Shown: in pieces, positions 1-64,000 of the stretch
Layout: each line of letters begins with the position of its first letter
Position numbering within the stretch: the first letter of the stretch is position 1
Origin: Paraglaciecola arctica BSs20135
Lineage (GTDB): Bacteria; Pseudomonadota; Gammaproteobacteria; Enterobacterales; Alteromonadaceae
Assembly (NCBI RefSeq): GCF_000314995.1
Contig: NZ_BAEO01000021.1
Location: forward strand, 1-64,000
Reading direction: 5' to 3'
DNA: 64,000 nt
The notes under the pieces: model-generated
Database searches by the model: none
What the model was told of the DNA's origin: nothing
Seen by the model: the letters and a program-made list of their open reading frames with translations, nothing else
Made by a program: the position numbers and the translations under genes

Positions 1-121
1 CGAACAACACTTCAGCACAGCAGTAGGTAGTGAGCATATGTTGCAACAATTCAAACATCATACAGACCATCAACGAATACGAGGGATGGCAAAGGCCAGA
101 GTTTTACTTCAATCCGCCTAA
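1..121 (+). CDS. C-terminal end of a truncated protein, unknown
   Basis: An open frame entered from the left edge (codons in phase with base 2) runs 39 residues to a TAA at 119-121. The tail is basic and His/Gln-rich and ends in a short helix-like stretch (AKARVLLQSA). I cannot name a family. It could equally be an accidental open frame, since nothing upstream is visible. Confidence 0.3.
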   Translation, partial: EQHFSTAVGSEHMLQQFKHHTDHQRIRGMAKARVLLQSA

Positions 122-326
122 ATATTTAAGTATCATCCAACCTAAATGTTCCTAGCTCAACGAGCTCTGAACATGCTGCCTGCAATTTGAAATGAAGACC
201 TATTTAACGGTATGTTTTAGGCTAGAATCCACACAATTTCGATTTCATCATATTAAAACCCAATGAATGAAAAAATACAGATCATTTTGTACTTGTTGAT
301 TAGGCTATGCTTGGGTACGTTATTAC

Positions 327-383
327 TTTGGGTGTCAAGGTTGGCTTTGGGTGTCAAGGTTGGCTTTGGGTGTCTAGGTTGGC
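327..383. repeat. Three tandem copies of a 19-bp repeat
   Basis: The 19-mer TTTGGGTGTCAAGGTTGGC occurs three times head to tail (327-345, 346-364, 365-383). The third copy has one change (TCAAGG to TCTAGG). It lies in the 390-bp gene-free stretch 122-511, about 130 bp ahead of the XRE regulator gene. The rest of that stretch is AT-rich with no recognisable gene. The repeat could be a multi-copy binding site for the adjacent regulator or a simple slippage product. Confidence 0.85.
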
Positions 384-511
384 TCTTTTCAGCATGAGGC
401 ATTAATGCACACTCATAATTTCGGTAAATATTTAACGCTGTTTTAGTAGACTTTAGATAGATGAAAATTTATCATTCGACTTTACAGAATTAGGTTGAGA
501 TATCACTTAAA

Positions 512-826
512 ATGGGAAGACGTAATAAAATCAGCGGCGCTTTACTCAAAGCGATGAGAAAAGAAGCTGATTTCACACAGGGGCAGCTCGGAGCGCGTAT
601 CGGCATAAGCCGCGAGACGGTATCGGCTATCGAAAACGAAAAGCCTGAAGCCATAAATGCGATTGGTGCGGAAGTTATTTCTATGTGGCACATTGTCTGT
701 AAACAAGGTGTATCAAGCGATACTCGAACAGAGTTTTTTGGGCATGTAATGAAATATTTTGGATTTTCTGAGCAAAATCTTATTAATATGGCGAAAAAGT
801 TATCACGTTCCGATAAACAGGATTAA
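512..826 (+). CDS. XRE-family helix-turn-helix regulator
   Basis: A 104-residue protein with an N-terminal Cro/C1-type helix-turn-helix at about residues 8-45: the stretch FTQGQLGARIGISRETVSAI followed by EN is the classic helix 2/turn/helix 3 pattern. The remainder is a short helical tail with no effector domain, so it probably acts as a dimeric DNA-binding protein or the antitoxin-like half of a pair. The next gene starts 47 bp downstream on the same strand and encodes an integral membrane protein, suggesting co-transcription. No Shine-Dalgarno is obvious before the ATG. A set of 19-bp tandem repeats lies upstream and is a plausible target. The specific role is unknown. Confidence 0.8.
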   Translation: MGRRNKISGALLKAMRKEADFTQGQLGARIGISRETVSAIENEKPEAINAIGAEVISMWHIVCKQGVSSDTRTEFFGHVMKYFGFSEQNLINMAKKLSRSDKQD

Positions 827-873
827 CCATTATTTTAAAGCGTTTATTTGATGCGGGAGGTGGGCCAGCCTCA

Positions 874-1584
874 ATGGGCGTCAAATACTACTTTCACAAA
901 ACTCTATTCTTCTTAACGACACCAGTGCTAGCGGTGTTGCTTTACTTTTATGGTGCTACCCCAGAGCATTTCGACAATATTTATATTGCGGCGCTGTGTT
1001 TGAGCTGCATATTTTGTTGGACTGATAAAGATACATTGGGCGCGCTGGTCATCTTGTTAGGATACTGGTTAGGCTCTAAAGCCTTATACTTTGTCCCTGA
1101 TACTTGGCAGTATTGGTTTGTGATTTACGGCTTAGGTATTGGACTATCATGTTATTACTTTCATCACATCACCGCGAAAATCACTCTCATTATTGTACTT
1201 TATAGCATTGTTGCCGAATGCTTGTGGTGGTATCAAGGGTATGCGAATAAGCCAGAGATTCACTACGTGGTAGGATTGCTTGCCATTACAGTGTGGGCGA
1301 GACAGCTTTTATTTAACCGCGTCCTTATTGCCCATGAGTATTTTAAATACACATCTGGCAAGACAGGGCTTGATACGCATATAGGCGGTATCCTTTATTT
1401 TTACTTTGGATTAGTCTTATTGATGGCACTGGAATATTTTGTCAGACATGTAGGTGGATTTACGGATGTCACTACTATTTATTATCTGTTTACACCTATA
1501 TCAAATGTTATTTCAGGTATAACACTCGCCGTCATTTATATGCATTTTTTCAATAATCAATCGAAAAAACACCTTTCTGCGTAA
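874..1584 (+). CDS. Integral membrane protein, unknown function
   Basis: A 236-residue, very hydrophobic protein with about seven predicted membrane segments (roughly residues 10-25, 33-47, 50-68, 77-92, 98-115, 129-145, 170-190, 203-225) separated by short loops. I do not recognise a family. The ATG is preceded by a strong GGGAGG ribosome site (855-860), which supports this start. It sits just behind the XRE regulator and is probably in the same transcript. Small XRE regulator/membrane protein pairs are common in Gammaproteobacteria, but without conserved residues to point to I assign no function. Confidence 0.7.
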   Translation: MGVKYYFHKTLFFLTTPVLAVLLYFYGATPEHFDNIYIAALCLSCIFCWTDKDTLGALVILLGYWLGSKALYFVPDTWQYWFVIYGLGIGLSCYYFHHITAKITLIIVLYSIVAECLWWYQGYANKPEIHYVVGLLAITVWARQLLFNRVLIAHEYFKYTSGKTGLDTHIGGILYFYFGLVLLMALEYFVRHVGGFTDVTTIYYLFTPISNVISGITLAVIYMHFFNNQSKKHLSA

Positions 1585-1634
1585 GTTCATCCCTCTTTAA
1601 TTCGTGCGTTTTTAACATATGGCATAATGCCAGC

Positions 1635-1658
1635 TAGTGTGAAAATCCTTTCACACTA
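1635..1658. promoter_or_regulatory. Perfect inverted repeat before the small exported peptide gene
   Basis: Ten-base arms (TAGTGTGAAA and TTTCACACTA) flank a 4-base ATCC centre, ending 25 bp before the small ORF at 1683. The arms are AT-rich and no T-run follows, so an operator is more likely than a terminator for the preceding gene. The binding protein is unknown. Confidence 0.45.
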
Positions 1659-1682
1659 TTCACTATGTTAGGAATGTAAATC

Positions 1683-1841
1683 ATGAAAAAATCTAAATTG
1701 CTTATCGCCTCTATCGTTATATCTTTCGCTTTGACTTCAGCCTCGACTATCGCTGGCCCTGGTGTTAAAAAGCCGCCTCAAGCTGCTAAAGTTGTAGCGT
1801 CTTCATTTTCACCTTTGGCTCTTAGTGGGTTTGCCCGCTAA
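1683..1841 (+). CDS. Small exported peptide (52 aa)
   Basis: ATG at 1683 with a TAGGAA ribosome site 8 bp upstream opens a 52-codon frame. The product has a clear signal peptide: basic start (MKKSK), hydrophobic core (LLIASIVISFAL) and a small-residue cleavage region (TSASTIA) that would release a 27-29-residue peptide starting near GPGVKKPPQ. The mature part is basic, Pro/Ala-rich and lacks cysteine. A hairpin with GGGGAAA/TTTCCCC arms follows 30 bp after the stop. The gene structure is convincing but the family is unknown; a secreted peptide or a fragment of a larger envelope protein are both possible. Confidence 0.6.
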   Translation: MKKSKLLIASIVISFALTSASTIAGPGVKKPPQAAKVVASSFSPLALSGFAR

Positions 1842-1869
1842 TTTTGTAGAAAGATAAAACAGTATCTAA

Positions 1870-1888
1870 GGGGGAAAGCTTTTCCCCT
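1870..1888 (+). terminator. Probable terminator after the small exported peptide
   Basis: Seven-base arms GGGGAAA (1871-1877) and TTTCCCC (1881-1887) around a GCT loop, followed by TGTTT. It lies 30 bp behind the stop of the small peptide gene. The T-tract is weak. Confidence 0.45.
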
Positions 1889-1937
1889 GTTTCCAATCAC
1901 CTTGGTGTTTTTCAAGCACTCTATTCTAGCGGAAATA

Positions 1938-2099
1938 CCCCGATATGCCCGTTATTTTGTTTTAAGAAGGCCGGTCTTGTTTGCTCAACATCCAGAAAAA
2001 TAGCACCCAACCCAGAAGGGCTTTACTGCAGAATGGACAATACATGATTATGAGGGTTTTAGTGTTGTATCAATATCTGAATATCAAGGTCTAGAATAG
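1938..2099 (+). pseudogene. ArdA-like antirestriction protein relic
   Basis: One reading frame, interrupted by a TAG at 2001-2003 and closed by a TAG at 2097-2099, ends in AEWTIHDYEGF and then SISEY. This resembles the conserved core of ArdA antirestriction proteins (EEW-IHDYEGF followed by an SEY motif). No start codon, ribosome site or downstream ArdA domain remains. ArdA is usually carried by mobile elements, so this may mark a decayed insertion. The match rests on my memory of the motif, and the stretch is short. Confidence 0.35.
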
Positions 2100-2104
2100 A
2101 CACA

Positions 2105-3529
2105 CTAATAACCTAAGGACACTGAAAGTGCTAACAATACAATCGCAATGGCTATATACAGCAACCACAAAGGGAATATAAATTTGGCCCAATCTGACCA
2201 GGCTATTTTTGCCGTTGCTAAATAGGCTAATAAGGTTCCAGAGGTGGGAGTGAGTATATTTGTGATGCCGTTGCCAAACAAAAAGGCATTTAAAGTGGTT
2301 TGTGCCGAAACACCAGACAATTGTCCAATGGGCCCCATAATTGGCATGCTAACCGCTGCCTGACCAGAGGTTGATGGGATTAAAAAGTCTAAGGTTAATT
2401 GCGAGAAAAACATGCCTATCGCGGATAAGGTTGGATTATTATCACCAATAGTTGAGACTAAACCGTGTACCACTGAATCAAGAATTTTTCCTTCTTCTAA
2501 ACAAACTGCTACGGCAGATGCAATGCCAATTAAAAAACTCGCGAGTAACACTTTTTTCATACCACTAACAAAGGCATTGGCGGCGTTATTGGCACCTATG
2601 CCACTCACAAAAGCCAATAAGATACACACCCCTATGTAATAGGCTGACAATGCATGATGTTTCCAATGCCATTGATTAGAGGCATACACTAAAAATCCTA
2701 TACTTAAAGCTAAAATACTCAGCATTAAGCTATGGCGCACAGATAACTTATCTGCAGAAAAATGAATCGCCACATCTTTAACATAACCACTTCTGCGCAC
2801 CATCAACAATACAAACAGTATGCCGACGACCAAAAATACTAAATAGAAATAAAAGCGAATGCTGGCTCCGCTAAATATTTGTAGGCCGAGTAATGGCTGG
2901 GCAATAGTCAGGGGTAAAGGATTAGTCACCGATGACAAATACCCGGCTTTAACTGCTACTGCAACTATGGAAAACCCAATCATATTAGACATACCTAAAC
3001 GATTGGCCATGGCCACCATAATCGGGATCACCAATAAATATTCAGAGGCTAATCCTAAAAATGTACTGCCAGCGGAAAAAACCGTCATTAAAACAATAAC
3101 CAGCAGATAAATATTGCCATTCACTAAACTCAGCAGGCGCTCCAACCCTGCATCAATAGCACCTGACTTAGTTAAAATACCAAATAAGCCACCTATTATC
3201 AGCACCATAAAAATCAAACCTGCACCGCGCTCCAAGCCTTCTGGAATGGTGAGTAAAAGGCCGATTAAGCTAACTGGTTGTGCGCTGTTTTCATCGTCAA
3301 TAGTATGAGTATTAAAAAGATTCGACAATGAACTGTCTTTGTCCAAAGTCTGGTAGCTATTAGGAACAACTAATTTGCCTTCCCGTTGATAGCTACCAGA
3401 GTCAACAACATAGGTTAAAAACATCGCAAACAATAAAATGCCAAGCAAAATAATGATTGGATTAATTGTTTTATGCTCAGGGATCGCTTTAACAACATTT
3501 TCCTCGGGACTATCGCTATTTTGTGACAT
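2105..3529 (-). CDS. YfcC-family membrane permease
   Basis: A 474-residue polytopic protein of the YfcC/DcuC-like carrier family (ion transporter superfamily; E. coli YfcC is about 500 residues). It has around 12 membrane segments, a first helix starting near residue 24 (PIIILLGILLFAMFLTYVV), and the re-entrant, Gly/Ser-rich loops usual in this group (STSGQAAVSMPIMGP near residue 385; TPTSGTLLAYL near 430). Members are thought to move amino acids, peptides or dicarboxylates. The N-formylglutamate amidohydrolase-like gene lies 37 bp upstream and the TonB receptor further up, so all three probably serve uptake and use of one substrate. The ATG has an AGAGAAA ribosome site. Substrate unknown. 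Confidence 0.8.
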   Translation of the reverse strand: MSQNSDSPEENVVKAIPEHKTINPIIILLGILLFAMFLTYVVDSGSYQREGKLVVPNSYQTLDKDSSLSNLFNTHTIDDENSAQPVSLIGLLLTIPEGLERGAGLIFMVLIIGGLFGILTKSGAIDAGLERLLSLVNGNIYLLVIVLMTVFSAGSTFLGLASEYLLVIPIMVAMANRLGMSNMIGFSIVAVAVKAGYLSSVTNPLPLTIAQPLLGLQIFSGASIRFYFYLVFLVVGILFVLLMVRRSGYVKDVAIHFSADKLSVRHSLMLSILALSIGFLVYASNQWHWKHHALSAYYIGVCILLAFVSGIGANNAANAFVSGMKKVLLASFLIGIASAVAVCLEEGKILDSVVHGLVSTIGDNNPTLSAIGMFFSQLTLDFLIPSTSGQAAVSMPIMGPIGQLSGVSAQTTLNAFLFGNGITNILTPTSGTLLAYLATAKIAWSDWAKFIFPLWLLYIAIAIVLLALSVSLGY

Positions 3530-3566
3530 ATTTTTCTCTACATTAACTGCGGTTATTTAAGCAAAG

Positions 3567-4409
3567 TTAAACTTGGCTTGATACATATTCAGCGATTTTA
3601 GCTGACACCCAATTTAAGTCAGCTTGAAAGCTAGTGAAGTTTGCATTTGGAGTAAAGCTGAGTTCATTCATATACAAATTACGATTAACTTCAATCTGCA
3701 TACTATGACGATTATTTGCTACCTCCGCATAATGTGTCACCAGATAACCTCCTTTGTATGGCGTATTGCGCACCACTTTATAGCCCCGTTCTATAAATGC
3801 GTCTTCAATAACCTGTACAAATTCCGCACTGGCACTGGTTCCGTCGTTATCGCCCAAAATGATGTCGGGCCTTAACAGCCCACTGTCAATATTCATTCTA
3901 TTGCCGCGGGATTTCATTGAATGGCAATCAATATGCCAAACGCCACCATGTGTTTGATGCAGCGCATCTAATGTTTGCATCAAGGCATTGTGGTAGGGGT
4001 AATAATAATGATCTAAGCGAGTTTGTATTTGTGCCTGGCTTAGAGTGGTGTCGTAGATAGGTACATCAGGCAAAACCATGCGCCTAATGAGTCCCATGCC
4101 TCTGTCGCTGTATTTGGTAGGTTGACAGTAATCCCAAGCTTTATCGAGCAATACCGGATCGATGTCGTTTGGAGCACGATTTAAATCAACATACATTCTG
4201 GATATATTGGCTAACAATAAATAGGCATTTTGGTCTACCACACCTTGCCAAAGCTCACCTACAAAGGCGTCCCAGCCAGTCTTTAAATCTTGGTTACTAA
4301 CTTTGCTTACAAAGTCAGCTGGGAAAACATCACCGCTGTGGGGCGAGTCAAACACTAAAGGTAAGGCTTGATTTTTTACTGGAGAAATAAGGGTATAAGG
4401 TAAAGTCAT
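3567..4409 (-). CDS. N-formylglutamate amidohydrolase-like enzyme
   Basis: A 280-residue protein of the N-formylglutamate deformylase (HutG/FGase) family, which hydrolyses N-formyl-L-glutamate to formate and glutamate in one branch of histidine degradation. Visible signatures are DSPHSG at residues 22-27, the acidic/Arg stretch MYVDLNRAPNDIDP (72-85), WHIDCHSM (158-165) and IEVNRNLYM near the C-terminus. The length matches the family. A GGAAG ribosome site precedes the ATG. No other hut gene is nearby; it sits between a TonB receptor and a YfcC permease. It may therefore deformylate another N-acyl amino acid brought in by that transport set rather than serve histidine breakdown. Confidence 0.85.
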   Translation of the reverse strand: MTLPYTLISPVKNQALPLVFDSPHSGDVFPADFVSKVSNQDLKTGWDAFVGELWQGVVDQNAYLLLANISRMYVDLNRAPNDIDPVLLDKAWDYCQPTKYSDRGMGLIRRMVLPDVPIYDTTLSQAQIQTRLDHYYYPYHNALMQTLDALHQTHGGVWHIDCHSMKSRGNRMNIDSGLLRPDIILGDNDGTSASAEFVQVIEDAFIERGYKVVRNTPYKGGYLVTHYAEVANNRHSMQIEVNRNLYMNELSFTPNANFTSFQADLNWVSAKIAEYVSSQV

Positions 4410-4430
4410 TCTAAGCTTCCGCGAAAGATA

Positions 4431-4463
4431 AAAAGCAAGTAGCTTGCCCTAGAGCAAGCTACT
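4431..4463 (-). terminator. Rho-independent terminator after the TonB receptor gene
   Basis: On the minus strand, arms AGTAGCTTG and CAAGCTACT (9 bp, perfect) are followed by TTGCTTTTTATC. It lies between the receptor stop (4482) and the amidohydrolase start (4409), so the two downstream genes may be expressed at a lower level by read-through or from their own promoter. Confidence 0.75.
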
Positions 4464-4481
4464 GACACGCAAGTCCTACCT

Positions 4482-7196
4482 TTAAAAATCGTAGTTCAAC
4501 TGCAGATACATAAAACGGCCAATGGCGTTATAGGTATTTTGGTCGAAGTTGATATTAGTGTTAGTCAAAGACACAGGTGGCTGTTTATCGGTAATGTTGT
4601 TAATACCGATTTTAGTTTTTAGACCATTATTAAAATCATAACCACCGGACACATTATGATAAGTGACTGAGTTAATAGGTAGGGCTTCACTGTTGAAGAT
4701 TTCAGTGGTTTCGCCAATTAAACGGGCACTATAAGCAGCAGACCATTGGTCTCGTTTCCATCGCGCACTGAGGCTGCTGCGCCATTCAGGATAAGACTCA
4801 CGAGAGGCAGCAGTACCCACTTTATCCACAGACTGAGTAGTACCATCTGATAAGGTAGACACTTCGGTAAATTCCCTTAACTTAGAGAAATTTGCACTAA
4901 AATCCCATTTCCCCGTGTCATTGTTAATACTGTAATGCATCACCACATCCATACCAGCCACTGTGGTGCTGTTTAAGTTTACTGGGCCATCAATAAGGTC
5001 GAGGATTTCACCCGATGCACTGCGACTTATCACGCCGCAGTTTTTGTTTTTAAAGGCGCATAAATCAAGGATGTTTTGGGCACCGAATACACTGATAGTG
5101 TCGTTGATCTCAATATCATACCAATCAACAGTAATACTAAAATCATCGATAAATTCAGGTAAATAAACAAAACCAAAAGAGACATTTTCTGAAGTTTCCG
5201 GTGTTAGTAATTTATTCCCCCCAGTAGTGATAGGAATATTACTATTCTCTTGCACATAATCACTAGGTACAGCAACACAACCAGGCAATTGATTATTTGC
5301 AGCACAAGGATCGTTAACGGCGATAAAGGTTGCTCTTTGACCTTCAAATAATTCTAAAATTGATGGTGCTCTAAAACCTTCGGCCCAAGTCGCTCGAAGT
5401 GACAACCCAGCGGTAGGGCTATATATCAAACCAGCCTTACTGTTAGTGGTAGTGCCAAAGGTGCTGTAGTCTGAAAAACGACTCGCCAAACTCAACTCAA
5501 GATTCTTAACCATAGGCTGGTCAGCCAATAAAGGAATACTTAACTCAACATAGGCCTCGGTTAGATCATATTCACCTTTTGTACCTAAACGAGGTGCTGA
5601 AGATGTGGTGCGATAACTATTAACTCTAGGATCAGCGTTAACGTAATTATCTGAAACATCTAGGCCTTTTTCTTTACGATATTCAATACCCGCAGCAACA
5701 GCTAACTCTCCGGCAGGTAACTCATAAAGACTGCCCGTAACGTTAAACGTAAAGTCTAGTTGTTGTGCTTTGTTATTATCCCGAGCGGTAAAGTTTACAT
5801 AATCGACCATTTCTTGGGTTAATGGATTAAAAAGATTGACCGCTACACAACCCGCGGCCAAATCACTCACATTAGCCCCAATACCTGTGGTGTCGCATGC
5901 TCTTAATCCCAATGCCAGTTTATCTAAATCCATTTGATTGTTGGATATAAATTCACCCTCGTTTTGTGCCCAAGATAAAAAGCTATCCCAACTCCAATCA
6001 TTGCCAAACTCGCCATCTAAACCTAAACCTAAACGCGTTGTTTCTACGTTTTGTTCATTTACCCGCAAACCGTTTTCATTGAAAAAAGTAGTATGTCTAA
6101 AATCAGAGCCAGAAAACTCCACACCAAATGGATTAACGGCAGCATTGTCAGGGATGATAAATCCTCGAGAGCCTTGAATAGAAGACAAAGAAGCAGAAAA
6201 TTGTTGATCAGAAATACGCTTATTGTATAAAGCTTCAATTTTTAAAGTTGCGAAGTCGAATGGCACCACACCTTGAGCATAAAGTGAAAAACGTTCGCTT
6301 GGACCAACCACATAGTTATCGGCATAACGGTTGTATTTATCATCAGAGGTAACCCCACGCCAAGCATTAATATCACTGCCGTTACTACCGGGATCTCGTG
6401 TAATTCCACCTGATGGGATAGTAAAATCCATCACATTTTCTAATGAACTTTCTCTAAACAAGCCTTCAGGTGTACCTGTGGCTAAACCATTAAGAGGTAT
6501 AGCAGTAAGCTCTCTGTCTTGAGTATAAATAGGTTTTTGATCTGAATAACTAGCCGCAACCATAAAGTTACTGTCGCCGAAATCCTTGCCCCACAAAACA
6601 TCAATATTAGCGGTTTCTTTATCGCCTTCAGACGACTCACCGTAATAAGTTTTAATGCTGGTACCCACAAAATCTGAGTGAGTATAAATATTGACTACGC
6701 CGGCAATGGCATCAGCACCATAAATAGCGGTAGCCCCATCTTGTAACACTTCCACTCTTTTAACTATCGCTTGTGGAATAGTATTCATATCCACAAAATC
6801 ACGGAAACCTCGAGTACCTGCGCCATTAACCCAGCGATGACCGTTAACTAGCACTAATGAACGGTTGTCACCAAGGTTACGTAAATTAATACTACTTGAA
6901 CCATGGCTAGTACCCGCCGAACCATTACCATTTAAACTAGAGCCAACCGAAGGCAGCTCTTGCAATATATCCCCTAAGGAGATCACACCATTCTGGTTCA
7001 AGTCTTCAAAATCAAAACTTTGTACCGGGCTTGGCGTTTCACTTTGACGTTTAATTCTAGAGCCTGTTATCGAAATAACTTCAGAATTGTCTTCTGCTTG
7101 CTGAGTGTCGGCATCTTGCGCTAGTGTCGCAGTAACATAGCAAGAACTTAAAACTGCCAAAGCGATGACTGATATTTTAAATGAGCGTGTCTTCAT
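4482..7196 (-). CDS. TonB-dependent outer-membrane receptor
   Basis: A 904-residue receptor with a signal peptide (hydrophobic core ISVIALAVLSS, cleavage near TLAQ), a TonB-box/plug entry VISITGSRIKRQSETPSP, plug motifs (LVLVNGHRWVNGAG, ADAIAGVVNI), and a long beta-barrel ending in the aromatic MYLQLNYDF. Such receptors import siderophores, vitamins or large organic substrates using the proton motive force; the iron-independent neighbours (amidohydrolase, YfcC permease) suggest a nitrogenous organic substrate. An ATG at 7196 preceded by GTGGAC is chosen over a GTG four codons upstream. Divergent from the LysR gene at 7327, its likely regulator. Substrate not deducible. Confidence 0.9.
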   Translation of the reverse strand: MKTRSFKISVIALAVLSSCYVTATLAQDADTQQAEDNSEVISITGSRIKRQSETPSPVQSFDFEDLNQNGVISLGDILQELPSVGSSLNGNGSAGTSHGSSSINLRNLGDNRSLVLVNGHRWVNGAGTRGFRDFVDMNTIPQAIVKRVEVLQDGATAIYGADAIAGVVNIYTHSDFVGTSIKTYYGESSEGDKETANIDVLWGKDFGDSNFMVAASYSDQKPIYTQDRELTAIPLNGLATGTPEGLFRESSLENVMDFTIPSGGITRDPGSNGSDINAWRGVTSDDKYNRYADNYVVGPSERFSLYAQGVVPFDFATLKIEALYNKRISDQQFSASLSSIQGSRGFIIPDNAAVNPFGVEFSGSDFRHTTFFNENGLRVNEQNVETTRLGLGLDGEFGNDWSWDSFLSWAQNEGEFISNNQMDLDKLALGLRACDTTGIGANVSDLAAGCVAVNLFNPLTQEMVDYVNFTARDNNKAQQLDFTFNVTGSLYELPAGELAVAAGIEYRKEKGLDVSDNYVNADPRVNSYRTTSSAPRLGTKGEYDLTEAYVELSIPLLADQPMVKNLELSLASRFSDYSTFGTTTNSKAGLIYSPTAGLSLRATWAEGFRAPSILELFEGQRATFIAVNDPCAANNQLPGCVAVPSDYVQENSNIPITTGGNKLLTPETSENVSFGFVYLPEFIDDFSITVDWYDIEINDTISVFGAQNILDLCAFKNKNCGVISRSASGEILDLIDGPVNLNSTTVAGMDVVMHYSINNDTGKWDFSANFSKLREFTEVSTLSDGTTQSVDKVGTAASRESYPEWRSSLSARWKRDQWSAAYSARLIGETTEIFNSEALPINSVTYHNVSGGYDFNNGLKTKIGINNITDKQPPVSLTNTNINFDQNTYNAIGRFMYLQLNYDF

Positions 7197-7326
7197 GGTT
7201 TTGTCCACTGTTGGTTGTTATTTTTGTGTGATGTAACTTCTTGGGGTTACTTTACAAGCTAAATTAATCCATGCAATATTATATAAATAAGTCATCACTA
7301 CATAACAAACTGTTATAGGTAACCCA

Positions 7327-8247
7327 ATTAACTCAACACCACAAAACCTTAGTTTAAAAAGTTTAGAAGCCTTTAGTGCCATCATTAAAACGGGTTCAGC
7401 CACCGCTGCCGCTAAACAACTTGCCTTAACACAACCAGGGATCAGTCGTTTATTGGCCTTACTCGAAGAGAATATAGGTTTTCAGCTGTTCTACCGTGAA
7501 AAAGGCAGGTTAATCCCAACAGACGAAGCATTAACCTTGATTAAAGAAGTTGATTTAACCCTAATGAGTGTTGACCGAATATCCTTGTTAGCGAACAATA
7601 TTTTTAATTCAAACCTAGGTCAGCTGAGGTTAGTTGCACCCAACAGTTTTATCGCAGGTCCTTTGGCAAATGTTGTTACGGATTTTTTGAAACAGCACCC
7701 TAACGTTAAAATAAGCTTAGATACACATTCGCCAACCAGAGCGCGAGAAATTGTTGCTCATCGCTCAGCCGATTGTGGTTTTATTCAATTGCCAGAAAAT
7801 CATCCGGGTTTAATTTGCCAACATCTTATTAGCAGTAACACAGTCTGTGCAGTATCTAGCGAACATAAACTCGCTAAACACAAAGGACTCACCAGTAAAG
7901 ATTTAGCCGGCGAAGATCTTATTTTACTCGGCCAAGGAAGGTATTCTAGATTGCAAATTGAGAACGTCTTTTTACGCGACAAAATACCCATGAAAGTACG
8001 CTTGGAAACCCATACAGTGGCAATCGCCTGTACCTTTGCGAAACGCAATATTGGCATTGCTATTGTTAATGAAATGCTCGCTAAACAATACGCCAACGAA
8101 GGTTTAGTGCTTATTCCCTTTAGCCCTAAAATTGTACATGAATACGCTTTCATTACCTCAGCACATTCCCCAATGAACAGACTAACTGAAGCATTTTATA
8201 AACACTGTAAAATGTACTTTGACAATATGAATAATAACCAAGGTTAG
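7327..8247 (+). CDS. LysR-family regulator lacking a canonical start codon
   Basis: The frame encodes a full LysR protein of about 306 residues: N-terminal helix-turn-helix (SLEAFSAIIKTGSATAAAKQ, then a TQPGISR recognition helix) and a two-lobe effector domain to TAA at 8245-8247. The first ATG/GTG/TTG in frame is a TTG at 7453, inside the winged helix, which would delete most of the HTH. Between the upstream in-frame stop (7303-7305) and 7453 no ATG, GTG or TTG exists. An ATT at 7327, 8 bases after an AGGT, sits where a LysR start is expected. Either ATT is used (as in infC), an ATG was mutated, or the sequence has an error. Divergent position points to control of the TonB receptor operon. 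Confidence 0.7.
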   Translation: MNSTPQNLSLKSLEAFSAIIKTGSATAAAKQLALTQPGISRLLALLEENIGFQLFYREKGRLIPTDEALTLIKEVDLTLMSVDRISLLANNIFNSNLGQLRLVAPNSFIAGPLANVVTDFLKQHPNVKISLDTHSPTRAREIVAHRSADCGFIQLPENHPGLICQHLISSNTVCAVSSEHKLAKHKGLTSKDLAGEDLILLGQGRYSRLQIENVFLRDKIPMKVRLETHTVAIACTFAKRNIGIAIVNEMLAKQYANEGLVLIPFSPKIVHEYAFITSAHSPMNRLTEAFYKHCKMYFDNMNNNQG

Positions 8248-8347
8248 GGCTATTAAAGTGAAGGATTTAAGTTTATTAAGCTGCAATAAAATAGATGAAT
8301 AGCGGTGCTGTTTCGTTAAATGTTAGAATGTTTGTACGTTATTAAAT

Positions 8348-8374
8348 CGAGCTCAGATTAAATTTCTGAGCTCG
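8348..8374 (-). terminator. Terminator of the methylcitrate operon
   Basis: A perfect 10-bp stem (CGAGCTCAGA / TCTGAGCTCG) with a 7-base loop lies just after the prpF stop on the minus strand and is followed there by ATTTAAT. It also lies downstream of the convergent LysR gene, so it may act in both directions. Confidence 0.65.
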
Positions 8375-8379
8375 GAAGA

Positions 8380-9558
8380 CTAAAAACAATCCGCTGGAAT
8401 GCGTACCCAACCTTCCATCAAAACTCTCGCACTGCGACTCATACTGACTTTTTTTACTGTCCAATTTCCATCGATAGATGTTGCGAGTGCGCCTACTTTT
8501 AAAGTACCTGATGGATGACCAAAAGTGACTGCGCTTCGTTCTCCTGAACCGGCCGCTATATTGACTAATGTGCCAGGAATAGCCGCTGCAGTGCCAATGG
8601 CAACTGCGGCAGTGCCCATCATGGCATGGTGTAATTTACCCATAGATAGTGCACGCACCTGCAAATCAATATCACTTGCAGTAATATTTTTGCCACTTGA
8701 AGATGTATAGGCTTTTGGGGGGGCAACAAAGGCTACTTTAGGAGTGTGTTGACGAGATGCAGCTTCAGAAATGCCTTTAATTAAGCCCATTTTTAATGCG
8801 CCATAAGCACGAATTGTTTCAAAACGTAGTAACGCTTTTTCATCGCCATTAATGGCTTCTTGTAGTTCAGTTCCCGTATAACCAATCTCATCTGCATTTA
8901 AGAATATGGTGGGAATACCTGCTGTGATCATGGTCGCTTTAAAAGTACCAATGTCAGGTACAACAAGATCGTCAACTAGATTACCTGTAGGGAACATTGC
9001 CTCGCTTGGGTCGACAGGTGCTACAAAATCCACTTGTACTTCAGCCGCAGGAAAAGTGACGCCATCTAGTTCAAAATCACCGGTTTCCTGTACTTCACCT
9101 TGGGTGATGGGCACATGAGCAATAATTGTTTTACTGATGTTTTTCTGCCAAATTCGCACTTCACAAATACCATTCTCAGGTATTCTATCTGCATTAATTA
9201 AGCCTGAACTAATGGCAAAAGAGCCTACAGCTGCGGTGAGGTTGCCACAATTTCCGCTCCAATCAACAAAGGCTTTATCTATGGCTACTTGGCCAAATAA
9301 ATAATCGACATCGTGATCGGCTTGTTGTGATTTAGCTAAAATAACCGTTTTACTGGTACTGGATGTGGCACCGCCCATACCGTCTGTTTGTTTGCCGTAT
9401 GGATCTGGGCTACCAATCACCCGTAATAACATATTGTCGCGCGCTTCACCTGGCACCTGACAGAGTGTTGGCAAATCGCTTAAATTAAAAAATACACCTT
9501 TAGATGTACCACCACGCATATAAGTTGCGGGTATTTTTATTTGAGGTACGTGAGACAT
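8380..9558 (-). CDS. prpF: 2-methylaconitate cis-trans isomerase PrpF
   Basis: A 392-residue member of the PrpF family, which isomerises the trans-2-methylaconitate released by AcnD so that a standard aconitase can finish the 2-methylcitrate cycle. The signature PATYMRGGTSKGVFF lies near residues 8-22, followed by DGMGGATSSTSK and the core GNCGNLTAAVG, typical of the diaminopimelate-epimerase-like fold. An ATG at 9558 with AAGGAG upstream is preferred to a longer frame starting at 9615 that has no ribosome site. Last gene of the prp operon, separated from acnD by 158 bp holding a terminator-like hairpin, so its expression may be partly uncoupled. Confidence 0.95.
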   Translation of the reverse strand: MSHVPQIKIPATYMRGGTSKGVFFNLSDLPTLCQVPGEARDNMLLRVIGSPDPYGKQTDGMGGATSSTSKTVILAKSQQADHDVDYLFGQVAIDKAFVDWSGNCGNLTAAVGSFAISSGLINADRIPENGICEVRIWQKNISKTIIAHVPITQGEVQETGDFELDGVTFPAAEVQVDFVAPVDPSEAMFPTGNLVDDLVVPDIGTFKATMITAGIPTIFLNADEIGYTGTELQEAINGDEKALLRFETIRAYGALKMGLIKGISEAASRQHTPKVAFVAPPKAYTSSSGKNITASDIDLQVRALSMGKLHHAMMGTAAVAIGTAAAIPGTLVNIAAGSGERSAVTFGHPSGTLKVGALATSIDGNWTVKKVSMSRSARVLMEGWVRIPADCF

Positions 9559-9655
9559 AGCGTTCTCCTTTATACCCATCACCCTTGAAACTGCCTGTTT
9601 GTTGGCTGCATTCATTTGCCGCCGCCATGCAATTCCAATGATTTTGGGTATAGAT

Positions 9656-9695
9656 TTAAGAAAAAGCGGTACTAACTCATTGTTAAGTACCGCTT
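9656..9695 (-). terminator. Terminator-like hairpin between acnD and prpF
   Basis: On the minus strand a perfect 10-bp stem (AAGCGGTACT / AGTACCGCTT, 9664-9673 with 9686-9695) runs straight into TTTTTCTTAAA. This is a textbook intrinsic terminator placed inside the prp operon after acnD, implying reduced prpF transcription or a separate prpF promoter in the remaining gap (9559-9655). Confidence 0.75.
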
Positions 9696-9716
9696 AATAA
9701 ACTGTTTTAGCGAAAC

Positions 9717-12335
9717 CTAACTAACAGTCGCTTCAAGAAAATCATTCGCGAATTTCTGCAAAACACCGCCTGCTGCGTATACCGACACTTCTTCAGCAGT
9801 ATCTAAACGACATTTAACGGGGATCTCCACAACCTCACCATTTTTGCGCGTCATCACAACTGTCATGGCGCCACCTGCTGTAGGGGACCCATTAACATCG
9901 TAAGTTTCGGAGCCATCAATCTTGTAAGTATGCCGAGTTTCACCCTTAACAAATTCAAGAGGTAACACTCCCATACCTACCAAGTTAGTGCGGTGAATAC
10001 GCTCAAAACCTTCAGCCACTATGACTTCCACTCCGGCTAAACGAACCCCTTTAGCGGCCCAGTCACGTGAAGAGCCTTGACCGTAATCAGCACCTGCAAT
10101 AATGATTAATGGCTGCTTGCGCTGCATGTAAGTTTCAATGGCTTCCCACATGCGAGATTCAGTACCCTCGGGTTCAATGCGCGCTAGTGAGCCTTGTTTT
10201 ACTTCGCCATTTTCATCCTTACACACTTCATTGAATAGTTTGGGGTTAGCAAAGGTTGCACGTTGTGCCGTTAGGTGATCACCACGATGTGTTGCATAGG
10301 AATTAAAGTCAGCTTCAGGTAAACCCATTTTAGCGAGGTAAGCGCCCGCAGCACTGTTTAACTGAATCGCATTTGAGGGGGATAAATGATCGGTGGTAAT
10401 GTTATCGCCAAGCACGGCTAGGGGACGCATACCTTTCATGGTGCGTTCACCGGCTAATGCACCTTCGCCTTCTTTATTCCAGTAGGGAGGGCGACGGATA
10501 TAAGTACTGGTTTCATCCCAAGCGTATAAAGGGCTTTCAGCGGGTTCAAATGCCCCTAAATCAAACATAGGTGTGTAAACTTTTTTGAATTGCTCAGGCT
10601 TAACACATGAAGCGACTATGGCATCAATTTCTTCGTCACTAGGCCAAATATCTTTTAAGGTAATGTCGTTACCCTTTTGATCTTGTCCTAATACATCTTT
10701 TTCAATATCAAAACGTATTGTACCGGCAATGGCATAAGCCACCACTAATGGCGGTGATGCCAAAAATGCTTGTTTGGCATAAGGATGAATACGACCATCA
10801 AAATTACGGTTTCCTGAAAGTACCGCTGTAGCGTATAAATCTCGGTCGATAACTTCTTGTTGAATTTTGGGATCAAGTGCGCCACTCATACCATTACAAG
10901 TAGTGCAGGCGTAACCAACAATTCCAAAACCTAATTTTTCCATTTCAGATAAAAGACCAGCTTCTTCTAAATAAAGTTTGGCGACTTTTGACCCTGGTGC
11001 AAAGGATGTTTTAACCCAAGGTTTACGTAACAAACCTAATTCGTTAGCGCGTTTAGCAATAAGCCCTGCAGCTACTACGTTACGAGGGTTAGATGTATTA
11101 GTACAACTGGTAATAGCTGCAATAATCACTGCACCATCGGGCATTTCGCCGTTAGCTTCTTGTATTTTACACGCGGCTAAGTCTTTAGCTATGTGTTTGG
11201 AAGCCAAATCGGCTGTGGCTAAACGACGATGTGGATTAGATGGTCCCGCTAAATTACGACCTACGCTTGATAAATCAAATTCGATAACACGATGGTATTG
11301 CGCATCAACTAAATCATCAGCCCATAAACCTGTTTGTTTAGCGTAATTCTCAACAAGTGCAACTTGTTCGGGTTCACGGCCCGTAATCTTCAAGTAGTCA
11401 ATGGTTTGTTCATCAATGTAGAACATACCTGCAGAGGCACCATATTCTGGTGTCATGTTTGAGATAGTTGCTCTATCACCTATGGTTAAGGTTTTAGTGC
11501 CTTCACCGAAAAATTCTAAATAAGCAGAAACTACTTTTTGATTACGTAAAAACTCGGTGATAGCTAATACAATATCGGTAGCAGTAATACCGGGCTGACG
11601 TTTACCGCTTAACTTAACACCAATAATATCGGGTAGGCGCATCATAGTCGGGCGACCTAGCATAACTGTTTCGGCTTCTAAACCACCTACACCAATGGCA
11701 ATTACACCCAGTGCATCAATATGGGGGGTATGGCTGTCGGTACCCACACAAGTATCAGGGAAAGCGACGCCATCACGTACTTGAATAACAGGTGACATTT
11801 TCTCTAAGTTAATTTGGTGCATGATGCCGTTACCAGCAGGGATAACATCAACATTTTTAAATGCCGTTTTTGTCCATTCTATAAAGTGAAATCGCTGGGC
11901 ATTACGACGATCTTCAATCACGCGATTTTTATCAAATGCTTCGGGATCAAAACCCGCTGCTTCAACCGCTAATGAATGGTCAACAATCAGTTGAGTTGGT
12001 ACGACAGGGTTAACTTTAGCCGGGTCGCCACCTTGATCAGCAATAGCGTCACGCAGACCCGCTAAATCAACTAGAGCGGTTTGACCTAAAATATCATGAC
12101 AAACAACACGAGCAGGATACCAAGGAAAATCTAGATCTTGTTTGCCTTCAATGATTTGCTTTAATGAATCCGTTAAGATTTCTGGGGCACAACGACGCAC
12201 TAATTGTTCGGCTAATACTCGGGAAGTGTAGGGGAGTTTTTTATAAGCCCCCGGTTTAATGGCTTCTACTGCTGCCCTTGTATCGAAAAAATCAATGTTG
12301 GCACCAGGTAGTGGTTTACGATAATCGTAATTCAT
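9717..12335 (-). CDS. acnD: Fe/S-dependent 2-methylisocitrate dehydratase AcnD
   Basis: An 872-residue aconitase-family enzyme that dehydrates 2-methylcitrate to 2-methylaconitate, replacing the PrpD route. It has the aconitase order: N-terminal three-domain core and a C-terminal swivel domain (from about residue 690, GADYGQGSSRDWAAKG). 4Fe-4S ligand cysteines are visible in SCTNTSNPRN and in the pair ACTTCNGMSG. Family length is about 865. The start MNYDYRKPLPG is typical of AcnD. It lies 69 bp after prpC and upstream of its partner prpF; this AcnD/PrpF arrangement is common in Shewanella and other Alteromonadales and in Vibrio. Confidence 0.96.
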   Translation of the reverse strand: MNYDYRKPLPGANIDFFDTRAAVEAIKPGAYKKLPYTSRVLAEQLVRRCAPEILTDSLKQIIEGKQDLDFPWYPARVVCHDILGQTALVDLAGLRDAIADQGGDPAKVNPVVPTQLIVDHSLAVEAAGFDPEAFDKNRVIEDRRNAQRFHFIEWTKTAFKNVDVIPAGNGIMHQINLEKMSPVIQVRDGVAFPDTCVGTDSHTPHIDALGVIAIGVGGLEAETVMLGRPTMMRLPDIIGVKLSGKRQPGITATDIVLAITEFLRNQKVVSAYLEFFGEGTKTLTIGDRATISNMTPEYGASAGMFYIDEQTIDYLKITGREPEQVALVENYAKQTGLWADDLVDAQYHRVIEFDLSSVGRNLAGPSNPHRRLATADLASKHIAKDLAACKIQEANGEMPDGAVIIAAITSCTNTSNPRNVVAAGLIAKRANELGLLRKPWVKTSFAPGSKVAKLYLEEAGLLSEMEKLGFGIVGYACTTCNGMSGALDPKIQQEVIDRDLYATAVLSGNRNFDGRIHPYAKQAFLASPPLVVAYAIAGTIRFDIEKDVLGQDQKGNDITLKDIWPSDEEIDAIVASCVKPEQFKKVYTPMFDLGAFEPAESPLYAWDETSTYIRRPPYWNKEGEGALAGERTMKGMRPLAVLGDNITTDHLSPSNAIQLNSAAGAYLAKMGLPEADFNSYATHRGDHLTAQRATFANPKLFNEVCKDENGEVKQGSLARIEPEGTESRMWEAIETYMQRKQPLIIIAGADYGQGSSRDWAAKGVRLAGVEVIVAEGFERIHRTNLVGMGVLPLEFVKGETRHTYKIDGSETYDVNGSPTAGGAMTVVMTRKNGEVVEIPVKCRLDTAEEVSVYAAGGVLQKFANDFLEATVS

Positions 12336-12404
12336 AATGTCATCCTCAGAGTGAGGTTAAGGCGTTTAAAAAGGCGAAGCAAAAGCGTTCGCCTATTTGC
12401 TATT

Positions 12405-13529
12405 TTATCTTTGTGCGATGGGGGTTACTTTTCTTGGGTCTGAACCAATATAATCGGCACTAGGGCGGATTATTCGGTTGTTAGAGCGCTGTTCCATTAC
12501 GTGTGCAGCCCAACCTGTTAATCGTGAACAAACAAAAATAGGCGTAAACAATTTAGTTGGAATACCCATATAGTTATAAGTAGATGCATGGAAAAAATCT
12601 GCATTACAAAATAATTTTTTGGTATCCCACATAAACTCTTCACAGGCAACAGAGATATCATAAAGTGAAGTATCACCGTTTTCTTTAGCTAACTTTTCTG
12701 ACCAAGCTTTAATAATGTCATTACGCGGGTCGGAAGTGCGGTAAATGGCATGACCAAAGCCCATGATTTTTTCTTTGCGCTCAAGCATACCCGCCATCTG
12801 CTCTTTTGCGTCAGCAGGTGATGTGAATTTTTGGATCATATCCATTGCTGCTTCGTTAGCGCCACCGTGCAGTGGACCACGTAAAGTACCAATTGCACCT
12901 GTTACACAAGAAAACATATCTGATAAAGTTGATGCACATACACGTGCAGTAAAAGTAGAGGCGTTAAATTCATGCTCAGCATATAAAATTAAGGATACAT
13001 CCATTACACGTTCGTGTTGCGCCGATGGGCTTTCACCTTTAAGCAAACGTAAGAAGTGACCGCCAAGTGATGATTCGTCACTTGTACAATCAATTTCAAC
13101 GCCCTCATGAGAAAATCTATACCAGTAACACATGATCGCAGGAAAAGCCGATAATAAACGGTTCGCCGCTTTTCTTTGTTCAGAAAAATCAACTTCTGGT
13201 TCAACATTACCTAAAAATGAACAGCCAGTACGCATAACATCCATAGGATGGGTGTCTTTAGGAATAAGCTTTAATACTTCTTTTAGTGCTTGCGGAATAT
13301 CACGCATCGCGAAAAGTTCAGCTTTGTATTCAGCCAGCTCAGCTACGTTTGGCAATTCACCATTGAATAATAAATAAGCCACCTCTTCGAAGCTGGCATT
13401 ATCAGCTAAATCAGAAACATCATAACCGCAATAGGTTAAACCGCTACCGGATTTCCCAACAGTACAAAGAGACGTTTCACCCGCGCTTTGACCACGTAAA
13501 CCGGCACCATTAATTTTTTTCTCTGACAT
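12405..13529 (-). CDS. prpC: 2-methylcitrate synthase PrpC
   Basis: A 374-residue citrate-synthase-family enzyme condensing propionyl-CoA with oxaloacetate. Catalytic signatures are LHGGANEAAMD (around residue 220) and GFGHAIYRTSDPR (around 256-268), with the family's C-terminal Arg-rich tail. Its size is that of prokaryotic type PrpC rather than the larger GltA, and its place between prpB and acnD settles the identity. It sits 44 bp behind prpB in the same transcript. It would detoxify and use propionyl-CoA produced from odd-chain or methyl-branched substrates, including methylphenols from the adjoining operon. Confidence 0.95.
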   Translation of the reverse strand: MSEKKINGAGLRGQSAGETSLCTVGKSGSGLTYCGYDVSDLADNASFEEVAYLLFNGELPNVAELAEYKAELFAMRDIPQALKEVLKLIPKDTHPMDVMRTGCSFLGNVEPEVDFSEQRKAANRLLSAFPAIMCYWYRFSHEGVEIDCTSDESSLGGHFLRLLKGESPSAQHERVMDVSLILYAEHEFNASTFTARVCASTLSDMFSCVTGAIGTLRGPLHGGANEAAMDMIQKFTSPADAKEQMAGMLERKEKIMGFGHAIYRTSDPRNDIIKAWSEKLAKENGDTSLYDISVACEEFMWDTKKLFCNADFFHASTYNYMGIPTKLFTPIFVCSRLTGWAAHVMEQRSNNRIIRPSADYIGSDPRKVTPIAQR

Positions 13530-13573
13530 GATAAATTCCTCAGTTTTTAATATATTTTAAGATTTGAAATAGA

Positions 13574-14479
13574 TTATTTATTTTTGCCATCAGCACTCTT
13601 TTCTTTAAGAAAAAGCGAATCCAGTTTTTGCTCATAATCGTGATAACCAAGATAGTCATATAAATCCATGCGTGTTTGCATGTTGTCAATTTCAGCTTTT
13701 TGGTCGCCATCGTTTAACAATGTTTTATATACAGACTCAGCGGCTTTATTCATGGCACGAAATGCTGATAGTGGATAAAGCACCATGGCACAACCCCATT
13801 CGCCTAACTGTTTTTTATTCCAAAGTTCTGTTTGACCAAACTCAGTAATATTGGCAAGAACAGGGACATCTAAAGCTTCTGTAAAAGCGCGATAATGTTG
13901 TTCTGTTTGAATCGCTTCAGCAAAAATACCATCAGCACCTGCTGCCACATAGGCTTTAGCACGTTCAAGCGCTGCTTCTAGACCTTCTTGAGCAAAAGCA
14001 TCGGTACGCGCCATAATGAAAAAGTCTGGGTTAATTCGAGCATCAACGGCGGCGCGAATTCGGTCAGTCATTTCTTCAGTCGAAACAATTTCTTTATTGG
14101 GGCGATGACCACAACGCTTTTGGGCGACTTGATCTTCGAGATGCACAGCTGCAGCACCGGCTTTTTCCATATCTCGAATAGTTTTCGCTATATTAAAAGC
14201 ACCACCCCAACCAGTATCAATATCGACCAGCAAAGGTAAGCTTGAAGCGCTGGTAATTCTTTGTACATCGGCAATAACATCATTAAGTGAGGTCATGCCA
14301 AGATCAGGTAGACCATAAGACGCATTGGCTACACCGCCACCCGATAAATAGATGGCTTGATGACCAATTTGCTGCGCCATCATAGCGCTATAGGCATTGA
14401 TAGTGCCGACAACTTGTAGTGGTTTATTATTGGCCAAGGCTTGGCGAAATTTTGCGCCTGCAGATAATGGACTTGTCAT
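13574..14479 (-). CDS. prpB: 2-methylisocitrate lyase PrpB
   Basis: A 301-residue isocitrate-lyase-superfamily enzyme splitting 2-methylisocitrate to pyruvate and succinate, the last step of the cycle. Key motifs: metal/substrate loop [11 protein letters not shown] near residue 80 and the catalytic KRCGHRP near 120. The ATG at 14479 has an AGAGGAAA ribosome site; a longer frame to 14536 would overlap the prpR stop and has none. It begins 13 bp after prpR, so regulator and enzymes share one message. No prpE (propionyl-CoA synthetase) is present in this window. Confidence 0.95.
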
Positions 14480-14492
14480 AGTATATTTCCTC

Positions 14493-15236
14493 TTAAGTCT
14501 TAATGAGTTGAATGTTGACTTGTTCTGTTTGAGCACTTTGTTTGGTGTCTTTTTTGGCTATCTCTTTAGCTATTTTCTTTTCAATATTTTTACGAGACGA
14601 TGCAATATGGTGACGCATTAACATTTCTGCCATTTCTCCGTCTCTGTCTGCGATAGCCTGAATTATGTTGGCATGTTCCTGAAAGGCTTGACTCGCTCTT
14701 GGGCTATGCATCCCAAATTGACAACGATACATACGTACTAAGTGATATAGCTGGCCACAGATCAATTCGATTAATTGTTTGTTATGACTGCCTAAAATAA
14801 CTTTATAGTGAAAATCAAGGTTCCCTTCTTCCTGATAATAAGCAACGCCATCTTTGAGATCTTGAGTTTGGGCATGAATTTTAAGCATGTCTTGCATGTG
14901 AGAGATTTCTTCATCGGACATGTTTTTTGCCGCTTGTCTACATGCCATGCCTTCCAATGCTTCTCTAGTAATATAAAGCTCTAATAAACCTTCAATAGAA
15001 CACTTCACCACACGAGAACCAATGTTTGCCTTTCTTTCAATAAGGTGGCACTTCTCTAAGCGATTTAATGCCTCACGTAAGGTTGAACGGCTTATTTGAT
15101 AACGCTTAGCTAACTCAGGTTCGCTTATTTTACTACCTGAAGGGATGTCACCTTCAACAATAGCATGCTGTATTTGCTCAAATACTTTATCCGCAGTAGT
15201 GACAGCTGCTAGTTGCGTTGGATTCTGTGTTTTCAT
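14493..15236 (-). CDS. prpR: GntR/FadR-type repressor of the methylcitrate operon
   Basis: A 247-residue regulator: N-terminal winged helix-turn-helix ([19 protein letters not shown], residues about 37-55) and an all-helical FCD ligand domain (about 75-220) with the metal-type His/Asp residues DFHYK and HH near 140 and 210. It ends in a Lys/Gln-rich tail. First gene of the prp operon and so autoregulated. Two TTGTCGACAA palindromes bracket the promoter just upstream, the form expected for a FadR-subfamily dimer. It is distinct from the sigma-54 PrpR of enteric bacteria. The ligand is presumably a methylcitrate-cycle intermediate. Confidence 0.88.
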
Positions 15237-15285
15237 AAATTTAAGTACATCTAGGTTAAAATTAGACTAATTTGTCGAATAAATA

Positions 15286-15295
15286 TTGTCGACAA
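15286..15295. promoter_or_regulatory. PrpR operator 2 (TTGTCGACAA)
   Basis: Perfect 10-bp palindrome 10-20 bp downstream of the predicted transcription start, with a further half site TTGTCGA at 15272-15278. Its core is identical to that of the larger palindrome at 15351-15374. It fits the TNGTNNNACNA-like format of FadR-subfamily operators. Confidence 0.65.
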
Positions 15296-15313
15296 CTTTA
15301 TTTTATTGGAAGC

Positions 15314-15341
15314 ATAATAACTGGTTTGTTATATTATTCAA
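15314..15341 (-). promoter_or_regulatory. Sigma-70-type promoter of the prp operon
   Basis: On the minus strand TTGAAT (15341-15336) and TATTAT (15319-15314) are separated by 16 bp, giving a start near 15307, about 70 bp ahead of prpR. It lies between the two TTGTCGACAA operators, which fits repression. Confidence 0.5.
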
Positions 15342-15350
15342 GTGTAGGTT

Positions 15351-15374
15351 GCTATTATTGTCGACAATAATAGC
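15351..15374. promoter_or_regulatory. PrpR operator 1: 24-bp perfect palindrome
   Basis: Bases 15351-15374 form an uninterrupted perfect palindrome of 24 bp centred on TTGTCGACAA with arms GCTATTA/TAATAGC. It sits just upstream of the -35 element of the prp promoter. Confidence 0.7.
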
Positions 15375-15604
15375 GTTGTGATGTGGGGAATGAAATGTTT
15401 GAATTTTGTTCAAAAAACAAATTTTCCGCTAAATTTGATTTTTTATGGTTGCAATTAATACTGCTCGAATAGCCTTTTTTGCCAATGTTGCTGGTCCAAC
15501 TAGAGGGAGTGGCTTCAACTACACTTATTATCCAATTCTTATAAAGAAGTATTCATTCAAAAAGTTCCAGTCAACTTTAGGCAAAACCTAAGTAGTAGAG
15601 TGGT

Positions 15605-15628
15605 GCAAAACTCGAATTTGAGTTTTGC
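15605..15628 (-). terminator. Hairpin downstream of the phenol operon
   Basis: Arms GCAAAACTC (15605-15613) and GAGTTTTGC (15620-15628) pair perfectly around GAATTT, about 100 bp beyond the dmpI stop on the minus strand. No T-tract follows, so termination is uncertain. The rest of the gene-free stretch 15375-15726 is AT-rich; it also holds an ATGTCGACAAT (15671-15681) resembling the PrpR operator core. Confidence 0.4.
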
Positions 15629-15726
15629 TGTTTACAATAGACATATATGCAACATTCAAAAATCACCAGAATGTCGACAATTTTGGGGTTTATCAAGTTG
15701 ATGGTTTTAAATTCGTGGAAAACATA

Positions 15727-15918
15727 TTATCGGCCTATTTTTTTAGCTGATTCACCAGCGATACCAAAATGTTGCTTTGGCATTTCATTAATAATTACCC
15801 GCACACTTTGCTTAGGTGCACCAATCGTACGCACGATAGCATCTGTAACTTCGCTGATGAGGGTTTCTTTTTGCTCATCAGTTCTTCCTTCAATAATATT
15901 TATTTGCGCTATGGGCAT
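15727..15918 (-). CDS. dmpI: 4-oxalocrotonate tautomerase
   Basis: A 63-residue protein (62 after Met removal) of the 4-OT family. It converts 2-hydroxymuconate to 2-oxo-3-hexenedioate in the oxalocrotonate branch of the meta pathway. The catalytic N-terminal proline (MPIAQI) and the arginines corresponding to Arg11 and Arg39 of the family are all present. Last gene of the phenol operon, 40 bp after the ABM-domain membrane protein gene. Confidence 0.93.
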
Positions 15919-15958
15919 TTCTTTATTTTCCTTTTTAGTAGGTAAAACCTAATTAAAG

Positions 15959-16564
15959 TTAATCTTTGAATAACCAGTTTTTCAGCAATCTTGTCACCCA
16001 TGGCATAACAATATAGGTCATCAATAAAACCTGACCTACCACCACAATTAAACTACGAAACCAGATATTCAAACCCTCGAACAAGGACTGGAATATGACA
16101 TTTATGAGCATCACTAATAGGTAAACGACTATGATCAGCACTAACGCCATTTTATGTGATGACGGTTTCTTGTTTAGCGGTAGTTCTGGCAGATCAAACC
16201 AGAATTCCAGTCCCGTTGCTCGCTGTGTTGTGGATTCACCTACAACCATAGATTCGAGTTTATCAAGCCACTGCTGACGTAGGGCTGATTGTTCCCACTT
16301 CATGCAGTTAGCATAATTATCAAAGCGATAGATAATGACGTATTCGTCACCTGTTGAAGGTGCCGGCCGAAGGACATTGCTGCCCATATGGCCGGGAAAA
16401 TCTGAGGCAGCTTCAATCACACCCGAAATCCATTTTTCATATTTATTCTCGAGGCCTGCCTTTATCTTTCGGGCAATACTGACCGTGACCGGTCCTTCAT
16501 TGCCAGGCTCACAAATATCGTTTTTGCCATTGTATAAGGGGATGGTGCCCGCTTTCTCTTTCAC
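15959..16564 (-). CDS. ABM-domain protein with two C-terminal membrane helices
   Basis: A 201-residue protein. Residues about 25-125 look like an antibiotic-biosynthesis-monooxygenase (ABM) dimeric alpha/beta-barrel domain: VTVSIARKIKAGLENKYEKW, then a YVIIYRFDNYANCMKWEQS strand-helix. Two membrane helices follow (about 139-158 and 167-187), with a basic end. Proteins of this ABM-plus-membrane type are widespread but uncharacterised. It occupies an unusual place, inside the meta-cleavage operon between dmpH and dmpI. The only plausible start is a GTG at 16564 with a weak GGGT site. A role in quinone or aldehyde handling at the membrane can be imagined but is not shown. Confidence 0.75.
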   Translation of the reverse strand: MKEKAGTIPLYNGKNDICEPGNEGPVTVSIARKIKAGLENKYEKWISGVIEAASDFPGHMGSNVLRPAPSTGDEYVIIYRFDNYANCMKWEQSALRQQWLDKLESMVVGESTTQRATGLEFWFDLPELPLNKKPSSHKMALVLIIVVYLLVMLINVIFQSLFEGLNIWFRSLIVVVGQVLLMTYIVMPWVTRLLKNWLFKD

Positions 16565-16591
16565 TTAATGTATCTACCCAGCTGTTCTTTG

Positions 16592-17383
16592 TTAAACAAA
16601 CTTACCAGATACGGTACCCAAATTCTGATAACGAACACAAAAAGAGTCGCCTTTATTCACTTGCACTGCAGCGGTAATTGCGCCAATCATGATAAAGGTA
16701 CCTGCAGGTATATACTCATCTCGCTCAGCCAACATATTAGCTAGCATGGCAACAGATGATGCCGGATGGCCTAGTACAGCAGCTCCGGCTCCCAACTGTA
16801 CCACTTCACCGTTGATTTCCATTACCACGCCCAAGTTCTTTAAATCCAGATCTTCAGGTTTTGCCATCGTTCCGCCTGCCACAAAACGACTGGAAGAGGA
16901 GTTGTCGGCAATAACACTTTTAAGATCGAATTTGAAATCTTTATAACGGGAGTCAATAATTTCAACTGCTGGCATAACAAAATCTGTGGCTCGAAGCACG
17001 TCACCGATATGCACACCAGGACCTTTCAAAGGCGCTTTTGTGACAAAGGCTAGTTCCGCTTCAACTTTAGGATGGATCAGTTCATCATGCTTGATTTTCC
17101 CACCATCCGGTATTGCGAAATAGTCAGCTAAAAAACCATAACAGGGGGTTTCTACGCCCATCTGTGCCATTTTGGCCCAGGACGTTAGGCCCATTTTCAT
17201 ACCGACAATTTTATTGCCGCGCTTTTCTTTGCGAAGTCGTATTTGCCACTGAATGTCGAATGCATCCTCGTAGGTCATGTCCGGATAGTCATCAGTGATT
17301 TTGGTAACTTCATATGCTTTCAACTCGGCATCTTCTAAATATTTTGCAAGGTATTCAATCTGTGCTCTGGTTAAATTTCCCAT
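16592..17383 (-). CDS. dmpH: 4-oxalocrotonate decarboxylase
   Basis: A 263-residue FAH-like-fold enzyme that decarboxylates 2-oxo-3-hexenedioate to 2-hydroxypenta-2,4-dienoate; it normally works in complex with the hydratase DmpE, its paralogue encoded at 19345. Distinguishing features are [17 protein letters not shown] (residues 61-77) and the metal-ligand glutamates E108, E110 ([10 protein letters not shown]) and E141. Its ATG overlaps the last base of the dmpG stop, so translation is probably coupled. Confidence 0.92.
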
Positions 17384-18414
17384 TATATATACCCCTTTTC
17401 TTTGGCCATTGTTAACGCTAAATCTTCAATCATATCTTCTTGGCCACCTACAGTGCCGCGTTTGCCGAGTTCCACCAAAATATCTCGGGCTTGTATTCCA
17501 TATTTTGCTTCAGCCCGCTGGGCAAATAATAAAAAAGAACTGTAAACTCCGGCATAACCAAGGGTCAGAGCGTCCCGATCTACACGAATTGGGTGGTCCA
17601 TCAGCGGCACAACTAGGTCTTCCGCCACATCCATTATTTTGTAGAGGTCGACACCATGAATGGCCTGCATCCGATCTAGCACCGCAACAAATACCTCTAA
17701 CGGTGTATTACCGGCACCAGCTCCCAAGCCGGCAACAGATCCGTCGATGCGGTTTGCTCCCGCATCGACGGCCGTTAATGAGTTAGCGATTGCCATCCCC
17801 ATATTGTGATGACCATGAAAACCCAGCTCAGTTGTGGGATTGAGTTGAGCACGCAATAAACTGATTTTTTCGGTGACTTCATCAGGTAACATATAACCGG
17901 CGGAATCCGTGCAATAAATACAGTTAGCGCCGTAACTCTCCATCAGCTTGGCCTGTTCTAGAATTTTTTCAGCACTAACCATGTGGGCCATCATTAGAAA
18001 ACCGACTGTATCCATCTGCATTTTAGCTGCCATACCAATATGCTGTTCAGAGACATCCGCTTCAGTACAGTGGGTGGCCACTCGGATTGTGTGGACACCA
18101 CAGTCGCGGGCCATTTTAAGGTGGTCGACCGTCCCAATACCAGGTAGCAACAAAGCCGATATCTTGGCATTTTTCATCTTAGGCACGACGGCTTTGAGAT
18201 ATTCTTCATCGCTGTGTGCCGGAAATCCGTAATTCAATGATGCACCGCCTAATCCGTCGCCATGGGTCACCTCAATCAGCGGAATACCGGCTTCGTCCAG
18301 TCCGGTTGCAACCGCAATCATTTGTTGTGTAGATATTTGATGACGCTTGGCATGCATACCATCACGTAGACTCATGTCGTGCAGCGTTACTTTTTTACCT
18401 TTTAAATCCATCAC
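17383..18414 (-). CDS. dmpG: 4-hydroxy-2-oxovalerate aldolase
   Basis: A 343-residue aldolase splitting 4-hydroxy-2-oxovalerate to pyruvate and acetaldehyde (or the hexanoate homologue to propanal). The TIM barrel begins with [18 protein letters not shown], carrying the catalytic Arg17, Asp18 and His21; the metal-binding histidines are in GFHGHHNMG. It forms a channelling complex with the dehydrogenase DmpF, whose stop codon is one base upstream. The GAGAGG ribosome site lies inside the dmpF end. The length matches the family (about 345). Confidence 0.95.
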
Positions 18415-18415
18415 T

Positions 18416-19327
18416 TTAACCTCTCACTGGTAACTTGATTGTCTGGTTATAGGTCTCTTCGGCAAACATTTCTGCAGTGCGTAGCGCGGCTGCCGTCATA
18501 ATATCGAGATTACCTGCATAGTCAGGCAGAAAATCGCCTAAGCCTTTCACTTCCATAAATATCGAGACTTTGTTGCCATCAAAAACAGGGCCGTTAACTA
18601 ATTTATAGCCGGGTACGTATTTCTGGACCTCTTTCACCATGTTGTGTACCGACTCGGTTATCTTTACCTGGTCTGGTGTGTCTTTGGTCAAACAATGGAT
18701 AGTGTCGCGCATCATCAATGGTGGCTCGGCGGGGTTGATAACGATGATTGCCTTACCCTTTTTTGCGCCTCCGACTTTTTCAACCGCGCCAGCAGTGGTG
18801 CGTGTGAACTCATCGATATTTTGACGGGTGCCCGGCCCAACTGAACGGGATGAAACTGTGGCAACAATTTCGCCGTAGTCCACCTCTTGAACTTGCGAAA
18901 CAGCGGCGACCATTGGAATCGTAGCCTGTCCGCCACAGGTGACCATGTTGACATTCATTTCCAGTTTTTTGGTGTGCTGTTTGAGATTAACCGGGGGGAT
19001 ACAATACGGACCAATAGCCGCTGGTGTTAAATCAATCATTATCACCCCAAGCGCATTCAATTTACGGCTATTTTCAGCATGGACATAGGCAGACGTTGCA
19101 TCAAACGCAATCCTGATATCATCTTCTATGACCTTATCCAGCATACCATCAACACCGCATGTGGAGATGTTAAGGCCTAATTCGGCTGCCCGTTTAAGAC
19201 CGGCAGATCCGGGATCGATTCCCACCATCCAAACCGGTTCTATCCAGTCTGAACGCATTATTTTCATCAGTAAATCGGTCCCGATATTGCCCGGGCCGAT
19301 AATGACCGCTTTTAATTTCTTAGACAT
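18416..19327 (-). CDS. dmpF: Acetaldehyde dehydrogenase (acylating)
   Basis: A 303-residue enzyme turning acetaldehyde (or propanal), CoA and NAD into acetyl-CoA (or propionyl-CoA). It has the Rossmann signature [12 protein letters not shown] at the N-terminus and the catalytic Cys131 in TCGGQATIP. The ATG at 19327 has AGGAA 8 bases upstream; a second ATG three codons earlier is too close to that site. It partners the aldolase DmpG. Its acceptance of propanal in characterised homologues links this operon with the methylcitrate operon beside it. Confidence 0.95.
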
Positions 19328-19344
19328 GGTTAACATTCCTATAG

Positions 19345-20130
19345 TTAAACAAAACGAACGGACGCATTGCCAATTCCACCAATGCTGAGACTCATGAAAT
19401 CTCCGGCCTTAACTGGCTCTAAAGGAACCAAAGAGCCCGACAATATTACTTCGCCAGCTTTGAGCGGAATACCGAATTGCCCTAGAGTGTTGGCTAACCA
19501 GGTCACACAATTAACCGGACTGCCTAGCGCCGCAGCGCCGGCACCGGTGGATATGATCTGGCCATTTTTTTCTACCACCATGCCGCATGTGGAAAGATCC
19601 ACCTTGCTTGGGCTAACTGCTTTGTCGCCTAAAACAAATAAACCACAAGATGCGTTATCGGCGACTGTGTCCTGAATTTTTATTTTCCAGTCTTCAATAC
19701 GGGAATCGACAATTTCGAAACAGGGCATGACACAATCCGTCGCGGCCAACACATCGGCATTGGTAATCCCCGGGCCAATCAGATCTTTTTTAAGAATAAA
19801 GGCAATCTCACCTTCAGCTTTGGGCTGGATCAGTTTTTCGCTGATAGGCATTTCTTCACCCTGACTATAGGCCATGTCATGGGTGAGATAGCCAAAATCC
19901 GGCTGATGAACATTGAGCATGGTCTGCACCGCTTTTGAGGTAACTCCAATTTTTTTACCAATGATTTTTGCACCAGCTTGTACCCTTAGTTCAAGCATTC
20001 GTAATGAGATGTGATAAGCCTCTTCAATGCTAAGCTCATTAAAACGTTGAGTTAAAGGCTTCACGGTTTGTTTTTGTAAAAGTGCATTGTAGAGTTCATC
20101 CCCACAAGCTTGTATTTGTTGTTTATTCAT
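19345..20130 (-). CDS. dmpE: 2-oxopent-4-enoate hydratase
   Basis: A 261-residue FAH-fold hydratase adding water to 2-hydroxypenta-2,4-dienoate to give 4-hydroxy-2-oxovalerate. Metal ligands are visible as E106 and E108 ([10 protein letters not shown]) and E139; [16 protein letters not shown] is the DmpE version of the segment seen in DmpH. The ATG at 20130 with GAGGA upstream gives the usual family length; a longer open frame upstream overlaps dmpD and is not a start. It lies 17 bp after dmpD. Confidence 0.93.
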
Positions 20131-20147
20131 AAAGTCCTCATTTATTG

Positions 20148-20987
20148 CTAATTTGTTTCGGTTTCTGCAAGAAAATCTACTACCAGTTTGGAGAAACGAT
20201 TGGCATGTTCTATCTGCGTCCAGTGTCCACAATGACCAAACACGTGAAGTTGGGCATTGGGTACCCACTCGAATAGTGTCTGACTGGTTTTCAACGGAAT
20301 AACTTTATCTTCTCGTCCGTGCAAAATAAGTGTTTCGTGCGTTAGTGTTCGTATATCATTTTCATTACTTTGAAGTGCCTCTATCCAGCGTTGTCTGGGG
20401 GCTGGAAACAAAGCTGAGAAGGCGTCCTGAAAGCCTGGGCGAATACTCGCTTGATAGCGTAATTCGGCTAGTTCATCTGTCACTAATTTGCGGTCATAGG
20501 CAAATATATCGAGTAATCCCTTCATGGCTTTTAAGGATGGTTCATAGCCCCAAACAGCATCAAGGCCGTGGGTCAGCTTGAATGGCACGCCTACACTTCC
20601 CATTAGCACCAGACGGCGCACTCGCTTTGGAAAGCGGATAGCTAACGCTAGCGCGATCCCGCCACCAAAGGAATTACCAACAATGTCGGTACGTTCTATG
20701 CCTAGTTCATCCAGCAAATCAATCGTGTGGTTTATCCAGTGATCCATATTACATAGGCTATTTTTCGGTCTTTCAGTAAACCCAAAACCCAGCATGTCGG
20801 GGGCGATAACTCTATGATGTTTGGCTAGGTCAGGCATCACCAGACGCCAGTTAGCCCAAGCAGTTACACCTGGGCCTGAGCCATGGAACATCATGACTGG
20901 TGCGCCCGAACCTATATCGTGAACATTGGTTCTTACACCTTGCACATTTATCATCTGTCCAATTTCCGGATTATTTGTCTTTTTCAC
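20148..20987 (-). CDS. dmpD: 2-hydroxymuconate semialdehyde hydrolase
   Basis: A 279-residue alpha/beta hydrolase cleaving the ring-fission product (formate or acetate release), the hydrolytic branch needed for ketone-type products such as those from 3-methylcatechol. It shows the oxyanion region MFHGSGPGVTAWANW, nucleophile Ser106 in GNSFGG, Asp227 (GREDKV) and His255 (CGHW). I favour a GTG start at 20987, which follows AAAGG and gives the family-typical N-terminus (NNPEIGQ); a TTG at 21041 and an ATG at 20954 are alternatives. It sits 59 bp after dmpC. Confidence 0.9.
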   Translation of the reverse strand: MKKTNNPEIGQMINVQGVRTNVHDIGSGAPVMMFHGSGPGVTAWANWRLVMPDLAKHHRVIAPDMLGFGFTERPKNSLCNMDHWINHTIDLLDELGIERTDIVGNSFGGGIALALAIRFPKRVRRLVLMGSVGVPFKLTHGLDAVWGYEPSLKAMKGLLDIFAYDRKLVTDELAELRYQASIRPGFQDAFSALFPAPRQRWIEALQSNENDIRTLTHETLILHGREDKVIPLKTSQTLFEWVPNAQLHVFGHCGHWTQIEHANRFSKLVVDFLAETETN

Positions 20988-21046
20988 AAAAAAATTGCCT
21001 TTAATACTGATGCCTATGACTTTGACGGGTAATATGTGCAAGCGTC

Positions 21047-22507
21047 TTAGAGTTTGATGCAGATGTTTTTCAATTCGGTATAAAACTCGAGACCATGTAC
21101 GCCACCTTCGCGACCAATACCTGATTGTTTTGCACCACCAAAAGCGGTCCTCAAATCACGCAAGAACCAGCTATTTATCCATATCAAGCCGGTCTCCATC
21201 TGTTCAGCTACCCGTATTCCTCGCGCACTGTTTTCTGACCAAATAGTTGCTGCTAAACCGTAATTGGTGTCGTTTGCCAATTCGACAACTTCTTCTTCAC
21301 TATCAAAAGGGCGAATATGGCAACAGGGACCAAAAATCTCTTCTCGCACTACGCGAGAATCGTCAGCCAGTCCAGTCCAAATTGTGGGCTCTATCCAAGC
21401 TCCGTCATTGAGCTCTCTACCCATATCTGGTATGCCGCCACCTATCTCAACTGTGGCACCTTCCGTCACTGCCAATTTATAATAGGAGAAGACTTTTTCC
21501 CTATGTTCAAGGCTTACCAGCGGACCGAAATTAGCGGCTTCATCTTCAGGTCGGCCAAGTTTCAATTGCTCTACGCCTTTCTTCAAACGTTTTACGAATT
21601 TGTCATAAATAGGCCGTTCAACATAGACCCGCTCAGTGCCAAGACATACTTGACCGCAGTTAACAAATGCAGAGCGCATAGTGCCTTCAATGGCTTTGTC
21701 CAGATCGCAATCTGCAAAAACAATAGCCGGATTTTTACCACCACACTCCATCGATATATTACGTAAACCCACTGAAGCCGCTTTCATGATCGCTTCACCG
21801 GTACTCGTTTCACCGGTAAAGGTAATCGCATCGACCAGTGGATGTGTGGTTAGAAATTCTCCTGCAGAATTAGCTCCAAAACCATGCACTACGTTAAATA
21901 CGCCTGGGGGAACGCCACATTCATTCATGACATCACCTAATAATGTCGTGGTGGCGGGAGTTTCTTCCGAAGGTTTAACAACAACTGTATTACCACAAGC
22001 CATGGCCGGGCCCACTTTCCAAGTCATTAACAATAACGGTAGATTCCACGGCGAAATAACTGCAATGACGCCTTTGGGGGTCCGATGCCCTACGTTGGCC
22101 GCCCCTTTGCCATCGGGGGTATCAAGACGGAAACTTTCCGTCGGATGATTTGCCAGCGTTTCAGAAAACGCTTTAAAATTCGCGGCTCCTCTTGGAATAT
22201 CAATATGGCTGGCAATACTGTGAGGTTTACCTGTATCCAAACACTCTGCCTGTAAAAATTCGTCAAAACGCTCATTAATACGGTCAGCGACTCTATTGAG
22301 CAAGGTCGTGCGTTGAGCTTGAGTTAATTGACTCCACGGACCTTTCAATGCCGCTTTGGCCGCTTTTACCGCAGCATCGACTTCAGCCTCGCCTGCTTCA
22401 TGGATGATGCCGAGCAAACTGTTATCAACCGGACAGCGATTCTCAAAGGTTTTTCCACTTTGAGAGGTAACATATTGACCGTTAATAAAGTGTTTATATT
22501 CTTTCAT
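21047..22507 (-). CDS. dmpC: 2-hydroxymuconic semialdehyde dehydrogenase
   Basis: A 486-residue NAD-dependent aldehyde dehydrogenase oxidising 2-hydroxymuconic semialdehyde to 2-hydroxymuconate, the entry to the oxalocrotonate branch. The general base E254 (SMECGGKNP) and the catalytic C288 (NCGQVCLG) are in place. The size equals DmpC/XylG. It follows dmpB after 76 bp, the largest gap in this part of the operon. Together with dmpD it gives the cell both branches of the meta pathway. Confidence 0.95.
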   Translation of the reverse strand: MKEYKHFINGQYVTSQSGKTFENRCPVDNSLLGIIHEAGEAEVDAAVKAAKAALKGPWSQLTQAQRTTLLNRVADRINERFDEFLQAECLDTGKPHSIASHIDIPRGAANFKAFSETLANHPTESFRLDTPDGKGAANVGHRTPKGVIAVISPWNLPLLLMTWKVGPAMACGNTVVVKPSEETPATTTLLGDVMNECGVPPGVFNVVHGFGANSAGEFLTTHPLVDAITFTGETSTGEAIMKAASVGLRNISMECGGKNPAIVFADCDLDKAIEGTMRSAFVNCGQVCLGTERVYVERPIYDKFVKRLKKGVEQLKLGRPEDEAANFGPLVSLEHREKVFSYYKLAVTEGATVEIGGGIPDMGRELNDGAWIEPTIWTGLADDSRVVREEIFGPCCHIRPFDSEEEVVELANDTNYGLAATIWSENSARGIRVAEQMETGLIWINSWFLRDLRTAFGGAKQSGIGREGGVHGLEFYTELKNICIKL

Positions 22508-22583
22508 TGTTATCTCTTATAACTATCTACATTGGTTAATCATTCAGGCGTAGAAAAAGCGGGGGATACCCGCTGATTTATTC

Positions 22584-23507
22584 TTAAGTTACAACCGTTA
22601 AGAATCTTTCGTTCAAGACACGATCGTGATAGAAGATGGCTTTGCCTAGATCCTCTGCTTTCCATGTAGTCGGTTTATGGTCTGGGTAGTTGTAATCACC
22701 GCCTGCAAATACTTCAGTACGATTGCCTGATGGATCGAAGAAATAAATTGTTTTCCCGTGCGTTAAGCCATGACGGGTAGGGCCAATATCAATAGGCACA
22801 TTCTCCATCGAAATAAGGTCGGCGGCTCTTAATATATCTTCCCAAGTTTCTAAAAAGAACGAGGCGTGATGGAACTTGCCTTTTTCTTCATGCATGATGA
22901 AAGCGATATCATGAGCTTTGGTTGAGAGGGATAGAAATTGCGCTACGCGATTTCCATCAGGATCAATGACTTGTTCGGCCAAATAGAACCCCAGCACATT
23001 CACAAACAAATCGTAGGTTTCGGCGAGTGCATCTCCATAAAACAAGCAATGGTCGAATCTGACTGCCTTCATGCCTTTTAGACCACGTGGCCATGCTTCA
23101 GGGTTGACCGCGTTTAATCCCCACTTACCAGTATATTTTTTGTCGGTGTATAGCTCAAAACAATGTCCCGACGCAGAGGTAAACTGTATGCGTCTACCAC
23201 AATCTTTTAAGTCGCCAGCTTCACGATGCGTTATGGTCGAGCCAAATTCAACTAGGTCTTTTTCCAACTGCTTCAAGGCGTCTTCGTCAACCACTTTAAA
23301 GGCCATGAAGTCGCATCCAGGCTCATCCGCTTCGCGCAACACCACTGAAAATTTGTCTACTTCACTCCATGCTTTTAAATATACTCTTCCTGATTCGTCT
23401 CTGTCTGTTTCAATAAGACCGAGCAAATCTACATAGTGTTTTAGTGCTTCTTTCATATCCAGTACACGTATTTGCACGTGCCCTGGTCTCATTACACCTT
23501 TTTTCAT
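22584..23507 (-). CDS. dmpB: Catechol 2,3-dioxygenase
   Basis: A 307-residue type I extradiol dioxygenase, the ring-opening enzyme. The iron ligands His153 (FDHCLF), His214 (FHHASF) and Glu265 (RTEVFAGG) are at exactly the positions known for XylE/DmpB, which are also 307 residues long. Two vicinal-oxygen-chelate modules are visible ([20 protein letters not shown] and the second from residue 149). The start ATG overlaps the dmpQ stop by four bases (ATGA-type overlap), indicating translational coupling with the ferredoxin that keeps its iron reduced. Confidence 0.97.
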
Positions 23508-23845
23508 TGTGAAACCTCATTTAGTTGCTTAGTTAGATCAGCTCTTTGTTGGGAGCTTTTTGAATTGGGTGCGCACTCAATCACTAAATCACTTTTCGGT
23601 TTAACACGACAAGCTAATGCATACCCATTGTTTAGTTGTTCATCAGTTACATGCACTTTGCTCATACGACCAAAATCTGCTTTTCCGCTAATGATGTTGA
23701 TTCGACATACTCCGCAACCCCCGCCACCGCAGCCTACTGGGATACATGCTATTCCAGTGCGCAGCATGGCATGAAGAATGTAGTCTTCTTCACGACAAAC
23801 AAAACTCTGTTTGCTGGTTTTATTGGTAATGTTAAATTGACGCAT
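23504..23845 (-). CDS. dmpQ: Plant-type [2Fe-2S] ferredoxin (XylT/DmpQ)
   Basis: A 113-residue ferredoxin with the chloroplast-type cluster ligands Cys39, Cys44, Cys47 and Cys79 ([10 protein letters not shown] and ALAC). Homologues XylT/DmpQ reactivate catechol 2,3-dioxygenase by re-reducing iron oxidised during turnover with substituted catechols. It lies directly upstream of, and overlapping, dmpB and 13 bp after the hydroxylase reductase gene. Confidence 0.92.
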
Positions 23846-23858
23846 TAGTTGTCTCGGT

Positions 23859-24917
23859 TTATATTTTTTTGAAGAGAGCAGAGCGCTGCTCGTCTGCCCC
23901 GTCAGCAGCCGTTATAAATTTCTCCATAAAGATGTCTCGTTCAAATAATCTGCCTTGCATTAATGCTGTAAGCGCCGCATCTATCATAAGAGGAGGGCCG
24001 CATAAGTAGGCTTTGTGTTCAGCAAAACGATTATTAAAATGTGCATTTGCAGCTTCATGCACAAATCCTTTAAAACCTTTCCAGTTTTCGTCATCTTCCG
24101 CGTCATTAAGTGCTGGAATATAAGTCAAGTTGGTATGCTTTTTTGCTAGTGCGGCGAATAGATCTGCGTTATACAATTCGTCCTGATTACGTGCACCTTG
24201 AAACAAGGTAATATGTCGTTTATCGCCTTTTTCTAATAAGTCTAAAATCATTGATTGAGGACTTGATAAACCTGAACCGCCTGCAATAAATATCAAATTT
24301 CCAGGCTGTGATCTTCTAACAAAAAATTGTCCATAAGGACCTGATAGAGGTAACGAATCACCTACTTTCAATTTTTCATGGATATATCCGGTAGCAGAAC
24401 CGCTAGGAACTTGCCGAACATGAAGTTCAATTTCCTGTCCATTTGATGGTGGGTTTGCGATTGAGAATGCTCTAGCACCGTCACAACCAGGCACATTCAA
24501 ATTTATATATTGCCCAGCTTGAAAAGTCATAGAGCTGTTTAATAACAGATGAATTCCTTTGATTGTTGGTGACAAGTCGACAATTTTTGAGACTGTAGCT
24601 GTGTAGTCTTTAACAGGAAAACCTTCAAAGTCCTCGTCAACGTCAATGTCGGCTTCAATAATGACATCGCTCTCAACAGTCGCACAACAAGCCAGAACTT
24701 TTCCTTCTTCTCTCTCTGAATCCATCAATGCAAATGACGAGGCCTCACCAATCTCCACGTCACCATCAAGCACTGTAACTTTACAAGTTGCACATGTGCC
24801 GTGACCACAAGCAAACGGAAGCCAGACACCTTGGCGTAGTGCTGCCTGCAAAATGGTTTGACCGTCTTCTACTTCTATTTGCTCGCCAGTAGGCTCAACA
24901 GTTACCGTATATGTCAT
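23859..24917 (-). CDS. dmpP: Phenol hydroxylase reductase component P5
   Basis: A 352-residue NADH:acceptor reductase. The N-terminal [2Fe-2S] domain has Cys37, Cys42, Cys45 and Cys77; the FAD-binding RAFS motif is at residues 149-152 and the NAD-binding GGSGLSSP near 213-220. It passes electrons from NADH to the diiron oxygenase DmpL/DmpN. The length is that of DmpP (353). It lies 9 bp after dmpO. Confidence 0.95.
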   Translation of the reverse strand: MTYTVTVEPTGEQIEVEDGQTILQAALRQGVWLPFACGHGTCATCKVTVLDGDVEIGEASSFALMDSEREEGKVLACCATVESDVIIEADIDVDEDFEGFPVKDYTATVSKIVDLSPTIKGIHLLLNSSMTFQAGQYINLNVPGCDGARAFSIANPPSNGQEIELHVRQVPSGSATGYIHEKLKVGDSLPLSGPYGQFFVRRSQPGNLIFIAGGSGLSSPQSMILDLLEKGDKRHITLFQGARNQDELYNADLFAALAKKHTNLTYIPALNDAEDDENWKGFKGFVHEAANAHFNNRFAEHKAYLCGPPLMIDAALTALMQGRLFERDIFMEKFITAADGADEQRSALFKKI

Positions 24918-24926
24918 AAATAATTC

Positions 24927-25286
24927 CTAAAAGCTTGCGTTGTATAAGCCGTTTAAGCCTGGAGTGGCCATTGTCAGCATGCTTTTATGGTCAATACCCA
25001 TTTCTAACAAAGGCGTCCCTTTATTCGGTTCAAAGGTTTTGCCATTAAGTTTCCATTGTATTTCGTCTTCCATGATTTTTTCGCTCTCAGGATGCGGCGC
25101 TACGGCGGGCTTTATGTACGTTTGCCACAATTCAGCAAATGTCATATTTGGTGCGACCAATAAAGCAAAAGGTGCACAAAACATGTTGTGGTTTAGCCAA
25201 TGAACATAAAGCAGTTGCATACCATTAAAATTTTCTACTTTGTCTTTAGATTCAGCGGTGTATGTTGAAATCGCTTTTACAGCCAT
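24927..25286 (-). CDS. dmpO: Phenol hydroxylase component P4
   Basis: A 119-residue gamma subunit of the multicomponent phenol hydroxylase oxygenase. The sequence keeps the family pattern with MQLLYVHWLNHNMFCAPF in the middle and a C-terminal ubiquitin-like part ending in LTMATPGLNGLYN. The GAGG-containing upstream region fits a ribosome site. Required for oxygenase assembly; located after dmpN as in other phenol operons. Confidence 0.93.
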   Translation of the reverse strand: MAVKAISTYTAESKDKVENFNGMQLLYVHWLNHNMFCAPFALLVAPNMTFAELWQTYIKPAVAPHPESEKIMEDEIQWKLNGKTFEPNKGTPLLEMGIDHKSMLTMATPGLNGLYNASF

Positions 25287-25340
25287 GATTCAAACCTCCT
25301 ATATTTTTTAGTTAAGGTAGTCAAAATTACCCGTTTATTG

Positions 25341-26870
25341 TTATGCCGCATCATCTTTTTTCGAGGGCTTAATACCCTTCATTTCGTTCCAGCGCTTCTC
25401 GTCGGGCGAACCAGAAAATTCCAAATTATCTTCACCTAAGTTAATGTGGTAATAATCCGATAGCACACCTGGCAGTTCTGGCCCTCCACAATTTCCTTGG
25501 TAGATTTGATGCACTGGTAACCAAGCTTGAACGTACTTTTCAGGCTCATTGCCGAAAATTTCACAACAAGCTTCAGAACAGAAATGATAGCGATCTTCCT
25601 TGTAGACTGTGTCTCGATGACTAATTGAGCTTGGATCGTCCGTTTCAGTGAATAAAACGGGCACCTGACAAACCTGACACAACTGCGGTAAAGTTGGATT
25701 GTAGTAACGCTGATTTTTTTTCTGTAGTTCATCCCAGTGCTCAAAACGAGGACGGTAATATTTATTAAACGAGTCTGGATATTTTTCAGCAAGCCAGTCC
25801 AGTTCTTCTTTTTTAGGCATCCAAGTGTGGAAATTAGTGGCTTGGCCATATTGATAGAAAGTTGACCATAACTGATGACTAATGTGTTCTTTAGCAGCGT
25901 TAGCTACGTCTTGATATTTAGGTGGGCGAATACCATAGCGCTCTAAGTCTTTGAACAAGGCGCCACCGCTTTGCTCGTAGTAAACTTCCCAAGCTTCTTT
26001 CCATGACATCACTTTGTTAGGAAGCATATAGTCCATCATCATACTGACTAGACTTAATAGACGAAATCCTCGCCAGAACCACTTGTCTATCCACTGCTGA
26101 ACAATAGGTACGTTATCTTCGTGTTGTTCTAACAAAAACTTTATAATTTCTAAGCCTAAGGTCATATGGCGGGCTTCATCGGATTGAGCTGAGAACCCAA
26201 AGGTTACGGTTGCCATATCACCGTTGTATGCTGCACCAGACATAAAAGGCACAAACAATAAATTAGTCAGTACGTATTCAAACGAGAAAGATATAGCGGT
26301 TAAAAATTCGAAAGGTCCTGCTGAGCGCGCATCGTCAAAAAATGATTTGGGCACCGACAAAAACCACACTCGGTCATGCATTAATGGTGCGTCGTGCAAT
26401 CCATTAAAGTGCTTATTGTAGTGACTCATTGCATGCTGTTGAGTTTGCGAGTGACGAAGTTCATCAATCGCCTGCATTTGACAAGCAACTCGTGCACCTG
26501 CACCGCTGAATTGACGGCCAACTTTGGCATAGCCTTGAAACGCAGCATATTCGAGCGGGGAGACGCCACTTAAAAATAGTTTTAAAGAATTGACATAACG
26601 TGCGTCTGAAATATTCTGATGGCCATTGTTTTGTGCAAAGGCATCAAAAATTGCGTAAAGTTTTTTCTCTTTTTCTGCCTGATATTTCCAATAAGAATCC
26701 ATGGTAAGGCGAAACGGATCTTCCCAACCGTCCCAGTCGATAATTTTTATACCTTCAAATTCTTCAAGTGGAAAAATATCTGATTTTTTTTGATAGCTTG
26801 GCTCCCAATCCATATCTCGAGTCAGGTATTGGTATTTTTGCTTTAGATTAAGCTTCTTAGTCGCTGTCAT
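25341..26870 (-). CDS. dmpN: Phenol hydroxylase large (alpha) subunit P3
   Basis: The 509-residue catalytic subunit of the bacterial multicomponent monooxygenase that hydroxylates phenol to catechol. Diiron-site residues are visible as Glu107, the DELRH motif (E137, H140) and the DEARH motif (E232, H235), with a Glu near 198 between them. A C-terminal zinc/YHS-like part (CQVCQVPVLF, FCSEACCEIF) is typical of P3. The length compares with 517 in Pseudomonas DmpN. A CC-rich tail and the order K-L-M-N-O-P confirm identity. Confidence 0.97.
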   Translation of the reverse strand: MTATKKLNLKQKYQYLTRDMDWEPSYQKKSDIFPLEEFEGIKIIDWDGWEDPFRLTMDSYWKYQAEKEKKLYAIFDAFAQNNGHQNISDARYVNSLKLFLSGVSPLEYAAFQGYAKVGRQFSGAGARVACQMQAIDELRHSQTQQHAMSHYNKHFNGLHDAPLMHDRVWFLSVPKSFFDDARSAGPFEFLTAISFSFEYVLTNLLFVPFMSGAAYNGDMATVTFGFSAQSDEARHMTLGLEIIKFLLEQHEDNVPIVQQWIDKWFWRGFRLLSLVSMMMDYMLPNKVMSWKEAWEVYYEQSGGALFKDLERYGIRPPKYQDVANAAKEHISHQLWSTFYQYGQATNFHTWMPKKEELDWLAEKYPDSFNKYYRPRFEHWDELQKKNQRYYNPTLPQLCQVCQVPVLFTETDDPSSISHRDTVYKEDRYHFCSEACCEIFGNEPEKYVQAWLPVHQIYQGNCGGPELPGVLSDYYHINLGEDNLEFSGSPDEKRWNEMKGIKPSKKDDAA

Positions 26871-26883
26871 AAGTTACTCCTAA

Positions 26884-27153
26884 TTAATTCCATGAAAGGA
26901 TGAAATGGTCGTCATCTTCGTCAACATTGCCGCCAATACTGATGACATCTAACAACATTTCTTGAACATCCCAATCTCGATTCAGTTTCTCTTCCATCGT
27001 TTCGCGAGTGATAACCAAACGTTTTTCAGCCTGTATCCGAATCATTGCCGGTTGATACTGTACTTCCGCTTGCGGATTATCTTCGCTAATGGCTTCAACT
27101 AAATAACGGGCGTTTTCGTTGTCTTGAAATGCGATAAATACTAATTGGCTCAT
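26884..27153 (-). CDS. dmpM: Phenol hydroxylase activator P2
   Basis: An 89-residue cofactorless coupling protein of the MmoB/DmpM family, which binds the oxygenase and tunes access to the diiron site. FIAFQDNENARYLVEAI and the central DWDVQEMLLDVISIGGNV match the family. The length is identical to DmpM (about 90). Its start overlaps the dmpL stop by four bases. Confidence 0.94.
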   Translation of the reverse strand: MSQLVFIAFQDNENARYLVEAISEDNPQAEVQYQPAMIRIQAEKRLVITRETMEEKLNRDWDVQEMLLDVISIGGNVDEDDDHFILSWN

Positions 27154-28151
27154 AATGTTGACTCCGTCGACTGAAGACCTGTTTTTTTCAAAAGGGCGGC
27201 TAGTTCGTTTTGAACATTAACCAAAGCGTCTTTACCTACCGTCTCTTGTGCGATGGGAACAAGCGCTGAAAATACCTGTGGCTCCCAAAGATTGACCCAG
27301 GCTTGTAATTTTTCTTTATTCTCGTCCGACTCGGCTACTGCGGTTTTCACCACTGCAACAATCCATCGTGTCGTATCCTTGTTCCAATCACGCATAAACT
27401 CGGTCAACATACTGATATCGCGCGCGCCCAACGTGGCAAACCATTCGTCCATTGCTTCATAAACAAATGCAAATACCGCTTTGTCAATTAGTAGATTTTG
27501 AAGCAGTGATAACTCAAACCAATCTTTTACCACCATAGAATCTTCAGCCAATTTTCGCATGGGTTGCCACATTGGGTCGTCTATCCAAAATGTTTTGCTG
27601 GTATTCAATGCAGTGCCAGTATTGCCGTCAATTATTAACGCAATTCGCGATAAATATTGGCCCATTCCAAGGTGATCCATCGACTGATAAATGTGTGCCT
27701 GTGCGACCGTTGTAGCAACAGAATCACCTGCAATCATGCTGTTGTTCATATTTGCTGATAGGTTTAAGTGCCGAAATGGCACCAAATATTTTAGAATTTT
27801 CAAATGAATACTTTCGTCCAAACCAGAGATCAGATTGCGCTTTTCGCAAAACTTATAACTTGTTTCAGCGCTTTCTTGCATCTTGGCGCGATTGCCTACG
27901 TATGCGCCATAATAGAACTGGCGAGGATCATTAATTTGATACCAATCCTTCATTTTTATTGATGTGCGACTTTCATCATTTAACGAACGTTGTGGATCCC
28001 ACAGCGGCTTATAATGGAAGTTTTCAGTAGCTTCAATATCGTAACTTGCTTCCTGGTAGCGCGTTGCTGGCTTATCACCAAACCGACGCTTAATATGACT
28101 ATAGGTATTCCTAATTGTGGAAATGGAATTAGTTTTTATTTCAACACTCAT
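27150..28151 (-). CDS. dmpL: Phenol hydroxylase beta subunit P1
   Basis: A 333-residue structural subunit related to the diiron alpha subunit but lacking the metal ligands. It is recognised by TRYQEASYDIEATENFHYKP and FYYGAYVGNRAKMQESAE. The length matches DmpL (331). It follows dmpK by 37 bp and overlaps dmpM. Confidence 0.95.
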   Translation of the reverse strand: MSVEIKTNSISTIRNTYSHIKRRFGDKPATRYQEASYDIEATENFHYKPLWDPQRSLNDESRTSIKMKDWYQINDPRQFYYGAYVGNRAKMQESAETSYKFCEKRNLISGLDESIHLKILKYLVPFRHLNLSANMNNSMIAGDSVATTVAQAHIYQSMDHLGMGQYLSRIALIIDGNTGTALNTSKTFWIDDPMWQPMRKLAEDSMVVKDWFELSLLQNLLIDKAVFAFVYEAMDEWFATLGARDISMLTEFMRDWNKDTTRWIVAVVKTAVAESDENKEKLQAWVNLWEPQVFSALVPIAQETVGKDALVNVQNELAALLKKTGLQSTESTL

Positions 28152-28188
28152 CTTTGTTACCTTGTTTGGTTAATCAAAATCTCTAGTC

Positions 28189-28446
28189 CTAAATCTTCCG
28201 GGTATCACCGAAGCGCCATTTTTGAGCATCATCATCAACTTTTTTTGCCATATCTTTATCCATATGCACCACATTATTGTGTTTGCAAAAGAGCTCGAAT
28301 GCTGTTTTAGGCAAAGCTAACTCGACGTATAGTTCGGGATATTCAATAGCGAAATCAAACTCAACAAAAGTATCCTCAGGTGCGCTGCGTACTCGCACGT
28401 AACGAGTAAAGGTAGTAAATTTATTCTTGTTAATATCGGTAATCAT
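28189..28446 (-). CDS. dmpK: Phenol hydroxylase assembly protein P0
   Basis: An 85-residue auxiliary protein thought to help insert iron into the oxygenase. TRYVRVRS, FVEFDFAIEYPELYVELALP and KWRFGD match DmpK throughout. I start it at ATG 28446, giving MITDINKNKF, the expected N-terminus length. A GTG at 28515 has a near-perfect AAGGGAG ribosome site and an ATG at 28476 also exists, but the sigma-54 promoter at 28494-28511 predicts transcription from about 28484, downstream of that GTG. First gene of the operon. Confidence 0.9.
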   Translation of the reverse strand: MITDINKNKFTTFTRYVRVRSAPEDTFVEFDFAIEYPELYVELALPKTAFELFCKHNNVVHMDKDMAKKVDDDAQKWRFGDTRKI

Positions 28447-28493
28447 GTTATTAAGTTGCTTGAACCATGTTTTCATTATGTTAAAACAATGTT

Positions 28494-28511
28494 TTGCAAC
28501 AGATATGCCAA
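28494..28511 (-). promoter_or_regulatory. Sigma-54 promoter of the phenol operon
   Basis: On the minus strand TTGGCATATCTGTTGCAA has the GG and GC of the -24/-12 elements separated by exactly 10 bases, against the consensus TGGCAC-N5-TTGCA. The predicted start is near 28484, 38 bp before the dmpK ATG. It faces the divergent sigma-54 activator gene. Confidence 0.85.
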
Positions 28512-28620
28512 ACACTGATTGAACTCCCTTAAAGCACTATTAAGATGTTGTTTGTAAAGCTTTTTTACGTATTTTTGTTTTGTTGGGTGTTTAAATAAGT
28601 CAGGTTAATCAAAATAAAAT

Positions 28621-28666
28621 GTTAATGATTTGGTTAAAGTGAAGGTGGGTTTGATCATATGGTTAA
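28621..28666. promoter_or_regulatory. Paired activator sites (UAS) of the phenol operon
   Basis: Two related palindromic sites, GTTAATGATTTGGTTAA (28621-28637) and TTTGATCATATGGTTAA (28650-28666), are spaced 29 bp and centred about 145 and 174 bp upstream of the predicted start. XylR/DmpR promoters have the same geometry. The remaining stretch to the activator gene also holds a 31-bp inverted repeat at 28695-28725. Confidence 0.65.
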
Positions 28667-28694
28667 GCTGCGCTAAATGTTGTTTTCTGGTAAG

Positions 28695-28725
28695 TTGGTT
28701 AAAGATTCAATGAATCTGTAACCAA
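28695..28725. repeat. 31-bp near-perfect inverted repeat before dmpR
   Basis: Arms of 15 bases starting TTGGTTAAAGATTCA pair with the opposite arm at 14 of 15 positions around a single A. It ends 65 bp before the activator ATG and shares the TTGGTTAAAG core with the UAS at 28630-28639, so it may be an autoregulatory site. Confidence 0.6.
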
Positions 28726-28789
28726 ATCTACTAGAGTCAAAATAGAAGCTTTTGGAAAGTCCATTTTTACTAAATTTTTGAGGAATGCC

Positions 28790-30487
28790 ATGTCCAGCAG
28801 ATCAAAAAATGAATTACTCGAATCTGATATTAAAGATTTAACTGATCTTATTCGTTTCAGCCATGAAGAGGGCAAAGTGTGGTTTGGCGAGCAACGTATG
28901 TTGTTAATGCATGTTTCTGCCATGGCGGCTTTTCGCAGGGAGCTTTTAAATAGTATTGGTGTAGAACGAGCTAAAGGTTTCTTTTTGCGGCTTGGTTATC
29001 AAAGCGGTTTGCGCGATGCTGAACTTTCCCGTCGATTGAGGCCCCATTGTGATGATATTGATATCTTTCTTACTGGTCCTCAACTGCACTCCCTTAAAGG
29101 TATGGTGAAACCAAATCTTTTAAAACTTGATATTGATCTAAAGGTTGGCCACTTTTATGCCGAAATTGAATGGATTAATTCATGGGAGGTGGAGGTTGTT
29201 CAGACTGAATTAGGACAGATGGATGAACCTGCCTGTTGGTCTTTGTTAGGTTATGCATGTGCGTTTACTTCATCTTTTATGGGACGAGAAATTATATTCC
29301 GTGAAGTCAGTTGTCGCGGATGCGGTGATGAGCGTTGTTTAATTATAGGAAAGCCAGCGGAAGAATGGGAAGATCATGAAGTTTTCGCTGAATATTTCAA
29401 GGCTGAGCCGATCATTGAGCAACTTTATAGTTTGCAGTCTCAAGTCAATTCATTACGTAGTAGTTTGGAACGCCAGCAAGGACAATATTACGGAATAGGT
29501 CAGTCATACTCCTATAATGAAGCCTGCAAAAAAATTGATAAAGCCGCACAAGGCAAAGTATCTGTGTTGTTGCTAGGTGAAACTGGTGTTGGTAAAGAAG
29601 TCATCGCACGCAGTGTTCATTTGCGTAGTAAACGAGCCGAACAACCTTTTATTGCGGTTAACTGTGCAGCAATTCCCCAAGAGCTGATTGAAGCGGAATT
29701 ATTCGGTGTAGAGAAAGGTGCTTTTACAGGAGCAACGCAATCTCGTCTTGGGCGCTTCGAAAGAGCTGATAAAGGTACTATATTTCTTGATGAGGTAGCA
29801 GAATTAACTCCTCGCGCACAAGCTACACTGCTGCGAGTGCTTCAAGAGCAAGAATTAGAACGAGTTGGGGGAGGGCAAACCCATAAAATTGACGTACGAG
29901 TAATTGCCGCTACAAATGAGTCGTTAGAGCAAGCCGTTAATGAGGGACGATTTCGCGCAGATTTGTATTACCGGCTAAATGTCTTTCCAGTAAACATTCC
30001 GCCATTGCGTGACCGCGTTGAAGATATTCCACTTCTTGTAGAGCATTTTTTGCAAAAATTTCACAATGATTATTCGAAACGTACATTGGGATTGTCTGAT
30101 AAAGCCTGGGATTACGTATCAACGTATAGTTGGCCTGGTAATATACGTGAACTTGAGAATGTTATAGAACGTGGCGTTATTTTAACTGACAGTAACGAAA
30201 CTATTTCAGTAGGATCATTGTTTGTTTCCACCATTATTAAATTAGAAATTAATAATGACGATCATGTTTACTCCGAGGGTTATGTAGTAAAACCGTGTGA
30301 GAAAAACAAAGATAATTGGGTTGATACTATTTTCGAAAAAGAAATCAGCCTTGATGCTGTAGAAAAAATATTAACTGAAAAAGCGATGGAAAAAGCTAGA
30401 GATAACATTTCCGGTGCCGCCCGCCTGCTTGGTGTAACGAGACCAGCACTGGCTTATCGTTTGAAAAAGCATGGACTTGTTTTCTAG
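28790..30487 (+). CDS. dmpR: DmpR/MopR-type phenol-sensing sigma-54 activator
   Basis: A 565-residue activator: XylR_N/V4R sensor (about 15-205), linker, AAA+ domain with Walker A GETGVGKE (263-270) and the sigma-54 contact GAFTGA (310-315), then a Fis-type helix-turn-helix at the end ([19 protein letters not shown]). The zinc-site set Cys149, Glu172, Cys175, Cys183 and the phenol-contacting His100 and Trp128 keep the spacing reported for MopR with an offset of six. The ATG at 28790 has GAGGA before it. Divergent from the phenol operon it should activate, and immediately upstream of a second sigma-54 operon. Confidence 0.93.
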
Positions 30488-30585
30488 GTTTATCTGTTTT
30501 CAAAATATTTACGATTCTTTATTGTCTTTATGTACGTTGGATAGCAAGAGTTAGGGGGGTGATGATTACCTAATAAACGACCAAT

Positions 30586-30631
30586 GTTACCAAATCGTTA
30601 AAATTGGTGAGTTTAGTACCTATAAATCTTA
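30586..30631. promoter_or_regulatory. Candidate paired UAS of the RND/DUF1302 operon
   Basis: GTTACCAAATCGTTAAA at 30586-30602 matches the inverted form of the phenol-operon UAS at 28621-28637 over most positions (shared ACCAAATC and TTAA). A weaker site AGTACCTATAAATCTTAA starts at 30615, its ACC exactly 29 bp after the first. Centres lie about 150 and 180 bp before the predicted start, as in the phenol operon. Confidence 0.55.
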
Positions 30632-30746
30632 ATTATTTATCATTTCATTAACATTTAGAATTCTTATATTTTCAATTCAACATGAAACAGCCTTTGTAAA
30701 CTCGTATCATAATGATTTCATAGGTTTTTTTTATTTATTGTTGTAA

Positions 30747-30762
30747 TGGCACATCTTTTGCT
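30747..30762 (+). promoter_or_regulatory. Sigma-54 promoter of the RND/DUF1302/DUF1329 operon
   Basis: TGGCACATCTTTTGCT is an almost ideal -24/-12 element (GG-N10-GC). The predicted start near 30773 lies 29 bp before the first gene. The 314-bp stretch 30488-30801 contains no gene. Confidence 0.85.
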
Positions 30763-30801
30763 CTATTGATTTTTATGTTAATTAAATAAATGTAATAAAG
30801 A

Positions 30802-31842
30802 ATGTTGTTTAAACAAATTTATCAACGGCTTCCGACTCTACACTTAGTTCGTCTTTTAACAATTCAATCATGCCTTAATACCGCAGCTATTGTTATGAGT
30901 TGTTTACTCATATTCGGGTGTGAAGCACCTTTAGTCATGGATAAAGTGACTGCATACCGAGAAAAACCTTTGCAACGAACTGATTCCTATCAAGCATTTG
31001 CAAAGAACGATCAAGTAGCAGTGTTGGTGGGCAATAATGGCGTTGTCTTAACTAGCCATGATGCGAAAACATGGTCACGAACCATCTTGGCTGGAATGCC
31101 ATCATTAATCGATATTGCCAGCTGTCCAGATCAGCGTCTCATTGCACTTTCGTTCGACAATCAAGTTTGGGTATCAAACATCAATGGCGATGATTGGATA
31201 TCGATCGAGGTCCCAACACAAGAGCAGTTAATGACAATTGATTGCGCTCCCAACGGCAATTGGTGGGTTGCAGGCGGATTTTCAACATTTTTGCACTCAG
31301 CTAACGATGGTCAGAATTGGCAAACAACTAGCCTTGATGAAGACGCTATTATTACTAACCTTGTTTTCATTTCTGAACAAGATGCTGTTGCTACAGCAGA
31401 ATTTGGGATGATATTGGTCACTGAAAACGGCGGGATCTCTTGGGATTTAATTGGTTTTCTCCCAGATGAATTTTTTCCTCATTCCACACATTTTGCTACG
31501 ACTGCAGAAGGCTGGGTTGGGGGGCTCAATGGATTTGTTTACCATACTAAAGATGGCGGACGAAATTGGCTGCGACAATCAGCTGATAGTTCTGTACCCA
31601 TATATCAATTCGTGCAAGTTGATGATGCTTTATATGCCCTAGGTGATAACGCTACAGTAATGAAACTTGCAGGTTCTAACTGGCAAACAGTGCAACCCCC
31701 TACAGCACCGGTTTACCTCAGAGCCGCCTTGCATTTTAACGGAAAGTTATTAGTAGCAGGGGGGCGAGGTATGTTATTAGCGCTTGATCCAAATGTTGTT
31801 ATTGTGTCTGCCGGTAAAGCGGAGCAATCAGATGAAATCTAA
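30802..31842 (+). CDS. YCF48-like beta-propeller lipoprotein
   Basis: A 346-residue protein with a signal sequence ending in a lipobox (LLIFGC, lipid-carrying Cys40) and then repeated propeller blades of the YCF48/BNR type: VGNNGVVLTSHDAKTW, GGFSTFLHSANDGQNW, TAEFGMILVTENGGISW and GGLNGFVYHTKDGGRNW, each ending in an Asp-box-like turn. YCF48 proteins act as assembly factors in photosystem II; bacterial relatives beside RND permeases are uncharacterised. First gene of a four-gene operon under a sigma-54 promoter. The next ATG overlaps its stop, so the two are coupled. It is probably a periplasmic partner of the RND protein. Confidence 0.8.
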   Translation: MLFKQIYQRLPTLHLVRLLTIQSCLNTAAIVMSCLLIFGCEAPLVMDKVTAYREKPLQRTDSYQAFAKNDQVAVLVGNNGVVLTSHDAKTWSRTILAGMPSLIDIASCPDQRLIALSFDNQVWVSNINGDDWISIEVPTQEQLMTIDCAPNGNWWVAGGFSTFLHSANDGQNWQTTSLDEDAIITNLVFISEQDAVATAEFGMILVTENGGISWDLIGFLPDEFFPHSTHFATTAEGWVGGLNGFVYHTKDGGRNWLRQSADSSVPIYQFVQVDDALYALGDNATVMKLAGSNWQTVQPPTAPVYLRAALHFNGKLLVAGGRGMLLALDPNVVIVSAGKAEQSDEI

Positions 31843-34297
31843 GCACCGTTTCACACATTTTCTTCACAATATTGAAGTCATAATTTTCAAATATCCCTTA
31901 ATAGTTTTAAGCGGAATATTATTACTGACGGTATTTTTCTTAAGCCAAATACCCGCATTAAAAATATATACCGATTTTTCGAATCTTCTACCTCAAGAAC
32001 ATCCGTACATTCAACTGCATAACAGTATTAAAGATACTTTTGGTGGTGCAAATGTATTGGTTGTTGGAGTGGAGTTTGTTGATGGTGATATCTTTTCAAA
32101 TGAAAATTTAGCGACCTTGGATAGGATCACAATGGCTGTTGATAATCTTCCTGGGGTTAACCATAACCTCGTGTCGAGTCTAACTCATAGAAATTCACGG
32201 CATATATGGTTAACGGAAGTAGGGAGCATCAATTCAGAATCTTACTATGACTCAACTTATGGACAGTACAGTCATTCTGAATTGCAACAAATGCGAGGTA
32301 ATGTAGCCGCTAACCCTAGAGTATATGGTCCGCTTGTGGCACCTGATTTCAAAATGGCACTCGTGAAGGCGCAATTAAATGAGGGAGAGTTGGATTACGA
32401 AAAAACCTTTGCTCAACTTCAGAAAATAAGAGCTGAAGAAAGTCATGCAGGAGTGAAAATATATGCAACTGGACAGCCGGTTTTGATCGGTTGGGCATAT
32501 ACCTATATGGAACAAATTTTACAGATTTTCATCTTTACTATTTTGATCATGTTATCGCTGCTGATCTTTCACTTTCGCAAGGCATATGGCGTTCTAATCC
32601 CCCTCGGTGGTGTGCTTATTTCAACAATATGGGGATTAGGTATTATAAGTTTACTCGGATATAACCTAGATCCACTAGGACTGGTTATACCGTTTTTAAT
32701 CGCCGCTAGAGCCATGAGTCACGGGGTGCAATTAGTTGAGCGATATTACTCTGAGTTGAAAACACTCCCTCAAGGCGCTGATGCTGCGAAAGCGACATTC
32801 GACAGCCTTTTCCGGCCGGGAACCTTAGGGGTCGTTTCGGATGCTGTGGGTTTACTATTGATTACTGTGGGCTCAATACCCTTGAATACACACTTGGGTA
32901 TTTATGCATCTTTATGGGCAATTACTGTTGTTTTGACCGTACTTATTGGTGTACCGCTATTACTTTCTGTTCTGCCTACGCCAAAAAATTCGGAGATTAA
33001 AGAAACCTTTCTACGTTATATAGGTTCGAGCTGTTCACGAATTGTCACTCGCCCTAAGGCCGCTCCAAGACTACTGATTATTGCCTTTTGTTTAATTCTT
33101 ATGGGATTAGTCGCGGCTTCACATGTTCAAATCGGTGATTCCGAGCCCGGCTCACCAATTTTATACCCTGACCATGATTACAACCTATCATCGAGAACAG
33201 TAAACGAGCGTTTTCCAGGTTCTGAAGAGCTCTACATTATTGCAGAAACAGATACTTCTGGAGGACTCAAGCGGCCAGAGGTCCTGAAATCGCTCATTTC
33301 ATTACAAGCACACATGTTATCAGATCCTGACGTCGGCGGAAGCAAGGGGCTCACTGATCTTGTACAGCAGGTCAACCGACTCATGCATAACAACGACCCT
33401 CGATGGTATCAAATACCACACGACGCTTCGTATGTTGGTGGTCTTATGTTCACTTACATGGCATCTAGTCCAATTCCAGGTGCGTTAAATGAATTCAACG
33501 ATACCGACGATCGGGTTGCTAACTTAGTATTTTATTATAAAGACAGACAGGGCGAAACAATTCGCCGTGCCATCCATATGGCAAAAACATGGATTGACAA
33601 ATATGGCAATGATGTACCAGGCCTAGAAATTCGTCTTGCAGGAGGCACCTTGGGGGTCGCTGCAGCTATGAATGAATCAGCGTTTGAGACCAATATGATC
33701 GTCCTGCCGTTAGTCTTTTTGTTGATATTTGCTTTTGTGATGTTGTTTTACAAATCTTGGCATGCGGGAATCATGATGTTGGGCACGATGCTTTTCGCCT
33801 CAATTTTAACCTATGCCTATATGGGCATGTATGGAATGAGTATTGATATTAATACCGTTCCAGTAGTTGCTGTTGGAATTGGCGTTGGGATTGATTATTC
33901 CATATACATGATGGACCGCATACGCGAGTTCATGGCCAAAACCGGAAATTTAGCTGGTTCGGTTCGTCAATCTATTGCGACTACTGGTATGGCAATCAGT
34001 TTCACAGCGGTCACCTTAATTGCTGGCATTATTATGTGGGTCATACTCTCGGAACTAAGGTTTCAAGCTGATGCCGCACTGTTGTTAAGCATCATGATCG
34101 TGATTAATGGGGTTGCCGCGATGTTGTTAGTGCCATCTTGGGTACTTGTCTTCAAACCTAAATTTATTGTCAACGTTTACAGTGATGAATACGGTGTACT
34201 TCACACCGATGCTGAACATGTTGATGAAAAATCCGCCGACCAGTCAATTCCGACAATAGGAAGTGGAGCACTTACTGGGAATCAAAGCCGACCATAG
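31832..34297 (+). CDS. RND-superfamily (MMPL-type) transporter
   Basis: An 822-residue permease with the duplicated RND layout: a membrane helix at about residues 18-38, a large periplasmic loop, six clustered helices (about 225-395), a helix near 417, a second loop, and five to six more helices (about 625-780). The motif VVAVGIGVGIDYSIYMMDR is the SSD/MMPL signature carrying the charged transport residue. The ATG at 31832 is inside the end of the preceding gene, with GGAG before it. The group to which it belongs is linked with hydrophobic compounds (hopanoids, lipids, mycolates). With YCF48, DUF1302 and DUF1329 partners it probably moves a lipid-like or aromatic compound across the envelope; direction unknown. 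Confidence 0.88.
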   Translation: MKSKHRFTHFLHNIEVIIFKYPLIVLSGILLLTVFFLSQIPALKIYTDFSNLLPQEHPYIQLHNSIKDTFGGANVLVVGVEFVDGDIFSNENLATLDRITMAVDNLPGVNHNLVSSLTHRNSRHIWLTEVGSINSESYYDSTYGQYSHSELQQMRGNVAANPRVYGPLVAPDFKMALVKAQLNEGELDYEKTFAQLQKIRAEESHAGVKIYATGQPVLIGWAYTYMEQILQIFIFTILIMLSLLIFHFRKAYGVLIPLGGVLISTIWGLGIISLLGYNLDPLGLVIPFLIAARAMSHGVQLVERYYSELKTLPQGADAAKATFDSLFRPGTLGVVSDAVGLLLITVGSIPLNTHLGIYASLWAITVVLTVLIGVPLLLSVLPTPKNSEIKETFLRYIGSSCSRIVTRPKAAPRLLIIAFCLILMGLVAASHVQIGDSEPGSPILYPDHDYNLSSRTVNERFPGSEELYIIAETDTSGGLKRPEVLKSLISLQAHMLSDPDVGGSKGLTDLVQQVNRLMHNNDPRWYQIPHDASYVGGLMFTYMASSPIPGALNEFNDTDDRVANLVFYYKDRQGETIRRAIHMAKTWIDKYGNDVPGLEIRLAGGTLGVAAAMNESAFETNMIVLPLVFLLIFAFVMLFYKSWHAGIMMLGTMLFASILTYAYMGMYGMSIDINTVPVVAVGIGVGIDYSIYMMDRIREFMAKTGNLAGSVRQSIATTGMAISFTAVTLIAGIIMWVILSELRFQADAALLLSIMIVINGVAAMLLVPSWVLVFKPKFIVNVYSDEYGVLHTDAEHVDEKSADQSIPTIGSGALTGNQSRP

Positions 34298-34336
34298 TTC
34301 GGTAAATTCCTTTTTGTAATTATGTGAGGACTAAGC

Positions 34337-36220
34337 ATGCGTAAAAATACACAAAACATGAAATTTATGATGTTAAAAGTAGCACTGGGCCTTGCCCTGT
34401 GGCCTGTATTTCAGCAAGTATCCTTTGCCAAGGAAGCTAGGGTAAATGGTTATTTCGAAAATGCGACATATATCCGAGATGGCGTTGGTTTATCTAAATT
34501 TCGTAATACGTTGCAAATAGAGGCTGAAAAATCTTTCAAATCGACAGGATCACTCAGCAATATGTCAGTTAATGGCACTTTTCGTGTTACTTACGACGGT
34601 GTTTATGACTTAAATGAGGATGACTTCGGCAACCAAGCTGGAGGCGCGATATCTTTAGAGAATACAATTGAGGGCCCAGGCTCTACCGTTATTTTCGGCG
34701 AAGGTTTAGCCTTACCTTTTACCTTTGATACTGCAAATCATCCAAATGAGGGGATGTTAGTACTAGGTGAACACCTTCACCCTACAGATGGGGGCGTTGC
34801 GTTTGGTGTACCAGTACGCCCTTGTGATACTGATTCACGCGGGTGTCTCAATGGCTATCTTGACCGAGATATTGATGAGTTAAGGTTTCAAGAGCTCAAT
34901 GATCGTCTCGATTTTATTCGCGAACTATATTTCGACTTTGATTTAAATCTAGATAATGGAAACATTATCAGTACTCGGTTAGGTAAACAGCAGGTAATTT
35001 GGGGGCGTACTGATTTATTTAGAGTTCTCGATGTTATTAATCCAGTCGATTATTCGCGTAACAACATTTATGACGAATTAGAAGATATCCGTATTCCAAT
35101 GTGGATTTTAAAAACTGATTATCGAATGGGAGCGACGGAGACATTTGATGACCTAAACCTTCAGTTAATATGGAATTTTGATCGATTTCGTCCGAATGAT
35201 TTGGGCCAATGTGGTCAACCCAATGTCATTCTGGATGCCGGTTGTTTCTTTAGAGGCATGAATACCTTATGGGAGAATGGAGGTACGGTCGCTAATTTCG
35301 CGGGAGGGGTAGTAGCTACCGATTTTGGACCGGGCCAAATAGGTATACGTCAAGCAGAGATGCCGAGCTGGAGCCTTTCAAACACTCAGGTTGGATTAAA
35401 ATTTGAAGGTGTTTTGGGTGACCTAGGATTCTCACTAAATGCATTAAACTATCGTTCACAAATGCCTTCATTACGAGGTGGGATACCTGCTCAAAACTCC
35501 TTTACTGGCGAGGTGGCTGCGTGGCCAGCGTTAATTGCTTTTGATATTCACTTCCCTCGTGTGCAGTTGTTGGGAGGCTCAATGGATTATTATTCTCAAG
35601 GTATTGATACCGTATTTAGACTTGAAGCAGCACACACTTCTGGTGAAGAGTTTGCAAATACACTAAAAGAAAATTTATATTCCGAATCAAATGTACTGCG
35701 TTACGTAATAGGCGTTGATAAAAACATCTTTATTCCTTTATTGAATGACAGTAAGGCGTTTCTTTTTTCAGGCCAAATTTTTGGTCAGCACATTTTGGAT
35801 CATCAACGTGAAGAGCGTTTATTAGGGGCTGCAGGTATCCCTGATTGGGAAGAAAATTGGACAGCAACTATGCTGATAAAAGGCTGGTGGATGAATGATA
35901 GATTAAGTCCTCAATTGATAGTTGCCCACGACGTTAGAGCCGAAGCAACGGCGATAGCGATGTCTGTTGAATGGATTTTTTCAGATAATCTCAAACTGAC
36001 CGGAGGCGTAAACTTCAAATTAGGCACTGGAGCCCGAAAATTCGACGACTGTCGAACTTGTAACCCTTTCTCACCATTTACCGCTGCGTTTGATGAGCAC
36101 GATGAGGGCTCCACTTTGGGTCTGCAAGGCTTCGAACCCCTAGGTCGTTTTCAATCTGGACCAATAGGAATGGCTCAAAAAGAAGATGAACTCCAATTTT
36201 CAGTTCGCTACAGTTTTTAA
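34337..36220 (+). CDS. DUF1302 outer-membrane beta-barrel protein
   Basis: A 627-residue protein with a signal peptide (core FMMLKVALGLALWPVF, cleavage near SFAKEA) and the DUF1302 pattern: RLGKQQVIWGRTDLFRVLDVINP near residue 215, followed by long amphipathic strands and a terminal aromatic strand (LQFSVRYSF) that fits an outer-membrane barrel. GAGGA precedes the ATG. It follows the RND gene by 39 bp and lies 14 bp before the DUF1329 gene. Paired DUF1302/DUF1329 genes beside an MMPL-type permease recur in Proteobacteria that degrade aromatics or steroids, as I recall; no function is established to my knowledge. Confidence 0.85.
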   Translation: MRKNTQNMKFMMLKVALGLALWPVFQQVSFAKEARVNGYFENATYIRDGVGLSKFRNTLQIEAEKSFKSTGSLSNMSVNGTFRVTYDGVYDLNEDDFGNQAGGAISLENTIEGPGSTVIFGEGLALPFTFDTANHPNEGMLVLGEHLHPTDGGVAFGVPVRPCDTDSRGCLNGYLDRDIDELRFQELNDRLDFIRELYFDFDLNLDNGNIISTRLGKQQVIWGRTDLFRVLDVINPVDYSRNNIYDELEDIRIPMWILKTDYRMGATETFDDLNLQLIWNFDRFRPNDLGQCGQPNVILDAGCFFRGMNTLWENGGTVANFAGGVVATDFGPGQIGIRQAEMPSWSLSNTQVGLKFEGVLGDLGFSLNALNYRSQMPSLRGGIPAQNSFTGEVAAWPALIAFDIHFPRVQLLGGSMDYYSQGIDTVFRLEAAHTSGEEFANTLKENLYSESNVLRYVIGVDKNIFIPLLNDSKAFLFSGQIFGQHILDHQREERLLGAAGIPDWEENWTATMLIKGWWMNDRLSPQLIVAHDVRAEATAIAMSVEWIFSDNLKLTGGVNFKLGTGARKFDDCRTCNPFSPFTAAFDEHDEGSTLGLQGFEPLGRFQSGPIGMAQKEDELQFSVRYSF

Positions 36221-36234
36221 TAGAGGATCAAAAA

Positions 36235-37560
36235 ATGAAAAAGTTAATTTTAAGAACAAAAATCTGTGCAGCCGCAATGAGCATTTCGAGTTTAATAGCG
36301 TCGCCTGCTTTGGCATTAGATGAGGTTATTCAGGCGTCATTTTTTCCATATGCAAACAGTAAACCTGCATTTGATGGTTTGTCGGTAGGGCTTGTCATTG
36401 ATCAGTCTAATGTTGCTGAGTTTAAAGACATTATTGATCCTGCGTTCTACTCTTTTATTGAAAAAGGGTGGACATCTATAACTGTGGGAGATACATCATC
36501 CTTGGAGCTACATCAAAGCTATATCGATGCAAGTGCGAAAGGATACGGTAATGTACAGCTGGGTAAGGAGACTGGTGAAATTATTGGTTGGCAAGCAGGT
36601 AGACCTTTCCCTGCAGAGCCTAGTAATGAAGATGCTCGTGCTGGTGAAAAACTGGCTTGGAATTATAAGTATGGCTATAACTGGGGAGATAGTGCTGCAA
36701 TTTCACCTTTTTATTGGAAATATAAAAATATGGAATCTGCAAAGGTTGAGCGCACTATTAAATTCAACTTTCACTTTCTTAATTTCAAGGGGCGGGTCAT
36801 ACAACAACCCACACCTGAAATTATTCCTAATCCATCGGATCTTTTCCGTTCTATTTACGTTCAAGTATTAGCACCGGATGATGTGCGAAATACGCAATTA
36901 TTAATCCATCGCGCCGCAGACGATTTAAAACGCGATAATTCGTGGCTGTATCTTGGTTTTCAGCGAAGGGTAAGACGCTTAGCTACTGGACAGGTTACAG
37001 ACGCTTTTCTTGGGTCTGATTTAATGATAGAAGACTTTGAAGGTTATAACGGTCGAATTTCTGATATGAACTGGAAATATAAAAGCACTCGTTACATGTT
37101 AATGCCATTCTTCAATCACAATGATTTAACCCTAGATAATGAAACACATGAAGACGAAGATGGTTATAAAGTTGTAGCATTTAGCGGCAAAGGTGATTGT
37201 TTCCCAAATATTACTTGGCAATTACGTAAGGTCTATGAAGTAGAAGCAATGCCAGTAAATGAATCACATCCTTTGTCTAAACGTGTACATTTTATGGATG
37301 CACAAACGTTCACTATTCCCAGAACAGTCTCATATGATCGTAAAGGTACTATGTGGAAAACATTTACAATTGGGCAAACACATCCTGACCATCATTTACC
37401 CGCAAACAAAGGGTCTGGGGTGTCTATTGATGATGCTTTTAGTATGATCGACGTACAAGCTAATCATTGTACAACCGGCCAGTTTAAAGGCCAAGTCGAC
37501 CCAGAACTATCTCCTCCCAGCATGTTTAGTGTACAGCACTTAAGGGCCACTGGTAGCTAA
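36235..37560 (+). CDS. DUF1329 periplasmic protein (LolB-like)
   Basis: A 441-residue protein with a signal peptide (SISSLIASPALA-L) and the DUF1329 hallmarks: YINLDASGKG-like segment SYIDASAKGYGNVQL, WQAGRPFP (residues 118-125), LGFQRRVRRLATGQVTDAFLGSD (near 237-259) and a C-terminal RTVSYDRKGTMWKTF. The fold is thought to resemble the lipoprotein carriers LolA/LolB, so it may shuttle a lipid-like ligand between the RND permease and the DUF1302 barrel. Last gene of the operon, 14 bp behind DUF1302 with an AGAGGA ribosome site. Confidence 0.85.
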   Translation: MKKLILRTKICAAAMSISSLIASPALALDEVIQASFFPYANSKPAFDGLSVGLVIDQSNVAEFKDIIDPAFYSFIEKGWTSITVGDTSSLELHQSYIDASAKGYGNVQLGKETGEIIGWQAGRPFPAEPSNEDARAGEKLAWNYKYGYNWGDSAAISPFYWKYKNMESAKVERTIKFNFHFLNFKGRVIQQPTPEIIPNPSDLFRSIYVQVLAPDDVRNTQLLIHRAADDLKRDNSWLYLGFQRRVRRLATGQVTDAFLGSDLMIEDFEGYNGRISDMNWKYKSTRYMLMPFFNHNDLTLDNETHEDEDGYKVVAFSGKGDCFPNITWQLRKVYEVEAMPVNESHPLSKRVHFMDAQTFTIPRTVSYDRKGTMWKTFTIGQTHPDHHLPANKGSGVSIDDAFSMIDVQANHCTTGQFKGQVDPELSPPSMFSVQHLRATGS

Positions 37561-37569
37561 TCTCGACCA

Positions 37570-37600
37570 CAGGGGCTTGCCTGTAAATAGGCAGCCCCTG
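37570..37600. terminator. Hairpin between convergent operons
   Basis: CAGGGGC + TGCCT arms (37570-37582) pair with AGGCA + GCCCCTG (37589-37600), one T bulged. It lies 10 bp after the DUF1329 stop and 95 bp from the convergent GntR gene. No T-run, so termination efficiency is uncertain. Confidence 0.55.
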
Positions 37601-37694
37601 CTTACGATATTTAACAATGGTAGTTACAGAAAAATCTGTTACAGGTTCCCATCGAACTGCGTAGATCTTGCTTTTCTAGTAAAAATAATAAAAT

Positions 37695-38435
37695 TTATTT
37701 ATTTAAACTTAAAAAATGTTTCGTATTTTGACCCAGGATCTCAGTGACAATTTTATATGCGCTATCTGCTTTACCGCTAGCAATTGCCCAAGCTAATTCT
37801 TGGTGGTGCTCTAAATCTAATTCAATTTCTTCATTAGTTTGCTCTTGACCTAATCTCACATGCGCTTTTAGGTAAGTGGAAACTGCTGTTTTGAATTGAC
37901 TTAATATAGGATTGTGAGATGCCATCAGAATGAGGGAATGAAATAAAATGTCTGCTTCTAATCGTTTATCGTGATTATCTTTATTCACTTTCATTTGCTC
38001 GAATGCGCTCATTATATTGGCAATATCTTCTCTGGTTGCTCTTTCTGCTGCCAATCTTGCTGCTTCAGGTTCGATTATTCGCCTTACCTCTATTAAATCC
38101 ACCATAAAGGCTTCGGTCGCAATATCTGGATCTGCATGCCAGCCTAAGACCTGTTGATCTAACATATTCCATTGTGTACGAGGTGCAACTTTGGTTCCGC
38201 TTCGAGGACTTGTTGTTAAAAATCCTATTGCAGACAGTATTTTTACTGCTTCACGTAATGCATTACGTCCAACACCCAACATTGCGGATAATTCTGCTTC
38301 TATAGGTAATGTCTCACCTTCTTTATATTCATTAGCAGAAATTTTCTTACCTAATGTTTCAACAACATGTTTGGCTTGGCCTCTTGGTATTGGGAGCCCT
38401 GTGGTTTTTACATTCCCTTTCACATGATCCGTCAT
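37695..38435 (-). CDS. FadR-type GntR regulator with FCD domain
   Basis: A 246-residue regulator: winged HTH (EAELSAMLGVGRNALREAVKI, about residues 46-66, continuing SPRSGTKVAP) and an all-alpha FCD domain (about 95-235) containing the metal-type positions of this group. Of the sugar-acid/organic-acid FadR subfamily (UxuR, DgoR, LldR relatives). Divergent from the oxidoreductase operon; the 281-bp gap holds two exact and one degenerate TNRTGGGATTA motif, and the same motif occurs in front of the SDR, permease/gluconokinase and TonB-receptor genes 10-19 kb away. It is therefore the best candidate for the regulator of the whole right half of the window. The ligand is unknown. Confidence 0.88.
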   Translation of the reverse strand: MTDHVKGNVKTTGLPIPRGQAKHVVETLGKKISANEYKEGETLPIEAELSAMLGVGRNALREAVKILSAIGFLTTSPRSGTKVAPRTQWNMLDQQVLGWHADPDIATEAFMVDLIEVRRIIEPEAARLAAERATREDIANIMSAFEQMKVNKDNHDKRLEADILFHSLILMASHNPILSQFKTAVSTYLKAHVRLGQEQTNEEIELDLEHHQELAWAIASGKADSAYKIVTEILGQNTKHFLSLNK

Positions 38436-38521
38436 TTTTTACTTCTTTTTCTTAGTCACTAATGATCACATTGTAACTAACTATATGTTTTGTGTCATTA
38501 ACATTGAAAAATAATCATTAT

Positions 38522-38532
38522 TGGTGGGATTA
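38522..38532 (+). promoter_or_regulatory. FadR-type operator, copy 1
   Basis: TGGTGGGATTA, exact match to the repeated motif TNRTGGGATTA (compare the subfamily format TNGTNNNACNA), in the gap between the GntR gene and the oxidoreductase operon. Confidence 0.6.
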
Positions 38533-38615
38533 ATTGGGGTTTTATTTTATGTGTTCATACTATAACTACTGTTTTGATTAGGTTTATTTAATTATTAATT
38601 TATACCGTTGACCAT

Positions 38616-38626
38616 TAATGGGATTA
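38616..38626 (+). promoter_or_regulatory. FadR-type operator, copy 2
   Basis: TAATGGGATTA, a perfect palindrome around GGG, 91 bp before the oxidoreductase ATG. A degenerate copy AGGTGGGGTTA follows at 38650-38660. Confidence 0.62.
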
Positions 38627-38716
38627 TTGATAATATCTTTAAATCTTATAGGTGGGGTTAATTGATTGCTTTGTAGCTCTAACCTCATTAACAATTATTG
38701 AAGAAGGGTTGCAAGT

Positions 38717-40300
38717 ATGGCTGATTATGATGTGATTATAGCTGGAGGAGGCCACAATGGCCTGATTTGTGCGTCTTTACTGGTTCAGAACGGATTGAAG
38801 GTCTGTGTCGTTGAAAGAAATGACTGGGTCGGCGGCGGTGTGTTAACTCGTGAACTTACCAAGCCTGGATTTAAACATGATCAGTTTGGTTCCTCACATG
38901 TATGGATCCATTTAAACCCTGATTTTCAAAAATTACGACCTGAACTTGAAAAGCATGGCCTTAAGTATATTTACTCAGATGATCACATTACTGGTCACCC
39001 AAATAAAACAGCTGGACAAGGAATTATTGTCTATAAAGATGTCGATAAAACTTGTGACACTATAGCTGAATATTCTAAAAAAGATGCACAGCGCTACCGT
39101 GAAATTTATGAGGAGTTTGGTGAAATTCAAGATGGTGTTGTGAAAAGCATGTTTTCACCACCAGCGCCTCCAAGCTATTTATATCAAGGTCTTGAAAATA
39201 ACCCTGAAGGTTTAAAAAGGCTAAGAGATTATCAACTCAGTTCACGTCAATTTACCTTAGAAAATTTTGATGATGATCATGTTCGTGCATTTATTCTTGG
39301 CTGGGCAATGGCACCGCAAACATTACCAGACCAATTAGGCACCGCAGCTGCATTTTCGGTGATGATCCCAAGTATTCATTACTTTGGGCAATCAATTCCT
39401 GAAGGTGGTAGTGGCATGCTTTCAGAATCAATGAAATCTTATATTGAAGCTCAAGGTAGTACGGTATTAACCGGTGCTACTGTTAAAAAATTCATAGTAG
39501 AAAACGGCGAGTGTGTAGGTTTAAAACTCACAGATGGCAGAGATATTACTGCTAGCCGGGCTGTGGTTAGTGCTCTTGATCCCTTCCAAACCTATCTAGA
39601 TGGCTTTGATGATGATGAGTTGCCTAGTGGATTTAAACAAATGGTCCGTAACTTCAAATTTGGCGATATCACCATTGCGCGAGTGCATTATGCATTAGAT
39701 GAAGCACCAAAATTTAAAAATGGTAGCGAAATGGATAAAACCGCATTTCAGCGGATTTTTGGCAGTGTTGCTGATATCGATAAACAGTATCAAGAAATTG
39801 CTGCTGGCCTAGCACCTACAGATCCATTTTTATGGACAGCTGCTTGGAGTCAAATGGATCCAACACGGGCACCAGAAGGAAAACATACTTTAATTATGGA
39901 TACTTTTGTTCCGGTAGATTTGGCGTCTGGAGATGATTGGGAAAAGCTAGCTCCTGACTATTGTAGTGACGTACTTTTAAAGCAGTTACGTAATTACACC
40001 ACAAATATGGAAGATGACAATATCCTTGGAGAGTATGTTGAATCAGGACCAACGCTAGCGCGTGCAAACCTTTCATTCAACCGAGGAGTCACTACTGGGG
40101 GGGAAAGGTCTCTTGCTCAAATGGGTGCATTCCGTCCATTCCCAAATTATGCCGAATATCGTGGTCCAATCAAAAAGTTCTATATGACCGGACCATCTTG
40201 CCATCCAGGTGGTGGTATTTGTGGAATGGGTACTATTGCGGCAAACGAGATTTTATATGATCTCGGTATTAAGCGTGAAGAAGATGATTTTGATTTTTAA
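38717..40300 (+). CDS. Phytoene-dehydrogenase-like FAD oxidoreductase
   Basis: A 527-residue flavoprotein of the CrtI/phytoene desaturase-like amine-oxidase superfamily. The N-terminus carries the dinucleotide-binding fold DVIIAGGGHNGLICASLL with the following acidic VVERNDWVGGG, and the C-terminus the second FAD contact (SCHPGGGICGMGTIAANEIL). The carotenoid enzymes share this layout, but no other carotenoid gene is present. The neighbours (C-N hydrolase, ThDP enzyme, aminotransferase, aldehyde dehydrogenase) suggest oxidation of a small amine or alicyclic substrate. An AAGGG site precedes the ATG; the leader contains the FadR-type operators. First gene of its operon. Confidence 0.82.
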   Translation: MADYDVIIAGGGHNGLICASLLVQNGLKVCVVERNDWVGGGVLTRELTKPGFKHDQFGSSHVWIHLNPDFQKLRPELEKHGLKYIYSDDHITGHPNKTAGQGIIVYKDVDKTCDTIAEYSKKDAQRYREIYEEFGEIQDGVVKSMFSPPAPPSYLYQGLENNPEGLKRLRDYQLSSRQFTLENFDDDHVRAFILGWAMAPQTLPDQLGTAAAFSVMIPSIHYFGQSIPEGGSGMLSESMKSYIEAQGSTVLTGATVKKFIVENGECVGLKLTDGRDITASRAVVSALDPFQTYLDGFDDDELPSGFKQMVRNFKFGDITIARVHYALDEAPKFKNGSEMDKTAFQRIFGSVADIDKQYQEIAAGLAPTDPFLWTAAWSQMDPTRAPEGKHTLIMDTFVPVDLASGDDWEKLAPDYCSDVLLKQLRNYTTNMEDDNILGEYVESGPTLARANLSFNRGVTTGGERSLAQMGAFRPFPNYAEYRGPIKKFYMTGPSCHPGGGICGMGTIAANEILYDLGIKREEDDFDF

Positions 40301-40332
40301 CAGACAATTGGCAAATTTTGAGGAATGAAATA

Positions 40333-41490
40333 ATGGCTAGAAAAAAAGTAGAACCTTATACGGCATTGATAATACAGCCAGAAGTAACAGTCGTTGATGA
40401 TAGAGCCGGGATTCAAATCAACCTAGATAGGATTAAAAACCTTATTCATTTTGGCGTTGGATATCACTGGGAAATACCAGTAAAACTGGTGATTTTACCT
40501 GAATACTTTATGCAAGGCGTAGGTACTCCAGGTAAAGGCGAAACTAAAATTAAAGACGCAATGAAAAGAGCCGTAACAATTCCTGGGCCTGAAATTGATC
40601 AACTAGGTGAAATTGCCAAAGAATATGGTTTGTATATTTGTGGTGGTGGCGTGGTAGAGGAAGTCAAAGAATTTCCTGGCCGTTGGTTCAACACTAACTT
40701 TATTGTTGGTCCTTGTGGCAACGTGGTACTTAAGTATCACAAATGGCATATCAATGCATCATTAGGGCTTGGTACAAGTCCACATGATATGTTTGATGAA
40801 TATTGTGAGCACTTTGGCGGTAGTATTAAAGATCTATTTCCTGTTATTGATACTGAAATTGGGAAATTAGGCACCATGACTTGTCATGATGGTTGTACAC
40901 CTGAAGTAAGTCGTGCATTAGGTTATAACGGTGCAGAAGTTATTTGTCATCCGGGTGCAATACAAGAATTTGAAGGTGTTTCAGAGCCATGGGATTTTTG
41001 GAAGTTTACTCGTCGTACTCGTGCACATGACAATATGTGTTACCTATTTGGAGCTAACTGGGGCAGTGTAAATTATGAATACTACCCTAAAGCTTTTTGC
41101 CCTGGTCATTCCTTTGGTATTGATTATAAAGGCGTAATGATGGCTGAAGCACCATATCCAAGTGAACAGGTTCTAGCTGTGACGGTCGATATTGAAGCGT
41201 TGCGTCATTACCGTACTAAGATCAACCACAATAATTGGATTGATGTTCGAACAGAAGGCTTCAGGGAAATGTATACCAATCCCATTTATCCAGCGAATCG
41301 TTTTCCATCTGGAAAGCCGCCTACAGCACTTGTAGAAAAAATTACTGTTTGTAAAGAAGTATTCGATGACTTGTATGCAAGAGGCCAATTCACACCTCCA
41401 TTTGGCTATGAACCGGAAGATATCTCAGAATTATTACAATCCCGAATTGACTATGCTCAGGAAACAGGTCGATTAAAGAAGAGTAAATAA
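40333..41490 (+). CDS. Nitrilase-superfamily C-N hydrolase
   Basis: A 385-residue carbon-nitrogen hydrolase. The Glu-Lys-Cys triad is visible: Glu in ILPEYFMQG, Lys in KYHKWHI and Cys in GTMTCHDGCTPEVSRAL. Length and the extended C-terminus suggest an aliphatic amidase/formamidase-like branch rather than a true nitrilase. The ATG at 40333 follows GAGGAATG; an upstream frame start at 40318 lacks a site. It lies 32 bp after the oxidoreductase gene and just before a small membrane protein gene. Probably releases ammonia from an amide produced in this pathway; the substrate is unknown. Confidence 0.82.
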   Translation: MARKKVEPYTALIIQPEVTVVDDRAGIQINLDRIKNLIHFGVGYHWEIPVKLVILPEYFMQGVGTPGKGETKIKDAMKRAVTIPGPEIDQLGEIAKEYGLYICGGGVVEEVKEFPGRWFNTNFIVGPCGNVVLKYHKWHINASLGLGTSPHDMFDEYCEHFGGSIKDLFPVIDTEIGKLGTMTCHDGCTPEVSRALGYNGAEVICHPGAIQEFEGVSEPWDFWKFTRRTRAHDNMCYLFGANWGSVNYEYYPKAFCPGHSFGIDYKGVMMAEAPYPSEQVLAVTVDIEALRHYRTKINHNNWIDVRTEGFREMYTNPIYPANRFPSGKPPTALVEKITVCKEVFDDLYARGQFTPPFGYEPEDISELLQSRIDYAQETGRLKKSK

Positions 41491-41494
41491 TATT

Positions 41495-41749
41495 ATGAAA
41501 GTTATCAGTAAACTGGCAGATATTGATTTTGAATTCGGTCACTTTGAATATAAGAAAGATCATCTCATTATCCACAGCCATAAAGATTCGAAGATGCAAA
41601 GTAAGGTTTATGTTAGCCCAAATGATGTAGTCAGTGCTCTTGGTAAGGCATTCAAAGTGCCTATGTTTTGGGCTTACATCGTTTTCTTTCCATTTTTTTT
41701 AATTCGCTATCGCAAGCGCCATGCCGCTAAACGAGCAGCAAAAAAGTAA
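41495..41749 (+). CDS. Small membrane protein, unknown
   Basis: An 84-residue protein with an N-terminal polar beta-like half, one hydrophobic segment at about residues 57-70 (MFWAYIVFFPFFLI) and a strongly basic end (RYRKRHAAKRAAKK) that should stay in the cytoplasm. It begins 4 bp after the hydrolase stop and ends 11 bp before the ThDP enzyme, so it belongs to the operon. I know no family. Its tight embedding argues for a real gene, perhaps a membrane anchor or accessory factor for a neighbour. Confidence 0.65.
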   Translation: MKVISKLADIDFEFGHFEYKKDHLIIHSHKDSKMQSKVYVSPNDVVSALGKAFKVPMFWAYIVFFPFFLIRYRKRHAAKRAAKK

Positions 41750-41760
41750 GGTAATAAATA

Positions 41761-43401
41761 ATGACAAAAATGACAGGCGCAGTTGCCATCATAAAATCAC
41801 TTAAGCTGAACGGTGTCGATACTGTTTTTGGGCTACCTGGAGGTCAGTTAGATCACCTTTTCGATGCTATGTACCATGAAGGTGATGACATTCGTCTTAT
41901 TCATAGTCGCCATGAGCAAGGTGTTGCTTATATGGCTTATGGCTACGCAAAATCAACAGGTAAAGTTGGGGTGTATACCGTTGTTCCTGGCCCAGGATTG
42001 TTAAACTCTACTGGTGCATTGTGTACTGCATGGGGTAACTATAGTCCGGTACTTTGTATTTCTGGGCAAATTGCATCAACAGGCATTGGTAAAGGTTACG
42101 GTGATCTGCATGAAATTGATGATCAGCTTGGCATGATTAGCAATATAACTAAATGGCAATCACCTATTAATCACCCATCTGATGCGCCTGAAGTCATTGC
42201 AGAGTCATTTAAGCAATTAACGACTGGATGCCCACAGCCAGTGGCCATTGAAATGCCGATGGATATGATGGGACTTGAAACAGAAGTAGGCTTAATACCT
42301 GCTGTTGTACATGATAAAAAACCGGTAGATAGAGACTTAATTGAGTCTGCGGTAAGTATCTTAAAACATGCTAAAAAGCCAATGATTGTAGTCGGCTCTG
42401 GAGCGTTGGAATGCAGTGAGCTAGTTCTTGAAATCGCAAAACGTTTGCAAGCTCCTGTCATGGCATGTCGTAGTGGTAAAGGGATTGTTTCTAGTGAGCA
42501 TTATTTAAGCGCCAACTTCCCAATGGGACATCGATTGTGGGGCGAAGCAGATGCTGTGCTTGCTATAGGTACTCGTTTACATTGGCCACTTGTTATGTGG
42601 GGAACTGATGATGAGCAAAAAATTATCAGAGTCGATATCGATGCTAAACAAATTACACGGATCACTGTACCAGAAGTGGGTATTGTTGGTGATTCAGGGG
42701 TTGTTCTTGATGTAATGAAGCAACTTATTGAACAAGATAACCATCAAGCAACGTCACGAGAAGCTGAATTAACTGAACTTAAATCTGCTGTAGATGCTGA
42801 AATCCGAGAAAAAGTTGGTCCACAAATGGCTTACTTGGATGTTATACGTGAGGAGTTACCTCGTGATGGTATTTTTGTCGATGAAGTGACACAAACTGGC
42901 TTTGTATCTTGGTACGGCTTTCCAGTTTATAAGCCTCGTCAACACATAAGCGCGGGTTATCAAGGTACATTGGGCTATGGCTATGCAACAGCGCTAGGTG
43001 TTATGGCCGGTAATATGGATAAAAGGGTTATTCAAATTAGTGGTGATGGTGGCTTTATGTTTAACGTACAAGAACTATCCACGGCTGTTCAATATAAATT
43101 GCCATTGGTTACAATTGTTTTTAATGACGGTAGATTTACTAATGTACAGCGTCAACAAAAAGAATGGTTTGATGGTCGAATCATCTGCTCAGATCTTCAT
43201 AATCCTGATTTTGTTAAGTTAGCTGAAAGCTTTGGTGCAGCAGGGTATTTAGCCACAGATCCAGAATCAATGAGAACCGCCATTCAAAAAGCCTTTGCAC
43301 AGGATGGTCCTGCAATAATAGAAGTGAAACTTAATGAGTTCTTCCCTGCACCTTGGCCATTTTTGATGATGCCACAAAATAGAAAAGAAGTTTGTAAATA
43401 A
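41761..43401 (+). CDS. Thiamine diphosphate enzyme, acetolactate-synthase-like
   Basis: A 546-residue ThDP enzyme with the three-domain AHAS/benzoylformate-decarboxylase layout: catalytic Glu52 (SRHEQGVAY), central domain (about 190-325) and the ThDP/Mg motif GDGG at 428-431 ending with Asn455 in VFNDGRF. It lacks an adjoining small subunit and is not in a branched-chain amino-acid locus, so a catabolic 2-oxo-acid decarboxylase or C-C lyase is likelier than acetolactate synthase. With an aminotransferase and aldehyde dehydrogenase downstream it could take an amino acid via its 2-oxo acid to an aldehyde. Start 41761 follows AAGGTAA. Confidence 0.82.
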   Translation: MTKMTGAVAIIKSLKLNGVDTVFGLPGGQLDHLFDAMYHEGDDIRLIHSRHEQGVAYMAYGYAKSTGKVGVYTVVPGPGLLNSTGALCTAWGNYSPVLCISGQIASTGIGKGYGDLHEIDDQLGMISNITKWQSPINHPSDAPEVIAESFKQLTTGCPQPVAIEMPMDMMGLETEVGLIPAVVHDKKPVDRDLIESAVSILKHAKKPMIVVGSGALECSELVLEIAKRLQAPVMACRSGKGIVSSEHYLSANFPMGHRLWGEADAVLAIGTRLHWPLVMWGTDDEQKIIRVDIDAKQITRITVPEVGIVGDSGVVLDVMKQLIEQDNHQATSREAELTELKSAVDAEIREKVGPQMAYLDVIREELPRDGIFVDEVTQTGFVSWYGFPVYKPRQHISAGYQGTLGYGYATALGVMAGNMDKRVIQISGDGGFMFNVQELSTAVQYKLPLVTIVFNDGRFTNVQRQQKEWFDGRIICSDLHNPDFVKLAESFGAAGYLATDPESMRTAIQKAFAQDGPAIIEVKLNEFFPAPWPFLMMPQNRKEVCK

Positions 43402-43420
43402 GCACTTCCTAGTTTATGTG

Positions 43421-43465
43421 GTCCACTGCACAGTACTTTAAGCATTATCTTCGCTGTGCACGGAC
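43421..43465 (+). other. Intercistronic hairpin
   Basis: GTCC and TGCACAG (43421-43433) can pair with CTGTGCA and GGAC (43454-43465) in the 94-bp gap between the ThDP enzyme and aminotransferase genes. There is no T-run; it may act as an RNA-processing or stability element, or a weak attenuator. Confidence 0.35.
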
Positions 43466-43495
43466 TGCTAATCTAATTTAAAATGGATAAATACT

Positions 43496-44581
43496 ATGAC
43501 TAATCCAGTACCAAACTCCTCAATACTACGAATTAATGCCTATAAACAGGGTAAAAGTAATATCGATGGTATTAAAAATCCAATTAAGCTCTCGTCAAAT
43601 GAATCTTCCCATGGTGCATGTGAAGAAGCTTTATCTGCATTCAGGGAAACTTCATTTTCATTGAATCGTTACCCCGATGGAAATCAAACTAGCCTCAGAG
43701 AAGCAATTGCTCAAACCTTTAATCTAAACGAAAGTAAGATTATGTGTGGTAACGGATCAGAAGAATTAATTCAATTGGTTGTACGAGCATATGTGTCAGT
43801 AGGTGATGAAGCACTACTTAGTGAAAATGGCTTTATTATGAGCAATATTCATTGCCTAGCTCAAGGAGCTGAACTAGTCATTGCTCCAGAGAAAAACTTT
43901 AAGGTTGATGTCGACGCATTGTTAGCGCGAGTTACAGATAAAACGAAATTCTGTACTATTGCTAACCCAAACAACCCCACAGGTACCTATATTTCAGATG
44001 AAGAAATACGTAGATTACATGCTGGCCTTCCTAAAGATTGCATATTCTTAATAGACAATGCTTATTCAGAATATGTTGATAAAGAAGACTTTAGTGATGG
44101 GGTCGATTTAGTTGAAGAATTTGATAATGTCGTCATGACTCGGACGTTTTCGAAAATATATGGGTTATCGGCACTAAGAATCGGTTGGATGTACAGTTCT
44201 CAAGAAATACATGATCTAATTCAACGTATTAGAACACCGTTTAATGCAAATTCTCCAGCGATGGCAGCGGCAACAGCAGCAGTTAAACAGACTGGTTATG
44301 TAAACGATATTAAGCAACATAATATAAAATCATTGCAATATATTACTGATAAATTGCAACAGTTAGGTATTGAAGTTGTACCCAGTGTTGCAAATTTTTA
44401 CCTGTTAAATTTTAAAGGTGTCGAAGGAAAAATGGCTTCTGAAGCAGGCGCATTTCTGCAATCCAAAGGCATTATTCCTCGTCCTGCAGGAAATAATGAT
44501 GACTTCTTGCGAATTACCGTTGGTTTTGAAAGTGAAAACCAGGCAGTTGTTGATGCATTAACTGAATACATGAATCAATAA
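43496..44581 (+). CDS. HisC-like class I/II aminotransferase
   Basis: A 361-residue PLP enzyme of the histidinol-phosphate aminotransferase type (fold I). Clear landmarks: KLSSNES near the start (31-37), ANPNNPTGT (156-164), DNAYSEY (187-193), and the PLP lysine Lys220 in TRTFSKIYGLSALRIGW with Arg228. No other histidine genes are present, so it is a paralogue used in catabolism; HisC-like enzymes often act on aromatic amino acids or related amines. It follows the ThDP enzyme by 94 bp containing a hairpin, and precedes the aldehyde dehydrogenase. Confidence 0.85.
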   Translation: MTNPVPNSSILRINAYKQGKSNIDGIKNPIKLSSNESSHGACEEALSAFRETSFSLNRYPDGNQTSLREAIAQTFNLNESKIMCGNGSEELIQLVVRAYVSVGDEALLSENGFIMSNIHCLAQGAELVIAPEKNFKVDVDALLARVTDKTKFCTIANPNNPTGTYISDEEIRRLHAGLPKDCIFLIDNAYSEYVDKEDFSDGVDLVEEFDNVVMTRTFSKIYGLSALRIGWMYSSQEIHDLIQRIRTPFNANSPAMAAATAAVKQTGYVNDIKQHNIKSLQYITDKLQQLGIEVVPSVANFYLLNFKGVEGKMASEAGAFLQSKGIIPRPAGNNDDFLRITVGFESENQAVVDALTEYMNQ

Positions 44582-44634
44582 CCAATACCTATAATGATTT
44601 AACTTGTCTGGGATAACACAAAGGGGTAAATACA

Positions 44635-46143
44635 TTGAATAATCAGGTTGATGAGATAAATAGCGCACAATTCAATAAAGTTAAGTCGCGTCTTGAAACA
44701 ACACAAAAATTATTAATTAGTGGTAGTTGGCAGTGTTCATCTGATCAGCAAAATTCAGAAGTTATTGACCCTTCCACCGGTAACGTAATCTCTCATGCTA
44801 GTGTGGCAACTTATGATGACGTAAATCTTGCTGTATCTGCAGCTAGAGAATCATTTGAAAGTGGTGTCTGGACTAAAATGACACCTAGTCAACGGGGTAA
44901 AATACTTTGGAAAGTAGCCGACTTATTAGAAGAGTATGGTGATGAAGTTGCGACCTTAGAAATGTTGAACGCGGGTAAGAAATTTTCAGCGGCGCGACAA
45001 GGCGAAATACCATTTGCTGCAGATTGTTTTCGCTACTTCGCAGGTTGGTGCACAAAAGTTGAAGGAGCAACTAAAAGTTTATCTATTATACCAGGGCAAG
45101 ACTTTCACGCTTATACCAAAAGAGAACCAATAGGTGTAGCCGCACTGATTGTTCCATGGAATGGACCATTGGTACAAGCTGTTTGGAAAATCGCACCGGC
45201 ACTTGCTGCAGGTTGTAGTTGTATCATTAAGCCTGCTATGGAAACCCCATTATCAATGGTTCGCTTGGCTGAAATAATGTTAGAAGCGGGGGTTCCCCCT
45301 GGTGTTCTAAATGTGATTTTAGGCGGAGGGGAAACTGCCGGTAAATGGTTATCAGAGCACCCGGACGTAGATAAAATTTCATTTACTGGTTCAACTGGTG
45401 TGGGTAAAAAAATTCTTGATGCTGCTAAAGGAAATTTGAAAAAAGTTTCCTTAGAGCTAGGAGGCAAATCAGCGATGATTGTTTTTCCTGATGCTGATAT
45501 CGAAGAGGCAAGCCAAGGCGCTGTTGAGGCTATCTTCTCCCATGCAGGTCAAGTCTGCGTTGCTGGCTCTCGTCTGTTTATCCATCAAGATATATTTGAC
45601 GCGATGATTACAAAAATCAAAGAGAAGACATTAGCAATTAAAGTCGGATCTTGCCACGATGAAAGTACAGGGATGGGGCCTGTTATTTCACAACGTCAAT
45701 TTAACAGTATCCGTAAATATATTCATTTAGGGATAGAAGAGGGAGGGCGATTGATTACTGGTGGCGTGCCTGAATATAATGGCGATGGATACTTTATTTC
45801 ACCAACCATTTTTGTTGACGTTAAACCTGAGATGACAATTGTTAAAGAAGAAATTTTTGGTCCTGTATTAGTGGTCCAAACTTTTACTGATGAAAATGAC
45901 ATTAATCAGATGGCTAATGATTCAGAATATGGCTTGGCTGCTAGTATTTGGACAAAAGATGTGAGCAAAGCGCATCTTACGGCTTCAGCAATGCGCGCAG
46001 GTTTAGTGTGGGTTAATTGCCATGGTATCCCAGATATGTCAGTACCTTTTGGTGGTTACAAGCAGTCTGGTTGGGGACGTGAGAATGGGTATGAGGCGTT
46101 GCTTCAATATACTGAATTAAAATCGGTAGTCGTTAAATTATAA
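44635..46143 (+). CDS. Aldehyde dehydrogenase (NAD-dependent)
   Basis: A 502-residue ALDH-superfamily enzyme with the general base E274 (SLELGGKSA) and nucleophile C308 (HAGQVCVAG); the WNGPLVQAVWKIAPALAAG region and the C-terminal PFGGYKQSGWGRENG are typical of betaine-/phenylacetaldehyde-type dehydrogenases. The start is a TTG at 44635, 8 bases after AAGGGG; no better ATG is near. Last gene of the operon. It would oxidise the aldehyde made by the ThDP enzyme or oxidoreductase to a carboxylate. Confidence 0.88.
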   Translation: MNNQVDEINSAQFNKVKSRLETTQKLLISGSWQCSSDQQNSEVIDPSTGNVISHASVATYDDVNLAVSAARESFESGVWTKMTPSQRGKILWKVADLLEEYGDEVATLEMLNAGKKFSAARQGEIPFAADCFRYFAGWCTKVEGATKSLSIIPGQDFHAYTKREPIGVAALIVPWNGPLVQAVWKIAPALAAGCSCIIKPAMETPLSMVRLAEIMLEAGVPPGVLNVILGGGETAGKWLSEHPDVDKISFTGSTGVGKKILDAAKGNLKKVSLELGGKSAMIVFPDADIEEASQGAVEAIFSHAGQVCVAGSRLFIHQDIFDAMITKIKEKTLAIKVGSCHDESTGMGPVISQRQFNSIRKYIHLGIEEGGRLITGGVPEYNGDGYFISPTIFVDVKPEMTIVKEEIFGPVLVVQTFTDENDINQMANDSEYGLAASIWTKDVSKAHLTASAMRAGLVWVNCHGIPDMSVPFGGYKQSGWGRENGYEALLQYTELKSVVVKL

Positions 46144-46213
46144 TAAAACGAACGACATTTTTAACTCCTTGATCCAGTAACATAAGCACAACTATGGCTA
46201 GCCGTTATTAACC

Positions 46214-46244
46214 GATGACCGATTCTTACTAAGGATCGGTCATC
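46214..46244. terminator. Strong hairpin after the aldehyde dehydrogenase gene
   Basis: Arms GATGACCGAT (46214-46223) and ATCGGTCATC (46235-46244) pair perfectly, and the inner TCTT/AAGG extends the stem to 14 bp (one G-T) around ACT. It lies between convergent genes. It lacks a T-run but is probably the operon's 3' end. Confidence 0.6.
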
Positions 46245-46316
46245 ACTATGTAACTACATTCTCTCTTTCTGAAAATCCCTTCGTTTAGGCAACACCATCA
46301 AATCAAATATTTGCAC

Positions 46317-47960
46317 TTAGTCTAACCCTATGTTGAGGGGCTTGCTCATTTCTAGTTCTATCCATTTATTAAATTCAATTTCATTCTTTAGCTCGGGCTT
46401 ATCTTTAGTTTTAGAGACCATATCTCGAAATACTTTAGAAAACATATAAGCTGAAATTTCATTGGGGTGATCTATTCCTCGTGTAACAGGGTAGGAATCA
46501 CGGTAGAAGGTTAAATCATCTATAGAGTTAATTATTAATTGATTATCGTAATCTCTTTTAAGTTGATATTTCTCTTCCTTAAGGATTACTGTGAATATTT
46601 GATCCGTAAAATCTTTGCCCATTTTGGGAAGATCAACTCCTTCTTTAAGTAAGGTTCTTACCCAATAAAACTCTGATGGTTGCTGAGGTTTTGGTACTAG
46701 CCATTCAGCTGAAGGGGCATCAGGGTTCGATACTTGATTTAACGTTATGTATTCGTCGGACTCAATAATGGCCTTCTGAAAATCCCAATGCTGAGTGTTT
46801 AACTGGACAAACTTTGATGGAAAACTTCGTTGTAGCGCATGCATTTGTTCATGAACTAGCAAGCCTCCAAATTCTCTCAATAGCTCCAAACTGTCTTTCT
46901 CATTTATATCCTTTTGCCAAATCTTAGTTAAAGAATCTAAATGCTTTTGGCTAAATATAATAAAACTGCCCCTTGTATGGGCAAAACCGCCACAAAGCCA
47001 GCTATCAACCTTGATAAATCGCCAAGGATGATTGGCCATTAAATGGATATTATTTTGAAGAAGCAATACATTCACCTCTTTAACAATATAGGTAAGCGCA
47101 TTTCGCTCTGTTTCACTAAAAGGAAGGACGGCATCCTGAAACCTTTTTCTAGCATAACGCCTTAAATCATTAATATCTGATGTTGTTAATTTTTCTTGTA
47201 TAAAGGTTTCAATTTCTCTTTTTTGTAGTTTTGAGAAGTAAGGCTCAAAGGTTTCGTCGAGGATTGCTTTTCTGGCGTCACTTACAGCCAGAATATCAAT
47301 TCTGGGCCTTACTAATGGGCTCTTTAGCTCTCTAATTTGATAATCATTTAAGCTATAAGTCGCTGGGGATCGTTCACTGTCATTCTGCTGTGTTTGGATG
47401 TTTGCTATATCATTCGAAACATTTTCGCCATTTACGGCATGCTTTAATCCTAAATTTTGAGCAACTTCATGGGTAATAACTAGGGCTTGCAAATGTTTTC
47501 GCTGCAATATGTCTGCTGTAGAGTCGGTAGTTTTTTTTGTTCCTAAGGCAATAAAAGTGTAACTTTCGTTCAGCATGCCATGAGCCACTGGTCCTTTTTT
47601 TCCCTGGAGTTCATTGACAAAAAACATATTAAGTATCTCGCCTTGGCCACGAATAAATCCATCCTCTGTAGCCATTTTGACTATTTTATCTAAGTCTATT
47701 ACTCCATCGCGCGCCTTGGTATTACTGTAAAAAATAGGTTCTAAAAAGTGTAGGTCCACATGTGCTTTTGAAAATGTCTCATCAATCAAATTTTTTGGTA
47801 GCGCCATTGAGGCTGGGTTATTGCCGTCGTCTCCTTGCACAACAATAGGCTGTATTATAATAACAAACGAATTTAGGGGCTCTTTTTGGGGGATAGAAAA
47901 TGCATAATTACTATGTAAAAAAAGAATAATTAATACAGCGACTGATTTAAAAAATTGCAT
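46317..47960 (-). CDS. Secreted protein with two zincin-like motifs
   Basis: A 547-residue protein with a signal peptide (hydrophobic core SVAVLIILFLHSNYAFS). Residues 164-174 read HEVAQNLGLKH, the metzincin signature HExxHxxGxxH with the second His replaced by Gln. Residues 370-374 read HEQMH, an intact HExxH, with acidic residues 25-35 positions on (E400, E403) where a gluzincin third ligand could lie. So it looks like a degenerate metzincin domain followed by a possibly active metallopeptidase domain. It stands alone on the minus strand, convergent with the aldehyde dehydrogenase. I cannot name a family; activity is inferred from motifs only. Confidence 0.65.
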   Translation of the reverse strand: MQFFKSVAVLIILFLHSNYAFSIPQKEPLNSFVIIIQPIVVQGDDGNNPASMALPKNLIDETFSKAHVDLHFLEPIFYSNTKARDGVIDLDKIVKMATEDGFIRGQGEILNMFFVNELQGKKGPVAHGMLNESYTFIALGTKKTTDSTADILQRKHLQALVITHEVAQNLGLKHAVNGENVSNDIANIQTQQNDSERSPATYSLNDYQIRELKSPLVRPRIDILAVSDARKAILDETFEPYFSKLQKREIETFIQEKLTTSDINDLRRYARKRFQDAVLPFSETERNALTYIVKEVNVLLLQNNIHLMANHPWRFIKVDSWLCGGFAHTRGSFIIFSQKHLDSLTKIWQKDINEKDSLELLREFGGLLVHEQMHALQRSFPSKFVQLNTQHWDFQKAIIESDEYITLNQVSNPDAPSAEWLVPKPQQPSEFYWVRTLLKEGVDLPKMGKDFTDQIFTVILKEEKYQLKRDYDNQLIINSIDDLTFYRDSYPVTRGIDHPNEISAYMFSKVFRDMVSKTKDKPELKNEIEFNKWIELEMSKPLNIGLD

Positions 47961-48056
47961 GGTATTACCTTTTATAGGAAGTGTTTTTATAAAATTTTAT
48001 GGCATACCAAAACACAGTTAATTATTTGTAGTGTCTTTTAACATAGCCATAAATAA

Positions 48057-48368
48057 TTAACTCAAGGACAAAAGCTCTTTCACTCTGAGCTTGAGTTTTT
48101 GATTATAAATATCTCGTTCATTGTGGTTACAAAAGGCGCTTAAGAAACCTTCATGAGCATCACCTAATGCATTCGAAATTAATATGGTAAGTAACTCATA
48201 ATAGGGAATATTAAGAATTTCTGACAATGCGGTAAGTCGACAATGCTCTGCATTTTCTACTCTAAAATTACTGACCTGAGTAAGGGGAGGTTTTTGACAA
48301 ACCTCATCACAAAATAACGCGTTTTCCGTTAGTTCTTTAAATTTCAAAAAAGTATGTTTGTTTTTCAT
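48057..48368 (-). CDS. Hypothetical protein (103 aa)
   Basis: ATG at 48368 with GAGG nine bases upstream gives a 103-residue soluble protein; a longer frame to 48488 has no ribosome site. The C-terminal half (AEHCRLTALSEILNIPYYELLTILISNAL) is amphipathic helical and could be a small DNA-binding or dimerisation domain, while the N-terminal half has a CDEVC pair. It lies 96 bp before the zincin-like gene on the same strand and may share its transcript. No family recognised. Confidence 0.5.
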   Translation of the reverse strand: MKNKHTFLKFKELTENALFCDEVCQKPPLTQVSNFRVENAEHCRLTALSEILNIPYYELLTILISNALGDAHEGFLSAFCNHNERDIYNQKLKLRVKELLSLS

Positions 48369-48561
48369 TGATATTAGCCTCGTATTAACCATTGCTCGTT
48401 GCCTTTTATATTTAATTACGCAATGAGAAAGGGTAAGTAATGTTAAGTTTTTTGTTCTAATAAGCTTTGATTGCGGTGTTAATTTCATTCAATTCTTATT
48501 GATCACAAACTGTATTCTTCATAATTAAAAGCTAACGGACACTACAATTCATGTCAAGTAA

Positions 48562-48572
48562 TAATCCCATTA
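48562..48572 (-). promoter_or_regulatory. FadR-type operator, copy 3
   Basis: TAATGGGATTA on the minus strand, identical to the copy at 38616. It lies in the 543-bp gene-free stretch 48369-48911, which is otherwise AT-rich with no gene I can support. Confidence 0.58.
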
Positions 48573-48745
48573 ATGTTTGACGGTGGTTTTTATGTTTGAA
48601 TTTGTATTTTTGGGTGGCTACTTTTTCAATAAACTTGTTATATACACTTATGATGCAATGAATAAAGCTGGCGTCGCTTTTTTTGTATTGTATTTTTAAA
48701 TTTATTTAAGAATGTATAAAATGGTTTTTTATCTTTTCTTTCTAA

Positions 48746-48756
48746 TGGTGGGATTA
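48746..48756 (+). promoter_or_regulatory. FadR-type operator, copy 4
   Basis: TGGTGGGATTA, identical to copies at 38522 and 57278, 155 bp before the SDR ATG. Confidence 0.6.
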
Positions 48757-48911
48757 TATTTTCCGTTTGGTTGATTTTTTTAGTGCTTGGTATAAGCTGG
48801 ATCATTAACAAGTGAGGTTTAGATTTCTGATGCCAAATGGTTTTTTTATACAGCATAGAAACTGAATATTAAATTCAAAACATAATAGTATTGCTATTTA
48901 AGGAAAAAATA

Positions 48912-49763
48912 ATGGCTTGTATTCTGATTACTGGTTGTGGTTCTGGTCTAGGTGCGTCATTGGCAACTAGATTGGCTAATGAAGGGCATGAAGTTATAGC
49001 TACCGTAAGATCGCTCACTCATGGAAAAATTCAAAATAGTATAGCCGCGACGTTCAATTCGCCGAAATTCATTCAAATGGATGTCACTAATACCAATGAA
49101 GTACAAACTGTTTTTGATGAATTCGAGAAACATGATAAAAAATTGGATGTTGTTATTCTAAATGCAGCAAGCTATTCGATGGGCACTATTGAAAGTACTA
49201 ATTACGAGCAAAGTAAACAGTGTTTTGACGTGAATTATTGGGGTGGGGTGAATGTTATTAGAGCTGTATTACCAATAATGCGTCGTCAGTTAAGTGGAAA
49301 GATTATAGGTATTGGCTCAATTTCTTCAGCTATTGCTTTACCTTGTGACGGATATTATTCCGCTTCTAAGGCAGCAATGGAGCGTACTCTAGAAAGTTTA
49401 AGGCATGAAGTAGCACCTTTCGGGCTCCATGTAAGTAACATAGCACCAGCCTCTTTTGGGTCTAACTTATTTCAATCACTACCGGATGAATTGCTAGAAA
49501 GTAATCCGTACTCGCCACTGTTAAAAGAGTGGCTAGCAAATATCAAACAAAATACTAATCCTAATGGGATAGGGAGAACAGAGGTTGAAGATATAATTTT
49601 GAGCGTTATCTCTTCGAATGAACCTGACTTTATCTATCCTGCAGGTGCTATGGCTTTAAAAGTTCTTAGTAGTTTGAAAACAATGACTGCCGAAGAAAGA
49701 ACTCATGCAATTTCAACCTGGTCGGATACGCAATGGTGGTCAAAGGCTAACTTTAAAGAATAA
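48912..49763 (+). CDS. Short-chain dehydrogenase/reductase
   Basis: A 283-residue classical SDR. The cofactor motif ILITGCGSGLGASLA (about residues 3-17) is followed by the NAG-type stretch VILNAAS and the active site Ser plus YYSASKAAME (Tyr-x-x-x-Lys). VRS after the second strand hints at NADP preference. The ATG at 48912 has AAGGAAAA upstream. It stands alone, convergent with the DUF819 permease gene. Two FadR-type operator motifs upstream tie it to the sugar-acid-like regulon; oxidation of a hydroxyacid or sugar is plausible. Confidence 0.87.
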   Translation: MACILITGCGSGLGASLATRLANEGHEVIATVRSLTHGKIQNSIAATFNSPKFIQMDVTNTNEVQTVFDEFEKHDKKLDVVILNAASYSMGTIESTNYEQSKQCFDVNYWGGVNVIRAVLPIMRRQLSGKIIGIGSISSAIALPCDGYYSASKAAMERTLESLRHEVAPFGLHVSNIAPASFGSNLFQSLPDELLESNPYSPLLKEWLANIKQNTNPNGIGRTEVEDIILSVISSNEPDFIYPAGAMALKVLSSLKTMTAEERTHAISTWSDTQWWSKANFKE

Positions 49764-49808
49764 TAAACCAAGTTAGCAATTTCACCGAAAGACAGTTTAG
49801 CGCTAAGA

Positions 49809-49834
49809 CATTGCCTCAGTTTGTAGAGGCAATG
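49809..49834. terminator. Hairpin between convergent SDR and permease genes
   Basis: CATTGCCTC (49809-49817) and GAGGCAATG (49826-49834) form a perfect 9-bp stem with an 8-base loop in the 110-bp convergent gap. There is no strong T-run on either side. Confidence 0.5.
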
Positions 49835-49873
49835 GTTGGGTAATTATTGGGATGAATAATAATCTAGAGTGCT

Positions 49874-51007
49874 TTAATTAAGTAAGTTTGTGACCGCAAC
49901 ACCAATAAAAGACGCTATAGCATAACCAAATATGCCGCACATAATTCCCGGAGTAACGAGTGTACGCCAGTTACGAGATGTAGCTATCGCCGCTGTAACA
50001 GCTGGTCCTACTAATGCGGCGGCAGAAGCCACTACTGTTTCCTTGAGATCAAGTTTCATATATCTTGCAAGTAATAATGTCACCGTAAGGTGAGTAATAA
50101 TAATAAACATACCGTAGAAAAATAATACTATAGCTGAACCTAAAAATACTGACATATCGGTACCAGCTCCAACAACAGCGAAGAACAAATACATTAACAA
50201 CAATCCTGTATCAAATTCGCCTTCTAAGTTGTCCGTTAATTTGGGGCATAAATTCGCAATAAGTAGAGTCAGTACAGTAATAACTAAAAACGTATATTGG
50301 CCCAAGCCAGAAGCGTCGGCGATATACTTAGAGACAGCGCAAATTGCAAAGCTTAATGCAATTGCACCAGTGATATGAGTGAGTTTAAATCTTGATGTAT
50401 GATCTACGTCTATATTTTCATGCGCTAACATTTCGACAGATTTATCTGTAAATGAAGGGAAAAAACGAGTCAGCCATTTTGTTGTTGGGATAGCAAGCAA
50501 TGCCATTAGTGCAATAATACTGACGATACTACTTGCACTAATTGCAGCGCTGAATTCGTCTTTCGACATTTCCACAACTTGAGAAACGGCTAAAAAATTT
50601 ACTGCTCCGCCAATATAACCTCCGGTGTACACGCCGGCAACTTTTGGGCCTATAGTGCCAAGATCGAAAATAAAGAACCCAATAACTGCGCCAACAATTG
50701 TAGCTAGACTAGCAAGACAAAAAATTAATAATACCCTGCCACTCTCTTTAAATATCTTACGCAAGTTGCTTTTAAACAGTAATAAAGGGATCGCAAGCGG
50801 AACCAATGTACTTCCAACAAAATCATAAGCTGGGCTCTTTAAGGGAATGATGTGTAGGTTTGATAAAAGAATGCCGGTACAGATAACCCATACAACACCG
50901 GAAATTTTCCGACCTATTGAGAGAGTATCCATCCAAAAGCCAAACCAGGCTAAGCCAAATATGACTGTACAAACAGCCATTATATTGTCTCCAGGGATAA
51001 AAGACAT
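49874..51007 (-). CDS. DUF819-family membrane transporter
   Basis: A 377-residue polytopic protein with 10-11 membrane segments. The Gly-rich stretch VAGVYTGGYIGGAVNFLAV (near residue 127) and the second-half TVVASAAALVGPAVTAAIATSRNWRTLVTPGIMCGIFGYAIA are the duplicated signature of DUF819 (YjcL-like). Such proteins resemble sodium-coupled carriers; substrates are unknown. It is divergent from gluconokinase and the lar genes across a gap with two FadR-type motifs, so it is the likely inner-membrane importer of the substrate used by that operon. Confidence 0.8.
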   Translation of the reverse strand: MSFIPGDNIMAVCTVIFGLAWFGFWMDTLSIGRKISGVVWVICTGILLSNLHIIPLKSPAYDFVGSTLVPLAIPLLLFKSNLRKIFKESGRVLLIFCLASLATIVGAVIGFFIFDLGTIGPKVAGVYTGGYIGGAVNFLAVSQVVEMSKDEFSAAISASSIVSIIALMALLAIPTTKWLTRFFPSFTDKSVEMLAHENIDVDHTSRFKLTHITGAIALSFAICAVSKYIADASGLGQYTFLVITVLTLLIANLCPKLTDNLEGEFDTGLLLMYLFFAVVGAGTDMSVFLGSAIVLFFYGMFIIITHLTVTLLLARYMKLDLKETVVASAAALVGPAVTAAIATSRNWRTLVTPGIMCGIFGYAIASFIGVAVTNLLN

Positions 51008-51115
51008 ATGATTACTCTCCTCAAAGGTTACGGCCAGTATGTACGAAGTCTCGACGTAATATTAATGTTACGTACTAGAATTTCGATTTACTCTTATTAA
51101 TTGAAATACTAGCAA

Positions 51116-51126
51116 TCATGGGATTA
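51116..51126 (+). promoter_or_regulatory. FadR-type operator, copy 5
   Basis: TCATGGGATTA, 109 bp upstream of the DUF819 start. A further 10-of-11 match TTGTGGGATTT is at 51289-51299, on the gluconokinase side. The whole gap 51008-51586 (579 bp) is very AT-rich; an in-frame hydrophobic stretch at 51452-51586 runs into gluconokinase but has no good start. Confidence 0.58.
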
Positions 51127-51586
51127 TATATCAATAATCTTGTTCTGTTATTATATGATTATTTTTTGATTTATATTTTCAACTTGTCTATTATTATTGC
51201 TAAGCATTTGTTTTTTATGATGTGTGCTATATTTTCGGGTTTGTTTTGTATGCAATTTATCTTATTGGCTTTAGCCTTTATTTTTTAATTGTGGGATTTA
51301 ATTTGCTTTTTTAGCCTGATTGGAAATTGTGAATGTTTTAATGATGGTCAATATTTTGGGTCAATAAAGTTAAATTTACATTGTGTAATATATTTTTGTT
51401 AGACATTTTATTTATTATTACAAGATACGTTGAAACAAGAATCTTGACTGTTTGTTTTTAGTCAAATTTGTTTTTTATCACCGTATTATCGGAAGAACAA
51501 TAATCAGTGTAGGCACACTACTTAACATATTAATCGGTGTTTTCGTTGCACCGTTTATTATCGGTTTGACTTTTAAGAGTAAAAAT

Positions 51587-52072
51587 ATGATTTATATCGT
51601 TATGGGGGTTAGTGGTTCAGGTAAATCGACAGTTGGGGATTTATTGTCTAAAGAATTGTCATTACCATTTTATGATGCAGATGATTTCCACTTTCCCGAA
51701 AGTATAGAAAAAATGGCGAAAGGTATTCCTTTAACAGATGACGATCGCAATCCATGGTTATCGCTATTAGCGATAAATATCGCTCAATGGGAAGCTAAGG
51801 GCGGAGCTGTTTTAGCCTGTTCAGCATTAAAAGAAAGTTATAGAGATATTTTACGTTCTACAACGGAAAATGTGGTGCAGTTTATTTATTTGAAAGGCAC
51901 ACAAGCGTTACTTGCGACACGGTTAAGAAGTAGAAGTTCACACTTTATGCCTGAATCCTTATTGGAAAGTCAGTTGAGTACATTAGAACCTCCTGAGCAA
52001 GCAATTACAGTGTTGTTAGATAATACCCTTGAGAACATTATTTTCGAAATTTTAAAGGAAATAAACCAATGA
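51587..52072 (+). CDS. gntK: Gluconokinase
   Basis: A 161-residue P-loop kinase of the GntK family, making 6-phosphogluconate (or the phosphate of a related aldonate). The Walker A motif GVSGSGKST (7-15) sits at the N-terminus; DADDFHFPESIEKMAKGIPLTDDDRNPWL is the characteristic substrate loop (I quote the family landmark DADDFH and DDDRNPWL), followed by ACSALK. Slightly shorter than E. coli GntK (175). The ATG at 51587 has AAGAG upstream. Its stop overlaps the larA start, so the two are translated together, a strong hint that they work on the same compound. Confidence 0.9.
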   Translation: MIYIVMGVSGSGKSTVGDLLSKELSLPFYDADDFHFPESIEKMAKGIPLTDDDRNPWLSLLAINIAQWEAKGGAVLACSALKESYRDILRSTTENVVQFIYLKGTQALLATRLRSRSSHFMPESLLESQLSTLEPPEQAITVLLDNTLENIIFEILKEINQ

Positions 52073-53355
52073 CTTATCCTATCCACTATGTTGACATTGA
52101 GAATACAATTTCAGATGGTGATTTAACGCGCATTATCGATGAGTTTATTGCTCACAAAGCAATTAATGCTAAAAAGATTCTGATTTTACCTCCAGACATT
52201 ACCCGTTTCTATTCGAAAGCCGGTTTCATTTCGACTTATCTTTATAAACAGTTGAAAGAACAAGCTGATATTTTCTTTTTACCAGCTCTAGGTACGCACG
52301 AGCCAATGTCTATTGCTGAAATTGAAACGATGTTTGGCACTGAAATACCAAAAGAAAGGTTTCTTCCTCATTTTTGGCGTACCGATGTTGAAGTCCTTGG
52401 TGAGATAACAAGTGAAAGGATAGCCGAGTTATCAGAAAATAAATTAAATTGCACTATGGAAATAGCCGTCAATAAATTGATATTAGATAAGTCATGGGAT
52501 TTGATTATTTCCGTAGGGCAAATAGTACCTCATGAGGTCATTGGTATGGCTAATTACACTAAAAATGTACTGGTTGGGGTAGGCGGTGCAGATACTATTC
52601 ATAAATCTCATTATTTAGGGGCGGTCTATGGCATGGAGCGTATTATGGGCCGTACTTATACACCCGTAAGACAAGCCTTAAATGAAGGGTTTGATCAATT
52701 CTTACGCCATTTACCAATTGAGTTTATTTTAACGGTTCTTGGTAAAAAGGACGATAGGTTGGCGCTGCAAGGTGTTTATTGTGGTAACCAAAATGAGACT
52801 TATGAAGCAGCTTGCCAGTTGAGTCAGCAATTAAATTTAAACTTATTAACAAAACCCATTAAGAAAGCTATTGTCTTTTTGGAGCCTGCAGAATTTAAAA
52901 CCACCTGGCTGGGTAATAAAGCTATCTATCGTACCCGTATGGCTATGGCTGATGATGGAGAACTGATTATCCTAGCACCAGGGTTACATCGCTTTGGAGA
53001 AGATCTGGCTATAGATCAGTTAATTCGTACCTTCGGCTATAAAACTACCGATGAAACTTTAGTTGCCGTTGAAAATAATCCTGATTTAGCGAAAAACTTA
53101 TCAGCTGCAGCTCATTTAATTCATGGAACAACTAATGATCGTTTCAAGGTGACTTATTGTCCTGGTGATGGTTTAACTCAAGAGGAGGTTGAATCAGTAA
53201 ACTATCAATATTGCCACTTTGACGAGATGGTCAAACGCTACCCCCCAGACAAACTAAAAAATGGTTGGAATACATTAGCAAACGGTGAGGAAGTTTTTTA
53301 TGTCAGTAATCCAGCTTTGGGTTTATGGGCAACGGAAAAAAACTTTAATAACTAA
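52069..53355 (+). CDS. larA: LarA-family nickel-dependent 2-hydroxyacid racemase/epimerase
   Basis: A 428-residue DUF2088 protein. Cofactor-binding residues line up with Lactobacillus LarA: His77 (LGTHEPM), His155 (VPHEV), Lys165 (NYTKN, the attachment lysine) and His178/His181 (IHKSHYLG, nickel ligand). The family interconverts 2-hydroxyacid stereoisomers by hydride transfer with a nickel-pincer nucleotide. Members outside lactate racemase act on malate, other hydroxyacids or D-gluconate. It overlaps gluconokinase by four bases and precedes all three cofactor genes. A gluconate/mannonate 2-epimerase role is therefore my preferred inference; lactate is less likely given the absence of lactate genes. 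Confidence 0.85.
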   Translation: MTYPIHYVDIENTISDGDLTRIIDEFIAHKAINAKKILILPPDITRFYSKAGFISTYLYKQLKEQADIFFLPALGTHEPMSIAEIETMFGTEIPKERFLPHFWRTDVEVLGEITSERIAELSENKLNCTMEIAVNKLILDKSWDLIISVGQIVPHEVIGMANYTKNVLVGVGGADTIHKSHYLGAVYGMERIMGRTYTPVRQALNEGFDQFLRHLPIEFILTVLGKKDDRLALQGVYCGNQNETYEAACQLSQQLNLNLLTKPIKKAIVFLEPAEFKTTWLGNKAIYRTRMAMADDGELIILAPGLHRFGEDLAIDQLIRTFGYKTTDETLVAVENNPDLAKNLSAAAHLIHGTTNDRFKVTYCPGDGLTQEEVESVNYQYCHFDEMVKRYPPDKLKNGWNTLANGEEVFYVSNPALGLWATEKNFNN

Positions 53356-53406
53356 TGATGCCATGTAATTTAAGTGGAACTGCGGTAAGAATTTATGGAA
53401 GTAACA

Positions 53407-54696
53407 ATGGATAATTCACATATACATTTGGATATTGTCGGAGGGATTGCTGGCGATATGTTTATTAGTGCTTTGTTGGATGCATTTGAACCGCTTCAGT
53501 TTGAGGTGCTTTCGAATATTAAGCAGGTAATTCCAGAGAGTATTGGTATAGCTGTTTTATCAAATGGCTTAAACTCGGGTATTAGCGGCCTTAACTTCAG
53601 TCTGAAGCTTAACAGTGCAGACTGTAAGTCTGAACAGCATAAACCTGATGATGATCATAGGCCCTCTGACAATCATGGACATCAGCATAGTCACGGGCAT
53701 AAGCATCATAAACATTCCAATGAAACGACTTATAAATATTTATGCGAACTATTAAGAAGCAGTAGCCTAAAAGCCGAGGTGACTGAAATAGCGTTGGCCT
53801 TATTGACTATTATTGGTAAGGCCGAGGCAAAAATTCATAATAAAACCCTAGATGATGTTCACTTTCATGAGTTAGCAGATTGGGATTCTTTAATGGATGT
53901 AGTAGCTGTTGCTGTTATTCTTAATGGCTTATCAAAATGTACCTGGAGTTGCTCTAAACTACCTTTAGGTAGTGGGTTGGCCGAGACTCAACATGGCCTT
54001 ATCCCCGTACCTGCACCAGCAACTGCGGAAATATTACTCGGCTTCGAGTTTTTCGACGACAATATTAAAGGCGAACGTATTACGCCAACTGGTGCTGCAA
54101 TACTCCACTATTTACGGAAAACCGGTTTAATGACTATGCTGCCTCAAGGGCACTTAGTGGCTACGGGTTATGGCTTAGGGACTAAAGTGTTTCCAGGCAT
54201 GCCAAATATTTTACGAGCATTACATTTTAGCAAAAGTATCGCAGAAAATTCGCTGCAAGATAAACAACCAGATACGGTAGTTGTTATTGAGTTCGATATT
54301 GATGATATGACCGGTGAAGAGCTTGCATTATCTCTCGATATATTGAGAGCGCAACAAGGTGTTATTGATGTTGTCGTGCTATCAGTACGTGGCAAAAAAA
54401 ATCGTTCAGTAGAGTGCATTCGTGTGTTGGCATCATGCGCATCTTATCAGAATGTTATAGATACCTGTTTCAACCAAACCAGTACTATTGGTTTGCGATA
54501 CCGATTTGAAACAAGGCAACATCTACACCGTGATAATTACCAAGTTCAAGGCCTTGCATGTAAAAGTGTGACTCGTCCTAATGGGGATGTAACCTGTAAA
54601 ATAGAACATGATGAGCTTAGCTCTTTAGAAACCTTGAACCAACGTAGAAGGTTGAAATACCAAATAGAAGTATTAAGTGAAGGTAGTACTTCATGA
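53407..54696 (+). CDS. larC: Nickel insertion protein LarC
   Basis: A 429-residue cyclometallase that inserts nickel into the pincer mononucleotide using CTP. It begins HIHLDIVGGIAGDMFISALLDA, the family start, and contains the DVHFHELADWDSL active region (about 155). A His-rich linker around residues 81-102 (several HGH/HKHH clusters) probably binds nickel. The protein is unbroken here, unlike species where larC is split by a programmed frameshift. The ATG at 53407 with GGAAG five bases before it is chosen over an in-frame ATG at 53395. Its stop overlaps the larE start. Confidence 0.92.
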   Translation: MDNSHIHLDIVGGIAGDMFISALLDAFEPLQFEVLSNIKQVIPESIGIAVLSNGLNSGISGLNFSLKLNSADCKSEQHKPDDDHRPSDNHGHQHSHGHKHHKHSNETTYKYLCELLRSSSLKAEVTEIALALLTIIGKAEAKIHNKTLDDVHFHELADWDSLMDVVAVAVILNGLSKCTWSCSKLPLGSGLAETQHGLIPVPAPATAEILLGFEFFDDNIKGERITPTGAAILHYLRKTGLMTMLPQGHLVATGYGLGTKVFPGMPNILRALHFSKSIAENSLQDKQPDTVVVIEFDIDDMTGEELALSLDILRAQQGVIDVVVLSVRGKKNRSVECIRVLASCASYQNVIDTCFNQTSTIGLRYRFETRQHLHRDNYQVQGLACKSVTRPNGDVTCKIEHDELSSLETLNQRRRLKYQIEVLSEGSTS

Positions 54697-55505
54697 TGAA
54701 TGAAAAAGTAGCTGAATTGATTGTTTTCTTTAATCAGTTTGAAGAGTTTTGTATAGCCGTCAGTGGTGGTATAGATAGTATGCTACTCGCGTACATTGCT
54801 AATCGATTTTCTAGCGCTGAAGTAAAAATTGTGCATGCATTCTCTCCGGCAGTACCGCAAGCAGCTTTAGATAGAGTGAAAGCACATGCACAAGCTTACC
54901 AATGGGATCTTGAAGTGATTGACGCCAACGAATTTGATGACGTCAATTATATAAATAACCCGGTGAATCGTTGTTATTTTTGCAAAAGTAACTTGTATAC
55001 GCGGGTCGCAGAACATGGCAATGGAATCATTTTCTCTGGTACTAATGTTGATGATTTAGGCGATGTTAGACCGGGTTTAACCGCAGCTACTGAACAAAAC
55101 GTTTTGCACCCTTACGTTGAAGTTGGCATTAATAAAAAAGAGATTTATGAGATTGCGGCATTTTACGGCTTAACAGAATTGTCTGCTTTACCCTCACAGC
55201 CTTGCTTAGCAAGTAGAGTCGAGACTGGAATTAAAATTAAGCCTGATGACATGAAGTTTATAGATAGTGTTGAAGAAAAAGTACGTCACTTTTTACCAAC
55301 TTTCAAAAATATTAGGTGCAGAATTTCTCAACAAGGTATTTTTGTTGAGTTAGACAGAATGCCCGAAAAAGTCCCCTTAGAGCTTTTATCTTATAACTTG
55401 AGCGAATATTGTGCCAATCAAGGCCGAATATTTTCAGGTATGAAAGTTTATCAAAAAGGTTCAGCGTTTCTTAATGGACTAAACCATGGAGCAACGAATG
55501 GATAA
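54693..55505 (+). CDS. larE: Sulfur transferase LarE
   Basis: A 270-residue PP-loop enzyme that adenylates and thiolates the dicarboxylated pyridine precursor. The PP-loop AVSGGIDSMLL is at residues 22-32, RCYFCK (Cys94, Cys97) follows, and PCLASRVETG carries Cys171, which corresponds to the sulfur-donating cysteine of the Lactobacillus enzyme. It overlaps larC by four bases and larB by eight, so the set is translationally coupled. Confidence 0.92.
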   Translation: MMNEKVAELIVFFNQFEEFCIAVSGGIDSMLLAYIANRFSSAEVKIVHAFSPAVPQAALDRVKAHAQAYQWDLEVIDANEFDDVNYINNPVNRCYFCKSNLYTRVAEHGNGIIFSGTNVDDLGDVRPGLTAATEQNVLHPYVEVGINKKEIYEIAAFYGLTELSALPSQPCLASRVETGIKIKPDDMKFIDSVEEKVRHFLPTFKNIRCRISQQGIFVELDRMPEKVPLELLSYNLSEYCANQGRIFSGMKVYQKGSAFLNGLNHGATNG

Positions 55506-56154
55506 CTTTATTTGGGACAAAGATAGGAAGGCAAGAACTGGCATTGCGGAAGCTGTGTTTTGTTTGCATAAAAGCGCACAAGATCTTCATCCCATCATCC
55601 GTTTTAATATTGAGAATTCTACTCCCGTACTGTTAACACGATTATCGCAACAACAATGGCTTGCCTTGCCATTAGAGCTGCAAAATGCGCTTGATTATGA
55701 TGAGTGTTCAGAAACGGCGATAATTAATGGTTCGCAAAAATTATCCACTAAAAATGATGTTTGTATTGTAAGCGCTGGGACTTCTGATCAGGCGGTCGCC
55801 ATGGAAGCTAAACGCACCTTAGCATTTAATGGATACCAAGCTCCAATATTTGCAGATCTGGGGGTCGCAGGGCTTTGGCGGTTGATGGAAAAAATAGATG
55901 AACTTCGTCAATACAAGATCATTATCGCGTTAGCAGGAATGGAGGGAGCACTCTTTAGTGTCTTAGCAGGCCTTGTTAGGGCACCTATAATCGCCGTACC
56001 TATATCAGTAGGTTATGGTGTTTCAGCAGGGGGAAATACAGCATTAGGTAGTGCATTAGCTTCCTGCTCTCCGGGAATATTGACTGTAAATATTGATAAT
56101 GGTTTTGGTGCAGCCAATGCTGCAATAAAAATTTTAAACCAATTTAGTGAGTAA
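55498..56154 (+). CDS. larB: Pyridinium-3,5-biscarboxylate mononucleotide synthase LarB
   Basis: A 218-residue protein that carboxylates nicotinic acid adenine dinucleotide, the first step of pincer-cofactor synthesis. The C-terminal half is the PurE/AIR-carboxylase-like domain (VCIVSAGTSDQAVAMEAKRT, later VPISVGYGVSAGGNTALGSAL). The ATG at 55498 has GGAG six bases upstream; an in-frame ATG at 55486 is an alternative. It overlaps larE and precedes the nickel permease by five bases. Confidence 0.92.
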   Translation: MDNFIWDKDRKARTGIAEAVFCLHKSAQDLHPIIRFNIENSTPVLLTRLSQQQWLALPLELQNALDYDECSETAIINGSQKLSTKNDVCIVSAGTSDQAVAMEAKRTLAFNGYQAPIFADLGVAGLWRLMEKIDELRQYKIIIALAGMEGALFSVLAGLVRAPIIAVPISVGYGVSAGGNTALGSALASCSPGILTVNIDNGFGAANAAIKILNQFSE

Positions 56155-56159
56155 TAAAA

Positions 56160-56792
56160 ATGATTGATGGAGATTTTTTAGCGGCAGTCTTAACCGGAAT
56201 AATGTTTGGTATTATCCACGCTTTTGACGTAGACCATATAGTCGCTATGGCAACTTTTTCGGAACAAAAAAACAAAAATAAGCAAATATTAACTTACGCT
56301 TTTAAATGGGGGACTGGTCACGGAGGTATTTTATTATTGTTAGGTATGTTACTGATTTTTATTGGTTTTCAGCTACCTAATTGGTTTGTTCATTATTCTG
56401 AAATAATGGTGGGAGTTTTGCTCATCTATTTGGGGGTAAAATTATTAGTATTGCTACATCGGAAAGGTACCTTTAGTGTACCTGAATCATTAGATCTAGC
56501 CGCCAGATCTTTAAATAAACATGACCACACACCCTTATTCATTGGCATGTTGCATGGTGTTGCAGGAAGTGCTCCCTTACTGGCATTGCTTCCCAATATG
56601 CTAGAAACCCAATTTTTGTTGCACATTAGCTTATTTTCGATAGGTTGTTTGTTTGGCATGTTTTGCTTCGGCTATATTTTTGGTTCATATCAAGTCTATA
56701 TAAAGCAAAAGAAAGAGAAGCTTGCTAAGGCATTTACGCAATTGTTGGGTATTGGATCAATAGGATTAGGTGCATATTGGGTCTTCAGTTAA
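56160..56792 (+). CDS. Nickel/cobalt permease-like membrane protein
   Basis: A 210-residue polytopic protein with about six membrane segments. The first carries HAFDVDHI, the HX4DH signature of NiCoT-type nickel/cobalt permeases, followed by GTGHGG in the next helix. It is shorter than NixA/HoxN (about 330) and nearer the UreH-like compact forms. Last gene of the gntK-larA-larC-larE-larB operon, five bases after larB, so it most likely brings in the nickel needed for the cofactor. Confidence 0.85.
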   Translation: MIDGDFLAAVLTGIMFGIIHAFDVDHIVAMATFSEQKNKNKQILTYAFKWGTGHGGILLLLGMLLIFIGFQLPNWFVHYSEIMVGVLLIYLGVKLLVLLHRKGTFSVPESLDLAARSLNKHDHTPLFIGMLHGVAGSAPLLALLPNMLETQFLLHISLFSIGCLFGMFCFGYIFGSYQVYIKQKKEKLAKAFTQLLGIGSIGLGAYWVFS

Positions 56793-57118
56793 TTACATAA
56801 ATAAGCAAGTTTGTATTTTGTATTGTTTGCTAGATCTTGGATCCACCATCGCCGCAGTGTTTTAGTCGCTTCCTTGTAGTGGCAAACAATATTTTCTGTT
56901 CAAGTGCCGCTACTCACGAAACGTCATAGCCAACAAATCCCTGTGTTGCTCTATTATGGTTTCCTATTCTTGGGCGCTGCGCCTTGCCATTATCAATTCT
57001 GATAGATTTCTAAGTTGACACTGTGCTCTGCTAAATCAAATATATAGAGCAGGAAGTTCATCGGACGATACATTCCTTCCTTAATTATCGAACAAAAAAA
57101 AGCATATTAAATTTCATT

Positions 57119-57129
57119 TAGTGGGATTA
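57119..57129 (+). promoter_or_regulatory. FadR-type operator, copy 6
   Basis: TAGTGGGATTA, exact match to TNRTGGGATTA, in the leader region of the TonB receptor gene, with near matches at 57181 and 57245. Confidence 0.55.
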
Positions 57130-57277
57130 AGAAAGATATTTAAATTTTTATTTTATACTAAAAATTAGTTTTTCATTAGTTAACCCCATTTATATAGGCC
57201 GTTTTGGAGGTTTTTTCTTCGTAAACTCATTGTTTTATCTTATTTAAAGGGATTAAATATTTCTTGCAATTGATTAT

Positions 57278-57288
57278 TGGTGGGATTA
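57278..57288 (+). promoter_or_regulatory. FadR-type operator, copy 7
   Basis: TGGTGGGATTA, 89 bp before the TonB receptor ATG, in a context (ATTGGTGGGATTAAATTGG) nearly the same as that of copy 1 at 38522. Confidence 0.62.
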
Positions 57289-57377
57289 AATTGGTTTCAT
57301 TCTATACTGGTACAAAAATCAAGCGTCTTAATTGAGATTAACAAAAGATAAAAAACCAACATTTGGGGAATACTAAA

Positions 57378-59711
57378 ATGAGAATGAATAATTTTGTAAT
57401 AAAACCTTTAGCAGCCGCGATTGCCTTGTCAATTTCAGTCGACGTAGCTATAGCTGCCGAATCCAATGAAGTGCAGGGAGCTGCAATGGAAAAAAAGGTC
57501 GAGAGTAAGAATCTTGAGCTTGAAACTATTGTTGTAACTTCACAACGTCGAGTGCAGACATTACAGGAGGTTCCGATCAGTGTTACTGCTTTTTCTTCTG
57601 AAGCTTTGGAAAAAGGCGGTATTGTTGAAGCTCGGGATTATTTGTCTCAAACCCCAAACGTATCATTTAGTGAGGATGGAGGCGCAGGAAGTCGAAGTGT
57701 AAATATAAGTGTGCGTGGGGTAAGTAATGTTGGTTTAGGTGAGGTAGTTACTGCGAATTCTATTGGGTTTTACATCGATGAGTTAAATGTAGGGAGTGTG
57801 TCTACAGGAACCATTAACCCTCAATTGCAGGATATGCAACGTATTGAAGTTTTGAGGGGACCACAAGGGACATATTTTGGACGTAACTCATTGGGTGGGG
57901 CACTCAACATCAGTACCAAATTACCCGATGAAGAATTATACGGAGAGGTTTCTGTCAACGCAGCAAGTTTTGGTACTTTAGGTGGTGAAGGTATTTTTAA
58001 CCTACCTATATCCGATAAATTAATGATGCGCGCTGTGTATTCGTATAATGAATCGGATGGTGAAGTTGAAAATATAAACCCTGACGGATCTGATCTTGGA
58101 TATGAACACACAAGCGGCCGTATAGCGCTAAGAGCACTACCAACTGATGAATTGACCATTGACCTGTCGGTAACTTATACAAATGAAGATGAAGGTGGAG
58201 ATATAACAGTACCCACGGGAGTTATTAATTTAGATAGTCAAAGTATTTTTGGTTCTGATTTTAAGGCAATTGATGAGTTACCCTCTTACCCTCAAAATGA
58301 TAGTAAGGTAAACCGTAATTTAGTTGAATTAAATGATAATGAGTTTTCGATTGTAAATTTAAGAGTCGCCTATGATTTTGATGGTTTTGAATTCAAATCT
58401 ATCACAGGCCTTATTGATAGTTCGACTAGTCGAGCATTTGATCTAGATAGTACTAGTGTCGACGCTCTACGACGCTTTAATGAATATGAAGCGACCTCCT
58501 TTAGTCAAGAGCTACGTTTGCAAAGCACCGCTGTTCAAGAGTTTGATTGGACGGTAGGCCTGTTTTATGCTGAAGACGATATCGAGCAATTTAACTCAAT
58601 TCAAGCGGGAGCTGATACTTCTTATACAAATCCGAATACTGGAGAAGTCATTGGGCTATTACCTCCAATTCCAGCTGGATTTCGAATTAATGAAAACAAT
58701 CGAGTGTTTAAGACCGAAAGTATCGCGTTATTTGGTGAAACCGTTTGGCATATGAATGAGCAATGGGATCTCACTTTGGGGGCTCGTTATACTCAAGATG
58801 ACGTTAAAAACGAAGCCTTTGATCGTTTTGCTTTTGAATCTCCAGTACTCGATAGTAAAGGTGATGTATCGTTCAATGATTTTTCACCTAAGGTTGTGGT
58901 GAAATATACGGCTAGTGACGACTTAAATATCTATGCATCTGTTTCTCAAGGTTATAAGTCTGGTGGTATAGACTTTTCTAATGATGGTAGCGAAGCTAGC
59001 AATTTTAAACCAGAGGAGTTATCCAGTTACGAAATTGGCTTCAAATCAAGCTTGCTTGATAGCCGCGTAAACCTGTCAGCGGCGCTGTTTTATTTAGATT
59101 GGACTAATTTACAAGTGCAATCTAATTTTTTAAGGGTCCCTGGTGATATTAGTTCAGCAGTAGAAAAAACCCTTAACGCAGCTGAAGTTTCAGCTACTGG
59201 TGTTGAGTTTGAATTAACGGCGTTACTTTCCGAAGGTTTAATCGCTAGTTTTAGCGGTGGTTATTTAAATTCAGAATTTGATAGTTTTGATAATGCAATA
59301 ATCAAAGGAACTACTACTCCAGTTAGTTTGAGTGGTGAGTCTTTACCCAATACTCCTGAGCTAACCTTAAGTGGCTCTTTAGATTATACATACCCTGTTG
59401 GTGATTCTGGTATGGAAGGGTTCGTACGTGCAGAGTGGAACTATCGCGATGAATCAGCAAGTAACTTAGAAGCCGTTGCTTCAAATGCCGGTTTGTTAGA
59501 TTTACCTGCATTTCCTTATCAGATTGATTCATACAATGTAGTTAATCTTCGTGTCGGATTGAGAAATGATAACTTTCGGATCAATGCTTATGTCGAAAAT
59601 CTTTTTGACGAACAATATTATACCGGTACTGGAGATGGTTTTGGTTTGTCAGGCATACGTGTGAAACCACATAGCACTGTGCTTGGTGTCAAATTCACCT
59701 ATATGATGTAA
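57378..59711 (+). CDS. TonB-dependent outer-membrane receptor
   Basis: A 777-residue receptor: signal peptide (PLAAAIALSISVDVAIAA), TonB-box region LETIVVTSQRRVQTLQEVP, plug (GVSNVGLGE, IEVLRGPQGTYFGRNSLGG) and a barrel ending in a Met/Tyr-rich strand (VLGVKFTYMM). Of the subgroup common in marine Alteromonadales and sphingomonads that takes up organic compounds rather than siderophores. The ATG at 57378 has GGGGAA upstream. Four FadR-type motifs in its leader point to co-regulation with the oxidoreductase and lar operons, so it is probably their outer-membrane importer. Confidence 0.9.
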   Translation: MRMNNFVIKPLAAAIALSISVDVAIAAESNEVQGAAMEKKVESKNLELETIVVTSQRRVQTLQEVPISVTAFSSEALEKGGIVEARDYLSQTPNVSFSEDGGAGSRSVNISVRGVSNVGLGEVVTANSIGFYIDELNVGSVSTGTINPQLQDMQRIEVLRGPQGTYFGRNSLGGALNISTKLPDEELYGEVSVNAASFGTLGGEGIFNLPISDKLMMRAVYSYNESDGEVENINPDGSDLGYEHTSGRIALRALPTDELTIDLSVTYTNEDEGGDITVPTGVINLDSQSIFGSDFKAIDELPSYPQNDSKVNRNLVELNDNEFSIVNLRVAYDFDGFEFKSITGLIDSSTSRAFDLDSTSVDALRRFNEYEATSFSQELRLQSTAVQEFDWTVGLFYAEDDIEQFNSIQAGADTSYTNPNTGEVIGLLPPIPAGFRINENNRVFKTESIALFGETVWHMNEQWDLTLGARYTQDDVKNEAFDRFAFESPVLDSKGDVSFNDFSPKVVVKYTASDDLNIYASVSQGYKSGGIDFSNDGSEASNFKPEELSSYEIGFKSSLLDSRVNLSAALFYLDWTNLQVQSNFLRVPGDISSAVEKTLNAAEVSATGVEFELTALLSEGLIASFSGGYLNSEFDSFDNAIIKGTTTPVSLSGESLPNTPELTLSGSLDYTYPVGDSGMEGFVRAEWNYRDESASNLEAVASNAGLLDLPAFPYQIDSYNVVNLRVGLRNDNFRINAYVENLFDEQYYTGTGDGFGLSGIRVKPHSTVLGVKFTYMM

Positions 59712-59734
59712 CAGTAAAGATAATTAGATGAATT

Positions 59735-59760
59735 AGTCTCGAATTAATTTGAGACTTTCT
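59735..59760 (+). terminator. Terminator of the TonB receptor gene
   Basis: AGTCTCGAA pairs with TTTGAGACT (one G-T) around TTAA, followed by TTCTCTTC, 23 bp after the receptor stop. Confidence 0.65.
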
Positions 59761-59841
59761 CTTCAAAAAAAGAGTTATCCGTTTTGATAAAGTGCCAAAC
59801 CTTTAAATCAAAATAACGTGGTAACTCTTATGTTGCATTCT

Positions 59842-59876
59842 AATAATCCCGCTTTTAATTACAAAGCGGGATTATT
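59842..59876. terminator. Strong 14-bp-stem hairpin
   Basis: AATAATCCCGCTTT (59842-59855) and AAAGCGGGATTATT (59863-59876) pair perfectly around a 7-base loop. It is either a second, bidirectional terminator or a small mobile hairpin. The surrounding 392-bp stretch 59712-60103 shows no gene. Confidence 0.6.
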
Positions 59877-60103
59877 CCATTTAAGGGACGGTCAAAAATT
59901 CTTATCTAAGCGTTGTCGTTTAGTAACGCTCCCATTCCCATGTTCAACCCTAAAGGGGTAGATGGGTAAAATGGAGCTCTTCATAGTTGTCAACGAGCGC
60001 TATTACTTCAGCTGCCTGATACTGGACATTTGCGTTAATCAAGAAACATAGAGGTTGAAAAAGTGAATCTACATTGCGGGACTACATTAAAGAAGGTTTT
60101 TGT

Positions 60104-61468
60104 ATGAGAGAGATAAATATCAGCATAATTGTCGTATTTGTTGTTTCGTTATTTCTGGTGTCGTGTGAAAACGATAGTAGTGTGACATCCAAAATTACGA
60201 GTGCAGTACCTCCTAATATTGTCATTATATTGGCAGATGATATGGGATTTGGAGATCTAAGCATAAATGGCTCAGGCAAAATTAAAACGCCAGCCATTGA
60301 TCAACTCGCAAGAACTGGTTTCAATTTTACGCAGTTTTATGCCAGTGCGAATATTTGTTCACCTTCACGTGCTGGATTAATGACGGGTAGATATCCGATC
60401 CGTACCAGCCTTGGTTACAATGTTATCACCGCAGGCGACACTCATGGACTTCCGAAAACCGAAGATACTCTTGCTGAATTAGCTCTACGCGCTGATTATC
60501 GCACCATGTTGATTGGTAAATGGCATCTGGGCCGCTTTCCAGAACATGCACCGATGAAACATGGATTTGAAACGTTTTATGGTGTTCCACACAGCAATGA
60601 CATGGCTAATTTTGCTCTTTACTCGGGCGATAATATTGTGGAGCAACCGGTTGAACAGTCGACCTTGACCCTGCGTTATACAGAAAAGTCAGTATCTTTT
60701 ATTGATGCAAATGCGAAACATCCTTTTCTTCTATTTGTGTCACACACCATGCCGCATATTCCATTATATGCGTCCGAAGATTTTGCCGGAAAATCGGATG
60801 CCGGGGTTTATGGCGACGTAGTTGAAGAATTAGATTATAGCACTGGCAAGATTGTTGCGGCTTTGAAACGAAACGGGATATTCGACAATAGCATCATAAT
60901 CATAACCAGCGATAATGGTCCCTTTTTTGAAGGGGCAACGGCAGGCCTTAAAGGTGGTAAGGGATCTACATATGAAGGCGCTTATCGTGTACCGTTGATC
61001 ATCTCCTGGCCTGCTGGCATTGCCAATCCGGCGGTGACAGATGCGATTGCGATGAATATTGATATTTTGCCGACTATTGCCGAGGCTATTGAAAGTAAAC
61101 CAGCAGCCAGTATAATTGATGGACGCAGCCTGTTGCCATTGCTGCGTGGAGCTGAGAAAAGCCCCCATGAATATCTCTATTATTTCAATAATGAAGATGT
61201 GGTTGGTATTCGTAATCAGCAGTGGAAATATCTGACCCACACCTATTACCGGCGCTCCATCGGAGCACTTGAGAAATTTGATCAACTCGATGGATTTAAA
61301 ACATCCTACGACCTTCTATTTGCAGCAAATAATAGTGGCGGAGAAGAATATAGCATGGCGGCCCGTCAGCCAGAAATTGTGGCCCTATTGAAAGCCGAAA
61401 TAAGTAGGGCAAGAGCGGAGTTCGATGTACATCGAACGCGGCCTAAAGATAAGACTTTTCCAGAATAG
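60104..61468 (+). CDS. Lipoprotein sulfatase (formylglycine-type)
   Basis: A 454-residue type I sulfatase. The signal sequence ends in a lipobox (SLFLVSC, Cys21), so it is anchored in the envelope. Metal-binding LADDMG (Asp45, Asp46), the active-site CSPSR with Cys85 (to become formylglycine), GKWHLG, and SDNGPF are all present. It hydrolyses sulfate esters of sugars, sterols or phenols; length and motifs suggest the arylsulfatase A/N-acetylgalactosamine-sulfatase-like group. The ATG at 60104 has AGAAGG upstream. No maturase gene is in the window. Its base composition looks richer in G+C than its neighbours. Confidence 0.9.
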   Translation: MREINISIIVVFVVSLFLVSCENDSSVTSKITSAVPPNIVIILADDMGFGDLSINGSGKIKTPAIDQLARTGFNFTQFYASANICSPSRAGLMTGRYPIRTSLGYNVITAGDTHGLPKTEDTLAELALRADYRTMLIGKWHLGRFPEHAPMKHGFETFYGVPHSNDMANFALYSGDNIVEQPVEQSTLTLRYTEKSVSFIDANAKHPFLLFVSHTMPHIPLYASEDFAGKSDAGVYGDVVEELDYSTGKIVAALKRNGIFDNSIIIITSDNGPFFEGATAGLKGGKGSTYEGAYRVPLIISWPAGIANPAVTDAIAMNIDILPTIAEAIESKPAASIIDGRSLLPLLRGAEKSPHEYLYYFNNEDVVGIRNQQWKYLTHTYYRRSIGALEKFDQLDGFKTSYDLLFAANNSGGEEYSMAARQPEIVALLKAEISRARAEFDVHRTRPKDKTFPE

Positions 61469-61520
61469 GAAGCTAGTCACTCACCTTTACGTTGGTAATT
61501 TAGCCGCGTATTGTAAATCT

Positions 61521-61536
61521 CGGGGGCTTGCCCCCG
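61521..61536. terminator. G+C-rich hairpin after the sulfatase gene
   Basis: CGGGGG/CCCCCG around CTTG, 52 bp after the sulfatase stop, without a T-run. The remaining gene-free stretch 61469-61824 shows nothing else I can support. Confidence 0.45.
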
Positions 61537-61824
61537 TGTTATCTGTCCCTCTTACTTTAGTCATTTTAGGGAGTCAGGTAATAAGCCCCAGTTCTGCGTT
61601 TGGTGCTTTAACTCAATGAATTAGTCCTGACTTCATTTGCTATTTCTGTTTGATATAGGGCGGTACTTTAAGTTAAAACCTTAAAATTAAAGTAATAATC
61701 ATTCTTTATTACTTAACCTAAACTCTGGTTAAGACGTGCCGCTGCCCTAAAAGTAACTGTAACGAAAACAATATCTTAGATGGTTAGAATTGATTTACTA
61801 GGCATTAAACATATCCAGTGCTGC

Positions 61825-62769
61825 TTATCCAGAACTCGGGTTACTTAATAACGCATAAGCCATTTTGTTGTAAGGTGCGTCTAACCCTAATTTTTCACAC
61901 CTATTTATGACTACTTTCACGATACTATCTAATTCCATTTCTCTACCTTGTTCTTTGTCCATTAGCATAGAGGTTTTGATAGGGGTGAAGGTTTTAATTA
62001 ATTCGAACATCTCTGTAAGATCTTGTTGTGTTAAATTCACGCCGTCTGCTGCAGCGGCATTTACTGTTTCTTGCATCATGCAATAAACAATGCCTCCAAG
62101 CTTATCTTGGTTAGTTAACGCGAATGTATCTAGTCCAGTAAGTGCAGAAAGGGGATTCACCCCGTTATTAATTATTAGTTTTCGCCATAACTCTTTTTGA
62201 ATGTCAGTACTTATTACATGAGGGATTTGTGCATGTTTCAAGGCCGCTGTAAACTGCTTGAGGACGGTATTTCGCGAGTCAGGGTGATGGCTAATGTTCG
62301 GCCAAATTCCGGCAATAATTTCAGCTTTTCCCGTCGATTTAATGACACCTGGTTTGACAACATGACTACCAATTCTGACCGCCAGTCCACCTATGACTCG
62401 TTGTTCTCCAATTAAACTAGAAAGTATGTTTTCATTATCGACACCATTTTGCAGTGATAAAACAAAAGTTGGATGTTCTTTAAGCCAACTTCCCATCTCT
62501 TCAACAAAATGGGACGTTGAATGAGATTTTAGGGTAAGAATAATTAAATCAAAATCATCAGGTCTAAATTTTTCTCTTATTTGTTTATGAGAATGAACAT
62601 CAATGTTAGTTCTATAAGTGGTATTTTCATGCTCTAAGGTCAGCCCGTTTTTTTTGATGGCTGCTAAATGCTTGCCCCGAGCAGTGAATACGATTTGGTT
62701 ACCAGATTGCAGTAATTTATATCCGTAATAACCGCCAATTCCACCTGAGCCAATGAATAGTATTTTCAA
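61825..62769 (-). CDS. Ketopantoate reductase-family oxidoreductase
   Basis: A 314-residue protein of the PanE/ApbA family, NADPH-dependent 2-oxoacid reductases. It has the cofactor motif ILFIGSGGIGGYYGYKL at the start, SLQNGVDNEN in the middle, and the catalytic Lys/Asn helix ELWRKLIINNGVNPLSALTG (near residue 189). Genes of this family outside pantothenate loci often serve other 2-hydroxyacids. A MarR regulator gene lies 11 bp upstream on the same strand. The true substrate is not deducible; a housekeeping panE role is less likely in this setting. Confidence 0.85.
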   Translation of the reverse strand: MKILFIGSGGIGGYYGYKLLQSGNQIVFTARGKHLAAIKKNGLTLEHENTTYRTNIDVHSHKQIREKFRPDDFDLIILTLKSHSTSHFVEEMGSWLKEHPTFVLSLQNGVDNENILSSLIGEQRVIGGLAVRIGSHVVKPGVIKSTGKAEIIAGIWPNISHHPDSRNTVLKQFTAALKHAQIPHVISTDIQKELWRKLIINNGVNPLSALTGLDTFALTNQDKLGGIVYCMMQETVNAAAADGVNLTQQDLTEMFELIKTFTPIKTSMLMDKEQGREMELDSIVKVVINRCEKLGLDAPYNKMAYALLSNPSSG

Positions 62770-62780
62770 TTCTATATAAC

Positions 62781-63263
62781 CTAAAACTCAGATAAATTTA
62801 GAAACAGTTTTTGTAATGTAGCGTTCAGAGCTTCGACTTGTTCGCTAGAAAAATCAGCATAGATACTTTCAAAAAGTCTTTGGGAGTTTCCGATAACTTT
62901 GCTAATAGCTTGCTCTCCGCTATCTGTCAATTTAACCATAGATACTCTGCCATCTTTCTCACTAGTAGATATTTTCACATGTCCATCAGTTTGAAGTTTA
63001 TATGTTGCTCTGGTGATCGTAGGCGTTTTTGCTACAGCATGGGTTGCAATATCACTCACGCTCAAAGTGCCCATTTCCCTTAAAATCATCAAGATGCGCC
63101 AAGCTGTAATATTGATACCACCTTTTTTAAGTGATTTTTCCATTCTTAATGAATAAGCGCTGGCTACCCTCATTAACCAGTAAAAAGGATATTGCTGGAA
63201 TTCAAAATCATCCGATGCAGGTTTAAATTTATCAAGTCCGTCTGTGTTTTTCTTCATTTTCAA
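62781..63263 (-). CDS. MarR-family regulator
   Basis: A 160-residue winged-helix protein of the MarR family: dimerisation helices at both ends, recognition region SVSDIATHAVAKTPTITRAT (about residues 77-96) and the wing TSEKDGRVSMVKLTDSG. It is the first gene of a two-gene unit with the ketopantoate reductase-like gene and so probably autoregulated. A palindrome GTGATAAATCAC lies 34 bp upstream. The ligand is probably a small carboxylate or phenolic compound, as usual in this family. Confidence 0.9.
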   Translation of the reverse strand: MKMKKNTDGLDKFKPASDDFEFQQYPFYWLMRVASAYSLRMEKSLKKGGINITAWRILMILREMGTLSVSDIATHAVAKTPTITRATYKLQTDGHVKISTSEKDGRVSMVKLTDSGEQAISKVIGNSQRLFESIYADFSSEQVEALNATLQKLFLNLSEF

Positions 63264-63296
63264 TTCAATTTTTTAAAATTAGACTTTATATTTTAC

Positions 63297-63308
63297 GTGA
63301 TAAATCAC
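63297..63308. promoter_or_regulatory. Palindrome upstream of the MarR gene
   Basis: GTGATAAATCAC is a perfect 5+5 palindrome with an AA centre, 34 bp before the MarR start, so it is a candidate operator. The rest of the 525-bp gap 63264-63788 is AT-rich without a supported gene. Confidence 0.4.
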
Positions 63309-63788
63309 ATTAAGCACACTGCTATTTTTCGTGAGTATGCATTTATTTTTAAGAGTAACTAGCGTTATTTATTGAGTTTTCACTTAAATAATTAACTGCA
63401 TAAATTGCGTGACTATTGATATGTAGCCCACTGAAGTTAGAGTGATTGGAATTGACTAGGTATTTGGTACTGTGATGGGTTCATCTACTGGCGGCTTATT
63501 CATTGAGTTAGGCTTTAATGTTCAACTAAATGATCTCATATTTTCAGTGCCTTATTGGACGTTTTCGAACTCACAATGGATTTGAAAATCCTATCATTAA
63601 CGGTGCATCTTCTTTTCATCGCCTACAAATTGCCTAGGATAATTAAGTCGCAAAATTCATTTAACCTAGTTCACCCATTTTAGTAATAAATCAATAACAC
63701 AACATTCACTTAACATTTTACTTGAAATGTAATGTAATTAACCTTAAGCTAATTACATCAATTTTAGCTAAATAGGCAAAGCGCATAT

Positions 63789-64000
63789 ATGACTGTGTTC
63801 ACGGAGCAATTCGATATTGGGGAAAATGCTGATTTAGTTGCGGGTGTTAAAGACAACATCGACGTTGCTGGATTTGTTACCCAAGCTGGAAGTGAGTCGC
63901 TTTGCCATACTCCCATTGCTTTAAGTCATGCTGACGTCGTTACTACTGTGCTGGGATCGGGTGTAAAGCTAATAGGTAAGTTAAATATGCATGAACTTGC
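63789..64000 (+). CDS. Amidase-signature family protein (partial, N-terminus)
   Basis: The first 70 codons of an amidase/GatA-like enzyme, cut by the window end. LVAGVKDNIDVAGFVTQAGS contains the catalytic lysine of the Ser-cis-Ser-Lys triad, and LGSGVKLIGKLNMHELA matches the next conserved stretch. The truncated N-terminus relative to GatA suggests a stand-alone amidase (allophanate hydrolase- or AtzF-like). Ribosome site weak (AGG). It follows a 525-bp gap, divergent from the MarR gene. Confidence 0.8.
   Translation, partial: MTVFTEQFDIGENADLVAGVKDNIDVAGFVTQAGSESLCHTPIALSHADVVTTVLGSGVKLIGKLNMHEL

Follow-up and report, generated by a model that had tools for sequence, protein, structure and literature searches.

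A repeated operator-like motif and its adjacent GntR-family regulator gene in a catabolic island of Paraglaciecola arctica

Genes and motif copies of the island

The window, i.e., the whole stretch of 64,000 nt analyzed here, was found to contain a gene for a GntR regulator located divergently to an operon that starts with an oxidoreductase gene. The motif TNRTGGGATTA is very probably the operator of this FadR/FCD-type protein, binding being predicted from sequence. Exact copies were found in four gaps, namely gntR/oxidoreductase, the 143-aa hypothetical gene/SDR, DUF819/gntK and the region preceding a TonB receptor gene. The features are listed below; matrix ranks refer to a matrix built from relatives only.

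37695..38435, minus: FCD-domain GntR protein of the FadR subfamily, proposed to read the motif (scores above cut-off for PF00392 and PF07729)
38522..38532, plus: predicted operator TGGTGGGATTA, exact, matrix rank 4
38608..38636, plus: promoter-like TTGACC-17-TAATAT with the 38616 site within the spacer (sequence and comparison)
38616..38626, plus: predicted operator TAATGGGATTA, exact, tied first by matrix
38650..38660, plus: near copy AGGTGGGGTTA, weak, matrix rank 21 (background level)
38717..40300, plus: FAD oxidoreductase of CrtO/CrtI type, encoded first in the operon (profile matches, orthologues)
40339..41490, plus: carbon-nitrogen hydrolase (PF00795)
41761..43401, plus: TPP-dependent enzyme (NF006122 over cut-off)
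43496..44581, plus: HisC-like aminotransferase (TIGR01141 just over cut-off)
44635..46143, plus: aldehyde dehydrogenase (below family cut-offs)
48562..48572, minus: predicted operator TAATGGGATTA before the 143-aa gene, exact, tied first by matrix
48746..48756, plus: predicted operator TGGTGGGATTA before the SDR gene, exact, matrix rank 5
48912..49763, plus: short-chain dehydrogenase (SDR; PF00106)
49874..51007, minus: DUF819 membrane protein, possible transporter (PF05684)
51116..51126, plus: predicted operator TCATGGGATTA between DUF819 and gntK, exact, matrix rank 3
51289..51299, plus: near copy TTGTGGGATTT, weak, one mismatch, matrix rank 18
51587..52072, plus: gluconokinase, gntK (TIGR01313 over cut-off; start at 51587 probable)
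52069..53355, plus: LarA homologue of group 18, putative hexonate epimerase (NF052594, 608 bits, cut-off 500)
53395..56154, plus: LarC, LarE and LarB, nickel-pincer cofactor synthesis (over cut-off)
56160..56792, plus: possible nickel transporter (weak match)
57119..57129, plus: predicted operator TAGTGGGATTA, exact, matrix rank 12
57181..57191, minus: near copy AAATGGGGTTA, weak, matrix rank 14
57245..57255, plus: near copy TAAAGGGATTA, one mismatch, matrix rank 7
57278..57288, plus: predicted operator TGGTGGGATTA, exact, matrix rank 6
57378..59711, plus: TonB-dependent receptor (PF00593, PF07715)
60074..61468, plus: sulfatase-like protein, 3' of the TonB receptor gene (below family cut-offs)

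No operator site of its own was found for the sulfatase-like gene. An amino-acid conjugate or a sulfated compound was considered as substrate of the oxidoreductase operon, and the evidence was too thin to commit to either.

The window contains nine exact copies of TNRTGGGATTA, compared to a chance expectation of 0.37 (recalculated from 0.25 in the original prediction), and none of 100 dinucleotide shuffles of the window reached nine. The seven copies originally predicted had correct coordinates and strands and all lie in the four promoter gaps. This location does not extend to the two copies missing from that prediction, at 2372 and 33099, which are inside the long ORFs 2105-3529 and 31784-34297. 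Copies with one mismatch numbered 20 where 10.6 were expected, and because such copies are common by chance they are weak evidence singly. The near copies proposed at 51289 and 57245 do have one mismatch, while those at 38650 and 57181 (minus) differ by at least two nucleotides and fall outside the one-mismatch list.

In the whole genome (5,964,456 bases in 72 contigs) there were 36 exact copies compared to 24 for the reversed pattern. Outside the island 25 of the 29 copies overlap ORFs of at least 696 nt, one overlaps an ORF of 303 nt, and three (C61:35678, C63:186960 and C46:274614) overlap nothing longer than 153 nt. Intergenic copies thus made up 7/7 in the island and 4/29 elsewhere (Fisher p = 4e-5), with the copy in the 303-nt ORF entered as intergenic. 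Inspection of ORF starts by eye revealed no evident connection of these four copies with the island. Two of the 25 ORF-overlapping copies (L004 and L006) are less than 75 nt from the longest possible start and might precede the true start.

In the whole genomes of five relatives, the exact pattern was not consistently more frequent than the reversed control (21 and 6, 17 and 19, 14 and 9, 4 and 5, and 8 and 4 copies, respectively). The genome-wide exact scan was therefore rejected as a test of the regulon; an 11-bp degenerate pattern holds too little information for a 6-Mb genome. The original prediction had named equal abundance within genes as an outcome that would speak against it, and the motif elsewhere in the genome is indeed mostly within ORFs, an outcome that goes against the prediction in letter and not in intent. 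The regulon is local, i.e., confined to one island of approximately 20 kb, and not global.

Co-occurrence of motif and regulator in relatives

In the family of the window's organism, GntR matches at E <= 1e-30 were found in 53 of 147 genomes, all but the own gene with 33-41% identity. Since a search of genome contigs with GntR alone gave nothing, the oxidoreductase was used as query for relatives' loci. Of 108 matches 80 were listed, and 42 of these were examined (L123-L160, 38 of the 80, were left out). The comparison of GntR-bearing and GntR-less loci did not include L097, L098, and L103, with too little upstream DNA (L097 and L098 each carry two copies), L099, where a motif pair is present and the contig ends before any regulator is visible, or L110, L113-L116, L118, and L120, with less than 60% identity or a partial match.

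Among the matches listed, TGGGATTA was found in the regulator gap of 17 of 18 GntR-bearing loci with an orthologous oxidoreductase gene, and intergenically in none of 13 such loci without GntR (Fisher p = 7e-8). The 18th locus, L112, has an AGG form instead, and its regulator is the least similar one. The 18 GntR-bearing loci are related to each other; with loci grouped 8 + 8, by eye and not from a tree, p was 0.0014, and 1.6e-4 when the L112 AGG form is admitted. With TNRTNNNATTA, a pattern free at the centre, none of the 13 GntR-less loci gave a match in the 400 bp preceding the oxidoreductase.

A pattern-free count gave AATGGGATTA as a most-shared 10-mer, present in 8 of 9 representative regulator gaps, while the best common 8-mer in 500 shuffles reached 6 of 9 once. 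The matrix built from relatives only placed 48562, 38616, 51116, 38522, 48746, 57278, and 57245 as the seven top positions of the window, and thus selects the same sites as predicted. Together with the co-occurrence this supports the original proposal that the motif unites four promoter regions in a regulon of the adjacent GntR protein. Related marine bacteria carry motif and regulator together, which points to a shared program for degrading a compound, with a sugar acid as product. This offers a proposed regulator-operator pair for a catabolic island present in many marine gammaproteobacterial genomes.

Relatives' matches were initially called coding if under any ORF of more than 150 aa. By this rule the L102 copy is coding, though located in the gntR gap; so are copies in L084-L088, L104, and L111, owing to an over-extended oxidoreductase start or an overlapping ORF. 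Beyond the flank of L108, a locus scored negative, contig G266 carries one TGGGATTA 54 bp before a TonB-receptor ORF with no GntR match near. In L095, which also lacks GntR, one TGGGGTTA immediately precedes the oxidoreductase; this was not scored as a match.

The oxidoreductase was found in one of 147 genomes of the family (E <= 1e-100), the window's own, and in two of 369 genomes of the class (E <= 1e-120). The LarA homologue was found in one of 369 genomes of the class (E <= 1e-60), again the window's own. The island seems to have been acquired or to have undergone wide loss.

Operator form, regulator protein and mode of action

The relatives' sites read TNAT-GGG-ATTA, with a mostly GGG centre. 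At pattern position 2, which allows A or G, 47 of 49 distinct sites from relatives have A. The right box ATTA is built into the pattern, and the 10-mer count made without a pattern backs it. For site collection a looser pattern was used that fixed T3, G5, G6, T8, T9, and A10, so the invariance of these bases is by construction, and two matches to the looser pattern were dropped before the consensus (window 40425, in the hydrolase gene, and position 266 of L082, remote). All 34 exact TGGGATTA copies of the regulator gaps are oriented away from gntR, as are 36 of 36 with the looser pattern. A dimer site would not be expected to show such polarity.

The format had been predicted to fit TNGTNNNACNA of the FadR subfamily. 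This holds for the four-base arms, the 3-base centre and the occurrence of several sites in divergent regulator gaps, but not for the box positions, where conserved G/C is replaced by A/T, and the centre is asymmetric here. The TKGT/ACMA boxes of the subfamily are absent from this operator; they are described as common and not universal, the NanR and BioR motifs departing too (PMC4494728).

The protein encoded by 37695..38435 carries the two domains that define the FadR subfamily, a GntR winged helix (PF00392, 54.3 bits, cut-off 27) and FCD (PF07729, 85.7 bits, cut-off 24.3). Escherichia coli FadR contacts DNA by R35, T44, R45, T46, and H65 (PMC4494728, Table 1). R45 is kept in 19 of 19 proteins (window and orthologues), while at the R35 position A is found in the window protein and Q in all 18 orthologues; G takes the place of T44, N that of T46, and P that of H65 (Q in one). 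The A/T boxes of the operator track the loss of the Arg35 contact, and can therefore be used to test ideas on recognition. Asn at the T46 position is reported to prefer A/T at central positions (PMC4494728, section 10), yet the operator centre is G although the window regulator has this Asn.

The best relative of known structure is E. coli DgoR (7c7e), the D-galactonate repressor of the GntR/FadR family, whose residue at the FadR R35 position is likewise Ala. Its metal ligands D146, H150, and H195 align with D162, H166, and H211, and R102 aligns with R118; all 18 orthologues keep R102, H150, and H195, and at D146 16 of them have D and two have N. Of the 11 residues that mark the pocket of DgoR orthologues these four are kept in the window protein, whereas Q173, R179, W181, D184, T191, S221, and R224 all differ, and the ligand may therefore not be an aldonate. 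DgoR likewise acts as local regulator of a sugar-acid operon, the promoter of which is overlapped by the two inverted repeats that DgoR binds (PMC12288454). In IR1, one of these repeats, TTGTAGTACAA shows the canonical GT/AC boxes (PMC12288454), whereas boxes here are AT/AT around a mostly GGG centre.

Boxes of TTGAC-type at -35 and TA-rich at -10 were found around the 38616 site and around sites in L081, L082, L083, L093, L096, L111, and L122. Spacer placement applies to a minority, 11 of 58 distinct sites having at least 8 of the 12 box positions matched at this offset in a count without shuffle control, and no clear -35/-10 pair was found at 48746 and 57278. The position of some sites between such boxes suggests repression.

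We consider it likely that, through the motif, the GntR protein regulates both the divergent gap next to its own gene and the catabolic island around it, most likely as a repressor, and that its effector is a metal-coordinated sugar acid. This proposal builds on the computed clustering in promoter gaps, the conservation with the regulator gene, the promoter-box placement at some sites and the kept metal-binding residues. From these we infer that the protein binds and represses, and that D-mannonate or a close hexonate is the effector. At the oxidoreductase promoter a regulator dimer would occupy the 17-bp spacer between the -35 and -10 boxes and block RNA polymerase until released by the metal-coordinated sugar acid.

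The same regulator and sites could instead serve activation or a dual action, the polarized copies placing the regulator next to RNA polymerase. Fixed polarity (34/34, and 36/36 with the looser pattern) would be commoner for activator or promoter-linked elements than for dimeric repressor sites, and several copies are 100-280 bp from the gene start; at the main promoter, however, copies overlap the core promoter like the sites of DgoR, a repressor (PMC12288454), and we hold activation to be rather improbable. It is less probable still that another factor reads the motif, or that it is a promoter element travelling with the operons, the GntR gene being a mere neighbor. The misfit of centre and boxes to the subfamily consensus, the polarity and the TGGGATTA before a TonB receptor gene in a contig without a near GntR match would fit such a reader. 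However, among the matches listed, 0/13 GntR-less loci with the operon gene hold an intergenic copy and 17/18 loci have copies in the gntR gap itself, and the least similar regulator (L112) goes with the AGG variant. Chance words in AT-rich intergenic DNA agree with a genome-wide count near the reversed control (36 and 24), but are already contradicted by the local excess, the cross-genome conservation and the matrix ranking, and we give this explanation hardly any credence.

The LarA homologue and a possible sugar-acid route

The gluconokinase-lar region of the original prediction was found to hold both gluconokinase and lar genes, LarC, LarE, and LarB following the LarA homologue. The latter is not simply a lactate racemase: at 608 bits against the curated cut-off of 500 it belongs to NF052594 (group 18), a putative hexonate epimerase. 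It matches the solved chain 4nar of GntE2 (LarAH20), the D-mannonate/D-gluconate epimerase of Thermotoga maritima, but differs from it in belonging to group 18 and in its surroundings, a GntR island that also holds a TonB receptor gene and an operon of aminotransferase/decarboxylase type. LarA groups 19 and 20 epimerize D-mannonate to D-gluconate, while a hexonate substrate is presented as a hypothesis for group 18 (PMC7583248). The regulon context predicts a substrate for group 18. PMC7583248 was the sole match for any two of group 18, LarAH and hexonate in the open-access literature searched.

In this literature, judged by titles, TAATGGGATTA appeared in no regulator study, and TGGGATTA together with GntR appeared in works titled on Lactobacillus genomics and Listeria biofilms; an earlier description may exist elsewhere, e.g., in RegPrecise or a subscription journal.

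We infer that the island serves D-mannonate/D-gluconate catabolism. In this genome a hexonate would pass through the group-18 LarA homologue (C2 epimerization to D-gluconate) to gluconokinase. More tentatively, the operator read by a homodimeric GntR protein might be asymmetric by nature, with half-sites TNATG and TAATC flanking GGG, and have a fixed polarity relative to the controlled genes, and the group-18 substrate might be D-mannonate/D-gluconate, with gluconokinase replacing mannonate dehydratase. UxuA is present elsewhere in this genome, beside its own GntR, and the LarA route is therefore not forced.

The 42 loci examined in relatives gave no match to gntK or lar. A DUF819 gene is a neighbor in 15 of the 18 GntR-bearing loci. 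Within the flanks examined of these 18 islands, UxuA was found in four, ManD in three, KdgK-like genes in three and Eda-like genes in four. UxuA or ManD, present within these flanks in just 7 of the 18, may in several relatives take the place of the LarA/gluconokinase route. In L082, L083, and L122 an operator copy is located directly 5' of Eda.

Motif copies and the genes of the island

The pattern TNRTGGGATTA was found nine times in the window compared to an expectation of 0.37. An exact pattern scan matched all seven coordinates of the original prediction (38522, 38616, 48562 on the minus strand, 48746, 51116, 57119 and 57278), all of them between genes of a catabolic island of about 20 kb, and this cluster is real. 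Two more exact copies, at 2372 and 33099, are located inside long ORFs. The whole genome contains 36 exact copies compared to 24 for the reversed control, and the remainder of the contig (64001-98214) contains none by pattern scan. A genome-wide scan had been proposed with the original prediction: outside the island, 25 of 29 copies overlap ORFs of at least 696 nt, one overlaps a 303-nt ORF and three overlap nothing longer than 153 nt, whereas the island copies are intergenic. The intergenic share of 7/7 in the island against 4/29 elsewhere (p = 4e-5) indicates a background plus a single local cluster.

Features of the island
37695-38435, minus: regulator, GntR and FCD domains by domain models
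38608-38636, plus: promoter-like element, TTGACC, 17 bases containing TAATGGGATTA, TAATAT
from 38717: divergent operon of CrtO/CrtI-like FAD oxidoreductase, carbon-nitrogen hydrolase, TPP enzyme, HisC-like aminotransferase and aldehyde dehydrogenase
46317-47960, minus: 547-aa protein containing HEQMH
48057-48488, minus: 143-aa protein without family match, operator copy upstream
downstream set: SDR, DUF819 protein, gluconokinase, LarA homologue, LarC, LarE, LarB, TonB receptor and sulfatase-like protein

Association of motif and regulator in relatives

Across a family sample of 147 genomes the oxidoreductase had no strong match outside its own genome; a class sample of 369 genomes gave one, at 70%, and for the LarA homologue none beyond its own genome. 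Loci of relatives were obtained by a contig search with a two-sequence oxidoreductase alignment; from the best 80 of 108 the first 42 were analyzed, and those with at least 67% oxidoreductase identity and enough upstream DNA were counted. A regulator orthologue (52-62% identical) was found in 18 loci and was lacking in 13. TGGGATTA was present in the gntR gap of 17 of the 18, while intergenic copies were found in 0/13 of the GntR-less loci (Fisher p = 7e-8), three of which had ORF-internal copies. Kinship inflates these counts, and with eight groups per side, drawn by eye, p was 0.0014. The pattern with an open centre, TNRTNNNATTA, was absent from the 400 bp preceding the oxidoreductase in all 13 loci lacking GntR. 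The exception among the 18, L112, has the least similar regulator, with TAGTAGGATTA ahead of its TonB receptor and, seen by eye, TAGTAGGATAA in the regulator gap. The L108 contig carries, just past the counted flank, a TGGGATTA 54 bp upstream of an ORF for a TonB receptor, with no GntR hit near. In L095, which has no GntR gene, TGGGGTTA is found at 9986, directly 5' of the oxidoreductase.

Independently of the pattern, the most shared 10-mers of nine representative regulator gaps were AATGGGATTA and AATCCCATTA, each in 8/9; in 500 shuffles the top shared 8-mer reached 6/9 a single time. A matrix built from 49 distinct sites of the relatives ranked 48562, 38616, 51116, 38522, 48746, 57278 and 57245 highest in the window, with 57119 at rank 12. 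Among the near copies originally predicted, only 57245 belongs to the top seven; 57181, 51289 and 38650 came 14th, 18th and 21st.

Exact TGGGATTA copies in regulator gaps read away from gntR in 34/34 cases and towards it in none, and a looser form of the pattern did so in 36/36; because site positions are partly inherited, the 34 copies represent fewer independent events. L081 departs from this with a near copy, TAATGGGATGA, in reverse orientation. Copies outside regulator gaps mostly have the direction of the downstream gene, except 57181 (a near copy), L099 303, L122 4816 and L166 5736. L122 carries back-to-back copies on opposite strands (4797 and 4816) before Eda, which breaks the polarity.

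Arrangements like the promoter-like element, with a TTGAC-type -35, were found in L081, L082, L083, L093, L096, L111 and L122, and weaker ones in L089, L091, L109 and L112. At the spacer offset, in a count without shuffle control, 11 of 58 distinct sites reached at least 8/12 box matches, the most of the offsets tried, though the mean was not the highest. The operator in the spacer of the main promoter suggests repression, an indication limited to this promoter.

Taken together, the comparison of relatives (17/18 against 0/13 loci) supports well the part of the original prediction that proposed a regulon. The cluster probably represents a local, sugar-acid-type regulon of known kind, with a polarised candidate operator that departs from the subfamily format; binding, control direction and ligand of the regulator are predictions from sequence.

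Operator sequence and DNA recognition

The relatives' consensus is WWTNATGGGATTAWW, in which T3, G5, G6, T8, T9 and A10 were fixed by the search pattern and hence are not free evidence. At free positions of the 49 sites, position 0 was dT in 46, position 2 dA in 47, position 4 dG in 47 and position 7 dA in 48, with A/T flanks. With a free centre (TNRTNNNATTA), 45 distinct copies (64 listed matches minus 19 palindromic copies appearing on both strands) were counted in the window's gaps and those of 18 relatives; the centre was GGG on either strand in 36, AGG in one and other in eight.

The published FadR-subfamily consensus has TKGT/ACMA boxes (PMC4494728). The operator here has A/T in place of the conserved G/C, so the FadR-type format originally proposed does not hold at these positions. 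The same paper links Arg at the position of FadR Arg35 to G/C at positions 6/14 of the site, which lie in the boxes. This residue is Ala in the window protein and Gln in 18/18 orthologues, and its loss fits the loss of the box G. Arg45 is kept, Thr46 is replaced by Asn, and His65 by Pro, once by Gln. The correlations published in PMC4494728 predict that Asn in place of T46 favours A/T in the operator centre, but the centre is mostly GGG. G at operator position 2 was found in 5/9 window sites versus 2/49 in relatives (p = 5e-4), a comparison of a single lineage with the rest; this is the third box base, adjoining the base named in PMC4494728.

Function and candidate ligand

Among solved structures the best match of the regulator was 7c7e; the sequence printed for this entry agrees with that of E. 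coli DgoR. The regulator retains R102 and the metal ligands of DgoR but not seven other pocket residues. Within the available flanks, the 18 relatives' islands contain UxuA (4), ManD (3), KdgK-like kinases (3) and Eda-like aldolases (4, one at 39%); the UxuA, ManD and Eda representatives score above NCBIfam cut-offs, and the KdgK-like kinases do not. An operator copy is directly 5' of Eda in L082, L083 and L122. We infer that the effector is a hexonate, most likely D-mannonate, and the island substrate may release a hexonate together with an amino-acid-like part.

In the window, gluconokinase and a group-18 LarA homologue would replace dehydratase and KDG kinase. The homologue scores above the NF052594 threshold (nickel-dependent putative hexonate epimerase), and a nickel transporter in the island is a weak match. 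According to PMC7583248, LarA homologues of groups 19 and 20 act as epimerases on D-mannonate and D-gluconate, while a hexonate substrate of group 18 is only proposed by the authors. The replacement is not forced, because the genome has UxuA elsewhere, beside a separate GntR gene (L167, G000:C42:8000-22000, a stretch without exact motif copy), and no ManD above 29%.

In Pseudoteredinibacter isoporae (L164, G515:C1:1760000-1776000) a sulfatase-like gene remote from the main island, 28% identical to that of the window, has two exact operator copies upstream of it (sites 7715 and 7877), the nearer 33 bp and the farther 195 bp away.

The 547-aa protein (46317-47960) has no Pfam or NCBIfam match; its HEQMH is a zincin-like motif. 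A 41% match to the 143-aa protein adjoins the DUF819 gene in L082 (19641-19946). A second FCD-type GntR regulator is located outside the island at 14493-15236 (minus), next to genes of methylcitrate-cycle-like type.
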